Below are positions 1 through 64,000 of a DNA stretch of 64,000 bases, one piece after another. The stretch covers positions 79,709-143,708 of the forward strand of contig MU001510.1 of assembly GCA_010093485.1 (NCBI GenBank). The letters are read 5' to 3'. Numbering within the stretch: the stretch's first letter is position 1; every line of letters starts with the position of its first letter. Position numbers and translations under genes: made by a program. The stretch is from Karstenula rhodostoma CBS 690.94 (Eukaryota > Ascomycota > Dothideomycetes > Pleosporales > Didymosphaeriaceae). The notes below the pieces were generated by a model, which was not told the origin of the DNA, searched no databases, and saw only the letters and a list, made by a program, of their open reading frames with translations.

Positions 1-95
1 TTACTATTACTATTACTATTACTATTACTATTACTATTACTATTACTATTACTATTACTATTACTATTACTATTACTATTACTATTACTATTACT
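1..95. repeat. (TTACTA)n microsatellite
   Basis: About 16 near-perfect copies of the 6-mer TTACTA run from the window edge and decay into TTACTTTTACTTT. The array may extend beyond the window. It is not a canonical telomere repeat: no TTAGGG or CCCTAA is present here. Confidence 0.95.
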
Positions 96-505
96 TTTAC
101 TTTTTATTTATATATTTACTATACTATATAGGACCCTTTATATCTAGTAGATATTTACCTCTTCTATTATTTTTATTATAAACGTTTTATTTTCTTTAGT
201 TACCTCTTTATTATAATAGGTTTTAATTTCTTATAGCTTTTATTATATATATACTAGGTATTACTACTATATTATTACCCTTTTTAATTTTATAATAGCT
301 AACTAAGTTATATAATTTAGTTTAAATACTCTATTAATATTTATATATACTAGATTCTTATTAATTTTAACTTTATTATAGATTCTTTAGATATTTTTTA
401 TTATTACTATTATACTAAAATCTAATTATAAAATAGATATATTTAAAGTATTACTAAGTATTTTAGATAGCTCTATTACTATTTAGAGGTATAGTAGAAA
501 ATATT
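96..505. other. unassigned RIP-degraded AT-rich DNA
   Basis: The stretch is AT-rich, has almost no CpA or TpG and no open frame. I could not match it by eye to the gypsy, copia, R1 or R2 families elsewhere in the window. It may be the 5' part of the R1 copy that follows, or unrelated mutated DNA. Confidence 0.5.
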
Positions 506-512
506 TATATAG

Positions 513-545
<33 letters not shown>
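506..545. repeat. (TTA)n microsatellite
   Basis: This is a run of about 12 TTA/ATT triplets. It lies at the left limit of the R1 retroposon copy, where the longer R1 form has a shorter TTA-rich tract, so it is probably an expansion inside that element. Confidence 0.85.
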
Positions 546-556
<11 letters not shown>

Positions 557-772
557 GTATTAGTTAAATTAATTCTAAGGACTAGGTATTATATTAGTAT
601 ATCTAAAATACTATATAAGTATAATATTATATTATTAAGTAGGATATATAGTATATTAATAATAGCTATTTTAATTATATTTCTAGTACTATTAATAACT
701 AATAGAGTATAGAAGTAATATAAGTAATAGTATTTATTTATATATACTTTTCTTCTAATTTTAATAAGAACT
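546..772 (+). mobile_element. R1 retroposon, left part (split by copia-1)
   Basis: The sequence aligns with the reverse complement of the 1,304-bp R1 element at 4,401-5,704, for example the block around 661-772. It breaks exactly at the copia-1 target-site duplication GAACT (768-772) and resumes at 9,316. The 5' limit of this copy is uncertain. Confidence 0.7.
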
Positions 773-978
773 TATTAAGAATATAAATAATATTTAGTAA
801 TATTAGGGTTTATAGAGCTCTAATTAGCCGCGATAAAGGATATTTTAACTTAAATACTAAACTAATTTAGAATAAGTATAGTATATAACTAGTCTTTCTA
901 GTAATCTTTTCTTATATAGAAATTTAATTAATTTACTCTCTAAATAAAGGGATATTTAAACTCCTTTTCTCTATTATA
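773..978 (+). repeat. copia-1 5' LTR
   Basis: This 206-bp direct repeat pairs with 9,110-9,315. It is followed by GTTATAAGTCTAGTAC, which occupies the primer-binding-site position and is conserved next to the 5' LTRs of all three copia copies. Confidence 0.93.
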
Positions 979-3900
979 GTTATAAGTCTAGTACTTAGAA
1001 TATAAAATAATTCTCTTTATATACTTTACTACTTAAATATACCCTTTTAGATTCTTTTATTATACTAAAAGCCTTCTTTATTTAATAAAGCTATAAGTAA
1101 TTTAATTATTCTAGTTACTTAGACCTAATTTATTAATTAAATAAGCTAGCCTTATTAGTTTATAAGCTTATATTTTTAAGTAAACTCTAAAGATATCTAG
1201 TCTAAAATTAATCTAGATAATCTAATAGTCTTCTTAATTAAGGATAATTACCCTATTTAACTAGTTATTCTAGAGGAACTATACTAACTAGTTACTTTAA
1301 ATAACCTTAAAAATTATAAGTAGGAGCTTAAATTATATAAAAAGAATAAGGAAAGCTATATTTTAATAATTATAAAATATTATATTATAGTCTCTAACTA
1401 GTAGATATACTATTCTAAGCTATAAAATCTCTAGAACTAGATTTATACTATTATCTCCTAAGATTTCCTTACTTTAGTAATAATTAATATAGTTAAAAAT
1501 AATAAATCTATCTTATAATATCTACTTTATATACTAAAGAATAATCTAGTATCTATTAAAGAAATAATTAAAAACCTTATTTAAGTATAGTATTATACTT
1601 ATTTTAATAAAGTAAAGAGTAGATAGTAGAATCTAGAAACCTAGTTTAAAAAATAATAATTCCTCTACTATAAAGTAATTATATACTTAGTTAAAGAAAT
1701 TAAAAGAGTACTTATAACTTATAATTTCCTTAAAGCTTTAGATAAGAAGATTACCTCTAAGTAGTCCTACTTAATTAAATAATAAATCCTACTTAATAAA
1801 ATACTTAAAAGGCCTATAATAATATTTTCTAAAATTAGAAAGATATTTTTAATACTAATCTAGAAATAATTACTCTACTCTAATTATAAAAGGACTAGTA
1901 TCTATATAATATTTAGTAATTAGACTATTAAGTCTAGTAGGGAATTATCTAATAATATATAGAATAATAATTATTTTAACTACCCCTATAAGAATATTTA
2001 ATATAAATAGTAACTAATTAAATATTAATACTTATAGATAGCTATTACTAGTACTCTAATTAATAGATCCTAAGTATTTAACCTTTCTAATAAAAAGTAA
2101 AATAAGATTTTAAACTATCTAAAACTTCTATAATAATTAAAGCTATAGACTAAAATTAATAGTACTAATTAAAAAATAAGTAATAAGAAGTAGCTTATTA
2201 TTAACTACTTTAGTAGTATTATAATAGCTCTTATTAATCTAATTAACCTTTTAAGTAAAGTCTTTAAGAATAGAATCTATAATATAATATAGAATTTTTA
2301 CCTACTTTTTAAAAATATAATTCTAGATAGTATAATTACTATTTACCTTATTAATAATTAGAACCTTCTAGTTACTAGTTCTTTTAAGAAAGTAACTATA
2401 GAAGACTAAGTTAAAGTAGAAACTTAAGCTCTACCTATTTTAGAAATAAGAAATTACCTAATTAAGAATATTCTTTATAGTAAGAATAGGAAATAATTAG
2501 AGAATCTACTATTTAAAAATATAAAAGTAGTTAAGAACTTTTATATAAATATTATTTTAAAAGTTTAACTTAAGAAAGTTAGTATTTAGTATTTTAGCTT
2601 AAATAATACTCTAAGGATTAAAATAATTAAATAAAGTATTATAATAGTAAACCTATAGTATAAGTATAACCTTACTTTTTTTTAAATATAAGTTTATATA
2701 CTTTTATCCTACTATTATAAATATAATTTAATTATCTAGACTATTAAGAGAGAATATTTCTTACTTAGATAGTAAAGAACTATAGTATAAGTAATTAGAA
2801 TACCTTAGAAAAAAGACTTTATAAGTTCTAGTTTCTAGTATATATAGTATATTAATTAAAGGAATATAATAATAAGAATATAAGTATTATATAATTATAT
2901 ATATAAATAAGGTAATTTTATAATAACTATATAAATATTTATTATATTTATTCTACTATATTATATAGGACCTATTTAATATAGAATAAAGATAAATACT
3001 TAAATTCTAGATTTTTATAATAAAGGAAGAATTTAGTAGGAAGTTCTATAATTTTAATTTATAAGGGAAAATACTTTTAGAGATTCTATAATTAATAAAA
3101 TACCTATTAACTTTTATAAAGAATAAATACTAGCTCTAAATTATATAAATCTAGTAGAATAATAATATAATAATACTTCTATAGTAAGGGATATTATAAT
3201 ATAAGGAATAAATAATTAAAAAAAAAATTATAATTAACCCTTTATTACCTTATATATATAAAACTAATAGTTTAGTAGAATAAGCTAGAAAAGAACTAAT
3301 TAAATAAATAGTAAAAATAAGGTCTAGTATAAATCTACTAATAAAGTTATAGTTAAAGATTATAAATATAGTAGTCTAGCTATATAATATAAGCCTAAGT
3401 ATAGTATATAGCTTTTAATTACTAAATAAAATATTAAATAACTAATTTTAATAGTACTTTTAGTACTATAAGCTAGTAATTATATAATATATAATAGTAG
3501 ATTTCTATTTAGACTAAAGTAGGATTTATACCTATAGATACTAAGTATATTCTCTAATAAAGGATTATAAAGCTAGATATAATAAAAAGGGATTTAAAAT
3601 AAATCTAAGAGCTTATATTAGATATTTAGTAAGTTATTAAACTTCTAATATTTATAGAATATAGGTTTCTATACTTAATTAAGTAATTATAACTAAGAAT
3701 ATTATATTTAATAAGATAATCTTCTACTAGAGAGTATATAAAGTTAAATTTCTAAAAGTAAAAACTTTAAGAATTATAGAAAATATTTATAATAATAAGG
3801 TTAATAATCTAGAAAATATATTTAATATAATTAATCTTACTTTTAGCTTAAATAAGTATATAAGTACTATAAGAATTAAGAATACTAAGTAACTACTTAG

Positions 3901-4400
3901 GGGTAAAAGATTAGAGTAGATAGATTCTAAAGATAGCTAGCTAAGAAATTAAAAAATAATAATACTAACTACTATATAAGCTATAGGTATAGCTAACTAG
4001 TAGCTAGAAATTTATATAAACTAAGATTTAAGTATAGAACTTATAATTCTAAATATAATACTATAACTAGATATTATAAAAACTAATTAATATAATTATA
4101 AAAATACTAGAAGTTACTAGAATTAGAATTTAATTAAAAAAGCTAGTAAACTAGAGTTTTAGAATAATACTTCCCTAAAATAGGAGCTTTAAAACCTTAC
4201 TATTACCTCTTAATTTAGTATAACTAACTCTATACTACTAGATAAAATAGGAAATTTATTAATAAGTTAAAAGTAATAGTATATCTTCTCTATAGTAAGT
4301 AGGGTAAATAGATAACTTTAAAAAGAGGTACCTAAAATTAACTAACTAATAAGTAGGTATTTACTAGTTTAAAAGTTAAAATAATAAGATATAGATTATA

Positions 4401-5704
4401 TATATTATATATAATTACTATAAGGGCAGGTAAATTAATAAAGGGGTAGATAATATAAGGTATCGCGCTTTACTAATATATAAAGGGACTAAAAAAGTAG
4501 TTAAGGTATACCTAGCGTCTATATATAGGCTAACTAAAAAGGGTATAATACTAAGCTATCTAAAATAGAACTAGTGTAAAACTAGTTAAAGTAGACTTAA
4601 CGCGTACCTACTAATATATAAGAAATCTAATAATAAAGAATTAATAAGGTATTAAAAAGAATAGTTCTTATTAGAACTAGGACTAGGAGAAAAATATATA
4701 TAGGTAGGTATTATTACCTATATTACTTTCTCCTATCCTATACTCTAGTTATTAATAGTGTATAAGAATATAATTAAAATACCTATCCCTAGTATACTAT
4801 AAATCCTATTTAATAATATAATACTTATAGTTCTTATTAGGCTTACTAATATATTACCTATATCTTAGAATTAACCTAACTAATAATAAGCTAATATAGG
4901 TAGTAATATACCTATTCCCTACTATCTATCTAGGGATAATAATAATAATAACTAATACCTATAATAAAGTAAAGAAGTATAGTAAGGATATTTAAATAAT
5001 AATAGTAATAATAGGTAATAGTTATAATATCCTAGAAGTTAAAAGCTAGCTAGGATCTAAAGTTATATATATAGATATAAAGGAAGTACTTAAACTATAT
5101 AAGCTAGACTAGTTAGTAATAAAGTACTTAATAACTACTAGCTATATATATATACTATAGTAATAGGAGATATAGGATATATAGAATTACTATAGTAATA
5201 ATAAAGAGGAGATTAAAGAGAATAAAAAGTTTATAATAGAGGTAATAGGTAATAAGGTAAGTATCTACTAGATATAAGAAATTCTATATAATATAGTAGT
5301 ATAGGTATAGGTAATAGTAATAGTAAAGGAGTCCTAAGTCCTATCCTAAGTCCTAAGCGTAGAGCCTATAGGGCGACGTATAAAGGGTAAAGGGTAAAGA
5401 ATAAAAGATAAAGAATAAAGGATAAAAAATAGGGATAATAACTATATAGGGTTAGTATTTAATAATAGTAATAGGGGTATATAGTATTTAATTATAAAAT
5501 ACTAAGTATAGGAGCTTAGTATCGCGTTAATAGTAAAATAAGGTAATAAGGATTATAATATAGTTAACTAGTATCTAGCTATAATTAGTAGCTTTTAATA
5601 GACCTTAACTAGTTCTAGGGAAAGATAGTAATTAAATAAACTTAACTTAGCTAAGTAAAGATTCTAAATAAATAAATAAAAAGATAACTAACTAATACTG
5701 GCTA
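4401..5704 (-). mobile_element. R1 retroposon, longest form (1,304 bp), nested in copia-1
   Basis: Comparison with the empty site in copia-2 (near 14,190) shows an insertion bounded by a 12-bp duplication, ATATAGATTATA (4,389-4,400 and 5,705-5,716). The left end carries the same 150-bp core as the short R1 copies (ACTATAAGG through the TATATATAGG block), followed by about 1.15 kb not present in the short forms. That extra part contains an AAGGGTA/AAGGATA-type short repeat near 5,380-5,430. I see no reverse-transcriptase motif, though RIP may hide one. The core end is constant between copies, so it is taken as the 3' end and the sense strand as minus. Confidence 0.8.
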
Positions 5705-8700
5705 ATATAGATTATAATAATTAGTTAGGGAGTAAATTAAATTTTAGTATATATATATTAATAGTAGATCTATTTTTAAAAGATAGTTTCTAAATTAATT
5801 TTATATATATATTTATACTAGGAGTAAATAAAACCTAGAATAAGTATAAAGACTATAAAATATTAAATATAGTAATTATAATAGTTATACTTAAAAAACT
5901 AAAATTAGTAATATTACTAGCTTATCTATATAAAAATAAATTACTACTAGAACTAATACTTTAGAAATATCTACTTTTCTATCCTTTAGAAAAGCTATTT
6001 AAGTAGGTTATAATTAAAGAGATTACTACCCTATAGTAGAAAAGAACTTAAATAAAGCTACCCTAATTATAAATAATAAAATACTTACTTCTATTAAAAT
6101 AGATATTTATATATAAATTTAATTAAAATAATTAGTTTAAGAATTATAAAACTTATATTATAGTTAGAGGGGACTTTTAATTAAAGAATACTCTATACTT
6201 AACTTATACTACTATACTTATAATAAAGTTATTCTAAGTAGTAATAGTAATTACTATAGAGTTTAACTTTAAAATTAAATAATATAATATTATAAAAATA
6301 TTCCTAAATACTATAATTATAATAGATAATCCTATAACCTATAAACTTCTAGATAGGTTTAAGATACTAGAAATATATATAAGATTAAATTAAGCTCTCT
6401 ATAGTTTAAGAGACTTACTACTTCTTTAGTATAAAGAGTTTTCCTACTTATTTAGAGCTAAAGGGTTTAAAGTTTTAAAAAAAGAACCTTATTTATTTCT
6501 TTCTAGAGATTAGAAAATCCTAGTACTATTCTATATAAATAATATACTACTTCTATATTATAATAACTATAGAGAGTAAGTTTAAATACTATAGAATAAG
6601 GTTATAAATAAATATAAGATTAAAGATAAGGAACTAGTTAAATAGTTTCTTAAAATATAAATAATTAGAGACTAAGATAATTAGATAATTATACTTATAT
6701 ATAATATATATATTAATAAAATTATAAAAAAATTTAAGCTTTATAAAACTAGTAGTTTCTTACCTACTCCTCTCTTAATTAATAAGTTTAAAAAGAGTAA
6801 AGGTAAAGTATTACTATAGTAAATTAAAAGTTATTAAGAAAAGGTTAGATTAGTATTATATATACTAATTATACTATAATTAAATATTATATTTACTATA
6901 TTAAAGCTATCCTTCTTCCTTATTAACCTAAGTATAAAGTATAAAGTAGTAGTTAATTAAATAATTCTATACTTCTATAGAATATACTAAAAAGTAATTT
7001 AATTTAGTAAATATAATAGTTTAGATCTATTTATTTATAGAGATATATCTTTTATAAATAATCTACTAATAAAATAATTATTCTATAGATATATTACTCT
7101 ACTATTTAGTAGTACTATTCTATAAAAGGTAGTTTACTAAAGTATAATTATAATTTTAACTATAGAAGTAGAGTTTCTTACTCTAGAATATATTAGTAAA
7201 GAAGTAATAGCTTTAAAATACTTCTTTACTAAACTTATACTAAACTTAGGATTACTCTAGTAAATCTACTATAATAACTAATAGATAATTAGACTAGTAA
7301 TTAAAAAAAATAAAAGGATTACTATATACTTTTACTATATTAATATCTAAAATATATAGCTATAATAAGAGTATATAAATGAATTATTTAAGGTTTTATA
7401 TCTTAAAATAAGTAATATACCTATAAATAGTTTAATAAAAGTATTATTAAAATAGTAATTTACTAGATTTATATAGCTATTTAATTTTTAAAATATAAGT
7501 TTTATAATTATAGATATAGAAGAAGTAAAGTAAATAGAGATTTATTAGATTTAATTATAAAAAGTACTTTTTAACTAGAGAATAAAAGAAAAATAAAAGA
7601 AAAATAAAAAAAATCTATTCTACTTAAATATATTAAGTATTTAATTAAAGAGCTTATAAAACTAAATATATTATTATACTTCTAATATATTAAAATATCT
7701 AATATACCTATATTTAAAGCTACCCTAACTATAAATAAGAGATTTCTTAATTTTAAAAAACCTATTATAACTATATAGATATTCCTTAGGGTAATTAAAA
7801 TTAGGCTATTACTAATCTATATTATAATAACTAATACTTAAGCCTACCTTATAGAGTTATTATAAAGTATAATACTTATAAAAAGTAGATATATTATACT
7901 TAGAAATATATATAGCCTTTTATAAGTCTACCTTCTAGCTATTTATAGAGTAGACCTACTAAAAGATAGATAGAGTAGGGCTAGTAGTAAAAATAAAAAT
8001 AAAAGTAGAAAAAATAGAAATAGAAGTAAGAATAGAAGTAAATAAAAGTAAAATAAAAATAGGTAAAATAGAAATAAAAATAAAGAAAGTAGAAAAAGAA
8101 CTAATTATTAAATAGGGGTTCTATAAAAATATAAGAAAGGTATCTTAACTCTTATTTTAATTTTTTAGTATAGCTTAAATATACTATTATAAATAATTAA
8201 CCTTATAAGCCTATATATAATTAGTAAAAATCTAAGTAATAAAAAAGATAAGGGAAATTTATACTAAAGTTTAAATTATTATAAAATAGAATAAAATATA
8301 TTATATATATAGCTAGAAATAGTAGACTATAATAATTAGTAAAATTTAACTAAATAAGTAGAGAATCTAGCTTATATTAATTTATATAAGTATATATAAT
8401 AATAAAAGTAGTACTCTATTTACTAGTTTATAATATTATAGTAGAGACTATTTAATCTACTACTTAAGGTATTTATTAAGTAGCTAAAGTAATTTATTAA
8501 CTAAATAGCCCTAATATACTCTTTTTTTATAACTAGGGGAGTATATAATACTAATAGAAGAGCTTAGCTAAAAGTATAAAAAGTAAATTAAATAAAAAAA
8601 TAATTAGATTAATAAGTTATTTAAGGAGTTATAGTAAATCTTTTAATAGTAACTACTTATTTAGCTTTAAATCTCTCTTTTTATTTATATACTTTAGTAG

Positions 8701-9109
8701 TATAAGCTTTAGTAGCGTTATTAGCTATCTAAAAGGTATAAGTAGAGTATTAAAAAGTAAAAGGTAAAAATATATTATAAAATAGAATAATAGAAATAAA
8801 GAAGAGAAGTTTAAAAAATATAAAAAATATCTTTTTATTTTATTTATCTTTACTAGTTTATACTATATAATAATTATTTATTTTATTTATTATTACTTAT
8901 TATATTTAGTTATAAGGCTACTACTATTTATAAGTACTATACTAAATATTAAAAGACTTTTACTCTAGTTAATTAGTATTATAATACTAATAATAGTATA
9001 ATATAAGTAGAAAATTATAGTCTAAGCTATATATTTTTAAAGGGAAGTTAATCTAAATAAATAAATTCTACTAGTAGATAAATAATAAGTATTATTTACC
9101 TAAAGGGTA

Positions 9110-9315
9110 TATTAAGAATATAAATAATACTTAGTAATATTAGAGTTTATAGAGCTCTAATTAGCTATAATAAAGGGTACCTTAATCTAAGTAATAAACT
9201 AATTTAGGATAAGTATAGTATATAACTAGCCTTTCTAGTAATCTTTTCTTATATAGGAATCTAATTAATTCGCTTCCTAAATAAAGGGATATTCGAGCTC
9301 CTTTTCTCTACTATA
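9110..9315 (+). repeat. copia-1 3' LTR
   Basis: This is the 206-bp partner of 773-978. It differs mainly by C/T and G/A transitions, as expected from RIP. It is followed directly by TSD GAACT. Confidence 0.93.
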
Positions 9316-9590
9316 GAACTATCCTTTTTAATACTTTATTAATTCTTTATTATTAGATTTCTTATATATTAGTAGATATATACTAAGTCTATTTTAGCTA
9401 GTTTTTTACTAGTTTCTTTTTAGTTAGCTTTATACTATACCTTTTTTAGTTAGCCTATATATAGATACTAGGCACGCCTTAGCCACTTTTTTAGTCCCCC
9501 TTTATTTATATATTAGTAAAAGTATAACACGCCTTTTTATCCCCTCTACTTTATTAAATTACCCTACCTTATAGTAAATCTCTATAATAT
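9316..9590 (+). mobile_element. R1 retroposon, right part
   Basis: This continues the R1 copy interrupted by copia-1 and includes the complete 150-bp core in sense orientation, ending in CCTTATAGTAAATCTC. Gypsy-D sequence begins immediately after it. Confidence 0.8.
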
Positions 9591-10217
9591 AATAGATATT
9601 ACTATATATAAATTACTAAAGGGTATAAATAAAAAATAGTATTTAGAACTAAATATAGTCTCTATAAATACTAAGTTATACTATTTAGATTAATAAATAC
9701 CCCTATAATATTTTAGATAGTTATTAATAATATACTATATAAATACTTAGATATATTCTATATAGTATATTTTAATAATATATTTATTTATTCTACTAGA
9801 ATACTAGAGGAATATATTAGATATATAAAAAAAGTATTTAAAAAAATAAAAAAGTATTAGTTACTTTTCTATTTAGATAAATATAAGTTCTATATTATTA
9901 AAATAAAATATCTAAAATTTATTATTTTAAAAGAAGGTATATTAATAAATCTAAAAAAGGTTACTACTATATAGAAATAACTAGTTTCTAAGTTAGTAAA
10001 GAATATTTAGTCCTTTTTAGAGTTTACTAACTTCTATTAAAGGTTTATAAAAAATTATTCTAAAACTACTAAACTACTAATAGATTTTATAAAAAAAAAT
10101 AATAATAAAGTTATATAGTTAATCTAAGGGAGGCTATTAAAGATATTTAGAAAATTATAAATAATATTCCTAATAACCCTACTTCTATAGATATTTAACC
10201 TATAAAAACTAGTAAGG
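9591..10217 (+). mobile_element. gypsy-D, left fragment (reverse-transcriptase region)
   Basis: Plus-strand Ty3/gypsy pol remnant. At about 9,766-9,795 the frame reads V-Y-F-N-N-I-F-I-Y-S, the RIP-altered form of the gypsy YLDDILIYS box. The sequence is collinear with the reverse complement of gypsy-A pol. It stops at AAAACTAGTAAGG, where gypsy-A/C is inserted, and resumes at 50,571. The part upstream of the RT box is not visible in the window; an R1 copy lies there instead. Confidence 0.85.
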
Positions 10218-10381
10218 TATTATAAAGGGTTTCCTATATACCTAACTAAAGTCTATATCTAAAGAATTATTTAAGGAATAAAATATAATAGAGGCTATAT
10301 AAAGAGGTAGGTAAATATTCTATATTATAATAATATATAATATAATAATATTAAAAGAAAACTAAGTATTTATATAAATAT

Positions 10382-10537
10382 CTACGCCCTTTTTAGTTAG
10401 CCTATATATAGACGCTAGGTAAGCCTTAATTACTTTTTTAGTCCCCCTTTATTTATATATTAGTAAAATATAACACGCCTTTTTATCCCCCTTATTTTAT
10501 TAATTTACCTACCCTTATAGTGATTATATATAATATA
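10382..10537 (+). mobile_element. R1 retroposon, short form (156 bp)
   Basis: It is inserted in the gypsy-A/C 3' LTR, with an 11-bp duplication TATATAAATAT on both sides (10,371-10,381 and 10,538-10,548). It carries the core from CGCCCTTTTTAGTTAGCC to CCTTATAGTGATTATA. Confidence 0.85.
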
Positions 10538-10569
10538 TATATAAATATAAAGTACTTTAATTTAGATAT

Positions 10570-10775
10570 TATTAAGAATATAAATAATACTTAGTAATAT
10601 CGGGATTTATAGAGCTCTAATTAGCCACGATAAGGGGTACCTTAACCTAAGTACTAAACTAATTTAGGATAAGTATAGTATATAACTAGCCTTTCTAGTA
10701 ATCTTTTCTTATATAGTAATCTAATTAATTCGCTCCCTAAATAAAGGAATATTTAAGCTCCTTTTCTCTACTATA
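10570..10775 (+). repeat. copia-2 5' LTR
   Basis: A 206-bp LTR, TATTAAGAAT...CTACTATA, followed by the conserved GTTATAAGTCTAGTAC primer-site region. Confidence 0.93.
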
Positions 10776-13700
10776 GTTATAAGTCTAGTACTTAGAATAT
10801 AGAATAATTCTCTCTATATACTTTACTATTTAAATATACCCTTTTAGGTTCTCCTATTATACTAAAAGCCTTTTTTATTTAATAAAGCTATAAGTAATTT
10901 AATTATTCTAGTTATTTAGACCTAGCTTATTAATTAAATAAGCTAGTCTTATTAGTTTATAAGCTTATATTTCTAAGTAAACTCTAAAAGTATCTAGTCT
11001 AAAATTAATCTAGATAGTCTAATAGTCCCCTTAATTAAGAATAATTACCTTATTTAACTAGTTATTTTAAAGGAACTATACTAACTAGTTACTTTAGATA
11101 ACCTTAAAGATTATAAGTAGGAGCTTAAATTATATAAAAAGGATAAGGAAAGCTATATTTTAAGGATTATAGAATATTATACTATAGTCTTTAACTAGTA
11201 GATATACTATTCTAAGCTATAAAATTTCTAGAACTAGGTTTATACTACTATTTCCTAAGATCTCCTTACTCTAGTAATAATTAATATAGTTAAAAATAAT
11301 AAATCTACCTTATAATATCTACTTTATATACTAAAAAATAATCTAGTACCTACTAAAAGAGTAACTAAAAATCTTATTTAAGTATAGTATTATACTTATC
11401 TTAATAAAATAAAGAGTAGATAGTAAAATCTAGAGACCTAGTTTAAAGAATAGTAACTCCTCTACTATAAAGTAATTATATACTTAGTTAAAGAAATTAA
11501 AGAAGTATTTATAACCTATAATTTTCTTAAAGCTTTAGGCGAGAAGATTACCCCTAAGTAGTCCTACTTAATTAAGTAATAAATCCTACTTAATAAGATA
11601 CTTAGAAGGCCTATAATAATACTTTCTAAGATTAGAAAGGTATTTTTAGTACTAATCTAAGAATAATTACTCTATCCTAATTATAAAAGGACTAGTATCT
11701 ATATAATATTTAGTAGATAGACTACTAAGCCTAGTAGGGAATTATCTAATAATATATAGAATAATAATTATTTTAACTACCTCTATAAGAATACCTAATA
11801 TAAATAGTAACTAATTAAATATTAATACTTATAAATAGCTATTACTAGTACTCTAATTAATAGATCCTAAGTATTTAACCTTTCTAATAAAGAGTAAAAT
11901 AAGATCTTAAGCTATTTAAAGCTCCTATAATAGTTAAAACTATAGACTAAAATTAATAGTACTAATTAGAAAATAAGTAATAAGAAGTAGCTTATTATTA
12001 ACTATCCTAGTAGTATTATAGTAGCTCTTATTAATTTAATTAATTTTCTAAGTAAAGTCTCTAAGAATAGAATCTATAATATAATATAGAATCCTTATCT
12101 ATTTTTTAAGAGTATAATTCTAGATAATATAGCTACTATTTATTTTATTAATAATTAGAACTTTCTAGTTACTAGTTCTTTTAAGAAAGTAACTATAGAA
12201 AACTAAGTTAAAGTAGAAATTTAAGCTCTATCTATCTTAGAAATAGGAAATTACCTAATTAAGAATATTCTTTATAGTAAGAATAGAAAATAATTAGAGA
12301 ATCTACTACTTAAAGATATAAAGATAGTTAAGAACTTTTATATAAATATTATCTTAGAAGCTTAACTTAAGAAAGTTAGTATTTAGTATCTTAGCTTAGA
12401 TAATACCCTAAGGATTAGAATAATTAAATAAAGTATTATAATAGTAGACCTATAGTATAAGTATAATTTTACTTTCTTTAAATATAAGCTTATATACTTT
12501 TATTCTACTATTATAAATATAATTTAATTATCTAGACTATTAAGAGAGAATATCTCCTACTTAGATAGTAAAGAACTATAGTATAAGTAATTAGAATACT
12601 TTAGAAAAAAGACTTTATAAGCTCTAGTTTCTAGTATATATAGTATATTAATTAAAGGAATATAATAATAAGAATATAAGTATTATATAGTTATATATAT
12701 AAGTAAGGTAATCTTATAATAACTATACAAGTATTTACTATATCTATTCTACTATATTATATAGAACCTATTTAATATAAAGTAAGAATAAATACTTAAA
12801 TCCTAAATTCTTATAATAAAGAAAGAATTTAGTAGGAAGTTCTATAATTTTAATTTATAAGGGAAGATACTTTTAGAGATTCTATAATTAATAAAACGAC
12901 TATTAACCTTTATAAAGAATAAGTACTAGCTTTAAATTATATAAATCTAGTAGGATAATAATATAATAATACTTCTATAGTAAAGGATATTATAATATAA
13001 GAAATAGGTAATTAAAGAAGAAATTATAATTAACCCTTTACTACCTTATATATATAAAACTAATAGTTTAGTAGAGCGAGCTAAAAAAGAGCTAATTAAA
13101 TAAATAGTAAAAATAAGGTCTAGTATAAATCTACTAATAAAGCTATAGCTAGAGATTATAAATATAGTAGTTTAGCTATATAATATAAGCCTAAGTATAG
13201 TATATAGCTTTTAATTACTAAATAAAGTATTAGATAGCTAGTTCTAATAGTACTTTTAGTACTATAAGCTAGTAATTATATAATATATAATAGTAAATCT
13301 CTATCTAGACTAGAGTAAAATTTATACCTATAGATACTAAGTATATCTTCTAATAAAGGATTATAAAGCTAGGTATAATAAAAGGGTATTTAAAATAAAT
13401 CTAAGAGCTTATATTAGGTATTTAGTAGGCTATTAAATTTCTAATATTTATAAAATATAGGTTCCTATACTTAATTAAGTAATTATAACTAGGAATATTA
13501 TATTTAATAAGATAATCTTCTACTAGAGAGTATATAAAATTAAGCTTCTAAAGGTAGAAATTTTAAGAATTATAGAAAGTATTTATAAGGATAAGGTTAA
13601 TAATCTAAAAGATATATTTAATATAATTAATTTTACTTTTAGTTTAAATAAGTATACGAGTACTATAAGAATTAAGGATACTAAGTAATTACTTAAGGGT

Positions 13701-15829
13701 AAAGAATTAAAGTAGATAGATTCTAAGGATAGCTAGCTAAAGAATTAGAAAGTAATAATACTAATTACTATATAAGCTATAGATATAGCTAGCTAGTAGC
13801 TAGAAATTTATATAGGCTAAGATTTAAGTATAGGACTTATAACTCTAGATATAATACTATAGCTAGATATTATAGAAACTAATTAATATAATTATAAGAA
13901 TACTAGAAGCTACTAGAATTAGAATTTAACTAGAAGAGCTAGTAAACTAAAGTCTTAGGATAATACTTCCCTAAAGTAAGAGCTTTAAAACCCTACTACT
14001 ACCTCTTAATCTAGTATAACTAACTCTATACTACTAGATAAAGTAGAAAATCTACTAGTAAATTAAAGGTAATAGTATATCTTCTCTATAGTAAGTAGGG
14101 TAAGTAGATAACTTTAAAAAGAGGTACCTAAAATTAACTAACTAATAAGTAGGTATTTACTAGTTTAAAAGTTAAGATAATAAAATATAAATTATAATAA
14201 TTAACTAGAGGGTAAATTAAATTCTAGTATATATATACTAATAGTAAATCTATTTTTAAAAGATAGTTTCTAAATTAACTTTATATATATATTTATACTA
14301 GGAGTAAATAAAATTTAAAATAAGTATAAAAGCTATAAAATATTAAATATAGTAGTTATAGTAACTATACTTAAGAAACTAAAACTAGTAATATTACTAG
14401 CTTATCTATATAGAGATAAGCTACTACTAGAACTAATACTTTAGAAATATCTACTTTCCTATCCTCTAGGAAAGCTATTTAAGTAGGCTATAATTAAAGA
14501 AATTACTACCCTATAGTAGAAAGGAACTTAAATAAAGCTACCCTAATTATAAATAATAGGATATCTACTTCTATTAAAATAAGTATTTATATATAAGTTT
14601 AATTAGAATAGTTAGTTTAAGAACTATAAAGCTTATATTATAGTTAGAGGGGACTTTTAATTAAAGAATACCCTATACTTAACCTATACTACTATACTTA
14701 TAGTAAAATTATTCTAAGTAGTAATAGTAATTACTATAGAGTTTAACCTTAAGATTAAATAATATAATATTATAGGAGTATTCCTAAATACTATAATTAT
14801 AGTAGATAATCCTATAACCTATAAACTTCTAGATAGGTTTAAGATACTAAGAATATATATAAGATTAAATTAAGCTCTCTATAGTTTAAAAGACTTACTA
14901 CTTCTCTAGTATAAAGAGTTTTCCTACTTACTTAGAGCTAAAGGGCTTAAAGCTTTAAAGGAAGAGCCTTATTTATTCCTTTCTAGAGATTAGAAAATCC
15001 TAGTACTATTCTATATAGATAATATACTACTTCTATATTATAAAAACTATAGAGAGTAAGCTTAAATACTATAGAATAAGGTTATAAATAAATATAAGAT
15101 TAAAGATAAAGGACTAATTAAATAGTTTCTTAGAGTATAAGTAATTAAAGACTAAAATAATTAAATAATTATACTTATATATAATATATATATTAATAAG
15201 ATTATAAAAAGATTTAAGCTTTATAAAACTAATAGCTTCCTACCTACTCCTCTCTTAATTAATAAGCTTAAAAAAAGTAAAGGTAAAGTATTACTATAAT
15301 AGATTAAGAGTTATTAAAAAAAGGTTAGATTAGTATTATATATAGTAATTATACTATAATTAGATATTATATTTACTATATTAAAGCTATTCTTCTTCCT
15401 TACTAATCTAAGTATAAAGTATAAAATAGTAGTTAATTAAGTAATTCTATACCTCTATAAGACGCGTTAAAAAGTAATTTAGTTTAGTAGATATAATAGT
15501 CTAAACCTACTTATCTATAAAGATATATCTTTTATAGATAATTTACTAATAAAATAATTATTCTATAGGTATATTACTTTACTATTTAGTAGCGCTATTT
15601 TATAGAAAGTAGCTTATTAAAGTATAATTATAATTTTAACTATAGAAGTAGAGCTTCTCGCTCTAGAGTATATTAGTAAAGAAGTAATAGTTTTAAAGTA
15701 CTTTTTTACTAAACTTATATTAGATTTAGGATTACTCTAGTAAATCTATTATAATAACTAGTAAATAATTAAACTAGTAATTAGAAAAAATAAAAGGATT
15801 ACTATATATTTTTACTATATTAATATCTA

Positions 15830-17300
15830 AAATATATAGCTATAATAAGAGTATATAAATAGATTATTTAAGGTTTTATATCTTAAAATAAGTAAAATAC
15901 CTATAGATAGTTTAATAAAAGTACTATTAAAGTAGTAGTTTACTAGATTTATATAGCTACTTAATCTTTAAAATATAAGTTTTATAATTATAGATATAGA
16001 AGAAGTAAAATAAATAGAAATTTATTAGATTTAATTATAAAAAGTACTTTTTAACTAGAGAATAAAAGAAAAATAAAGGAAAAATAAAAAAAATTTATCC
16101 TATTTAAATATATTAAGTATCTAATTAAAGAGCTTATAAAGCTAAGTATACTACTATATTTCTAATATATTAGAGTATCTAATATATCTATATCTAAAAC
16201 TACTCTAACTATAAATAGGAGATTCCTTAGCTTTAAAAAATCTATTATAACTATATAGATACTCCTTAAGGTAATTAAAGTTAGGCTACTATTAATTTAT
16301 ACTATAATAACTAATACTTAGGTCTATTTTATAAAGTTACTATAAAGTATAGTACTTATAAGAAATAGATATACTATATTTAGGAGTATATATAGCTTTC
16401 TATAAGCCTACCTCCTAGCTATCTATAGGGTAGATTTACTAAAAAATAAATAAAGTAGGGATAGAAGTAGTAAAAATAGGGATAAAAGTAGGAGGAGTAG
16501 AGATAAAAGTAGAAATAAAAGTAAGTAAAAGTAGAATAGAAATAAATAGAGTAGGGATAGAAATAAAAAAAATAAGAAAAAAGCTAATTATTAAGTAGAG
16601 ATTCTATAAAAGTATAAGAAGGATTTTTTAACTCTTATTCTAATCCTTTAGTATAGCTTAAATATACTACTATAAATAATTAACCTTATAAGCCTATATA
16701 TAGTTAGTAAAAATCTAAGTAATAAAGAAGATAAAAGAAGTTTATACTAGAGTTTAAATTATTATAGAATAGAATAAAGTATATTATATATATAGTTAGA
16801 AATAGTAGACTATAATAATTAGTAAAATTTAACTAGATAAGTAGAGAATCTAGCTTATATTAATTTATATAAATATATATAATAATAAAAGTAATACCTA
16901 GTCTACTAGTTTATAATATTATAGTAGAGACTATCTAACTTACTACTTAAGATACTTATTAAATAGTTAAGATAGTTTATTAGCTAAATAGCCCTAATAT
17001 ACTCTTCTTCTATAGTTAGAGAAGTATATAATACTATTAAAGGAGCTTAGCTAGAAGTATAAAAAGTAGACTAAGTAGGAGGATAACTAGATTAATAAGT
17101 TATTTAAAAAGTTATAGTAAATCTTTTAGTAGTAGCTACTTATTTAGCTTTAAGTCTCTTTTTTTATTTATATACTTTAGTAGTATAAGCTTTAGTAGTA
17201 TTATTAGCTATCTAAAAAGGTATAAATAAAGTATTAAAAAGTAAAAGGTAAGAATATACTATAAAATAGAATAATAGAGATAAAAAAAAAAAGTTTAAAA
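15830..17300 (+). pseudogene. copia-2 extra region downstream of RNase H (degenerate third ORF)
   Basis: After the RNase H relic one frame continues as protein-like sequence interrupted only by TAG and TAA, the codons RIP makes from Gln and Trp. It includes a hydrophobic-basic stretch and then a strongly purine-biased tract at 16,441-16,592 that reads as a Lys/Arg/Ser/Asp-rich low-complexity segment (repeats of the type RDKSRNKSK). The same region is present in copia-1 (purine tract about 7,986-8,100) and, reversed, in copia-3 (about 33,757-33,890), so it is a fixed part of the element. I do not recognise a domain. It could be an accessory protein or a long 3' untranslated region. Confidence 0.5.
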
Positions 17301-17592
17301 GGTATAAAAAATACCTTTTTATTCTATCTACCTTTACTAATTTATACTATATAATAATTACTTATCTTATTTACTATTACTTACTATATTTAGTTATAAG
17401 GCTACTACTATTTATAAGTATTATACTAAGTACTAGAAAACTCTTACTTTAGCTAATTAGTATTATAATACTAATAATAGTATAATATAAGTAGGAAATT
17501 ATAATCTAAGCTATATATTTCTAAGGGAAGCTAATCTAAATAATTAAATTCTATTAGTAAATAAATAATAAGCGCTATTTACCTAGGGGGTA

Positions 17593-17783
17593 TATTAAGA
17601 ATATAAATAATACTTAGTAATATTAGGGTTTATAGAGCTCTAATTAGCTATAATAAGGGGTACCTTAAAATTCAGAATAAGTGTAGTATATAACTAGCCT
17701 TTCTAGTAATCTTTTCTTATATAGTAATCTAATTAATTCGCTCCCTAAATAAAGGGATATTTAAGCTCCTTTTCTCTACTATA
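17593..17783 (+). repeat. copia-2 3' LTR
   Basis: Same LTR as 10,570-10,775 but 15 bp shorter inside. The ends are intact and it is followed by TSD GATAT. Confidence 0.93.
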
Positions 17784-18130
17784 GATATAAAAGTAAACTA
17801 CTTCTAAATAATATTTTAAGTTAATTATAAAGAATAGAAACTATATAGAGATTCTTCTAGATTATATACTAGTTATTCTATTTTTCTAATATCCTATTAT
17901 CCTATATTAAGGGGGTTATCCCTAGGATATTTATTATCCCTAGAATATCTATTCTATATAGAATAATATTATATAACTTTATTATTTTACTAGCCCTAGA
18001 CTTTTATAGAATATTATTATATAATATTAATAGCTAGTTTTTCTAATCCTTATTACTAACCCTCTATTTTCTATAGTTAGTACTATCCTTTATTATATTA
18101 CTTTCTAGTATACTTTCTATAATTATAATA
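17784..18130 (-). repeat. remainder of gypsy-A/C 3' LTR
   Basis: This continues the LTR begun at 10,218. It matches the gypsy-A/C 5' LTR at 50,039-50,565, including the TTAAGGGGGTTATCC block, and ends with CTATAATTATAATA, the complement of the LTR start TATTATAATTATAG. Confidence 0.88.
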
Positions 18131-21100
18131 TTACCACCCTATTTAGGGTTATTATTTTAATATCTTATTATTATTCTTATAGTATAGTTATTATATAGTA
18201 TTCCTACCCTTCTTAGGTTCTAGTATATAAAGGTAAGTCCCCTTTAGGGTTAATTTATATTATATCCCCTTTTAAATTTCTCTTACTTTTCTAACTATAC
18301 TAAAAGCTCTTTATTTAATAGTTAAGTCTTATTATACTTATATATAAAAGATTAAATTTTAATACCTAAAAATATTAGATTTATTAGGTTATAAGTATTA
18401 TTAAAAGCTATAGCTTTATTATTTTATAGATATAAAAACTAGCTACTATACTAGCTACCTTTCTATATATATAGACTATAGTTTTTAGGTACCTAATAAA
18501 GAGTAAAAGTATATTTAAATAAAAAAATATAAAAAATATCTTATTTTTCTTTATATTAAGGCTAAGATTACTTATCTTAAAATAGAGGTTATAGAGATAA
18601 AGGAATAAAAGTATTCTTTTACTTAATATAACTTTTAGATTATTAGTATTATAGATTATTTATAAGAGGAGAGTTTTTTATCTATAAAAAGTATAGTTTC
18701 TAATAGCTAATATATATTTTTACTATCTTTACTAATAACTACTAATAGTAGCTAGTTATAGGCTAAGCCTTCTTTCCTTTTTTTTAATTTTTCTAACTTT
18801 TTTACTAATTTTAACTTTATATCTTTCTTACCTAACCTCCTTAGAATTATTCTAACTAGAACTCCTCTATTACTTCCTTATAGTTTATAAGATTTTTTTC
18901 TAGTTTCTATAAATTATATTATTCTAACTATTCTTTCTACTTAACTAAGTATCTTTATTAACTTTTAATTATTTATAGGTCCTTAATTATTTTAATTTTA
19001 TACTTATTATTTTCTAACTTTAGTTAGGTTTTAATCTAAGTATTTAGAGATACTAGTTTTAAAAGTAATTTATAAAAGATAGAGTATATCTTTATACCTA
19101 TTAGTAGAAGTAACTTAATTATAACTAGTCCCTTTATTTCTTAAACTTTAAAGGATCCTATCTAAAGGTAATCTAGTTTCTTACTTAGTTATTTTATCTT
19201 TAAATTTTTCTATAATAAGAAAACTTTATCCCTTTTTTTAAAAATTAGTCTTTTAATTTTTTTCTTATTTATATTTTTAAATACTATAAGGGCTCTATAA
19301 GTAATCCTTTCTTATAGAACTTTATAAAGTTTCTTTATTTTCTAAATTTTATCTTAGGCTTTAGTAGAAATACTTTCTATATTTTTTAAATTCTAATAAG
19401 TAACTAGCTTATATTTATAGTTTATATAGTAGGGTAAGTATTTTATTATATCTAACCTTAAGCTATTATATACTAACTATATAATTAATAAAAGTTCTAT
19501 TTAGTTATCTTATTACTTATTAATATAGAATTATAGATACTACTTAAATATTTAATTTATATATTTTATCTATTTATCTATTTTAAAATAGAAGCTTATT
19601 AATAGCTTTTAGTTTATTCCTAGAGCTATAGTAAAAGTATTTTAATACTTTAAGGTAAAGAACTTATTTTTATTTATAATAAATTTTTCTAGTAGTCTAT
19701 ACTTAAAGAATAGTATATTATCTATTTTATAGGCTAATTTCTCTACTATTATAGACTTTTCTATAAGTCTAAACTTAGCTATCTTTATAAGTCTATATAC
19801 TATTACTATAATAGTATTATATATATACTTTATCCCTAGCTATAGTAATTTTAAAAGTTTTATAATAAAATCTATTATTATACTTTACTATAGTTATTTT
19901 ACTATAAATAGTAGTTATAGAAGTCTATAAGATTTATATCTCTTAAACTTATTTTTATAGTAAACTAAATAGTTACTTATTTTCTATATTACTAGCTACT
20001 AAAGTTTAGAAATAGTATATTTATTTATAATATAATATATTATTTCTTTATTATCTAAGTATTCTTATTCTTTTAATATATATAGTCTTCTAATTAGAAT
20101 AGATATATATCTATTATTAATAATAATCTATTATTAATATAGTCTTATTTAATTTTATTAAAATTATACTTAAAGAAATTATATTCCTTTTTCTAGCTTT
20201 AATTAAGTTTCTAGTAGCCCTAGAAGTTTTATATTTCTAGTTTTATATATTTTAGACTAGCTATCTATACTCTAATCTTTAGTTAGTTATATTTAAATAT
20301 ACTATTTTTATATTTATATAATATTATATTATATAGCTTAACTTTATTTTTAGTTAAGTTTAATTATTTACTTAAGGTATATACTATACTATTAAAAGTT
20401 CTAAATTAATAGTAAATTATAAAATTAAAATTTACTAAAAATTCTATTTATTATACCTATTATTAGTTAAACTTCTTAGTTAATATAAAGCTAGGAAGGT
20501 TCTAATAGTCTATTTATATTTCTACTTTAAAGTAGGCTTTTATAAGTTATACTTTCTATTATTTAAAAATATCTACTATTACTAATAGTTCCTTATTTTA
20601 AATATTATAGTTAAATTTTATTTCTAAGAACTTTTATAAATAGTAGAATACTAGTTTCTATTTTCTATTTTTATCTAGTTATAAGAGAATTACTTCTAGT
20701 ATATAGTTAAATATATCTATTTTAATCTTTACTAGTTTTTATAAGTTAAATATTTATAAAAGTAGGGCTATTAGGAATATTACTTATAATTTCTTAAATA
20801 CCTTTAATAGCCTCCCTTAAATTAACTATATAACTTTATTATTACTTTTCTTTATAAAATCTATTAGTAGTATAGTAATTTTAGAATAGTTCTTTATAAA
20901 CTTCTAATAGAAGTTAGTAAACCCTAAAAAGAATTAGATATTTTTTACTAACTTAAAAACTAGCTATTTCTATATAGTAGTAACCTTCTTTAAATCTATT
21001 AATATACCTTTTTTTAAAATAATAAATTTAAGGTACTTTATTTTAGTAATATAAAACTTATACTTATTTAGATAAAAAAGTAACTAATATTTTTTTATCT

Positions 21101-22917
21101 TTTTAAATACTTTTTTTATATATCCTATATATTCCTTTAGTATTTTAGTAGAGTAGATAAGTATATTATTAAGGTATACTATATAGAATATATCTAAGTA
21201 TTTATATAGTACCTTATTAATAACTACCTAAAATATTATAGGGGTATTTATTAATTTAAATAGTATAACCTAGTATTTATAGAGATTATATTTAGTTCTA
21301 AATACTATTTTTTATTTATACTCTTTAGTAATTTATATATAGTAATATCTATTATATATATTAAATTTTATAAACTACTTAGCTTTTTAGAGTTAATCTA
21401 TAAGCTCTATAATTAAGGATAAAAAATACTAATTCTTAATTATAGTATTATTTAGTTATTTATAATCTATATTAAGTTATAGCTTACTATTCTTTTTAGA
21501 TACCTATAGGATTAGAAAAGCTATAGAACTATAACTTTTCTAAATATATTTTTATTTTAGATTTTTTTATAAGTACTTTTATACTTTTTTTTTTTTTATT
21601 TACTAATATTAGTTTTAGCTATTCTAGTTATAATTTTATATCTTCTTCTAAAGGTATTTTATAATTTTTATTTTAGTAATTTAGTAGTTTTTTTTTTTAT
21701 TTTTTTAAAAAGTTTTATATACTTCTTATATTCTAGTAAAATTATAGATAGTTTCTTTATAACTTAGAAATTTAAATATTATATCTAAATAATTTATACT
21801 TATTCTAGATTTTCTTTTAGAATTTTAGTAATTTTAGTAGCTAAGATCTCCTTAGTCTATTATTATATAGCCTACTTAATTAGAATATCTAGGGTCTTTA
21901 GCTTTACTTTTTATAGGTATCTTATACTAGTAATTTATAATATTAATTCTTAGTTATATATTATTTAACTTTTTTAGTTAATATCTAGATTATTCTTTAA
22001 TAACTAGTTATAGTCTATAATAGCTTCTAGACTTTTTATATCTATTATAGTAAAACTATATTAGCTTTTAAATCTTTTAATACCTACTAGTAATAGTATT
22101 ATTTTAAGGTATAACTAGTCTTTACTATATTCTTAAAAAAATATCCTATCTATTATTTCTAATTAGACTAGTTCTACTTTATTATAATATAGTAAGTTAT
22201 ATTTCTCTACTACTTAGAGTAAGATTAGATATCTAGTAGTACTAAAGTCTATTAGTATATTTATTTAAAATTCTTTAATTATAATCTACTTTTTTATATA
22301 AAGTTCTATAGCACTATTATTTTTACTTATTTTTTAAGCCTTTAGAATACTCTTACTAGCTTAGCTTACTATTTAGTAATATTCTAGTTTTTTAACTTAG
22401 TTTAAGTTTTATTATAGACTTCTATATATATATATTCTTTATATAGTAGATAGTTATTATATTATAGGTTTTTATATTTCTTAGCTTTTTTTATATATTA
22501 TTTCTAGTTACTTTATTAGCGTTTCTAAGGTATTTTAGAGTAATTCTAGTATATATATTTCTAGTATTATTCTATCTAAAGAATTTAAATAAGTTCTTTT
22601 TTATTTATTTAGTTCTAGTATATTAGGTACCCTATAACTAAATACTTATATAATATAATATATTTATAGTATTTATCTTTCTAACTATTTATAATCTCTT
22701 TTTTTTTATTAATATATTTTAGATATTTCTTTATATAGTTATAATTTTCTTACTAAATTTATTATATATATTTTAGATTCTTCTAGAAAAGATACTTATT
22801 ATTATTATTATACTTATAGAGTCTACTAGCTTCTTTTAAATTTTATTCTATTAGCTAATACTCTATAGTATACTTTTATTTTTAGTATATTAAATAATAG
22901 TATAGGTAATATTAGTA
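18131..22917 (-). mobile_element. gypsy-A/C pol and partial gag, RIP-degraded
   Basis: This minus-strand interior matches gypsy-B (31,118-32,531 and 39,761-43,085) throughout. The RT box relic is at about 21,149-21,178. Gene order on the minus strand is gag (right) to pol (left), as in Ty3/gypsy. The gag part is cut at about 22,917 by an R2 copy and resumes near 48,650. No frame is open. Confidence 0.8.
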
Positions 22918-23246
22918 TATAACGTTATTAATATTTTATAATATCTTTAATATTTTATAACTTCTTTATAATTACGCGTTAGGTATTAGTGAATAAGGAG
23001 TATACTACTCTATTAATATTATATAGTATTATAGTATTATAGTATTACTATATTATATAATATATATAGGTAGATTACTACTTAGTTAATTAAATCTAGT
23101 ACTATAGGTATCTTTCTTTCTCTCTTATTATAAATAGTACTATCCTTTAGAGCTATTTAATAGAACTATATAGTACCTCTAGATATTTCCTTATTACTAG
23201 ATAGTTATAATAGTAACTTTATATTAAAAAAAAAAAAAAAAAAAAA
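22918..23246 (+). mobile_element. R2 poly(A)-tailed retroposon, 5'-truncated
   Basis: It shares the R2 3' region, including repeated TAGTATTATAGTATTA, TAGTACCTCTA and CTTTATATTA, and ends in a run of 21 A (23,226-23,246). It lies at the point where gypsy-A/C gag breaks off. Confidence 0.8.
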
Positions 23247-23477
23247 GTAATAGTATTTTTAAGTATTAAAAGTTTTTAAATTATACTAATAGTAAATTTA
23301 TACTTTTAATCACTAATTATATCTTTTTCTAGAATTAAGAATATATTCTATTTTAATTTTAGTAATTAGTATTACTAGAATATCCTTTATAACTTAAGTA
23401 AGATAAAGATAGACTTCCTTATTAAATTTTTACTATTTAAGAAGATTAAAATCTTTACTCTATTTTATATAAAGTAA
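23247..23477. other. unassigned RIP-degraded DNA before an assembly gap
   Basis: AT-rich sequence without open frames between an R2 poly(A) tail and the gap. I could not match it to the other families by eye. Confidence 0.5.
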
Positions 23478-23494
23478 NNNNNNNNNNNNNNNNN
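23478..23494. other. assembly gap (17 N)
   Basis: A run of 17 N. Sequence just right of the gap (TTATAATAGTAACTTTATATTA plus poly-A) repeats the end of the R2 copy left of it, so the assembly probably stalled on near-identical R2 copies. The real gap length is unknown. Confidence 0.98.
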
Positions 23495-23535
23495 TTATAA
23501 TAGTAACTTTATATTAAAAAAAAAAAAAAAAAAAA
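23495..23535 (+). mobile_element. R2 3' end fragment with poly(A)
   Basis: Only the last about 21 bp of R2 plus about 20 A are visible. The rest of this copy is lost in the assembly gap. Confidence 0.8.
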
Positions 23536-24547
23536 TATTAATACTATTTTAAAGTATTATAATATTCCTTTTAATTCTTATATCTATATATATAGTATAA
23601 CCCTATAGTATAATCTTCCTTTAGTAGCTTTTTATACCCTAATTTACTAAGTACCTCTACTATAGTATCCTTTTCTATCCTATAGTATTTATAATTAGTA
23701 AAATTATTATTTATAATAAATAAAGTAAGGAAGTAAACTATTATAGTAGAGCTTCTATATAGCTAGCTAAACCTTAGGGCTATATATTACCTAATTAGAA
23801 TAGAGAATTTTAGGTTTTCTATTAGTTAAAAAAAGGTATTTTATATATTCTAATTAGTTCTTAAAATATAATATAATAATATATCCCTAAATATTAATAT
23901 AACTAATATATTATCTATAACTACTCTAGCTATAGAATATTAAATTTAGCTATATATTTTTAAATATTTACCTAGTATATAATCCTTTTTTAGGTATTAG
24001 TCTAGTTTAATACTAATTAATATTTTAAAAACTTAAAATCTCTTTTTTAACTTAATTTAACTTTATCCTTTATCTATCTTTTTACTATAATACTATTATA
24101 ATACTTAACTTTAATTATACTTTTAGTAATTTTATACTATTTTCTTTATTTATCTTAACTTCTTTTAAAATATTCTATACTTATAGAATACTATTTATAT
24201 CCTTTATTTCTATAATACTTTCTAATATTTTCTAATAGAGTATCTATTATATATAATATAGATATACTTATCTAAAATAATATTATATCTATAATATATA
24301 AAATAAAGTATAAATATTCCTTTTTATTATTATTTTAACTAATATTAATAGGGATTTATAGGCACTATTATCCCCTAAATTTACCTACCCTAAAGTTATA
24401 ATACTATACTTTTTTATATTAAAAAGTATACTATTATCCTATTTATCTTTACTAGTAAACCTACTATATACTACTATAAATACTATATAATACTCTTTTT
24501 ATAATATTTTACTTTTTTATTAGTATACTTTTTTTAAATACTATATA
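23536..24547. other. unassigned degenerate element (block X, part 1)
   Basis: About 1 kb of RIP-saturated DNA without open frame. Together with 24,716-25,730, 26,962-30,610 and 45,419-47,886 it forms the block that splits gypsy-A/C gag and received R1, R2 and gypsy-B insertions. I could not recognise reverse-transcriptase or transposase motifs. It may be one old element or several. Confidence 0.5.
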
Positions 24548-24703
24548 TATTATAGAGATTCAATATAAGGTAGGGTAACTTAATAAAGTAGGGGGGATAA
24601 AAAGGCGTGTTATACTTTTACTAATACACGAATAAAGGGGGACTAAAAAAGTGGCTAAGGCGTACCCAGCGTCTATATATAGGCTAACTAAAAAGGGTAT
24701 AAA
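24548..24703 (-). mobile_element. R1 retroposon, short form (156 bp)
   Basis: Flanked by a 12-bp duplication AAATACTATATA (24,536-24,547 and 24,704-24,715). It is one of the least mutated R1 copies: it keeps GGCGTGTTATAC, TACACGAATAAAG and GTGGCTAAGGCGTACCCAGC, with several CpG, CpA and TpG still present. Confidence 0.88.
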
Positions 24704-24715
24704 AAATACTATATA

Positions 24716-25730
24716 ATTATTATAGAATAGTATTAGTAGTATAAAAAGTATTTTAATAATTCTAACTAAAAGTATATTCTCTTTTATAAAATTTTAAAAT
24801 TTTAGAAATAGACTAAGTAGTACTTTTATAAGGCTAAGTAATTTAATTCTATTATAGAAGATATTATTCTCCCCTTCTTTTAAAATTATATAAATAATAG
24901 TAAATAATAGTATTTCCTCCTATAATAGATTATATTTCTAAATTAGTATAAAATAAACTTTTAAAGTAAATTATTTATATCTAGTCTTTTTTTTTTTATA
25001 TATATTCTTATCTAATATCTAGACTAATATCTATTTTATAAATATATTTTTATATTATACTACTTATTCTAGCTATATATTATCTCTTTATTAATTAGTA
25101 ATAGTAGGCTAAGGACCTATACTACTCTACTATAAATATAGTTATTTACTTAATTTAGTTTTTAATATTTTTATAAATAAAAAACTAAAGAAATACTATA
25201 TATATTATAGATAAAAATATTCTTTATTAACTTCTATTATACCTCTTTCTAAATACTATATTATTAGTAGGCCTACTAATATTATAACTTAACTATATTT
25301 TATATTTTATATTCTATTATTTTTACTAAGTCTTTTATAGTTCTTTACCCTAATAAGACTAACTTTATAAAGATTATTTTAGAATAGCTATTATTTATTA
25401 TATAAAGCCTATTAGATTTCTCTTCTAATATTCTCTCTTAGGCTAAATATAATATAATTAATACTATATACTCTTTTACTATTATATATAAAGAATTTAG
25501 ATATAAGATCTATTTAATTTATAATAGTATAAATACCTATCTAGCCTACTCTTATATTTCTAAGTTTATAAATATTAGGTAAAGTATTAAACTTTACCTT
25601 CTCTAATAGTCCTATATCTAATTATAATAATAAAAGTAATAGGTATAAATTTAATAGTAAAAATCTTTTTATAAAGGATTTTATAAATACTAAAGACTAA
25701 ATATATTAGTAGAATTCTTTTATTTAGTAA
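24716..25730. other. unassigned degenerate element (block X, part 2)
   Basis: RIP-saturated DNA without open frame between an R1 and a full R2 insertion. No recognisable motif. Confidence 0.5.
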
Positions 25731-25741
25731 CCTTTAGATCT

Positions 25742-26950
25742 AGCCTAGATTCTAATCTAGGCCTATAGGACTATATAGTATACTTATAATAGAAGAGAGC
25801 TTTTTATTCTTCTTTAATACTTTTTTTATATATTTTTATACTTTTTTTATTATTAGTATAATACTAACTATTATTTAATACTAATTCTCCTTACCTATAC
25901 TTATTAATATTCTTAACTTTTACCTATAGCTTATAGCTTATAGCTTGCCCTATTATTATTACTATTACTATTAATACTACCTATCTATTATTACTATTAA
26001 TATTACCTACCTATTATTACTATTAATATTACCTACCTATTATTATTATTAATATTACCTACTACTTCCTTATATATTCTATAAAGCTACTATTATCTAT
26101 TTTATATTTATTAACTATATAGATTATTTTAACTTAATTATAATTACCTTTACTATAAAGTCTAGCTCTTTTTAACTTTTAAAAACTATTATAATTAGCT
26201 CTTATTACTTATTAGTAAAATCCCTATTTCTAGTTAACTACTATAGAGGTAATTCTAGTAAGCCCTAGGTTAGTAATACTATATATATATATATATATAT
26301 AAGAAACTTATTAATAAACTTTATAATTATATAGTCTATAGCTATAACTTATAGTATTTATATACTAGGTTAATTATTATACTAATAGAGATTAACTTAT
26401 TAAATAATATATTAGATTTTATAATATATATAGTTAGATATATCTAGGTTACTAATAGGCTTACTACTAGTATATACTATATTATATTTATTACTAAGAA
26501 TTAGTTATTTATTATTATTAGTTATTTTAATAGAGTAGAATATAGTATAGGTCTCTTCCTATAAGAGCTAGCCTTTATATATAATACTATAAGTTACTTA
26601 CTACTAGTAGGTAACCTTTTTTTTATATTCTTTTTTAAATTATAATATTCTTAATATTTTATAACTTCTCTATAATTATATATTAGGTATTAGTAAATAA
26701 AGAGTATATTACTCTATTAATATTATATAGTATTATAGTATTATAGTATTACTATATTATATAATATATATAGATAGATTAATATTTAGTTAATTAAGTT
26801 TAGTACTATAGGTATCCTTCTTTCTCTCTTATTATAAATAGTACTATCCTTTAGAGCTATTTAATAGAACTATATAGTACCTCTAAATATTTCCTTATTA
26901 CTAGGTAGTTATAATAGTAACTTTATATTAAAAAAAAAAAAAAAAAAAAA
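25742..26950 (+). mobile_element. R2 retroposon, full-length (1,209 bp)
   Basis: Flanked by an 11-bp duplication CCTTTAGATCT (25,731-25,741 and 26,951-26,961) and ending in 21 A (26,930-26,950). It starts with a short palindrome (CCTAGATT-CT-AATCTAGG), then a T-rich tract. A minisatellite of about 26 bp based on TATTATTACTATTAATATTA follows at about 25,960-26,065, then a (TA)n tract at about 26,280-26,301 and the R2 3' region shared by all copies. Poly(A) and a variable-length TSD are the marks of target-primed reverse transcription (established for LINEs and SINEs). No protein motif is visible, so it may be non-autonomous. Confidence 0.88.
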
Positions 26951-26961
26951 CCTTTAGATCT

Positions 26962-29900
26962 TATAAACTTAGACTATCTATAAAAATCTATATTTCTACC
27001 TAAAGAATTAAACTATATATTAGTATTCTATTAGAAGCTTAAGAATATTTAAATAAATACTTACTTTATCTATAATTACTAGTAATTTAATCTCTATATT
27101 ATCTAAGGAGAGTATAATAACTACTATTAAAATTAAATAAAGAATAATAGACTAGATTTTATTCTATTATATAAAAGTAAAAATAATATAAACCTAAAAT
27201 CTCTATTTTTATTATTACTACTTCTTACTAATATAAAAGAATACCTATTTACTTAAGTCTAGATTATTATAGAGATATATACCTATAAGGGGGTTTAATA
27301 CTATTATTATAACTATATTTATAACTTTACTATTAATATAGTAATACTTTTTTCTTAATTTCTATAGTTTTCTTAAGAGGTTAAGATTATTATTCTAAAG
27401 CTTACCTAGACTAAGGGGAATAATTTAAATTAGATTAATTACTAATTTAAAAAAGACTACTATATATATTATTCTATTATATAGTAGTAGCTTCTATTTC
27501 TAGTTACTTATTATTCTAGTTACTAAGATATTACTATTAATTATAAGGTTTTTATTTTTCTTTTTATTAATAATTCTATTAAGTAGTAATTAGAGGTTTT
27601 TTACCTTAGTCCTAAAAACTCTAGTTCTAGTTAAATAACTAATACTATACCTAATATTTCCTTTAGCTAGTAATTTTATTCTTTAAATATAAATAGTATA
27701 CTACTTAGTACTACTTCTATATAAGGAGGAGGTAAGAGTATATATAATAATAATAAAAAGGCTAGTATTAAAAATAATATATATAAAAATAAAAATAAGT
27801 TTTTAAAATTTTTAGTTATACTTAATTTAGGTATAACTACCCCTAAATTTAAATTTTTTTAAAACTAAATTAATTTTTATACTAGCTATATTTACTTCTC
27901 TATAAAAGCTATTTATTTAATACTAATTACTAAGTTTACTAGAAGTATTTATTATTTAAGTCTTATATTCCCTTTACTATACCCTACTAGTATAGGTAAT
28001 TATAATAAGCCTTATTTATAAAAAGTTAATTTTATTATCTATATATATATATTTTTTTTTTTATAAAAATAGATATTTTACTTACTATTCTTAATTTTAG
28101 TTTACTCTATTTAATATAATAATATAAAAGGTATTTATAATATAAACTAGTTTTATAGCTAGGTAAGATATTAATAGTTTTTTATTATAGACTAAGGATA
28201 TTTAGGCTACCTTTTTAGGGCCTAATTAAGAAATATTACTAATTAACTCTATTATTTATATAGGTGTCTAGCTCTAGGAAATATAGCTATACTAGTAATA
28301 AAAAGGTAGAAAGCTTAATACTATAATAAGTTATTATAACTTTAACTACCTAATACCTATCTAATACTTTCTAGATTAAGTAGTTAAAAAGCTTTACTTT
28401 ATTTATTACTTTTTTTATTACTAAAAACTTTTAGTATAATCTCCTCTAGTTTATATTATAATTTAAGAAGTAGTAGATAGTAATCTTAAATATATAAAGA
28501 AGACTTACTTAAAACTTTCTAAAAAAAAATTCTTATATTATAGCTTACTATTTCTTTATTTAATTTATTATATTTAAAAAGTATATTTTTATCCCTTTTT
28601 TTAATATTTAGGACTCTTAGGATTACTATAAATAGTAGGGGTATAAAAGTATCTATAACTATAAACTCTACTATATTAGTAATACTCTAGATCTAAACCT
28701 AGAATTAGGCCTTTTAGCTATAGAGGCTAATATTAAATACCTAGCCTAATATTAGTATAATACTATTTTAGTAATCTATTCTAACCTAATATAATCTAAT
28801 AATACTATTATTTTAATTAATACTATAATACTATTATTACTTTCTTTTATAGAAATAAAATTTAATAATTAAGAATTATTATTAATTCTTATCTAATATT
28901 ATATATACTAATATATTTCTAATTACTATCTTTAAAAGAATACTATTATAGGAGAGAAAATCTATAGATTTAAAGCTTTTTAGTCTATTTATTTATACTT
29001 TACTTTTATTATTCCCTTTAGAAAATAATATAGATACTTTAAATCTATTTATAATTATATATAACTTAACCCTTTCTATCCTATATTAGTATTAGGCTAG
29101 AGGGCTAATACTAATATCTAAGTCTATACTAGTATAACTAGTATAACTTAGTATATTAGTATATATATCTTAAATACTAAAAAATATACTATTTTTATAT
29201 AAACTTTATAGTATCTATTCTTTTTTACTTAAGTAAAGATTATACTCTTACTTTATTTATATTTAAGCTTATAAATAAAATAATTAGGGAAAGAGACTAT
29301 TTAGTCTAAAAAGTTATATATATATTATTTAGCCTTTTACTTATATAGTCTATATAGGTTATAATAAGTATTAATTATAAGCCTAAAAAAATATAGTTTA
29401 CTATATTCTTTTTTTACTAAGTTTAATAGAAAAATAAAAAAGAGCTTAATTCTAATAGTATTTTATTTTAGAGTAAAAAGTTAATATTCTAAAAATATAA
29501 GGAATATCTATTTATATTTAATAGTCTCTACTATATTAATTTTCTTTTATATTTTAATTATAAGAGTAAAATCTCCTCTAGATAACTTATAGCTAAATTA
29601 TATATTCTATTCTATTATCTATAGTACTCTTCTATATTAGATCTAGCCTATTTCTATTATATTAAATTTATACTTTATTATTTCTTCTAGTATATAAATA
29701 ATATTTATAATTTTTAAAAATAGTTATTTAAAACTAATACTAAAGCCTATTACTATTATTATATATATTATATTTATAAGTATATTAATTATTATAGAGA
29801 TAATTTTAATTAGGTAGAAGTAAAGAATTTAGAACTTAAAGAAATATTTATTTAAAACTAATTTAAGTTAAATAAGCTAGTAGCTTAAGGACCTACTATT

Positions 29901-30610
29901 AATAGTAAACTAGTTAACTAAAATATACTAAGGTCTAAGTCTATTAACTATACTAAGGACTAGAATACTAAGGAATATAATAACTACTAAAATCTAAATA
30001 GTTTAATCTACTAAAAGTAATTAATTTAAAAGTATCCTATTACTAGAGTAGAATAGCCTAATACTAACTCTAATACTTTAACTATTTAATAAAGGATTAC
30101 CTTTAATATAGTAATAAACTATTTTAAGGTAATTTTTAATAAAAAAGTATTATTATAGCTTTTTATTAATTTTAATAGAAAAGCTAGTACTAGTAAAATC
30201 TATATTATTAAAATAATTTTAACTTACCTTAATTAACTAGCTAAAAAAGTAGGTATACTATCTCCTATTATCTAATTTATATCTACTAGAATTACTATAT
30301 TTCTAATTAATAGCTAAATAATTAATAGCCTTTTCTAGATTTTAATTATATATATAGGAGGGATTATACTATTACTATCTACTACTATTTTATAATAGTT
30401 ATAGATTACTTTTTTCTCTATATACTATTTTATTATTAATAAAAAGTTTATAGTTAGTTTTAATATACTAGCTTAAATTAGTATCTAATTTAGTAAAATC
30501 TATTTTTAATTTATATACCTTCCTTTTACTAGTTTAAATATTATTATATCTAAAGACTTTTATTAGCTACTACCTATTACTTAGTAACCTTTATATAATT
30601 TATTACTTAG
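26962..30610. other. unassigned degenerate element (block X, part 3)
   Basis: About 3.6 kb of RIP-saturated DNA with no open frame and no family match that I could make by eye. Local purine- or pyrimidine-rich tracts suggest former coding sequence, but I could not assign a transposase or polymerase. It ends at the gypsy-B target site TAAAG. Confidence 0.5.
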
Positions 30611-30615
30611 TAAAG

Positions 30616-31117
30616 TATTATAAGGGGTTTCCTATATATCTAACCTAGGTCTATACCTTAAGAATTATTTAAGGAATAAAATATAATAGAGGTAAGTACT
30701 AGATTAGTAGATAATTCTATATTATAATAGAATATAATATAATAATACTAAAAGAAGGCTAAGTATTTATATATAAAGAAAGTACTTTAATTTAAATATA
30801 AAAGTTAATTATAAAGAATAAAAATTATATAGAGATTCTTCTAGACTATATATTAGTTATTCTAATCCTTACTATTCTAGAATCCCCTAGTCTACTTTTA
30901 TAGATCCTATTTTCTTAGTAGAAGTATCTACTCTATTTTTACTAAAATCTAGTATTTTTAGAATTTTATACTTTTAGTAGGATTATAGTTATATAACTTA
31001 TAATATAAGCTATCTTATAAACTTATATATAAATACCTATTAGCCTTATTTTTATTACTAATATCTTATATATAATTCTTTCCTTCCTTTTAGTCTAGTT
31101 CTACTATAATTATAATA
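30616..31117 (-). repeat. gypsy-B 3' LTR
   Basis: A 502-bp LTR in reverse orientation. In sense it starts TATTATAATTATAG and ends CCTTATAATA, matching 44,633-45,124. These are the RIP products of TG...CA ends. Confidence 0.9.
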
Positions 31118-32531
31118 TTATTTCCTCCTTTAAAGTTATTATTCTAATACTCTATTATTACCTTATAACCTACTATTATAGTATAGTTTAGGGGTATAAA
31201 GATTTATCTTTTTATATCTTTAGATATAGTATTATATCCTTTTCTAAATTTCTTAAGTCTCTCTAACTATATTTAAAATACTAAAATAATTATTAACTAA
31301 TTATTACTATACCTATATTAATAAGATTTATTATTATAGTCTAATAATACTAATAAAGTATACTTATTATATAGAGAAAAGGGTCCTAAAGTATTTTATA
31401 AATACTTTAACTAAAGAGTATATTATATATATTACTATTTATATAGAGTATAGTCTTTAGATTTCTAAAAAAAAGTAAGAATATATTTAGTTTAAGAAGT
31501 ATAAATAGTATTTTACCTTTTTCTATACTAAAGCTAAGGTTACTTACCTAAAAGTAGAGATTATAAAAATAAAAAAGTAGAAATAATTACTTATAATTTA
31601 TAATACTTATATACTTAATATACTAGATTATTTAAAAGAGAAAACTTTAAAGAATATAAATACTAATATTACTTCTATATTACTACTATATAGACTTTTA
31701 ACTAATTTAGACTAGTTATAGGCTAATTCTTTTATTATTAATTCTTTTATCTTTTTTAATTTCTTTTCTAATTTTAGAGTAGTATTTTTATTAATTAACC
31801 TTTTTAAGGTTAACCCTTTACTATTAGCTAGTAGAAGTCCTTTAATAGTTCTTTATAATTTATAAAATTTCTTTTTAATTTCTAGGTATTATACTATTCT
31901 AGTTATTCTTTTTACTTAACTAAATATTTTTATTAATCCTTAACTATTTATAGATTCTTAATTACTTTAACTTTATACTTATTATCTTCTAGCTCTAGCT
32001 AGGTTTTAATTAAAGTATTTAAAGATACTAGTTCTAATAGTAATTTATAAAAGGTAAAGTATATTTTTATACTTATTAGTAAAAGTAGCTTAGTTATAAC
32101 TAGTCCCTTTATTTCTTAAATTTTAAAAGGTTCTACCTAAAAGTAATCTAGCTTCTTACTTAGTTATTTTATTTTTAGATTTTTCTATAATAAAAAGACT
32201 TTATCCCCCTTTTTAAGGGTTAATCCCTTAACTTTTTACTTATTTATATTTTTAAATACTATAAGGGCTTTATAGGTAATCCTTTCTTATAAAACTTTAT
32301 AAAGTTTTTTTATTTTTTAAACTTTATTTTAGGCTCTAGTAGAGATACTTTCTATATCTTTTAGATTTTAATAAATTACTAGCTTATATCTATAGTTTAT
32401 ATAGTAGGGTAAGTATTCTATTATATCTAATCTTAAACTATTATATACTAACTATATAGTTAATAAAAGTTCTATCTAATTATCTTATTACTTATTAATA
32501 TAGAACTATAAATACTACTTAAATATCTAAT
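31118..32531 (-). mobile_element. gypsy-B pol, 3' part
   Basis: Minus-strand gypsy pol collinear with gypsy-A/C 18,131 to about 19,555. It is interrupted at CTAAT (32,527-32,531) by copia-3 and resumes at 39,761 without loss. Confidence 0.85.
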
Positions 32532-32737
32532 TATAGTAGAGAAAAGGAGCTCGAATATCCCTTTATTTATAGAGCGAATTAATTAAATTACTATATAAGA
32601 AAAGATTACTAGAAAGGCTAGTTATATACTATACTCGTTCTAAATTAGTTTAGTACTTAGATTAAGGTACCCCTTATTATAGCTAATTAGAGCTCTATAA
32701 ATCCTAATATTACTAAGTATTATTTATATTCTTAATA
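32532..32737 (-). repeat. copia-3 3' LTR
   Basis: 206 bp, TATAGTAGAG...TTCTTAATA as read on the plus strand. It pairs with 39,555-39,760. Confidence 0.93.
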
Positions 32738-35700
32738 TACCCCCTAAGTAAATAGTACTTATTATTTATCTACTAATAGAATTTAATTATTTAGATTAGC
32801 TTCCCTTAGAAATATATAGTTTAGACTATAATTTCCTACTTATATTATACTATTATTAGTATTATAATACTAATTAACTAGAGTAAAAGTTTCTTAGTAC
32901 TTAATATAGTACTTATAAATAGTAGTAGCCTTATAACTAGATATAGTAAGTAATAGTAAATAAGGTAAATAATTATTATATAGTATAAACTAGTAAAGGT
33001 AGATAGAATAAGAAGGTATTTTTTATACCTTTTAAACTTTTTTTTTTTATCCCTATTATCCTATCTTATAGTATATTCTTACCTTTTACTTTTTAATACT
33101 TTACTTATACCTTTTTAGATAGCTAATAATACTGCTAAAGCTTATACTACTAAAGTATATAAATAAGAAAAGAGATTTAAAGCTAAATAAGTAGCTATTA
33201 CTAAAAGATTTACTATAACTCCTTAAATAACTTATTAATCTAATTACCCTTCTATTTAGTCTACTTCCTATACTCTTAGCTAAGCTCTTCTAATAGTATT
33301 ATATACTCTCTTAGTTATAGAAGAAAAGTATATTAGGGCTATTTAGCTAATAAACTACCTTAGCTACTTAATAAGTATTTTAAGTAGTAGGTTAGATAGC
33401 TTCTACTATAATATTATAAACTAGTAGACTAGATACTACTTTTATTATTATATATACTTATATAAATTAATATAAGCTAAATTCTTTACTTATCTAGTTA
33501 AGCTTTATTAATTATTATAGTCTATTATTCTTAGCTATATATATAATATACTTTATTTTATTCTATAATAATTTAAACTCTAGTATAAGCTTTTCTTATT
33601 TTTTTTATTACTTAGATTTTTACTAACTATATATAGACTTATAAGGTTAATTATTTATAGTAGTATATTTAAGCTATACTAAAAGATTAAAATAAGGGTT
33701 AAAAAACCTTTCTTATACCTTTATAAAATTTTTACTTAATAACTAGCTCTTTTTTTACTTTTTCTATTTTTATTCCTACTCTACTTACTTCTATCCTATT
33801 TCTATCTACTTCTATTTCTATTTTTATTCTTACTTCTTTTATTCCTATCTCTACTTTTACTATTCCTATCCCTACTCTATTTACCTTTTAGTAGGTCTAT
33901 TTTATAAATAGCTAGGAGGCAGGCTTATAGAAGGCTATATATACTCTTAAGTATAATATATTTACTTCTTATAAGTACTATACTTTATAGTAGCTCTATA
34001 AAATAGGCCTAAGTATTAGTTATTATAGTATAAATTAGTAGTAGCCTAATTTTAATTACTTTAAGAAGTATCTATATAGTTATAGTAGGTTTTTTAAAAC
34101 TAAGGAATTTTTTATTTATAGTTAGAGTAGCTTTAGATATAAGTATACTAGGCACTCTAATATATTAGAAGTATAGTAGTATACTTAGCTTTATAAGCTC
34201 TTTAATTAAATACTTAATATATTTAAGTAGGATAGATTTCTTTTATTTTTCCTTTATTTTTCTTTTATTCTCTAGTTAAAAAGTACTTTTTATAATTAAA
34301 TCTAATAAATCTCTACTTATTTTATTTCTTCTATATCTATAATTATAAAACTTATATCTTAAAGATTAAATAGCTATATAAATCTAGTAAACTACTACTT
34401 TAATAGTACTTTTATTAAACTATTTATAGGTATTTTACTTATTTTAAGATATAAAATTTTAAATAATCCCTTTATATACTTTTATTATAGCTATATATTC
34501 TAGATATTAATATAATAAAGATATATAGTAATTCTTTTATTTTTTCTAATTACTAGTTTAATTATCTACTAGTTATTATAGTAGATTTATTAGAGTAATC
34601 CTAAGTCTAGTATAAGTTTAGTAAAAAAGTACTTTAAAACTATTACTTCTTTACTAATATACTCTAGAGTAAGAAGCTCTATTTCTATAGTTAAAATTAT
34701 AATTATACTTTAGTAAGCTACTTTTTATAGAATAGCGCTACTAAATAGTAGAGTAATATATCTATAAAATAATTATCTTATTAATAGATTATCTATAAAA
34801 GATATATCTCTATAAATAAGTAGGTTTAGACTATTATATCTACTAAACTAAATTACTTTCTAGCGCGTCTTATAGAGGTATAGAATTACTTAATTAACTA
34901 TTACTTTATACTTTATATTTAGGTTAGTAAGAAAGAAAGATAGCTTTAATATAGTAAATATAATATCTAGTTATAGTATAATTACTATATATAATACTAA
35001 TCTAACCTTTTCTTAATAACTCTTAATCTACTATAGTAATACTTCACCTTTACTCTTTTTAAGCTTATTAATTAAGAGAGGAGTAGGTAGGAAGCTACTA
35101 GCTTTATAAAACTTAAATTTTTTTATAATCTTATTAATATATATATTATATATAAGTATAATTATCTAATTATCTTAGTCTCTAATTATTTATACTTTAA
35201 GAAACTATTTAACTAGTCCCTTATCTTTAATTTTATATTTATTTATAACCTTATTCTATAGTATTTAAGCTTACTCTTTATAGTTTTTATAATATAGAAG
35301 TAGTATATTATCTATATAGAATAGTACTAGGATTTTCTAATCTCTAGAAAGGAATAAATAAGGCTCTTTCTTTAAAGCTTTAAGCCCTTTAGCTCTAAGT
35401 AAGCAGGAAAACTCTTTATACTAGAGAAGTAGTAAGTCTTTTAAACTATAGAGAGCTTAATTTAATCTTATATATATTTTTAGTATCTTAAACCTATCTA
35501 GAAGTTTATAGGTTATAGAATTATTTACTATAATTATAGTATTTAGAAATACTTCTATAATATTATATTATTTAATTTTAAGGTTAAACTTTATAGTAAT
35601 TACTATTACTACTTAGAATAACCTTACTATAAGTATAGTAGTATAGGTTAAGTATAGGGTATCCTTTAGTTAAAAGTCCTCTTTAACTATAATATAAGTT

Positions 35701-38700
35701 TTATAGTTTTTAAACTAATTATTCTAATTAAGCTTATATATAAATATTTATTTTAATAGAAGTAGATATTCTATTACTTATAATTAGGGTAGCTTTATTT
35801 AAGTTCCTTTCTACTATAGGGTAGTAATTTCTTTAATTATAGCCTACTTAAATAGCTTTCCTAGAGGATAGGAAAGTAGATATTTCTAGAGTATTAATTT
35901 TAGTAATAGTTTATCTCTATATAGATAAGCTAGTAATATTACTAGTTTTAGTTTTTTAAGTATAGTTACTATAATTACTATATTTAGTATCTTATAGCTT
36001 TTATACTTATTCTAGGTTTTATCTACTTCTAGTATAAATATATATATAAAGTTAATCTAGAAACTATCTTTTAAAAATAGATCTACTATTAATATATATA
36101 TACTAGAATTTAATCTACCTCTTAGCTAATTATTATAATCTATATCTTATTATCTTAACTTTTAAACTAGTAAATACCTGCTTATTAGTTAGTTAATCTT
36201 AAGTACCTCTTTTTAAAGTTATCTACTTACTCTACTTACTATAGGGAAGATATACTATTACCTTTAGCTTACTAATAAATTTCTTATTTTATTTAGTAGT
36301 ATAGAGTTAGTTATACTAGGTTAAGAGGTAATAGTAGAGTTTTAAAGCTCCTACTTTAAGAAAGTATTATCCTAAAACTCTAGTTTACTAGCTCTTCTAG
36401 TTAAATTTTAATTCTAGTAGCTTCTAGTATCCTTATAATTATATTAATTAGTCCCTATAATATTTAGCTATAGTATTATATCTAGGGTTATAAGTCCTAT
36501 ACTTAAATCTTAGCCTATATAAATTTCTAGCTACTAGCTAGCTATACCTATAATTTATATAGTAGTTAGTATTATTACTTCCTAATTCTTTAACTAGCTA
36601 TCCTTAGAATTTATCTACTTTAATCCTTTACCCCTAAGTAGTTATTTAGTATTCTTAATTCTTATAGTACTCGCGTACTTATTTAAGCTAGAAGTAAGAT
36701 TAATTATATTAAATATATTTTCTAGATTATTAATCTTATCCTTATAAATACTTTTTATAATTTTTAAAGCTTTTACTTTTAGAAGCTTAATTTTATATAC
36801 TCTCTAGTAGAAGATTATCTTATTAAATATAATATTCCTAGTTATAATTACTTAATTAAGTATAGGAATTTATATTCTATAGATATTAGAAGCTTAATAG
36901 CCTATTAAATATCTAATATAAGCTCTTAAATTTATTTTAAATCCCCTTTTATTATACCTAGCTTCGCGATCCTTTATTAGAGGATATATTTAGTATCTAT
37001 AGGTATAAATTCTACTTTAGTCTAGATAGAGATCTACTATTATATATTATATAATTACTAGCTTATAGTACTAAAAGTACTATTAGAACTAGCTATCTAA
37101 TACTTTATTTAGTAATTAAAAGCTATATACTATACTTAGGCTTATATTATATAGCTAGACTACTATATCTATAATCTCTAATTATAGTTTTATTAGTAGA
37201 TTTATACTAGACCTTATTTTTACTATTTATTTAATTAGCTCTTTTCTAGCTTACTCTACTAAACTATTAGTTTTATATATATAAGGTAGTAAAGGGTTAA
37301 TTATAATTCCTTCTTTAATTACCTATTCCTTATATTATAATATCCCTTACTATAGGAGTATTACTATATTATTATTTTACTAGATTTATATAATTTAGAG
37401 CTAGTACTTATTCTTTATAAAGGTTAATAGTCGTTTTATTAATTATAGAATCTCTAAAAGTATCTTCCCTTATAAATTAAAATTATAGAACTTCCTACTA
37501 AATTCTTCCTTTATTATAAGAATCTAGGATTTAAGTATTTACCCTTACTCTATATTAAATAGGTCTTATATAATATAGTAGAATAGATATAGTAAATATT
37601 TATATAGTTATTATAAAATTATCTTACTTATATATATAACTATATAATATTTATATTCTTATTATTATATTCCTTTAATTAATATACTATATATACTAGA
37701 AACTAAAGCTTATAAAGCCTTTTTCCTAAGATATTCTAATTACTTATACTATAGTTCTTTACTATCTAAGTAGGAGATATTCTCTCTTAATAGTTTAGAT
37801 AATTAAATTATATTTATAATAGTAGGATAAAAGTATATAGGCTTATATTTAAGGAAAGTAAAGTTATACTTATACTATAGGTTTACTATTATAATACTTT
37901 ATTTAATTATTTTAATCTTTAGGGTATTATTTAAGCTAAGATACTAAATACTAACTTTCTTAAGTTAAGCTTCTAAAATAATATTTATATAAAAGTTCTT
38001 AACTATCTTTATATCTTTAAGTAGTAGATTCTCTAATTATTTCCTATTCTTACTATAAAGAATATTCTTAATTAGGTAATTTCCTATTTCTAAAATAGGT
38101 AGAGTTTAAGTTTCTATTTTAACTTAGTCTTTTATAGTTACTTTTTTAAAAGAACTAGTAACTAGAAGGTTCTAATTATTAATAAGGTAAATAATAGCTA
38201 TACTATCTAGAATTATACTCTTAGAAAGTAGGTAAGGATTTTATATTATATTATAGATTCTATTCTTAGAGACTTTACTTAAAAGGTTAATTAGATTAAT
38301 AAAAGCTATTATAATACTACTAAGGTAGTTAATAGTAAGCTACTTCTTATTACTTATTTTCTAATTAGTACTATTAATTTTAGTCTATAGCTTTAACTAT
38401 TATAGAAATTTTAAATAGTTTAAGATCTTATTTTACTCTTTATTAGAAAGGTTAAATACTTAGGATCTATTAATTAGAGCACTAGTAATAGCTATCTATA
38501 AGTATTAATATTTAATTAGTTACTATTTATATTAGGTATTCTTATAGGGGTAGTTAAAATAATTATTATTTTATATATTATTAGATAATTTCCTACTAGG
38601 CTTAATAGTCTATCTACTAAATATTATATAGATACTAGTCCTTTTATAATTAGGGTAGAGTAATTATTCCTAGATTAGTACTAAAAATACCTTTCTAATC

Positions 38701-39554
38701 TTAGAAAATATTATTATAGGCCTTTTAAGTATTTTATTAAGTAGGATTTATTACTTAATTAAGCGGGACTACTTAGGGGTAATCTTCTTACCTAAAGTTT
38801 TAAAGAAATTATAGGTTATAAGTACTTCTTTAGTTTCTTTAACTAAGTATATAATTACTTTATAGTAGAGGAGTTACTATTCTTTAAACTAGGTTTCTAG
38901 ATTCTACTATTTATTCTTTACTTTATTAAAATAAGTATAATACTATACTTAAATAAAGTTCTTAATTACTCCTTTAGTAGATACTAGATTATTCTTTAGT
39001 ATATAAAGTAGATATTATAAGGTAGATTTATTATCTTTAACTATATTAATTATTACTAGAGTAAGGAGATTTTAGGAAATAGTAGTATAAACCTAGTTCT
39101 AGAGATTTTATAGCTTAGAATAGTATATCTACTAGTTAGAGACTATAGTATAATATTCTATAATCCTTAAAATATAGCTTTCCTTATCCTTCTTATATAA
39201 TTTAAGCTTCTACTTATAATCTTTAAGGTTATCTAAAGTAACTAGTTAGTATAGTTCCTCTAAAATAACTAGTTAAATAGAGTAATTATCCTTAATTAAA
39301 AGGACTATTAAACTATCTAGATTAATTTTAAACTAAATACCTTTAGAGTTTACTTAGAAATATAAGCTTATAAACTAATAAGGCTAGCTCATTTAATTAA
39401 TAAGCTAGATCTAAGTAACTAAAATAATTAAATTACTTATAGCTTTATTAAATAAAGAAGGCTTTTAGTATAATAGGAGAACCTAAAAGGGTATATTTAA
39501 ATAGTAAAGTATATAGAGAGAATTATCCTATATTCTAAATACTAGACTTATAAC

Positions 39555-39760
39555 TATAGTAGAGAAAAAGAGCTTAAATATCCCTTTATTTAGGGAGCGA
39601 ATTAATTAGATTACTATATAAGAAAAAATTACTAGAAAGACTAGTTATATACTATACTCGTCCTAAATTAGTTTAGTACTTAGATTAAGGTACCCTTTAT
39701 TACGGCTAATTAGAGCTCTATAAACCCTAATATTACTAAGTATTATTTATATTCTTAATA
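39555..39760 (-). repeat. copia-3 5' LTR
   Basis: 206 bp partner of 32,532-32,737. It is followed, in sense, by the conserved GTTATAAGTCTAGTAC primer-site region. Confidence 0.93.
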
Positions 39761-42700
39761 CTAATTTATATATTCTATCTATTTATTTATTTTAAGATAG
39801 AAGCTTATTAATAGCTTTTATTTTATTTCTAGAGCTATAGTAAAAGTATTTTAATATTTTAAAATAAAAAACTTATTTCTATTTATAATAAATTTCTCTA
39901 GTAGTTTATACTTAGAGAATAGTATATTATTTATTTTATAGGCTAATTCCTCTACTATTATAGACTCTTTTATAGGCCTAAATTTAACTATTTTTATAAG
40001 TTTATATATTATTACTATAATAATATTATATATATACTTTATTCCTAGTTATAATAATCTTAGAAGTTTTATAATAAAATCTATTATTATACTTTATTAT
40101 AGTTATTTTACTATAGGTAGTAGTTATAAAAGTTTATAAAATTTATATCTTTTAGACTTATTTTTATAGTAAGTTAAATAGTTATTTATCTCTATTATAA
40201 CTAATTACTTAAGCTTAAAAATAGTATATTTATTTATAATATAATATATTATTTCTTTAATATTTAGATATCCCTATTTTCCTAATTTATATAGTCTTTT
40301 AATTAGAATAGGTATATATCTATTATTAATAATAATCTACTATTAGTAATCTTATCTAGTTTTATTAAAACTATACTTAAAGAGGTTATATTCCTCTTTC
40401 TAGTTTTAATTAAGTTTCTAATAGTTTTAGAAGTTTTATACTTCTAGTTTTATATACTTTAAACTAGTTATTTATACTCTAATCTTTAGCTAATTATATT
40501 TAAGTATATTATTTTTATATTTATATAATACTATATTATATAGCTTAACTTTATCCTTAATTAAGTCTAATTATCTACTTAAGGTATCTACTATACTATT
40601 AAGAGTTCTAGGTTAATAGTAAATTATAAAATTAAAGTTTACTAAAAATTCTACTTATTATACTTATTATTAGTTAAGCTTTTTAATTAATATAAAATTA
40701 GTAAAGTTTTAGTAGTCTATTTATACTTCTATTTTAAAGTAGGCTTCTATAAACTATATTTCCTATTATTTAAAAGTATCTACTATTATTAGTAGTTCCT
40801 TATTATAAATATTATAGTTAAGTTTTACTCTTAAAAATTTTTATAAATAATAAAATACTAGTCTTTATTTTCTATTTTTATCTAGTTATAAGAGAATTAC
40901 TCCTAATATATAGTTAGATATATTTATTTTAACCTTAACTAGTTTTTATAAATTAAATATTTATAAAAGTAGGGCTATTAAAAATATTATCTATAATTTT
41001 CTAAATACCTTTAATAGTTTCCCTTAAATTAGCTATATAACTTTATTATTACTTTTCTTTATAAAATCTATTAGTAGTATAGTAATTTTAGAATAGTTCT
41101 TTATAAACTTCTAATAAAAGTTAGTAAACCTTAGAAAAAATTAGATATTCTTTACTAATTTAGGAACTAGCTATTCCTATATAGTAGTAACCTTTTTTAA
41201 ATCTATTAATATACTTTCCTTTAAGATAATAAATTTTAGATACTCTATTTTAGTAATATAGAACTTATACTTATTTAGATAAAAAAATAACTAATATTTT
41301 TTTATTTTTTTAAATACTTTTTTTATATATCCTATATATTCTTCTAGTATTCTAGTAGAGTAGATAAGTATATTATTAAAATATACTATATAGAATATAT
41401 TTAAATATTTATATAGGGCTTTATTAATAACTACCTAAAATATTATAGGGATATTTATTAATTTAAATAGTATAATCTAGTATTTATAGAGATTATACTT
41501 AGTTTTAAATACTATTTTTTATTTATATCCTTTAGTAATTTATATATAATAATATCTATTATATATATTAAATTTTATAAACTATTTAGCTCCTTAGATT
41601 TAATTTATAAGGTTTATAATTAAGGGTAATAGATACTAATTCTTAATTATAATATTATTTAGCTATCTATAATTTATATAGAGTTATAGCTTACTATTTT
41701 TCTTAGATACCTATAGGATTAGAAAAGCTATAGAATTATAACTTTTCTAAATATACTTTTATTCTAGGTTCTTTTATAAGTACTCTTATACTTCTTTTTT
41801 CTAGTCTATTAATATTAGTTTTAACTATTTTAGTTATAGTTTTATACCTTTTTTTAAAGATATTATATAATCCTATTTTTAGTAATTTAGTAGTTTTTCC
41901 TTTTTAATTTCTTTAAAAAGTTTTATATACTCCTTATATTCTAATAGAATTATTAATAGTTTTTTTATAATTTAGAGATCTAAGTATTATATCTAAATAA
42001 TTTATACTTATTTTAGGTTTTCCTTAAAAATCTTAGTAATTTTAGTAACTAAAATCTCCTTAGTTTATTATTATATAGCCTACTTAGTTAGAGTATTTAG
42101 GGCTTTTAGCTTTACTTTTTATAGGTATTTTATACTAATAATCTATAATATTAATTCTTAGTTATATATTATTTAACTTTTCTAATTAATATCTAGGTTA
42201 TTTTCTAATAACTAGTTATAGTCTATAATAGTTTTTAGACTTTCTATATCTATTATAGTAAAATTATATTAACTCTTAAATTCTTTAATACTTACTAGTA
42301 ATAGTAGTATCTTAAGGTATAACTAGTCTTTATTATATTTTTAAAAAAATATTCTATTTACTATTTCTAATTAGACTAGCTCTATTTTATTTTAATATAC
42401 TAAATTATATTTTTTTACTATTTTAGGTAAGATTAGATATTTAGTAGTACTAGGGTCTATTAGTATATTTACTTAGAATTTTTTAATTATAATCTATTTT
42501 TTTATATAAAATTCTATAACTTTATTATTTCTATTTACTTTTTAAGTCTTTAGAATACTTTTACTAGCTTAGCTTATTACTTAGTAATATTCTAGTTTTT
42601 TAATATTATTTATATCTTAACCTATAGTTTTTCTAGATATCTATAGTTATTATAGAGGGGGTAATTAGTATAGTATAGTTCTATAGTATATCTTTTTATT

Positions 42701-44632
42701 AGTTTTAGATAAGCTTAGGGATTTTTAGAATAATTCTAGATTATATATCTCTAGTATTTTTTTACCCTTATTACTTTTATAATTTCCTCTTTATTAACCT
42801 TATATTAGTATTTTAAATATTTAATAATTATATATTTAAAGAAATATATCTTTTTATAATCCTTATTATCTTAGTTATATATAGTAGCTTCCTTTTTACT
42901 TAAGTACTCTAGATACTATTCTAGATAGTTATAGTAGTACTACTTAACTTTATATATATATTATATTTTATCCTTAATTAAATAGATAATTTCTTTATAC
43001 TTATAAAGTACTTCTATATCTCTTAAGTTTTTTCTATTAGCTAATAATATATAGTATATTTTTATCTCTAATACTTAGAATAGCTTTCTATATAGTATTA
43101 TTACTATTTTAGTATATTATAGTTATATAACTATTATTCTAATTAGTAGATATAGTATTATATTTCTAGATAGTCTTTTTTTAAAAACTTTTTATAATCT
43201 AGTTATTTAAAGGCCTTAGTTATACTAGTTTTCTCTTCTTTATAGTATTTATAGCTATTATAGTTATAGTACTACTATTTAACTTTTAAATAATTATTAT
43301 TAATCTAAATTTACTATATAGGTACTAGGATACTTTCTTATTATTCTTTTATTTAATAGTATATTTAGTTAGTATTTATACCTATAATTCTAATCTTATA
43401 GTTATAAACTAGTATAAAATACTTATTATTTCTATATACTTAGTATAGGTCTTATAGAATTTAATTTATAATATTTTTTTTATTAATTATTTTTTAAACT
43501 TCCTTTAATAATTTAGAGGAATTAGAGTTATTTTCTATATTATCCTTTTATAGTAGTATAGAAGTCTTAGACTATAGTATTATTATAGCTACTCTTATTA
43601 TTTAGACTTACTTACCTTAAAATTTTCTAAAAGAATATTTAGTTTTAAAATATCCCTTCTCTTTATAATTTAGATAAGCCTTATTTTTAAAGTATTATTA
43701 TTAGATATTATTTTATTTCTTTTATTATAAGGTTTATTTCTTCTTTTTATAGGCTTTATCTCCTATAATTATATTTTTATTATAATTCTTTTACTTATAA
43801 TATAGCTTCTATATATTAGCCCTTAGACTAAATACTAGTTTAGTAAATTTCTTTTTTTCTAGCTATTATTTATATAATTAATAGTTAATTTATACTACTA
43901 ATTTAATTAGGGCTTCTAGACTATTAGGCTTCTTATAATAGAGTAATTTATCCTTAATTAGTTTTTTTAAGTTATTATAGTAGGCTACCTATAGTAGGAT
44001 ATTATTCTAATTAATTTTATTCTAGAGCTATTAGAATATAGTAAAGTATTTATTAGCTAATCTTATTTACTTAATATATTAGATAAGTTATTTAGCCTAT
44101 TATTCTTTATTTACTTTACTAAATATAATCTTAATTTATTTTTTAAATTCTTTTTAGAATATAAAGATCTTTATAGTCTCCTTATTCTATTTTTCTAGTT
44201 CTATTTTATATATTAGAAAGTCTTTAATAATTAAATATATTTATTCTACTACCCTTTCTATTATATATATTATAGTAGCTAAGATTTTTACTTAGTTATT
44301 TCTAAATATATTATAGTTATATTTATAGTATAACTTTATATTTATTAAGAATATTTTAAAGTTAGTCTTTATTTCTTTATTATAGAGTTCTAGAATTTTA
44401 AAGTTAACTCTTAGTAGGTATACTACTATAGTTATAGAAGCTTAAACCTATTCTATAATTATAGCTAGCTATATTTTAAACTATTCTACCTTTTTAGCTT
44501 ATATTATTAAAAGGATTACTAGATTACTAGCTAGATCTAAAATAGTACTTACTTTAAAGCCTCCTAAGCTAGTAGGTATATTTAGTAATACTATATTAAT
44601 TTAAACCCTTAAGTAGTTAAAGTATTATAAGG
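39761..44632 (-). mobile_element. gypsy-B pol 5' part and gag
   Basis: This continues gypsy-B after the copia-3 insertion. The RT box relic is at about 41,355-41,384. From about 42,600 to 44,632 the sequence corresponds to gag; its right half matches the gag piece of gypsy-A/C at 48,650-50,038. No open frame remains. Confidence 0.85.
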
Positions 44633-45124
44633 GGTTTCCTATATATTTAACCTAGGTCTATACTTTAAAAATTATTTAAGGAATAAAATATAATAAAAGT
44701 AAATATTAAATTAGTAAATAATTCTATATTATAATAAAATATAATATAATAATACTAAGAAAAGACTAAGTATTTATATATAAATAAAATACTTTAATTT
44801 AAATATAAAAGTTAATTATAAAGAATAGAAATTATATAAAAATCTTTTTAAATTATATACTAGTTATCCTAATTTTTATTATTTTAGAATTCCCTAGTCT
44901 ACTCCTATAGATTCTATCTTTTTAATAAGAGTATCTACTCTACTCTTACTAAAATCTAGTACTTCTAGAATCTTATATTCTTAGTAGAATTATAGTTATA
45001 TAATTTATAATATAAGCTACCCTATAGGCTTATATATAAGTATCTATTAGTTTTATTTCTATTACTAATATCTTATATATAATTCTTTCCTTTTTTCTAG
45101 TCTAGTTCCACTATAATTATAATA
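44633..45124 (-). repeat. gypsy-B 5' LTR
   Basis: 492-bp LTR, partner of 30,616-31,117. It is followed on the plus strand by TSD TAAAA. Confidence 0.9.
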
Positions 45125-45247
45125 TAAAAAACCTATTAATACCTATATAAAATAGCTCTACTAGTAATTCTTAAAGACTATTATTCTTAATACTATTTAA
45201 TACTAATAAGAAGATAGTAAAACTAACTTTTAAAATACCCTTTTATA

Positions 45248-45403
45248 TTATAGAGATTCACTATAAGGTAGGGTAACTTAATAAAGTAGGGGGGATAAAA
45301 AGGCGCGTTATACTTTACTAATATACGAATAAAGGGGGACTAAAAAAGTAGCTAAGGTATACCTAGCGTCTATATATAGGCTAATTAAAAAGGGTATAGC
45401 GCT
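45248..45403 (-). mobile_element. R1 retroposon, short form (156 bp)
   Basis: Flanked by a perfect 15-bp duplication AAATACCCTTTTATA (45,233-45,247 and 45,404-45,418). It runs from TTATAGAGATTCACTATAAGG to AAAAAGGGTATAGCGCT on the plus strand. It is the best-supported R1 copy. Confidence 0.92.
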
Positions 45404-45418
45404 AAATACCCTTTTATA

Positions 45419-47886
45419 ACTTTAAGTTAATAAAAGTATTTAGTAGGACTAATTACTATTCTAAATTTATTATAGGGCTATTCTTTTAAATTTAGAAATA
45501 AATACTTTCTATAATTCTATATACTTTTATACTAAGTACTATAAAATTAATATAATTAATTATAATTATCTTTAGGACTAATACTAGCTAGTATTAGCCT
45601 ACTATACTAAATATAATAACCCTATATATATAATAATACTATTAATAGAAACTAGTAATCTAGAGAGTAAACTTCTTTTTTTTATTAGTATTAAAATTAT
45701 ATTTCTAGCTAATATTTAAACTAAGTATAGTCTTATTAATAGAGCTATTAGTAAGGTTAATAATATTATATAGTATTTAGCTATTATAAATTATATAAAG
45801 AAACCCCCTTTAGCTATTTTTACTACTTTTAATTAGTATATAGGGCCTAGTCTATATATTATAAAAGTAGGTAAAATAGCTATACTTATTTTTTCTATAT
45901 CTTATAAATTTCTTTATAACTAGATAGTTATTATATAGGTCTAGTTTCCTCTCTACTTAATATAGGCTATTATAGTATATAAGTCCTAAAATCTTAGTTT
46001 TATTTTAGCTAGAATATTTATATCTAGGGAGAAGGATTTTATTACTAGTTTACTATATATTACTCTATTATATATAAGGAGTATTAAAAGCTTTATATTT
46101 AAGACTTTTTTTTTTTTTTAGTATCTAAGGTCTAAAGATAGGAAATATATAAAAAAAAGAAAATAATAAAGGTTAAATTAATTACTTTTATATTTAAGAA
46201 CTATTTTCTAATTATTATAAAGCCTAATATCTTTTAGTATACTTAATACTATATTTTTTACTAATTTATTACCTAGTTTTTATCCTTAGTACTATAAAGT
46301 ATATTTATAATTTAATCTATATTATTAAATAGATCCTCCTTATTACTAAATATTATATCTAGAATATAAGTAGCCTCTTTACTAGTAAATTTACTTACTC
46401 TAAATATATAGTTTCTAATTTATTAGTAATACCTAATACTATAGCTAATATTTTATTTCTAAAGTAGAATATAATATATACTTCTTATATAGACTAGAAA
46501 GTAGTAGAGTAATACCCTCTTTATATTTATTTTAGTATACTATATAAACTATAAATTAGTAGAAAAAGCTAGTAAATTAGGCTATATAAAATAGACTAAT
46601 AAGTACTCTCTTTTATTTAGACTATAGAATTATAAATAGTAGGTAAGTAATTCTTAAAGTCTTATATATAGAGAGATATTATATAGCTAATAAGGTTACC
46701 TTATATAATATATAATATTATATTAAATTAGTTAAAAATACTATAATTTAAATAAATATTTATCTTTATATTCTTTTAAGTTAATATTCTCTTTACTAGA
46801 ATTAGATCCTAAACTTATATATTTAACTTAGCTAGTATTTATTTAATCTATACCTAGTAGATATTAGTAAAGTATTAGTTTTAAAATACTTATATACTTA
46901 TAAATAGAAGATTTTTATTCTATAAATTATTAAAAAAGGTTTTAAGACTTTAGTAAAGATAGTTCTATTTCTAGTATAAAGTTTTAAAGTATTTAGTAAT
47001 TTTATTCTTTATAATAATTTAAGTATTAAGTATAGCTATATTTTTAATACTAATTTTAATATTAAAAACTTCTTATTTAAAAACTTTTTAGTCTATTTTA
47101 ACTTCTTCTTTCTTATTTCTCTTAAAAAATAGTAAATAAGTTAAGTAATTACTAGTCTAAAGTCTTTAATAATAAGGCTCTAGTATTAGTTAAGGTATTA
47201 GGTAATTAAGTAGATATTAGTATTATTAAAGTTAAAATAGAGAAATTAAAAATATTAAAATACTAAACTTATTTTTTTATAAACTACTTAGCTTTAATTT
47301 TACTAATATTTTAGCTAGTATAGGCTATTACCTTATAGCGCTAAGTAATTCTAGTATTAAAACTATTAAATATATTAGTATTTAATACTACCTAATACTT
47401 CTTTAACTTATTATATTATATTATATATATTATTTAATTAGATATATAACTACTTTAGTATATTAAACTAGTCTCTTATTAGTAACTAATTAATAATTAG
47501 CTATATAGCTAGTAGAAAGATATTCTTCTAAAACTTAAAATAATATATATTATCTACTATTTTATTATATTTTATAGTAAACTCTTTACTAGTTTTTTTT
47601 TACTTAAGTAGCTATATTTTTTTTTATACTTTTATTTAAAGAGTACTCTCTAGCACCTTTATACTACTTAATATTAGGTAGATCTACTATAGTAAAGGTA
47701 TTAGATAAGTATTAGATATAAGATAATAGGTAGGTATTAGATATAGAATAAATAATTATATAGTCCTATAATATAGAGTATAGAAAAAAGATAGTAAAAA
47801 TAAATAGAAGAAATTATTAATAAATATTATAAATAAACTTTATATAATTAAACCTTACTATTATATATCTATCTATTAAGTATATA
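45419..47886. other. unassigned degenerate element (block X, part 4)
   Basis: About 2.5 kb of RIP-saturated DNA without open frame. If gypsy-B is removed, this joins 26,962-30,610. I recognise no domain. Confidence 0.5.
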
Positions 47887-48250
47887 TACTATAAATACTA
47901 AAGCGCCTTTATTTACTTAAGTAAAAGTAAATATATTTTACTTAAAAATAGAAATATTTTATTACTTTTTTTATTATATAGACTAATACTATCTAATATC
48001 CTATATATACTTAAAATAGCTTAAATATATTAAGTTTTTATAAAATTAAAATATATTTACTTTTTATTTTTACTATAAATACTAAGGCGCCTTTATAATT
48101 TATTTACTAAAATAAAAGTAAATATACCTTACTTAAAAATAGAAATATTTTATTATTATTTTTTACTATATAAAATAATACTACCTAATACCCTATATAT
48201 ACTTAAAATAACTTAAATAAATTAAGTTTTTATAAATATAAAACTCTTTT
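47887..48250. repeat. tandem duplication, two units of about 184 bp
   Basis: Unit 1 starts at 47,887 and unit 2 at 48,071 with TACTATAAATACTAAGGCGC. Both contain CTTACTTAAAAATAGAAAT and TATATACTTAAAATA in the same order. They look like a direct repeat of a terminal or regulatory segment, possibly LTR-like, but there is no interior between them. Confidence 0.8.
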
Positions 48251-48649
48251 TCTAATTTATTATCTTTTATTTTTATTTTTTTCTAGTTTACTTTTACTTA
48301 TATTACGCGCGCGCGCTAAATAAGCCTATTATATAATTTATATAAATACTATAATTTCTACTTTTTTATTCTCTCTCTTCTTTACTTTAATATTATAAAC
48401 TATAGTAATAATAAGTTTTTATTAATTAAATTTTTAAGGAAAATACTACTTTTTAAGATTTAGTAGGTAATTTAGTACTACCTTAATAGTAGTATAATAC
48501 TAGGTAAAATACCTCTTTAATATAGTTAAGTAGTTCTAGCCTATTTAGCCCTATTAATTATATTCTTTTAAATTCTTTTTTTTTTATACTATAATTTTTA
48601 TATAGTTACTATATACTTCCTCTTTTATCTTTATAGATAATAAGAATTT
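48251..48649. other. unassigned AT-rich DNA with a CG run
   Basis: Degenerate DNA between the 184-bp repeats and gypsy-A/C gag. It contains an uninterrupted CGCGCGCGCGC (48,306-48,316), which RIP would not remove because it contains no CpA. The exact resumption point of gypsy-A/C lies somewhere in 48,600-48,700. Confidence 0.6.
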
Positions 48650-50038
48650 ATTATAAATATACTAATTTAGTTTATATAGATTAGTAATATATTTTAGTAC
48701 TACTATTTAATTATTAAATAGTTATTATCTATTTAAATTTACTATACTAGTACTATAACTTATCCTTATTAAAGTTTTATCTATATATAGGTTTAGTATA
48801 TATTAATACTAGTAATTTTAATCTTATATATATAGTCTAGTATATAGTAGTCTTTTTTATTATATATCTAGTACTAATTTTATAAAATTTATTTTATAAT
48901 ATTCTTTTTATTAGTTATTTTCTAGACTACTATTTATAGTTTAGAGGTTTTAAATTTATTATTTATAGTATCCCCTTATAGTAGTATAGGGGTTTTAGAC
49001 TATAGTATTACTATAGCTATCCTTATTATCTAGGCTTATTTATTCTAGAACTTTCTAAAAGAATATTTAGTCTTAAAGTATTTCTTCTCTTTATAGTTTA
49101 AATAAGCCCTATTTTTAAAATATTATTATTAGATATTATTCTACTTTTTTTATTATAAGGTTTATTCCTTTTTTTTATAAACCTTATCTTTTATAATTAT
49201 ATCTCTATTATAATCCTTTTATTTATAATATAGTTTTTATATATTAGCTCTCTAGCTATATACTAGTCTACCTAACTCTTTTTTCTCTAGTTATTACTTA
49301 TATAGTCTATTATCTACTTATATAACTAATTTAATTAAATCTTCTAAAGAGTTAAATTTATTATAATAGATTAGTTTATCCTTAACTATTTCTATTAGTC
49401 TATTATAGTATACTACTTAGAATAGAATATTATTCTAATTAATCTTTACTTAGAGTTATTTAAATATAGCTAAGTATTTACTAGTAGATCTAGTTTATTT
49501 AAAGTATTAAATAAAATACTTTATCTATTATTTCTTATTTACCTCTCTAAATATAACCTAAATCTATTTTTTAAAATTTTTCTAGAAATTAAAAACCTTC
49601 TTTATCTCTACCTTCTATTTCTTTAGGATTTCTTTATATTTAAGGTAATTTTTAATTAAGGGCTATAGCTATTCTATAGCTCTCTTTTTTATATATATTC
49701 TAGTAGCTAGGACCTTAGCTTAGTTATTTCTAAATATATAACTATTATACTAATAGTATAATTCTATATTTATTAGAAAGGTTTTAAGTCTAGCCTAATC
49801 TCTATTAAAAAGCTCTAGAACCTTAAAATTAATCCTTAATATCTATACTACTAGTACTATTTCTCTATTTATAAGTTTTACTAACTACTTTCTAAGCTAT
49901 TAGATCTTATTAACCTAAGTAACTAGTACTATAGCTAGATTTATTATAGGGCTAGAAGTTAAGCTTTTAGTTACTACCCTAAATACTACTAAGCTAGATA
50001 GTATTACTATATTAACTTAAACCCTTAAGTAGTTAAAG
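48650..50038 (-). mobile_element. gypsy-A/C gag, 5' part
   Basis: This minus-strand gag remnant matches gypsy-B gag (about 43,260-44,632). The shared end is AACCCTTAAGTAGTTAAAG next to the 5' LTR. It continues the gag cut at about 22,917. Confidence 0.78.
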
Positions 50039-50565
50039 TATTATAAGGGGTTTTCTATATATTTAACTAAGGTCTATACCTTAAGGATTATTTAAAAAAT
50101 AAAATATAATAGAGGCTATATAAAGAAATAAGTAAATATCCTATATTATAATAATATATAATATAATAATATTAAAAAAAGACTAAGTATTTATATAGAT
50201 ATAAAATATTTTAATTTAGATATAAAAATAAATTACTTCTAAATAATATTTTAAGTTAACTATAAAGAATAAAAACTATATAAAAATTCTCCTAGATTAT
50301 ATACTAGTTATTCTATCCTTCTAATATTCTATTATTCTATATTAAGGGGGTTATCCTTAGGATATTTATTATCCCTAGAATATCTATTCTATATAGAATA
50401 ATATTATATAACTCTATTATTCTACTAGCCCTAGACTTCTATAGAATATTATTATATAATATTAGTAACTAGTTCTTCTAATCCTTACTACTAACCCTCT
50501 ATTCTCTATAGTTAATATTATCCTTTATTATATTATTTTCTAGTATACTTCCTATAATTATAATA
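50039..50565 (-). repeat. gypsy-A/C 5' LTR
   Basis: 527-bp LTR, same subtype as the split LTR at 10,218 to 18,130, and followed by TSD TAAGA (50,566-50,570). Confidence 0.88.
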
Positions 50566-50699
50566 TAAGAATTAAAATAAATATATTTAACTATATATTA
50601 GAAATAATTCTCTTATAACTAAATAAAAATAGAAAATAAAGACTAGTATTCTATTATTTATAAAAATTCTTAGAAGTAGAACTTAACTATATATTATAA

Positions 50700-50843
50700 A
50701 AAGTTTTTACCTTACTAGTATATATAGGCGGCCAGTGTAGTTCTATATATATTTATACACGATTATATATACTAGATACCCTAGATATACTAGCCAGCCC
50801 TATATTTTTATAGGTATATATATATAAGGTATTAGTAATATTT
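50700..50843. mobile_element. small insert that largely escaped RIP
   Basis: Compared with gypsy-A/C, gypsy-D has an extra stretch of about 145 bp here. It keeps CpA, TpG and CpG (GGCGGCCAGTGTAG, TACACGATT, CTAGCCAGCCC) in a region otherwise stripped of them. Its ends share a loose TACCTTA...TAAGGTA inverted motif, so a tiny MITE-like insertion is possible. The boundaries are good to about 10 bp. Confidence 0.55.
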
Positions 50844-51362
50844 ATAATAAGAAACTACTAGTAATAGTAGATACCTTTAAATAATAAAAAGTATAGTTTA
50901 TAGAAGTCTACTTTAAAATAGATATATAAATAGACTACTAGAACCTTATTAGTTTTATATTAACTAAAAAGTTTAACTAATAATAAATATAATAAATAGA
51001 ATTTTTAGTAAACTTTAATTTTATAATTTACTATTAATCTAAAACTTTTAATAGTATAGTAAATATTTTATATAGATAATTAGACTTAATTAAAGATAAG
51101 GTTAAGTTATATAATATAGTACTATATAAATATAAAAATAATATACTTAAATATAATTAACTAAAGATTAGAGTATAGATAGCTAGTCTAAAATATATAG
51201 AACTAGAAATATAAAACTTTTAGAACTACTAGAAACTTAATTAAGGCTAGAAAAAAAAATATAATCTTTTTAAGTATAAATTTAATAAAATTAGATAAAA
51301 CTATTAATAGTAGATTATTATTAATAATAAATATATATCTATTCTAATTAGAAAACTATATA

Positions 51363-51660
51363 TTATAGATATTTACTATAAGATAGGGTAACTTAATAAA
51401 GTAGAGGGGATAAAAAGGTATATTATATATTACTAATATATAAATAAAGGGGAACTAAAAAAGTAGCTAAGACTTATCTAGTATCTATATATAGACTAAC
51501 TAAAAAGGATATAGTACTAAACTATCTAAAATAGACTTAGTATATACCTACTAATATATAAGAAATCTAACTATAGAGAGTTAATAAGGTATTAAAAAGG
51601 ATAGTTCTTATTAAGACTAGAAGAAAAATATATATAGATGGGTACCACCGCCTATATTAC
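51363..51660 (-). mobile_element. R1 retroposon, 298-bp form
   Basis: Flanked by a 15-bp duplication TTAGAAAACTATATA / TTAGAAAATTATATA (51,348-51,362 and 51,661-51,675) that differs by one C-to-T change. It contains the core plus about 145 bp shared with the 1,304-bp form, ending at GGGTACCACCGCCTATATTAC on the plus strand. Confidence 0.9.
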
Positions 51661-52253
51661 TTAGAAAATTATATAAATTAAAAGAATAGGGATATTTAGA
51701 TATTAAAAAAATAATATATTATATTATAAATAAATATACTATTCTTAAATTTAAATAATTAGTTATAATAGAGATAAGTAACTATTTAGTTTATTTTAAA
51801 AATAAGTATAAGAGATATAAGCCTTATAGGCTCCTATAATTACTACCTATAGTAAAATAACTATAGTAAAGTATAATAATAGATTTTATTATAAAAAATT
51901 TAAAATTATTATAGCTAGAAATAAAGTATATATATAATACTATTATAGTAATAATATATAAACTTATAAAGGTAACTAAGTTTAGGCCTATAAAAGAGTC
52001 TATAATAGTAAAGGAACTAGTCTATAAAGTAGATAATATACTATTTTCTAAATATAGACTACTAGAAGAATTTATTATAAATAGAAATAAGCTCTTTATT
52101 TTAAAGTATTAGAATACTTTTACTATAGCTCTAGAAATAAATTAAAAGTTATTAATAAGTTTCTATTCTAAGATAAATAAATAAATAGAATATATAAATT
52201 AAATACTTAAGTAGTATCTATAGTTCTATATTAATAAGTAATAGAATAATTAG

Positions 52254-52401
52254 TCCTTTTTAGTTAGCCTATATATAGATACTAGATAAGTCTTAGCTAT
52301 TTTTTAAGTCCTACTTTATTTATATATTAGTAAAGTATAATATACCTTTTTATCCCCCTAGTTTTATTAATTTACTAGTCCTTATAGTAATTATATATAA
52401 T
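52254..52401 (+). mobile_element. R1 retroposon, short form (148 bp)
   Basis: Inserted in gypsy-D with a 13-bp duplication ATAGAATAATTAG / ATAGGATAATTAG (52,241-52,253 and 52,402-52,414). It runs from TCCTTTTTAGTTAGCC to CCTTATAGTAATTATATATA. Confidence 0.88.
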
Positions 52402-53772
52402 ATAGGATAATTAGATAGAACTTCTATTAATTATATAGTTAGTATATAATAGCTTAAAGTTAAATATAATAAAATACTTACCCTACTATATAAACTATAG
52501 ATATAAACTAGTTACTTATTAAAATTTAAGGGATATAGAAAATATCTTTACTAGAGTCTAAGATAAAGTTTAAAAGATAAAAAAACTTTATAAAGTTTTA
52601 TAGAAAAGGATTATCTATAGAGCCCTTATAGTATCTAAAAATATAAATAAGTAAAGGATTAAAAAATTAATTCTTAAAAAGAGGAATAAAGTTTTCCTAT
52701 TATAGAAAAATCTAAAAATAAAATAACTAAGTAAAAAACTAGATTACTTTTAAGTAAGACCTTTTAAAATTTAAGAAATAAAGAGATTAATTATAACTAA
52801 ACTACTTTTATTAATAGATATAAAAATATACCTTATCTTTTATAAATTACTATTAGAACTAGTACCTTTAAATACTTTAATTAAAACCTAGCTAGAGCTA
52901 GAAGATAATAAGTATAAAGTTAAAGTAATTAAGAATCTATAAATAGTTAAGAATTAATAAAAATACTTAGTTAAGTAAAAAGAATAGCTAGAATAGTATA
53001 ATACTTAGAAATTAAAAAGAAACCTAATAAATTATAAGAAACTATTAGAAAACTTCTACTAGTTAATAATAAAAAATTAACTTTAAAGGGGTTAGTTAAT
53101 AAGAATATTAGTCTAAAATTAGAAAAGAAATTAGAAAAAATAAAAAGATTAATAATAAAAGAATTAGTTTATAACTAGTCTAGATTAGTTAAAGGTCTAT
53201 ATAGTAGTAATATAAAAGTAGTACTAATATCTATACTTTTTAAAGCCTTTTTTTCTAAATAATTTAGTATACTAAATATATAAGTATTATAAACTATAAG
53301 TAATTACTTCTACTTTTCTATCTTTATAATCTCTATTCTTAAATAAGTAATCTTAGCCTTAGTATAAAAAAAAGTAAAATACTTTTTATACTTTTTAAAT
53401 TAAATATATTCTTACTTTTTTTTAGAAATTTAAAGACTATACTCTATATAAATAGTAATATATATAGTATACTCCCTAGTTAAAATATTTATAAAATACT
53501 TTAGGACCTACTTCTTTATATAATAAGTATACTTTATTAGTATTACTAGATTATAATAATAAACCTTATTAGAATAGATATAATAATAATTAGTTAATAA
53601 TTATTTTAGTACTTTAGATATAATTAAAAAAGGTTAGGAAATCTAAAGAAGAATATAATACTATATCTAGAAGTATAAAAAAATAAACTTTTATATCTCT
53701 AGACTATACTATAATAATAGATTATAAAGTAATAATAGGATATTAGAATAATAACCCTAAAGGAGGGGATAA

Positions 53773-54577
53773 TATTATAATTATAGTAAAATTAGGCTAG
53801 AAGGAAGGAAAGAATTATATATAAAATATTAGTAATAGAGATAAGGCTAATAGGTACTTATATATAAGTTTATAAGATAGCTTATATTATAAGTTATATA
53901 ATTATAATTCTATTAAGAGTATAAGATTTTAGGAGTACTAGATTTTAGTAAAAATAGAGTAGATACTCCTATTAAAAGGGTAGAATTTATAAGAGTAAAC
54001 TAAGGGATTCTAAAATAATAAAAATTAAAATAACTAGTATATAATCTAAAAGGAATTTTATATAATTTCTATTTTTTATAGTTAACTTAAAATATTATTT
54101 AGAAATAGTTTATTTTATACTTAAATTAAAGTTATTTATATATATATAAATACTTAGTCTTCTCTTAATATTATTATATTATATTCTATTATAATATAAA
54201 ATTATTACTTAATCTTATATTTCTTATTACTAGTAGGTAACCTCTATTTTATATTCTTTTTTAAATTATAATATTATTAATATATAATATCCTTAATATT
54301 TCGCGACTTCTCTATAATCGCGTATTAGATATTAGTAAATAAGAAGTATATTACCCTACTAATATTATATAGTATTATAGTATTATAGTATTATAGTGTT
54401 ACTATATTATATAATATATATAGGTAGATTAATACTTAGTTAATTAAGCCTAGTACTATAGGCGCTTTTTTTTCTTTCTCTCTTATTATAAATAGTATTA
54501 TTTCTTAGAGCTATTTAATAGATCTATATAGTACCTCTAGATATTTCCTTATTACTAGGTAGTTATAATAGTAGCTT

Positions 54578-54609
<32 letters not shown>

Positions 54610-54697
54610 CCTTATATTTACCTCTATTATATCTTATTCCTTAAATAATTCTTAAGATATAAATCTAGATTAGATATATAGAAAACCCCTTATAATA
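53773..54697 (+). repeat. gypsy-D 3' LTR (interrupted by R2)
   Basis: Starts TATTATAATTATAG and ends CCCCTTATAATA. The first half resembles the gypsy-B LTR and the second half has the AAAATATTATTTAGAAATAG segment of the gypsy-A/C LTR, so it may be a mosaic. An R2 copy interrupts it at 54,223-54,609. Confidence 0.82.
54223..54609 (+). mobile_element. R2 retroposon, 5'-truncated (387 bp)
   Basis: Flanked by a 10-bp duplication TCTTATATTT / CCTTATATTT (54,213-54,222 and 54,610-54,619), with a poly(A) tail of about 26 A. Only the R2 3' third is present, which fits 5' truncation during target-primed reverse transcription. Confidence 0.88.
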
Positions 54698-54784
54698 ATA
54701 TATTACTATCTAAGTAAAAAACTCTTAGTTTATATAATAGTACTATAATAAGTATTAGTATATAGATTTTAGTATATAAATAGA
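54698..54784. other. AT-rich spacer after gypsy-D
   Basis: Short degenerate sequence between the gypsy-D LTR end and a minisatellite. No feature seen. Confidence 0.5.
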
Positions 54785-54925
54785 ATTTTAGTTTTAGTTC
54801 TAGTTTCTAGATTTTAGTTTTAGTTTCTAGGTTTTAGTTCTAGTTTCTAGGTTTTAGTTCTAGTTTCTAGATTTTAGTTCTAGTTTCTAGGTTCTAGTTA
54901 TAGTTTCTAGGTTTTAGTTATAATA
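54785..54925. repeat. 20-bp minisatellite
   Basis: About 6.5 direct copies of a 20-bp unit, GTTTTAGTTCTAGTTTCTAG, with transitions between units. There are no spacers and no protein-like frame, so it is a simple minisatellite. Confidence 0.9.
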
Positions 54926-55440
54926 AAAGCTTTAGATTTAAGGTTTCTAATAGATATAATTTAGATAGTATTTACTATACTTAAATAAGACTTAGTATCT
55001 ATATTTATAATAATTATCTATAATAAACTATATATTTTTAACTTCTAAAAATATATCTATTTAAATTCTAATTAACTAAAATATTCCTTACTTTATTCCT
55101 TACTATATTTTTTAATATAGAGCTTTATTTATATTTATATTCTAAACTATAGGAATTTTATTTAGTTATAATAATTAGTTATAATAACTTTAGAATATAT
55201 TTTAGCTTAATAAAACCTACCCTAACCTTATTATCTAAAATCCTATCCTAACCTAGGGTCTATATAACCCCTATCTAACCCTTATTTAAAAAAGTAATTA
55301 AAAACCTAAATAGGGGTTAGGTTAGAGTTAGGTATACTTATATAAGACCCTAATCCTAACCTAACCCCTACCTATTTACTACTCTAAAAATATATAAAAT
55401 AAATTTTAAAAAAGATTAAAAAACTTTTTTTTATTATTAA
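54926..55440. repeat. degenerate DNA with telomere-like CCTAACC blocks and a 15-bp hairpin
   Basis: From about 55,204 to 55,375 the sequence is studded with CCCTAACC, CCTAACCTAGGG, TAGGGGTTAGGTTAG and CCTAACCTAACCCC. TAGGGGTTAGGTTAG (55,311-55,325) and its exact complement (55,356-55,370) form a hairpin with a 30-nt loop. The remainder is unassigned AT-rich DNA. Confidence 0.7.
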
Positions 55441-55496
55441 TATATTATATATATAGTTCTATAGGCCTAGATTAGAATCTAGACTATATATTATAC
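55441..55496 (-). mobile_element. R2 5'-end fragment, reverse
   Basis: TATAGTTCTATAGGCCTAG followed by ATTAGAATCTAG is the reverse complement of the palindromic R2 5' end. It abuts the poly(T) of the next reversed R2 copy. Confidence 0.7.
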
Positions 55497-56487
55497 TTTT
55501 TTTTTTTTTTTTTAATATAAAGTTACTATTATAACTATCTAGTAATAAGGAAATATCTAGAAGTACTATATAGTTCTATTAAATAGCTCTAAAGGATAGT
55601 ACTATTTATAATAAAAGAAAAAAAAGAACGCCTATAATATTAAACTTAATTTACTAAGTATTAATCTAACTATATATATTATATAATATAGTAATACTAT
55701 AATACTATATAATACTAATAGAATAGTATACTCTTTATTTACTAATACCTAATATATAATTATAGAGAAGTTATAAAATATTAAAAATATTATAAAATAT
55801 TAATAATATTATAATTTAAAAAAGAATATAAAAGAGAGGTTACCTATTAATAGTAAATAACTTATAGTATTATATATAAAGGCTAGCTTTTATAGAAAGA
55901 AATCTATACTATATCCTATTCTATTAAAATAGCTAATAATAATAAGTAACTAATTTTTAGTAATAAATATAATATAGTATATACTAGTAGTAAGTTTATT
56001 AGTAATTTAAATATATCTAACTATATATATTATAAAATCTAATATATTATCTAATAAGTTAACCTCTATTAGTATAATAATTAACTTAGTATATAAATAC
56101 TATAAGTTATAGTTATAGACTATATAATTATAGAGTTTATTAATAAGTTTCTTATATATATATATAGTATTACTAATATAATATTACTAACCTAGACTAT
56201 ATAAAAATAATATTATAGTAGTTAGCTAAAAATAAGAACTTTATATATAAGTAGTAAGAAATAATTATAATAGTTTTTAAGGGCTAAAAAGAGCTAGACT
56301 TTATAGTAAAAATAATTATAATTATAGAGTTAAAGAAGCCTATATAGTTAATAAATATAGAAATAGTAATAACTATCCTATAATAGATAAAGTAAGAAGT
56401 GGTAGATAATATTAATAGTAATAATAAGCGGGTAATAATAAGTAGGTAATATTAATATTAATAATAATAGAATAAGCTATAAGCTCT
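55497..56487 (-). mobile_element. R2 retroposon, reverse, 5'-incomplete
   Basis: Begins with poly(T) (55,497-55,513), continues with the complement of the R2 3' region and the TTA-rich minisatellite, and stops near AATAAGCTATAAGCT, where a plus-strand R2 starts. It forms a large inverted pair with 56,488-57,756. Confidence 0.85.
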
Positions 56488-57756
56488 AGTCTAGATTCTA
56501 ATCTAGATTTATAAAACTATATAGTATACTTATAATAGAAGAGAGCTTTTTATCCTTCTTTAATATTTATTTTATATATTTTTATACTTTTTTTATTATT
56601 AGTATAATACTAACTAATAGTTATTTAATACTAACTCTTCTTATCTATACTTACTAATATTCTTAACTTTTATTTATAGCTTATAGCTTATAGTTTACCC
56701 TATTACTATTACTATTACTATTACTATTAATACTACCTACCTATTATTACTATTAATATTACTTACCTATTATTACTATTAATATTATCTACTTATTATT
56801 ACTATTAATATTATCTACTACTTCTTTATATATTCTATAAAACTACTACTACCTACTCTATATTTATTAACTATATAAGTTACTTTAACTTAATTATAAT
56901 TACTTTTACTATAAAGTCTAGTTCCTTTTAACTTTTAAGAACTATTATAATTAGCTTTTACTACTTACTAGTAAAATTCTTATTCCTAGTTAATTACTAT
57001 AGAGATAATTCTAGTAAGTCCTAGATTAGTAATATTATATATATATATATATATAAGAAACTTACTAATAGACTTTATAATTATATAATTTATAGCTATA
57101 ACTTATAGTATTTATATATTAGATTAATTATTATACTAATAGAGATTAATTTACTAAATAATATATTAGATTTTATAATATATATAATTAAATATATCTA
57201 GATTACTAATAGGCTTATTATTAGTATATACTATATTATATTTATTACTAAGAATTAGTTACTTATTATTATTAGTTATTTTAATAGAGTAGAATATAGT
57301 ATAGGTCTCTTTTTATAAAAACTAGTTTTTATATATAATACTATAAGTTACTTATTACTAGTAGGTAACCTCTCTTTTATATTTTTTTTTAAATTATAAT
57401 ATCCTTAATATTTTATAACTTTTCTATAATTAGTAGGGGTAAGTTCTCTATATTATATCTAACTTATATATTACTAATAATTATATTTTAGTATATTAGA
57501 TATTAGTAAATAAGGAGTATACTACTCTACTATCGTTATATAGTATTATAGTATTATAGTATTACTATATTATATAATATATATAGATAAGTTAATACTT
57601 AGTTAATTAAGTCTAGTATTATAGGTATTATTTTTTCTTTTTTATTATAAATAATACTATCTTTTAGAACTATTTAATAGAATTATATAGTACCTCTAGA
57701 TATTTTCTTATTACTAGGTAGTTATAATAGTAACTTTATATTAAAAAAAAAAAAAA
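56488..57756 (+). mobile_element. R2 retroposon, near full-length (1,269 bp)
   Basis: It starts with the 5' palindrome (CTAGATTCTAATCTAG) and contains the minisatellite at about 56,700-56,815, a (TA)n tract at about 57,034-57,053 and the shared 3' region. It ends in 14 A (57,743-57,756). Compared with 25,742-26,950 it has an extra stretch near 57,430-57,490. I found no clear TSD. Confidence 0.85.
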
Positions 57757-58112
57757 GTATAAGTAAGTAGGAGAGTTAGTATTTAAATAACTATTAGTTA
57801 GTATTATACTAATAATTAAAAAAAGTATAAAAATATATAAAATAAGTATTAAAAAAAAATAAAAAGTTCTCTCCTATTATAAGTATACTATATAGTTCTA
57901 TAGGTCTAGATTAGGATCCAGGCCAGATATTATACTAATAATTAAAAAAAAAAAAAAAAAAAATTATAAATATATATATAAAAAAAAAAGGATTAAATTA
58001 TATAAATAAAAGTCTATAAATAAGTAAATAAATATTAAAAAAAATAAAAGATTTCTATTTTATTATAAATTTACTATATAGTTCTATAGGCCTTAATTAG
58101 AATCTAAACTAG
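57757..58112 (-). mobile_element. two head-to-tail R2 5'-end fragments, reverse
   Basis: Units at about 57,757-57,945 and 57,946-58,112 each match the complement of the first 150-190 bp of R2, including TATAGTTCTATAGG and the palindrome. The first unit keeps GGATCCAGGCCAG, almost free of RIP. Poly(A) tracts separate the units. Confidence 0.7.
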
Positions 58113-58126
58113 AGAAGTAGATTTTT

Positions 58127-58425
58127 TTTTTAATATAAAGTTACTATTATAACTATCTAGTAATAAGGAAATATTTATAAATACTATTAATATTTATTAA
58201 ATAGCTCTAAAGAATAGTACTATTTATAAAAAAAATAGATTAATATTTAAATAATTAAACTTAATATTATAGATTTTCCTTTTATAAATAATACTATTCT
58301 TTAGAGCTATTTAATAAATATTAGTAGTATTTTTAGATATTTTCTTATTACTAGGTAGTTATAATAGTAGCTTTATATAAAAAAAATTATAGTTATAATA
58401 GTAGTAGCTTTATATAAAAAGAACT
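58127..58425. repeat. R2-tail palindrome at the RIP border
   Basis: A reversed R2 3' end (poly-T from about 58,127, body to about 58,258) is followed by a plus-strand R2 3' end (58,272-58,387, poly-A 58,380-58,387). The two give an inverted repeat with arms of about 115 bp. A second short copy of the tail follows (58,388-58,420). This is the last repeat before unique DNA. Confidence 0.8.
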
Positions 58426-58454
58426 AAACTTATATAGGTATATTTAAGGAATAC

Positions 58455-59334
58455 CTAAGGTAGGCAGTAACCTCCGTCAATAAGGACGTCACTCCCAGTC
58501 ATGTACGTACTAGCATCGCTAGCGAGATAAAGGTACAGACCTTTGATTTCTTTTGTGTGCCCTTGTCGTCCAAGCGGTGTCATCCTGTACGCCTCGTTGA
58601 TGACTTTCTCTCCCGCGCCCATCTTGGTATCGAAGAATCCAGGACTGACGATGTTCACTCGAGCAAAGTCCTTCCATTCGTGGGCAAGGGACTTGCCGAA
58701 ATGGGTGATGAATGCCTTTGTACCGTTATAAACAGGTTGGTCGATAGGTACGTTGACAATGCGCGCGGACATTGAGCTGGTTATGATGAGGTTGCCGAAG
58801 CCTTGGCGCTTGAAGTGATGACCAGCGAACTTAGCGCAGTACACGACGCCGTTGACTGCAATGTATTAGTATAGTAATTGCAGAACATGTACAGACGAGC
58901 TAACCATTGATAGACATTTGCGTATCAAACTCCGGTAAAGTCTGTTCGAGGATGGGCTTTGAGATAGCCATTCCTGCGTTGGCCACAAACACATCAATCT
59001 TGCCAAAATCGCTGACAACTTGATCCATAGTCTTCTCCACCGCGTGAGCATTCTCGACAGCCACCTGATACGCCTTAGACGTGACGCCGAATTCTTTCGC
59101 AATTTCTTCTGCTCGTGTAATGGCCGCGTGGTTGGAGTTATACCACAGTGCAACGTCTCCTCCGGCTTCGGCTATGGCGGATGCGACCGCGAGACCAATG
59201 CCGTCGGCTGCCCCGTTGACGACAGTGACTTTGCCCTTCATCTGGAATTGCTCGAGCACATTGCTGGGGGTATTCGGAAAAGGCTTCGGAAACCCTGTAC
59301 GCGCGACGCCGGCTTCCTCAACTGTCATTGACAT
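58455..59334 (-). CDS. short-chain dehydrogenase/reductase, L-sorbose / L-xylulose reductase type
   Basis: Two exons, complement(58455..58855, 58905..59334), give 276 residues, close to the usual about 280 of the fungal Sou1/xylulose-reductase family (NAD(P)H-dependent, sugar ketone to polyol). A Rossmann glycine motif N-G-A-A-D-G-I-G lies at 40-47 (the family usually has Thr where Asn40 is). NAG is at 119-121, the catalytic Ser is probably Ser173 in TSSMS, and Y186-N-G-T-K190 is the catalytic YxxxK. The ending IDGGYCLP is typical of the family. The 49-bp intron (58,856-58,904) has GT/AG ends and a TACTAAT-like branch site. An in-frame extension to 59,400 would start at GTG, so the ATG at 59,334 (A at -3) is chosen. 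No signal peptide is visible, so it is probably cytosolic. The substrate is inferred from family only. The stop lies about 15 bp from the RIP-mutated block. Confidence 0.93.
58856..58904 (-). other. intron of the dehydrogenase gene (49 bp)
   Basis: On the minus strand it begins GTTAGC and ends TTGCAG, with TACTAATAC as a near-perfect branch site. Splicing joins ...MSIN to VNGVVYCAKF in frame, restoring the continuous SDR fold. Confidence 0.93.
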
Positions 59335-59479
59335 GTTAAATAAAATGGCAAGTGCACTGGTGGCGTCCGCGGGTGTATCTATGGTAAACAGAGGAACCAC
59401 GACAGCGAGTCGTAGAGTGACAGATCAAGGATACAGAAGAGCGACAAACAGAGATATTGGTGGTGAATCAACGTGCTTG

Positions 59480-59486
59480 TTTTATA
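59480..59486 (-). promoter_or_regulatory. TATA box for the dehydrogenase
   Basis: TATAAAA on the minus strand, 146 bp upstream of the ATG at 59,334. Spacing suits a fungal core promoter with a 5' leader of roughly 80-110 nt. Confidence 0.55.
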
Positions 59487-59532
59487 CATGACAGGCCTGG
59501 GGAAGCAACGGGGAGACGCGAGGGCCAGGATG

Positions 59533-59543
59533 GCGGGGCGGGG
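59533..59543 (+). promoter_or_regulatory. overlapping CreA/Mig1-type GC boxes
   Basis: GCGGGGCGGGG contains two SYGGRG matches sharing one base. CreA represses carbon-utilisation genes through paired sites (established for Aspergillus). Further matches, GTGGGG and CTGGGG, lie elsewhere in the region. The role here is inferred. Confidence 0.45.
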
Positions 59544-59553
59544 CATAGCGAAT

Positions 59554-59570
59554 CGGCCAACAGACGACCG
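59554..59570 (+). promoter_or_regulatory. CGG-N11-CCG candidate zinc-cluster binding site
   Basis: CGG at 59,554-59,556 and CCG at 59,568-59,570 are separated by exactly 11 bases, the Gal4-type spacing for a Zn2Cys6 dimer. It lies between the dehydrogenase and the Zn2Cys6 gene, so it may be an autoregulatory or target site. One match of this kind in 500 bp could still be chance. Confidence 0.4.
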
Positions 59571-59735
59571 AAGTCAATTTTGCCGCAACCAGACCCATGT
59601 ACGTGCCAAATAGTACAGCCCCACGAGCCGAAGATGGGCCCTACATGCGATGAATAACTTTCCTGTTTGGAATTCGCGCCCTTGAAATGGAGGGTTCGCA
59701 AAGTTGGGGCTTGCGTCACGAGAGGAAGTACAGAT

Positions 59736-59741
59736 CACGTG
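59736..59741. promoter_or_regulatory. CACGTG E-box
   Basis: Palindromic CACGTG, 90 bp upstream of the transcription-factor ATG. It is a bHLH-type site; its use is unknown. Confidence 0.3.
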
Positions 59742-59830
59742 CTGTGGGAAGCTGGGCACTAGAGTGTGGGGATTTTGAACTTGCCGGGCTGAGTTTCCAA
59801 AATCCCTCCCACGTCCCTCTAACATGCACT

Positions 59831-62030
59831 ATGCGTGCCGCATCGCGAAAGCGGACGGACACATGCGACTTGGCATGCGTCGCCTGTCGTACTCGGAAAA
59901 CACGCTGTAGCGTGCAGCCCGGTAATACGTCATGCTCGCACTGCATCCGACTGAACAAGACATGCGTTTTCAGTGACCCGCCGTCACGGACACCGCTTAC
60001 GCGGAAGAATTTGGATCATCTCGAGAAGCGATGCCGAAGTCTCGAAGCACAGCTGGCCACGCTGACTCGTGACGCAACCCCAACCCCGGCTGCGCCTACC
60101 CAGTCAACGCTGTCTGAAAGCATTGCATCTGAGAATTCGGACGTAGTCGCCAGCAACCATCAGGATCACGACGCGCACGGGCCGTTTGGGCAATTTGAGA
60201 CTAGCTTTGACTGGAGCGAAAGACAAACCATGCCAGATGGTGACACTCAGCACACTGCGGATGGTATGGCCTCGCTCACTCTCCGCGATAGAAAACGCGG
60301 CTATCTTGGTAAGGACAGTGCATTGCATGGAAGCTATGCGCTTACGATGTGTAGGGAACAGCTCGGGATCTTCGCTTCTGGAGAAACTAACATCTACGCT
60401 CCCCAGACACGAATGGAAAGCTTCACATCCTCACGCACATAATCCAGGCATGCATATGCAAAGACTGGCCTTATCACATGGAATGAGCAGCTCCATCGTG
60501 CGTGAAAGCCTTATCGAAGCTTACTTTCGCTGCTACAACCCATCTTATCCAATACTGCATCAACAGTCTTTCCGAAGAGTGTGCAGCAAACGATCGTCTA
60601 TATCCCCCAATTCGACCTGGCATATAACCTACTTCATGGTACTAGCCATCGGAGAATGGGTCAGTGGGTTCAACGAGGATTCTATGTCCATGTATTACGA
60701 CGCCGCACGCTCTCGGTTGAACATGGATATTATGGAGGCCGGTACAATGAACACTGTCCAAGCTCTGCTCCTCCTTAGTAATTACCTCCAAAAGACCGAC
60801 AGGCCTAATACAGCATACAATTTTCTCGGCATGGCTTACAGAGTTGCTCTTGGTCTAGGTCTCCATCGCGAAATCACGATGGAGCAAGCGCCGGAAACCT
60901 GTGCACTTCAACAAAGACGATTGATTTTCTGGACGCTCTACAGTTTTGATAGTGGTTTCAGCTTGACTACTGGTAGGCCCATAATGGTTTCAGATGATTT
61001 CATCGACACTAAGAAGCCTCTGAATATCGATGACTCGGAAAGCAAGCCCGAGTCCGCTCTTCCAGCCGAAGTGCCATATCCTACTAGATCAGCGGCCATG
61101 GCTGCTCAGTGCTGCGTTGCCGTGATTGCAAATAGGATCCATAGCACCTTCCAGTCTGTCAATGGCATACTTGATCTGGAACAGGCAACACAGGTCATGG
61201 TGCAAGCGTTGAAGGACTGGAAGAAAAATTTGCCGGCGTACTTTACGGCATCAGAAGTACCGGAATGGTTCCTCGGACCTCGCGCCATGGTGCTATGGAA
61301 ATCATCCAACATCAATCTTGTTCTTCTCGTTGCGAGCCAAAGGTGTCTTGCTGATGCACATAGCTATCGGGAGATGAGCAAGAAGATCTGCCAGTTCGCA
61401 AGCGAACTTGCTATAGAAATTTGTAATTTTTGTGAACAACACAAGGCTCTATTACACCATGGACTCACGTGGTATATTGTTTATTATCTACTTCAATGTC
61501 TGCTTGCCATAGAGGCTCAGCGAATACATGTCGAAGATAAATTACCACTGTTGGAGACGAATCGGCTGTTACCAGATGCGTTGCGCGAGACAGTCAATCG
61601 CGCACATAACTGCCTGATGGAGCTGAGCCTGACCAATAAGCCGGCTGATCGTGTTTGCCAGCTCCTGGATCATCTAAGCAACAAAAGATGCCCAACTAAT
61701 CAAAACATCGTCGCTGGTTCCAATGGCAGCCTCATCTCCAATCAGGCAACGGAGAATGCAGTCACGTTCGACTCGCTTCGGCAAGACAACATGAACGAGC
61801 TTCACGGCCACCTGCCAGACTCTTCGATGACGAACTCCAACGATTTGCCTCAATATCCTTTGGGGAGTAGTATACCTGGGGAATCATGTATGATGGCTGC
61901 GGACCCGTCACTGCACATGTTTATGGATGGCTCGAATGACTTGTGGGATATATTTGGCCATTTAGGTGGGTTTCCAAGCGCCAACGATGGCAACAACTTC
62001 TCTTACGATGTAAGAAATCACGCCCTCTAG
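59831..62030 (+). CDS. Zn(II)2Cys6 transcription factor with fungal-specific middle domain
   Basis: Exons 59831..60308 and 60355..62030 give 717 residues. The zinc cluster near the N-terminus has C16-x2-C19-x6-C26-x8-C35-x2-C38-x6-C45, preceded by basic residues. A short leucine-rich coiled coil follows at about 60-79 (NLDHLEKRCRSLEAQLATL), suiting dimer binding to CGG repeats. Splicing restores Y-L-G-N-S-S-G-S-S-L-L, a common junction in this family. The fungal-specific factor domain spans roughly 205-480, with FRCYNPSYPILHQQSF near 217 and GLGLHRE near 326. The C-terminus (about 683-705) is acidic and aromatic (MFMDGSNDLWDIFGHLGG), a plausible activation segment. An upstream in-frame ATG (59,687) would add 48 unconserved-looking residues, so the ATG at 59,831 is preferred. 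It probably acts in the nucleus and may regulate the divergent dehydrogenase (inference). Confidence 0.92.
60309..60354 (+). other. intron of the Zn-cluster gene (46 bp)
   Basis: GTAAGG donor and TGTAG acceptor, with CTTAC about 12 nt before the acceptor as a weak branch site. Removing it connects two frames that are otherwise offset and yields GYLGNSSGSSLL. It is short but in range for filamentous ascomycetes. Confidence 0.88.
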
Positions 62031-63688
62031 GCGCGCTATTTTCCATCAAAGTAGCGAGGCAAGCTTCGAAGCTTTATGACCGATCAGAACGATGACCATG
62101 TTCTGGAGCTCTGCCAAAGACTGCAGCAGAAGATATGGCTCATTTGAGCTGTTTGAAATATTTGTGTTTTGGCACCCCACAGAGTTCCTGTACTGCATTT
62201 TGCCGCGGCTATAAGCTCGCGAAGAGTTAGCAATTGATATGGCTCATGTGTGCTGTAATCGTTACTGTTGCTGCATGTAGCAACTTTGCCATATTGCGGC
62301 TTCCATGTCAGGGAGCGATCTAAGCAGGTCTACATCGCGCAGTGGTCAATGGGGCAGAAACTAGTGCTCTGCGCGAATATCACTAGAAGAGTTCAATACT
62401 GCTCGTTTTTTCGAGAGATGCGAAAATTTCTCGGGTTTGGAATTGATGGACCTGACGAATCCCTCGAACCATAACGTTCGTCGGATCTCGCAACCTTCTC
62501 AACTGTCTACTTAGCCTCTGCCTCGGTATCCTTGCCTGAAGCGATGTAGTATTGTAGGCATTGTCAATCGTGACTTCATGGGAGTAGGCAAGTCAAATGT
62601 GCGCGCACATGTGCAGTTCCGTCTGTGCTCGAAGAGCGAGCGTGCCGATGCAAGACGAACCTTAGAAGGGTACCGGCATACCAGGCGAGTGCTCCTGTCG
62701 ACAACGATAATCCGATCCGTGGGTAAGGTGACCGTTGTCAAGTCTTGATGCTGTTGACTAAGTCGTTGAGGGGGACCATGGCCGAGCAGACAGGTGTTGA
62801 TGGCTACGCTCGTGAGGCCTCCTAGCGTCGTTCGGAGCACGGCCCGACCACAAGCCCTTCGCTAAATGCAGGGGCACAAGCTTCCCTTTGCTTCATTCCG
62901 GATTCCGGGATTCTGTAATGACATGAAGACATAACTCACTTTTGTGACGTGGCACTCGGGTGGTGCCTCCCCAAAAGAAGCGCGTTACAATGAAGTACTG
63001 TATATAGTCCGAATGGGGAATGTGCAGCTAGATAAGCAGCCATGACTTCGGGTTTGCTTATAACAACATTATAATAACCCACTTCTATAAGTCATAGGAA
63101 GCGGTATGGTTGTCCGACTTGGCATTTCCACAGTGTGGTCGTGAGGATCGGGGAGCCCCGTCTGGCTTACCCAGTTAAACTTCCGAGTTGGCTGGATGTA
63201 TAAATCGACAATGGGCATTAGTAGGATCACCGCTTCGAAATAGGCGCAGGCGGTAAGTAAAGTGATTATTATACTTCGCATCGGCGATGTTGGAAGGCCG
63301 GAAGGCTCTGCCGCATCGCGTGATGTGGTGTCGCACTAAGCCCGAATGGCCTGATTAGGACATAGTCATTCCACTTTCTTTGATAAGCGTGATGAAAACG
63401 TACGACAAATTAGGGCACTGCATGTGACACAGCAGGCGGCTCGGTAATGATTCGGATGAACGAGTTTCAATATTGTTTGACTTACTATATGATGTTGCCA
63501 CACGCTGTAGATTGCTTCTCGACACCAGTTTACACACTGTCAAGACAATTCCGAATATTCTGAGCTGGCGCGTTTAATCCTTTTCAACCCCGCGAAACAT
63601 CACCTTTCCATAAATCAGTGGCCATTGTGTTAATGCAAATTGTTCCTGACGCGAATCCCACCGACACGACACTATCCTGATAGCTGCA
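62031..63688. other. intergenic region without a convincing gene
   Basis: About 1.65 kb of ordinary composition. The first 100-250 bp are probably the 3' UTR of the Zn-cluster gene. Short frames occur (62,268-62,474 plus; 62,511-62,840 minus, starting with GTG; 63,355-63,543 minus), but none shows a domain, coding bias or splice support. Small hairpins are present (GGCAC...GTGCC near 62,951). No tRNA was recognised. Confidence 0.6.
63069..63281 (-). CDS. doubtful small ORF with hydrophobic N-terminus (70 aa)
   Basis: It starts at a true ATG (63,281). Residues 3-28 (IIITLLTACAYFEAVILLMP region) are strongly hydrophobic and could be a signal anchor, followed by a polar tail with several Pro and Thr. 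There is no known motif, no cysteine pattern of a secreted effector and no other support. It may be chance. Confidence 0.2.
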   Translation of the reverse strand: MRSIIITLLTACAYFEAVILLMPIVDLYIQPTRKFNWVSQTGLPDPHDHTVEMPSRTTIPLPMTYRSGLL

Positions 63689-63913
63689 ATGTTGATCACC
63701 CGCGGCTTCTCTCTCACCAACTTCGTCATCGGTTCCTCCGCGCTATCCTTTCAGATTTTTGTCCTCTATCCTTGGCATGAAAAGTTAGAAGTGCAATTCA
63801 ACAAGTTGACCGACGAACACGAAAAGATGTTGAAAGACATGAGGAATATCCACAAGGAAGAGCTGTCGCAGATACGAAAAGAGCTGGAATTACTTAACAG
63901 AGGGAGGCGTTAA
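63689..63913 (+). CDS. small membrane-anchored coiled-coil protein (74 aa), unknown function
   Basis: An uninterrupted ATG-to-TAA frame. Residues 8-29 (SLTNFVIGSSALSFQIFVLYPW) form one membrane segment. From residue 30 the chain is a highly charged helix with heptad-like spacing of hydrophobic residues (LEVQFNKLTDEHEKMLKDM...IRKELELL), a likely coiled coil. Single-span plus short helical tail is an architecture seen among small mitochondrial inner-membrane assembly proteins such as the Pet117 type, but I do not claim that identity. The helix is too regular to look like chance. The remaining 87 bp of the window show nothing. Confidence 0.65.
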   Translation: MLITRGFSLTNFVIGSSALSFQIFVLYPWHEKLEVQFNKLTDEHEKMLKDMRNIHKEELSQIRKELELLNRGRR

Positions 63914-64000
63914 GTGATCGATCACATTTTGGTGTGGGCTGGTAACATTGTACGTATTGTGGTACCATGCCAAGTCAATGGCGGGTATCCGTATCCACAC

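Follow-up and report, generated by a model that had tools for sequence, protein, structure and literature searches.

In Magnaporthe grisea, WEIRD is described in extracts of PMC2104539 as a 1.1-kb non-coding RNA that was copied by LINE machinery and carries 10–20 bp duplications. The same extracts report WEIRD only as a fusion to a truncated MGL LINE or to Mg-SINE, and present Mg-SINE as a non-autonomous element with a 3′ end resembling that of its mobilising LINE and with 5′-truncated pieces in chimeras. AfuSINE2 and AfuSINE3 of Aspergillus fumigatus are likewise fungal and non-autonomous; according to extracts of PMC5063351, they are tRNA- or 5S-related, 140–493 bp long and low in copy number, and AfuSINE2 is flanked by duplications of 4–14 bp. 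Repeat-induced point mutation (RIP) typically needs about 400 bp (extracts of PMC4522978 and PMC10787394), one of these two sources adding cases down to 150 bp.

We describe R1, a family of repeats in Karstenula rhodostoma. R1 resembles MINE/WEIRD (extracts of PMC2104539) in its apparently non-coding RNA, its probable use of fungal LINE machinery and its comparable duplications. Unlike WEIRD as portrayed there, R1 stands alone, has its own constant 3′ end and is itself 5′-truncated, and no LINE sequence was found inside it in comparisons with parts of the LINE-type loci. Unlike Mg-SINE in the same extracts, R1 has no 3′-matching LINE in those parts, exceeds a SINE in length and gave no evidence of a pol III head. 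It differs from the AfuSINEs (PMC5063351, extracts) in the tRNA or 5S relationship, length and low copy number of the latter, and from the crapaud solo LTRs and crapaud fragments of Podospora, which extracts of PMC10787394 assign to an LTR retrotransposon, in its target-primed anatomy. Judged by titles and the beginnings of abstracts, no paper on fungal non-autonomous LINE-dependent elements was recognised as describing R1 (the repeat libraries Repbase and Dfam lie outside this comparison), and no title among those listed for K. rhodostoma concerned its repeats. We regard R1 as a newly described family of a familiar type, to which Mg-SINE and WEIRD/MINE are closest. It is highly likely, in our estimation, that K. 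rhodostoma harbours in R1 a non-autonomous retroposon, apparently without coding capacity, that was copied by a LINE-type enzyme and subsequently mutated by RIP.

R1 copies in the window

The window is the whole stretch of 64,000 nucleotides analysed here, C19:79,709–143,708 of the 44.3-Mb, 29-contig assembly. A protein encoded in it matches one from K. rhodostoma CBS 690.94 at 100% identity, with 91% query coverage. From base 1 to approximately 58,400 the GC content is 16–22% and CpA and TpG occur at 0.01 of expectation; by this dinucleotide depletion, the region is a saturated RIP block. Beyond approximately 58,400, the GC content in 2-kb steps is 44–49% and the dinucleotides are ordinary.

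A full-length R1 copy of 1,304 bp occupies 4,401–5,704 on the minus strand, with its 3′ end at 4,401 and its 5′ end near 5,704, where the GGCC-type start reads AGCC. Direct reading identified its 12-bp target site duplication at 4,389–4,400 on the 3′-end side and at 5,705–5,716 on the 5′-end side. The 5′-truncated copies of 156 bp lie at 10,382–10,537 (plus strand; 11-bp duplication, 10,371–10,381 and 10,538–10,548), 24,548–24,703 (minus strand; 12-bp duplication, 24,536–24,547 and 24,704–24,715) and 45,248–45,403 (minus strand; 15-bp duplication AAATACCCTTTTATA, 45,233–45,247 and 45,404–45,418). Truncated copies of 298 bp at 51,363–51,660 (minus strand) and 148 bp at 52,254–52,401 (plus strand) are bounded by duplications with one transition each, of 15 bp (51,348–51,362 and 51,661–51,675) and 13 bp (52,241–52,253 and 52,402–52,414), respectively.

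These six insertions, with their ends and 11–15 bp duplications, had been reported in the initial annotation, and direct reading of the window bore out all of them. The claim that one end is constant and the other variable also held, the constant end being TATAATATA. The list of six was correct in every member and incomplete: a seventh copy, 5′-truncated and approximately 294 bp long, had been missed at about 9,294–9,587 on the plus strand. BLAST with a 158-bp core query placed its core at 9,435–9,587, with similarity extending upstream to about 9,294, and the automatic duplication test gave no clear flanking duplication. Within the window, the core search returned six other R1 core matches with E-values of 1e-30 to 2e-51. 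A segmental duplication comprising the copies at 9,435 and 10,382 (also L004/L026) was considered and rejected because the sequence extracts overlapped.

In the automatic test, the copies at 24,548, 10,382 and 52,254 failed and that at 51,363 fell below the 99% point (p = 0.016). The copies at 24,548 and 52,254 failed because BLAST had placed the 5′ breakpoint too far upstream, and the duplication at 10,382 is composed of AT only and is weak taken alone. For the duplications of these four copies, the evidence is the direct reading and not the automatic test.

Ends, lengths and target duplications across the genome

A DNA search of the genome, in which 40 of 679 candidates were scored, gave at least 41 R1 matches. 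Pattern searches gave far larger numbers: the 15-base 3′ end in its RIP'd form occurred 339 times (11 for the reversed control) and the intact 27-base 3′ form 89 times (control 0), which together amount to at least 428 R1 3′ ends genome-wide. For the 28-base 5′ end in RIP'd form, a search allowing at most 1 mismatch gave 83 occurrences (control 0). We determined the lengths of a pattern sample consisting of the first 30 listed RIP'd 3′ ends, on contigs C1 and C2. The R1 core was present in 30 of 30 copies; 23 were truncated at 84–543 bp, and 7 reached the common 5′ start at full lengths of 1,190–1,330 bp. When aligned, 16 full-length copies of 1,190–1,331 bp shared one 5′ start. On contigs C1–C6, an exact same-strand 3′ end was found 0.69–1.31 kb downstream of 18 of the 34 R1 5′ ends, compared with 1 of 34 in the wrong-strand control; the remaining 16 had no exact same-strand 3′ 15-mer in range. 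A constant 3′ end combined with variable 5′ truncation is the pattern of a LINE-type retroposon.

These lengths bear on the SINE-like reading in the initial annotation, for which several copies stopping near one 5′ point had been adduced. R1 would then be a genuine pol III SINE, roughly 150–175 bp long, and its longer copies template-switch chimeras, a reading in keeping with the 12 of 30 pattern-sampled copies that measure 136–175 bp. The 5′ breakpoints, however, are scattered across 136–175 bp and on to 543 bp, the long copies share their start, and full-length copies exceed the approximately 700 bp below which a SINE would fall. Furthermore, scans of the de-RIP'd composites, which are still partly RIP'd, detected neither a tRNA nor an A or B box, and the window likewise gave no hit to a tRNA or an Rfam family (Rfam on the RIP'd sequence); neither showed the tRNA-, 5S- or 7SL-like head and pol III boxes of a SINE. 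We consider a pol III SINE very improbable, and the SINE-like reading is unsupported. The copies of about 150 bp are the 3′ ends of a 1.19–1.33 kb, apparently non-coding element, and what looked like a shared stop near 150 bp is a point where 5′ truncations cluster, far from the element's own 5′ end.

Target duplications were scored by GC-weighted matches against 3,766 swapped-flank control pairs in the 64 copies that remained once two duplicates had been removed from the 66 with a 3′ hit. The duplications of 30 copies exceeded the 99% control point (0.64 expected) and those of 39 the 95% point; 34 copies had none above the 99% control. Apparent lengths were 10–18 bp, with one of 24 bp, some including bases shared with the tail; such variable lengths are those of LINE-type retroposons (about 7–20 bp). 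With duplications scored strictly beyond the tail, 26 of 64 still exceeded the 99% control, and 14 of these 26 showed microhomology of at least 3 bases to the tail, compared with 9.5% by chance (p = 1.6e-8). This count replaces a first, score-biased one (21/30 against 14%). The microhomology fits priming of reverse transcription by target TA bases that pair with the 3′ end of the RNA. The anatomy of R1, whose copies keep a constant 3′ end, are often cut short at the 5′ end, are flanked by long duplications of unequal length and share microhomology suited to priming, is that of target-primed reverse transcription, from which we infer the mechanism; the retroposition proposed in the initial annotation is thereby supported.

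That annotation had also described a TA-rich tail with no poly(A). The TA-richness is present but is in part a product of RIP: RIP'd copies end in TATAATATA, some with extra TA units, whereas most intact matches shown end in CTACAATATA, and intact copies end in ...CTCATAGTGAATCTCTACAATA followed mostly by TA.

A remnant of a DNA transposon (MITE) or a solo LTR would likewise be dispersed, apparently non-coding and high in copy number. The R1 termini, GGCCGGCGTTAG... and ...CTACAATATA, do not form an inverted repeat; the duplications range in length from 10 to 18 bp, truncation is one-sided, and neither the fixed short duplication nor the paired terminal motifs or inverted repeats of such elements were found. 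An origin of this kind is hardly credible.

Sequence and mutational state of the copies

Differences among the copies of subfamily A (4 copies, six pairs, 1,286 bp) comprised 80–111 transitions, 0–1 transversions and no indels. The nine other within-subfamily pairs showed 84–124 transitions, 0–9 transversions and 0–113 gap columns, the larger values all belonging to subfamily C. Since the differences in subfamily A are nearly all transitions, RIP accounts for almost all of the divergence among these, the youngest insertions. In the comparisons made between subfamilies, identity computed with transitions masked was 92–100% over the first ~540 columns, except for columns 360–420 (73–83%, A against the others), and 92–100% from column 1,020 onward, apart from the final columns in the window copy (86%). 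In the middle columns (540–1,020), it was 67–89% between A and C and 91–100% between A and B, D or the window copy. Near-identical ends thus enclose a middle that diverges between two groups of subfamilies; this middle appears to be exchangeable, perhaps through template switching.

The tests for coding, tRNA, pol III boxes, Rfam families and folding apply to RIP'd or partly restored R1 sequence. Three sequences, two of them full-length copies, contained 28–76 stops per frame, and one composite, translated in its three sense frames, had no Pfam match. Among the indels between six pairs of subfamily representatives, 45 of 91 were multiples of 3 and 46 were not. This share exceeds the expected one third, and trinucleotide repeats account for part of it. 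Hidden coding is therefore unsupported in the RIP'd copies by stops and sense-frame Pfam despite the indel excess, in view of which R1 could conceivably have had a coding past, since lost. The fold of the 3′ end was not notable (z −0.4), and a stable 3′ stem-loop was rejected on this value.

Many R1 copies have intact 3′ ends. With each TA written as YR, 176 3′ ends were found, compared with 82 for the RIP'd 18-base form. For the 33 intact sites on C1–C6, the median distance to the closest RIP'd end was 260 kb, and the 97 RIP'd ends there were a median of 6 kb apart. In regard to the 5′ end, one of 12 degenerate matches was clearly intact, three kept CA at two positions and eight were RIP'd. 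Intact against RIP'd counts were 1 and 83 for 5′ ends and 89 and 339 for 3′ ends (Fisher p = 5e-7), or 4 and 83 for 5′ ends if the three that are partly RIP'd are assigned to the intact class (p = 1e-4), in tests that compare patterns of unequal stringency and in which 5′-bearing copies are also among the 428. The 5′ ends are rarely intact relative to the 3′ ends, which indicates that long R1 copies were mutated more often. Escape from RIP by shortness, a principle already known, would account for this pattern. Twelve intact copies matched 150–175 bp of a 175-base query, values that are minimum lengths.

Among RIP'd copies, a lower mutation level in short ones was not clearly evident (retention 0.53 for short and 0.47 for long copies, p = 0.09). 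The flanks of 64 of 64 copies fetched with RIP'd probes had at most 28% GC; that all R1 copies lie in AT-rich DNA was rejected as a sampling bias of those probes, given the 89 intact ends obtained with degenerate patterns. Correlations of RIP patterns between copies, considered as a possible sign of continued movement by mutated copies, exceeded simulations but are confounded by subfamilies.

The only clearly intact 5′ end found lies at C26:107,958–107,990 on the minus strand. An intact 3′ end follows on the same strand at 105,758, 2.2 kb downstream, a spacing greater than in any RIP'd full-length copy, and LINE-type endonuclease/reverse transcriptase (EN/RT) frames occupy 109,603–112,653 on the opposite strand. 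Between the two ends there might be a coding region, or the ends might belong to two separate R1 copies. R1 copies might alternatively be the 5′-truncated 3′ ends of an autonomous LINE, with an internally deleted 1.2–1.3 kb form and a coding form that is on C26 or missing from the assembly. In favour of this, the intact C26 ends are 2.2 kb apart and lie 2.4 kb from a LINE-type endonuclease match, near-identical R1 ends flank a divergent middle, and nearly half of the indels (45 of 91) have lengths divisible by 3. On the other hand, a LINE that encodes both EN and RT would be expected to exceed 2.2 kb, no RT or EN match was found between the C26 ends with PF00078, PF14529 and two protein searches, and the three R1 sequences checked carry the many stops given above. 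We consider an autonomous LINE improbable.

LINE-type loci and the persistence of R1

The initial annotation had proposed a search for a LINE sharing the R1 3′ end. The reverse transcriptase profile PF00078 gave 105 genome matches, and the LINE-type endonuclease PF14529 was found at three loci. Of the 30 PF00078 matches fetched, 25 bear stops. We examined 7 of these 25, three from a 20-member cluster and four from a 5-member cluster; by the motifs visible in their letters we take all seven to be Ty3/gypsy-like LTR elements, and a RIP'd LINE partner was rejected for those examined. R1 sequence itself accounts for at least part of what links the 5-member cluster. When the C4 and C20 frames served as protein queries, they identified only loci on C4, C20, C17 and C26 and fragments on C9, once each. 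The loci on C4, C20, C17 and C26 have 50–54% GC, the C9 fragments carry one stop per piece, and the C4 frame encodes 1,279 aa with EN and RT. Two further stop-free RT matches, at C15:526,405 and C19:444,628, were not linked to these loci by the protein searches. A single relative of the C4 RT was found at E ≤ 1e-40, with 26% identity; at this threshold, nothing therefore suggests a host gene that is widely conserved.

All LINE-type loci that the profiles and protein searches detected are thus single-copy, and none belongs to a multi-copy LINE, although these searches may have overlooked a LINE family that is distant or heavily RIP'd. The compared parts of the LINE-type loci, outside which the true 3′ ends lie, showed no similarity to R1 above the shuffled control and yielded no partner sharing its 3′ end. 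The truncated LINE that forms the 3′ part of a MINE was likewise not seen in R1 in this comparison. After computed RIP, the best LINE match to R1 scored 50 bits (L032) and was rejected as within the control range (maximum 57 at that locus, 49–60 over all loci).

R1 probably parasitises a LINE-type enzyme, and this enzyme is probably encoded at one of the single-copy loci on C4, C20, C17 or C26. A long R1 RNA, probably made by pol II, would be taken up by the LINE-type endonuclease/reverse transcriptase. The enzyme would nick a TA-rich target, TA bases of the target would pair with the 3′ end of the R1 RNA and copying would begin, usually to end short of the R1 5′ end. RIP may then hit long copies and those in repeat blocks, and the other copies, isolated and probably short, may remain intact.

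We tentatively suggest, as a reading that is itself rather doubtful, that R1 outlives RIP by a division of labour among a single-copy RT invisible to RIP, an intact long source on C26 and truncated progeny mostly too short for recognition. If this is true, hundreds of R1 copies would accumulate, intact where isolated and mutated if long or in repeat blocks. The family raises the question of which enzyme made hundreds of R1 copies when no multi-copy LINE was found. With more than 400 insertions in one genome, of 84 to 1,331 bp where measured, R1 provides a natural dose series in which the length threshold of RIP and the possible escape of short retrocopies can be studied.

3'-end versions and head-to-tail pairs of R1

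Three copies of the apparently non-coding retroposon R1 in the window carry a second version of the 3' end (at 4,401-4,420; 10,518-10,537; and 52,382-52,401), in which ..TTATATATAATATA replaces ..TCTCTATAATATA. These copies therefore indicate that R1 comprises at least two 3'-end subfamilies. Head-to-tail pairs of R1 with a spacing of approximately 132 bp were observed at G000:C2:783435 and 783567 and at G000:C11:796643-796936; in these pairs, a truncated R1 seems to have inserted into, or to adjoin, the TA-rich tail of another R1.

Edge of the RIP'd block

Short-chain dehydrogenase and fungal transcription factor genes (window 58,455-62,030) start just where the RIP'd block ends.

R1 and reverse transcriptase (RT) loci

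RIP'd Ty3/gypsy-like RT matches with R1 copies no more than approximately 1.5 kb away were found at three genomic loci (L045, L047, and L049), and the R1 copy at L049 starts directly after the RT match. Two stop-free RT matches, at G000:C15:526405, which may be telomerase-like, and at G000:C19:444628, were not linked to the LINE-type loci by the protein searches with the C4 and C20 frames.

A lightly mutated R1 3' piece, 94% identical to the partly restored composite, lies at G000:C4:2652973-2653129 (+), approximately 1.1 kb past the end of an intact 1,279-aa endonuclease-RT (EN-RT) frame and in the opposite orientation. On C26, the R1 ends (G000:C26:105758-107990, -) are head-to-head with a LINE-type EN/RT locus (109603-112653, +). 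This R1 5' end, the only clearly intact one found, is approximately 1.6 kb from the EN/RT open frame, and it is conceivable that the two share a promoter region.
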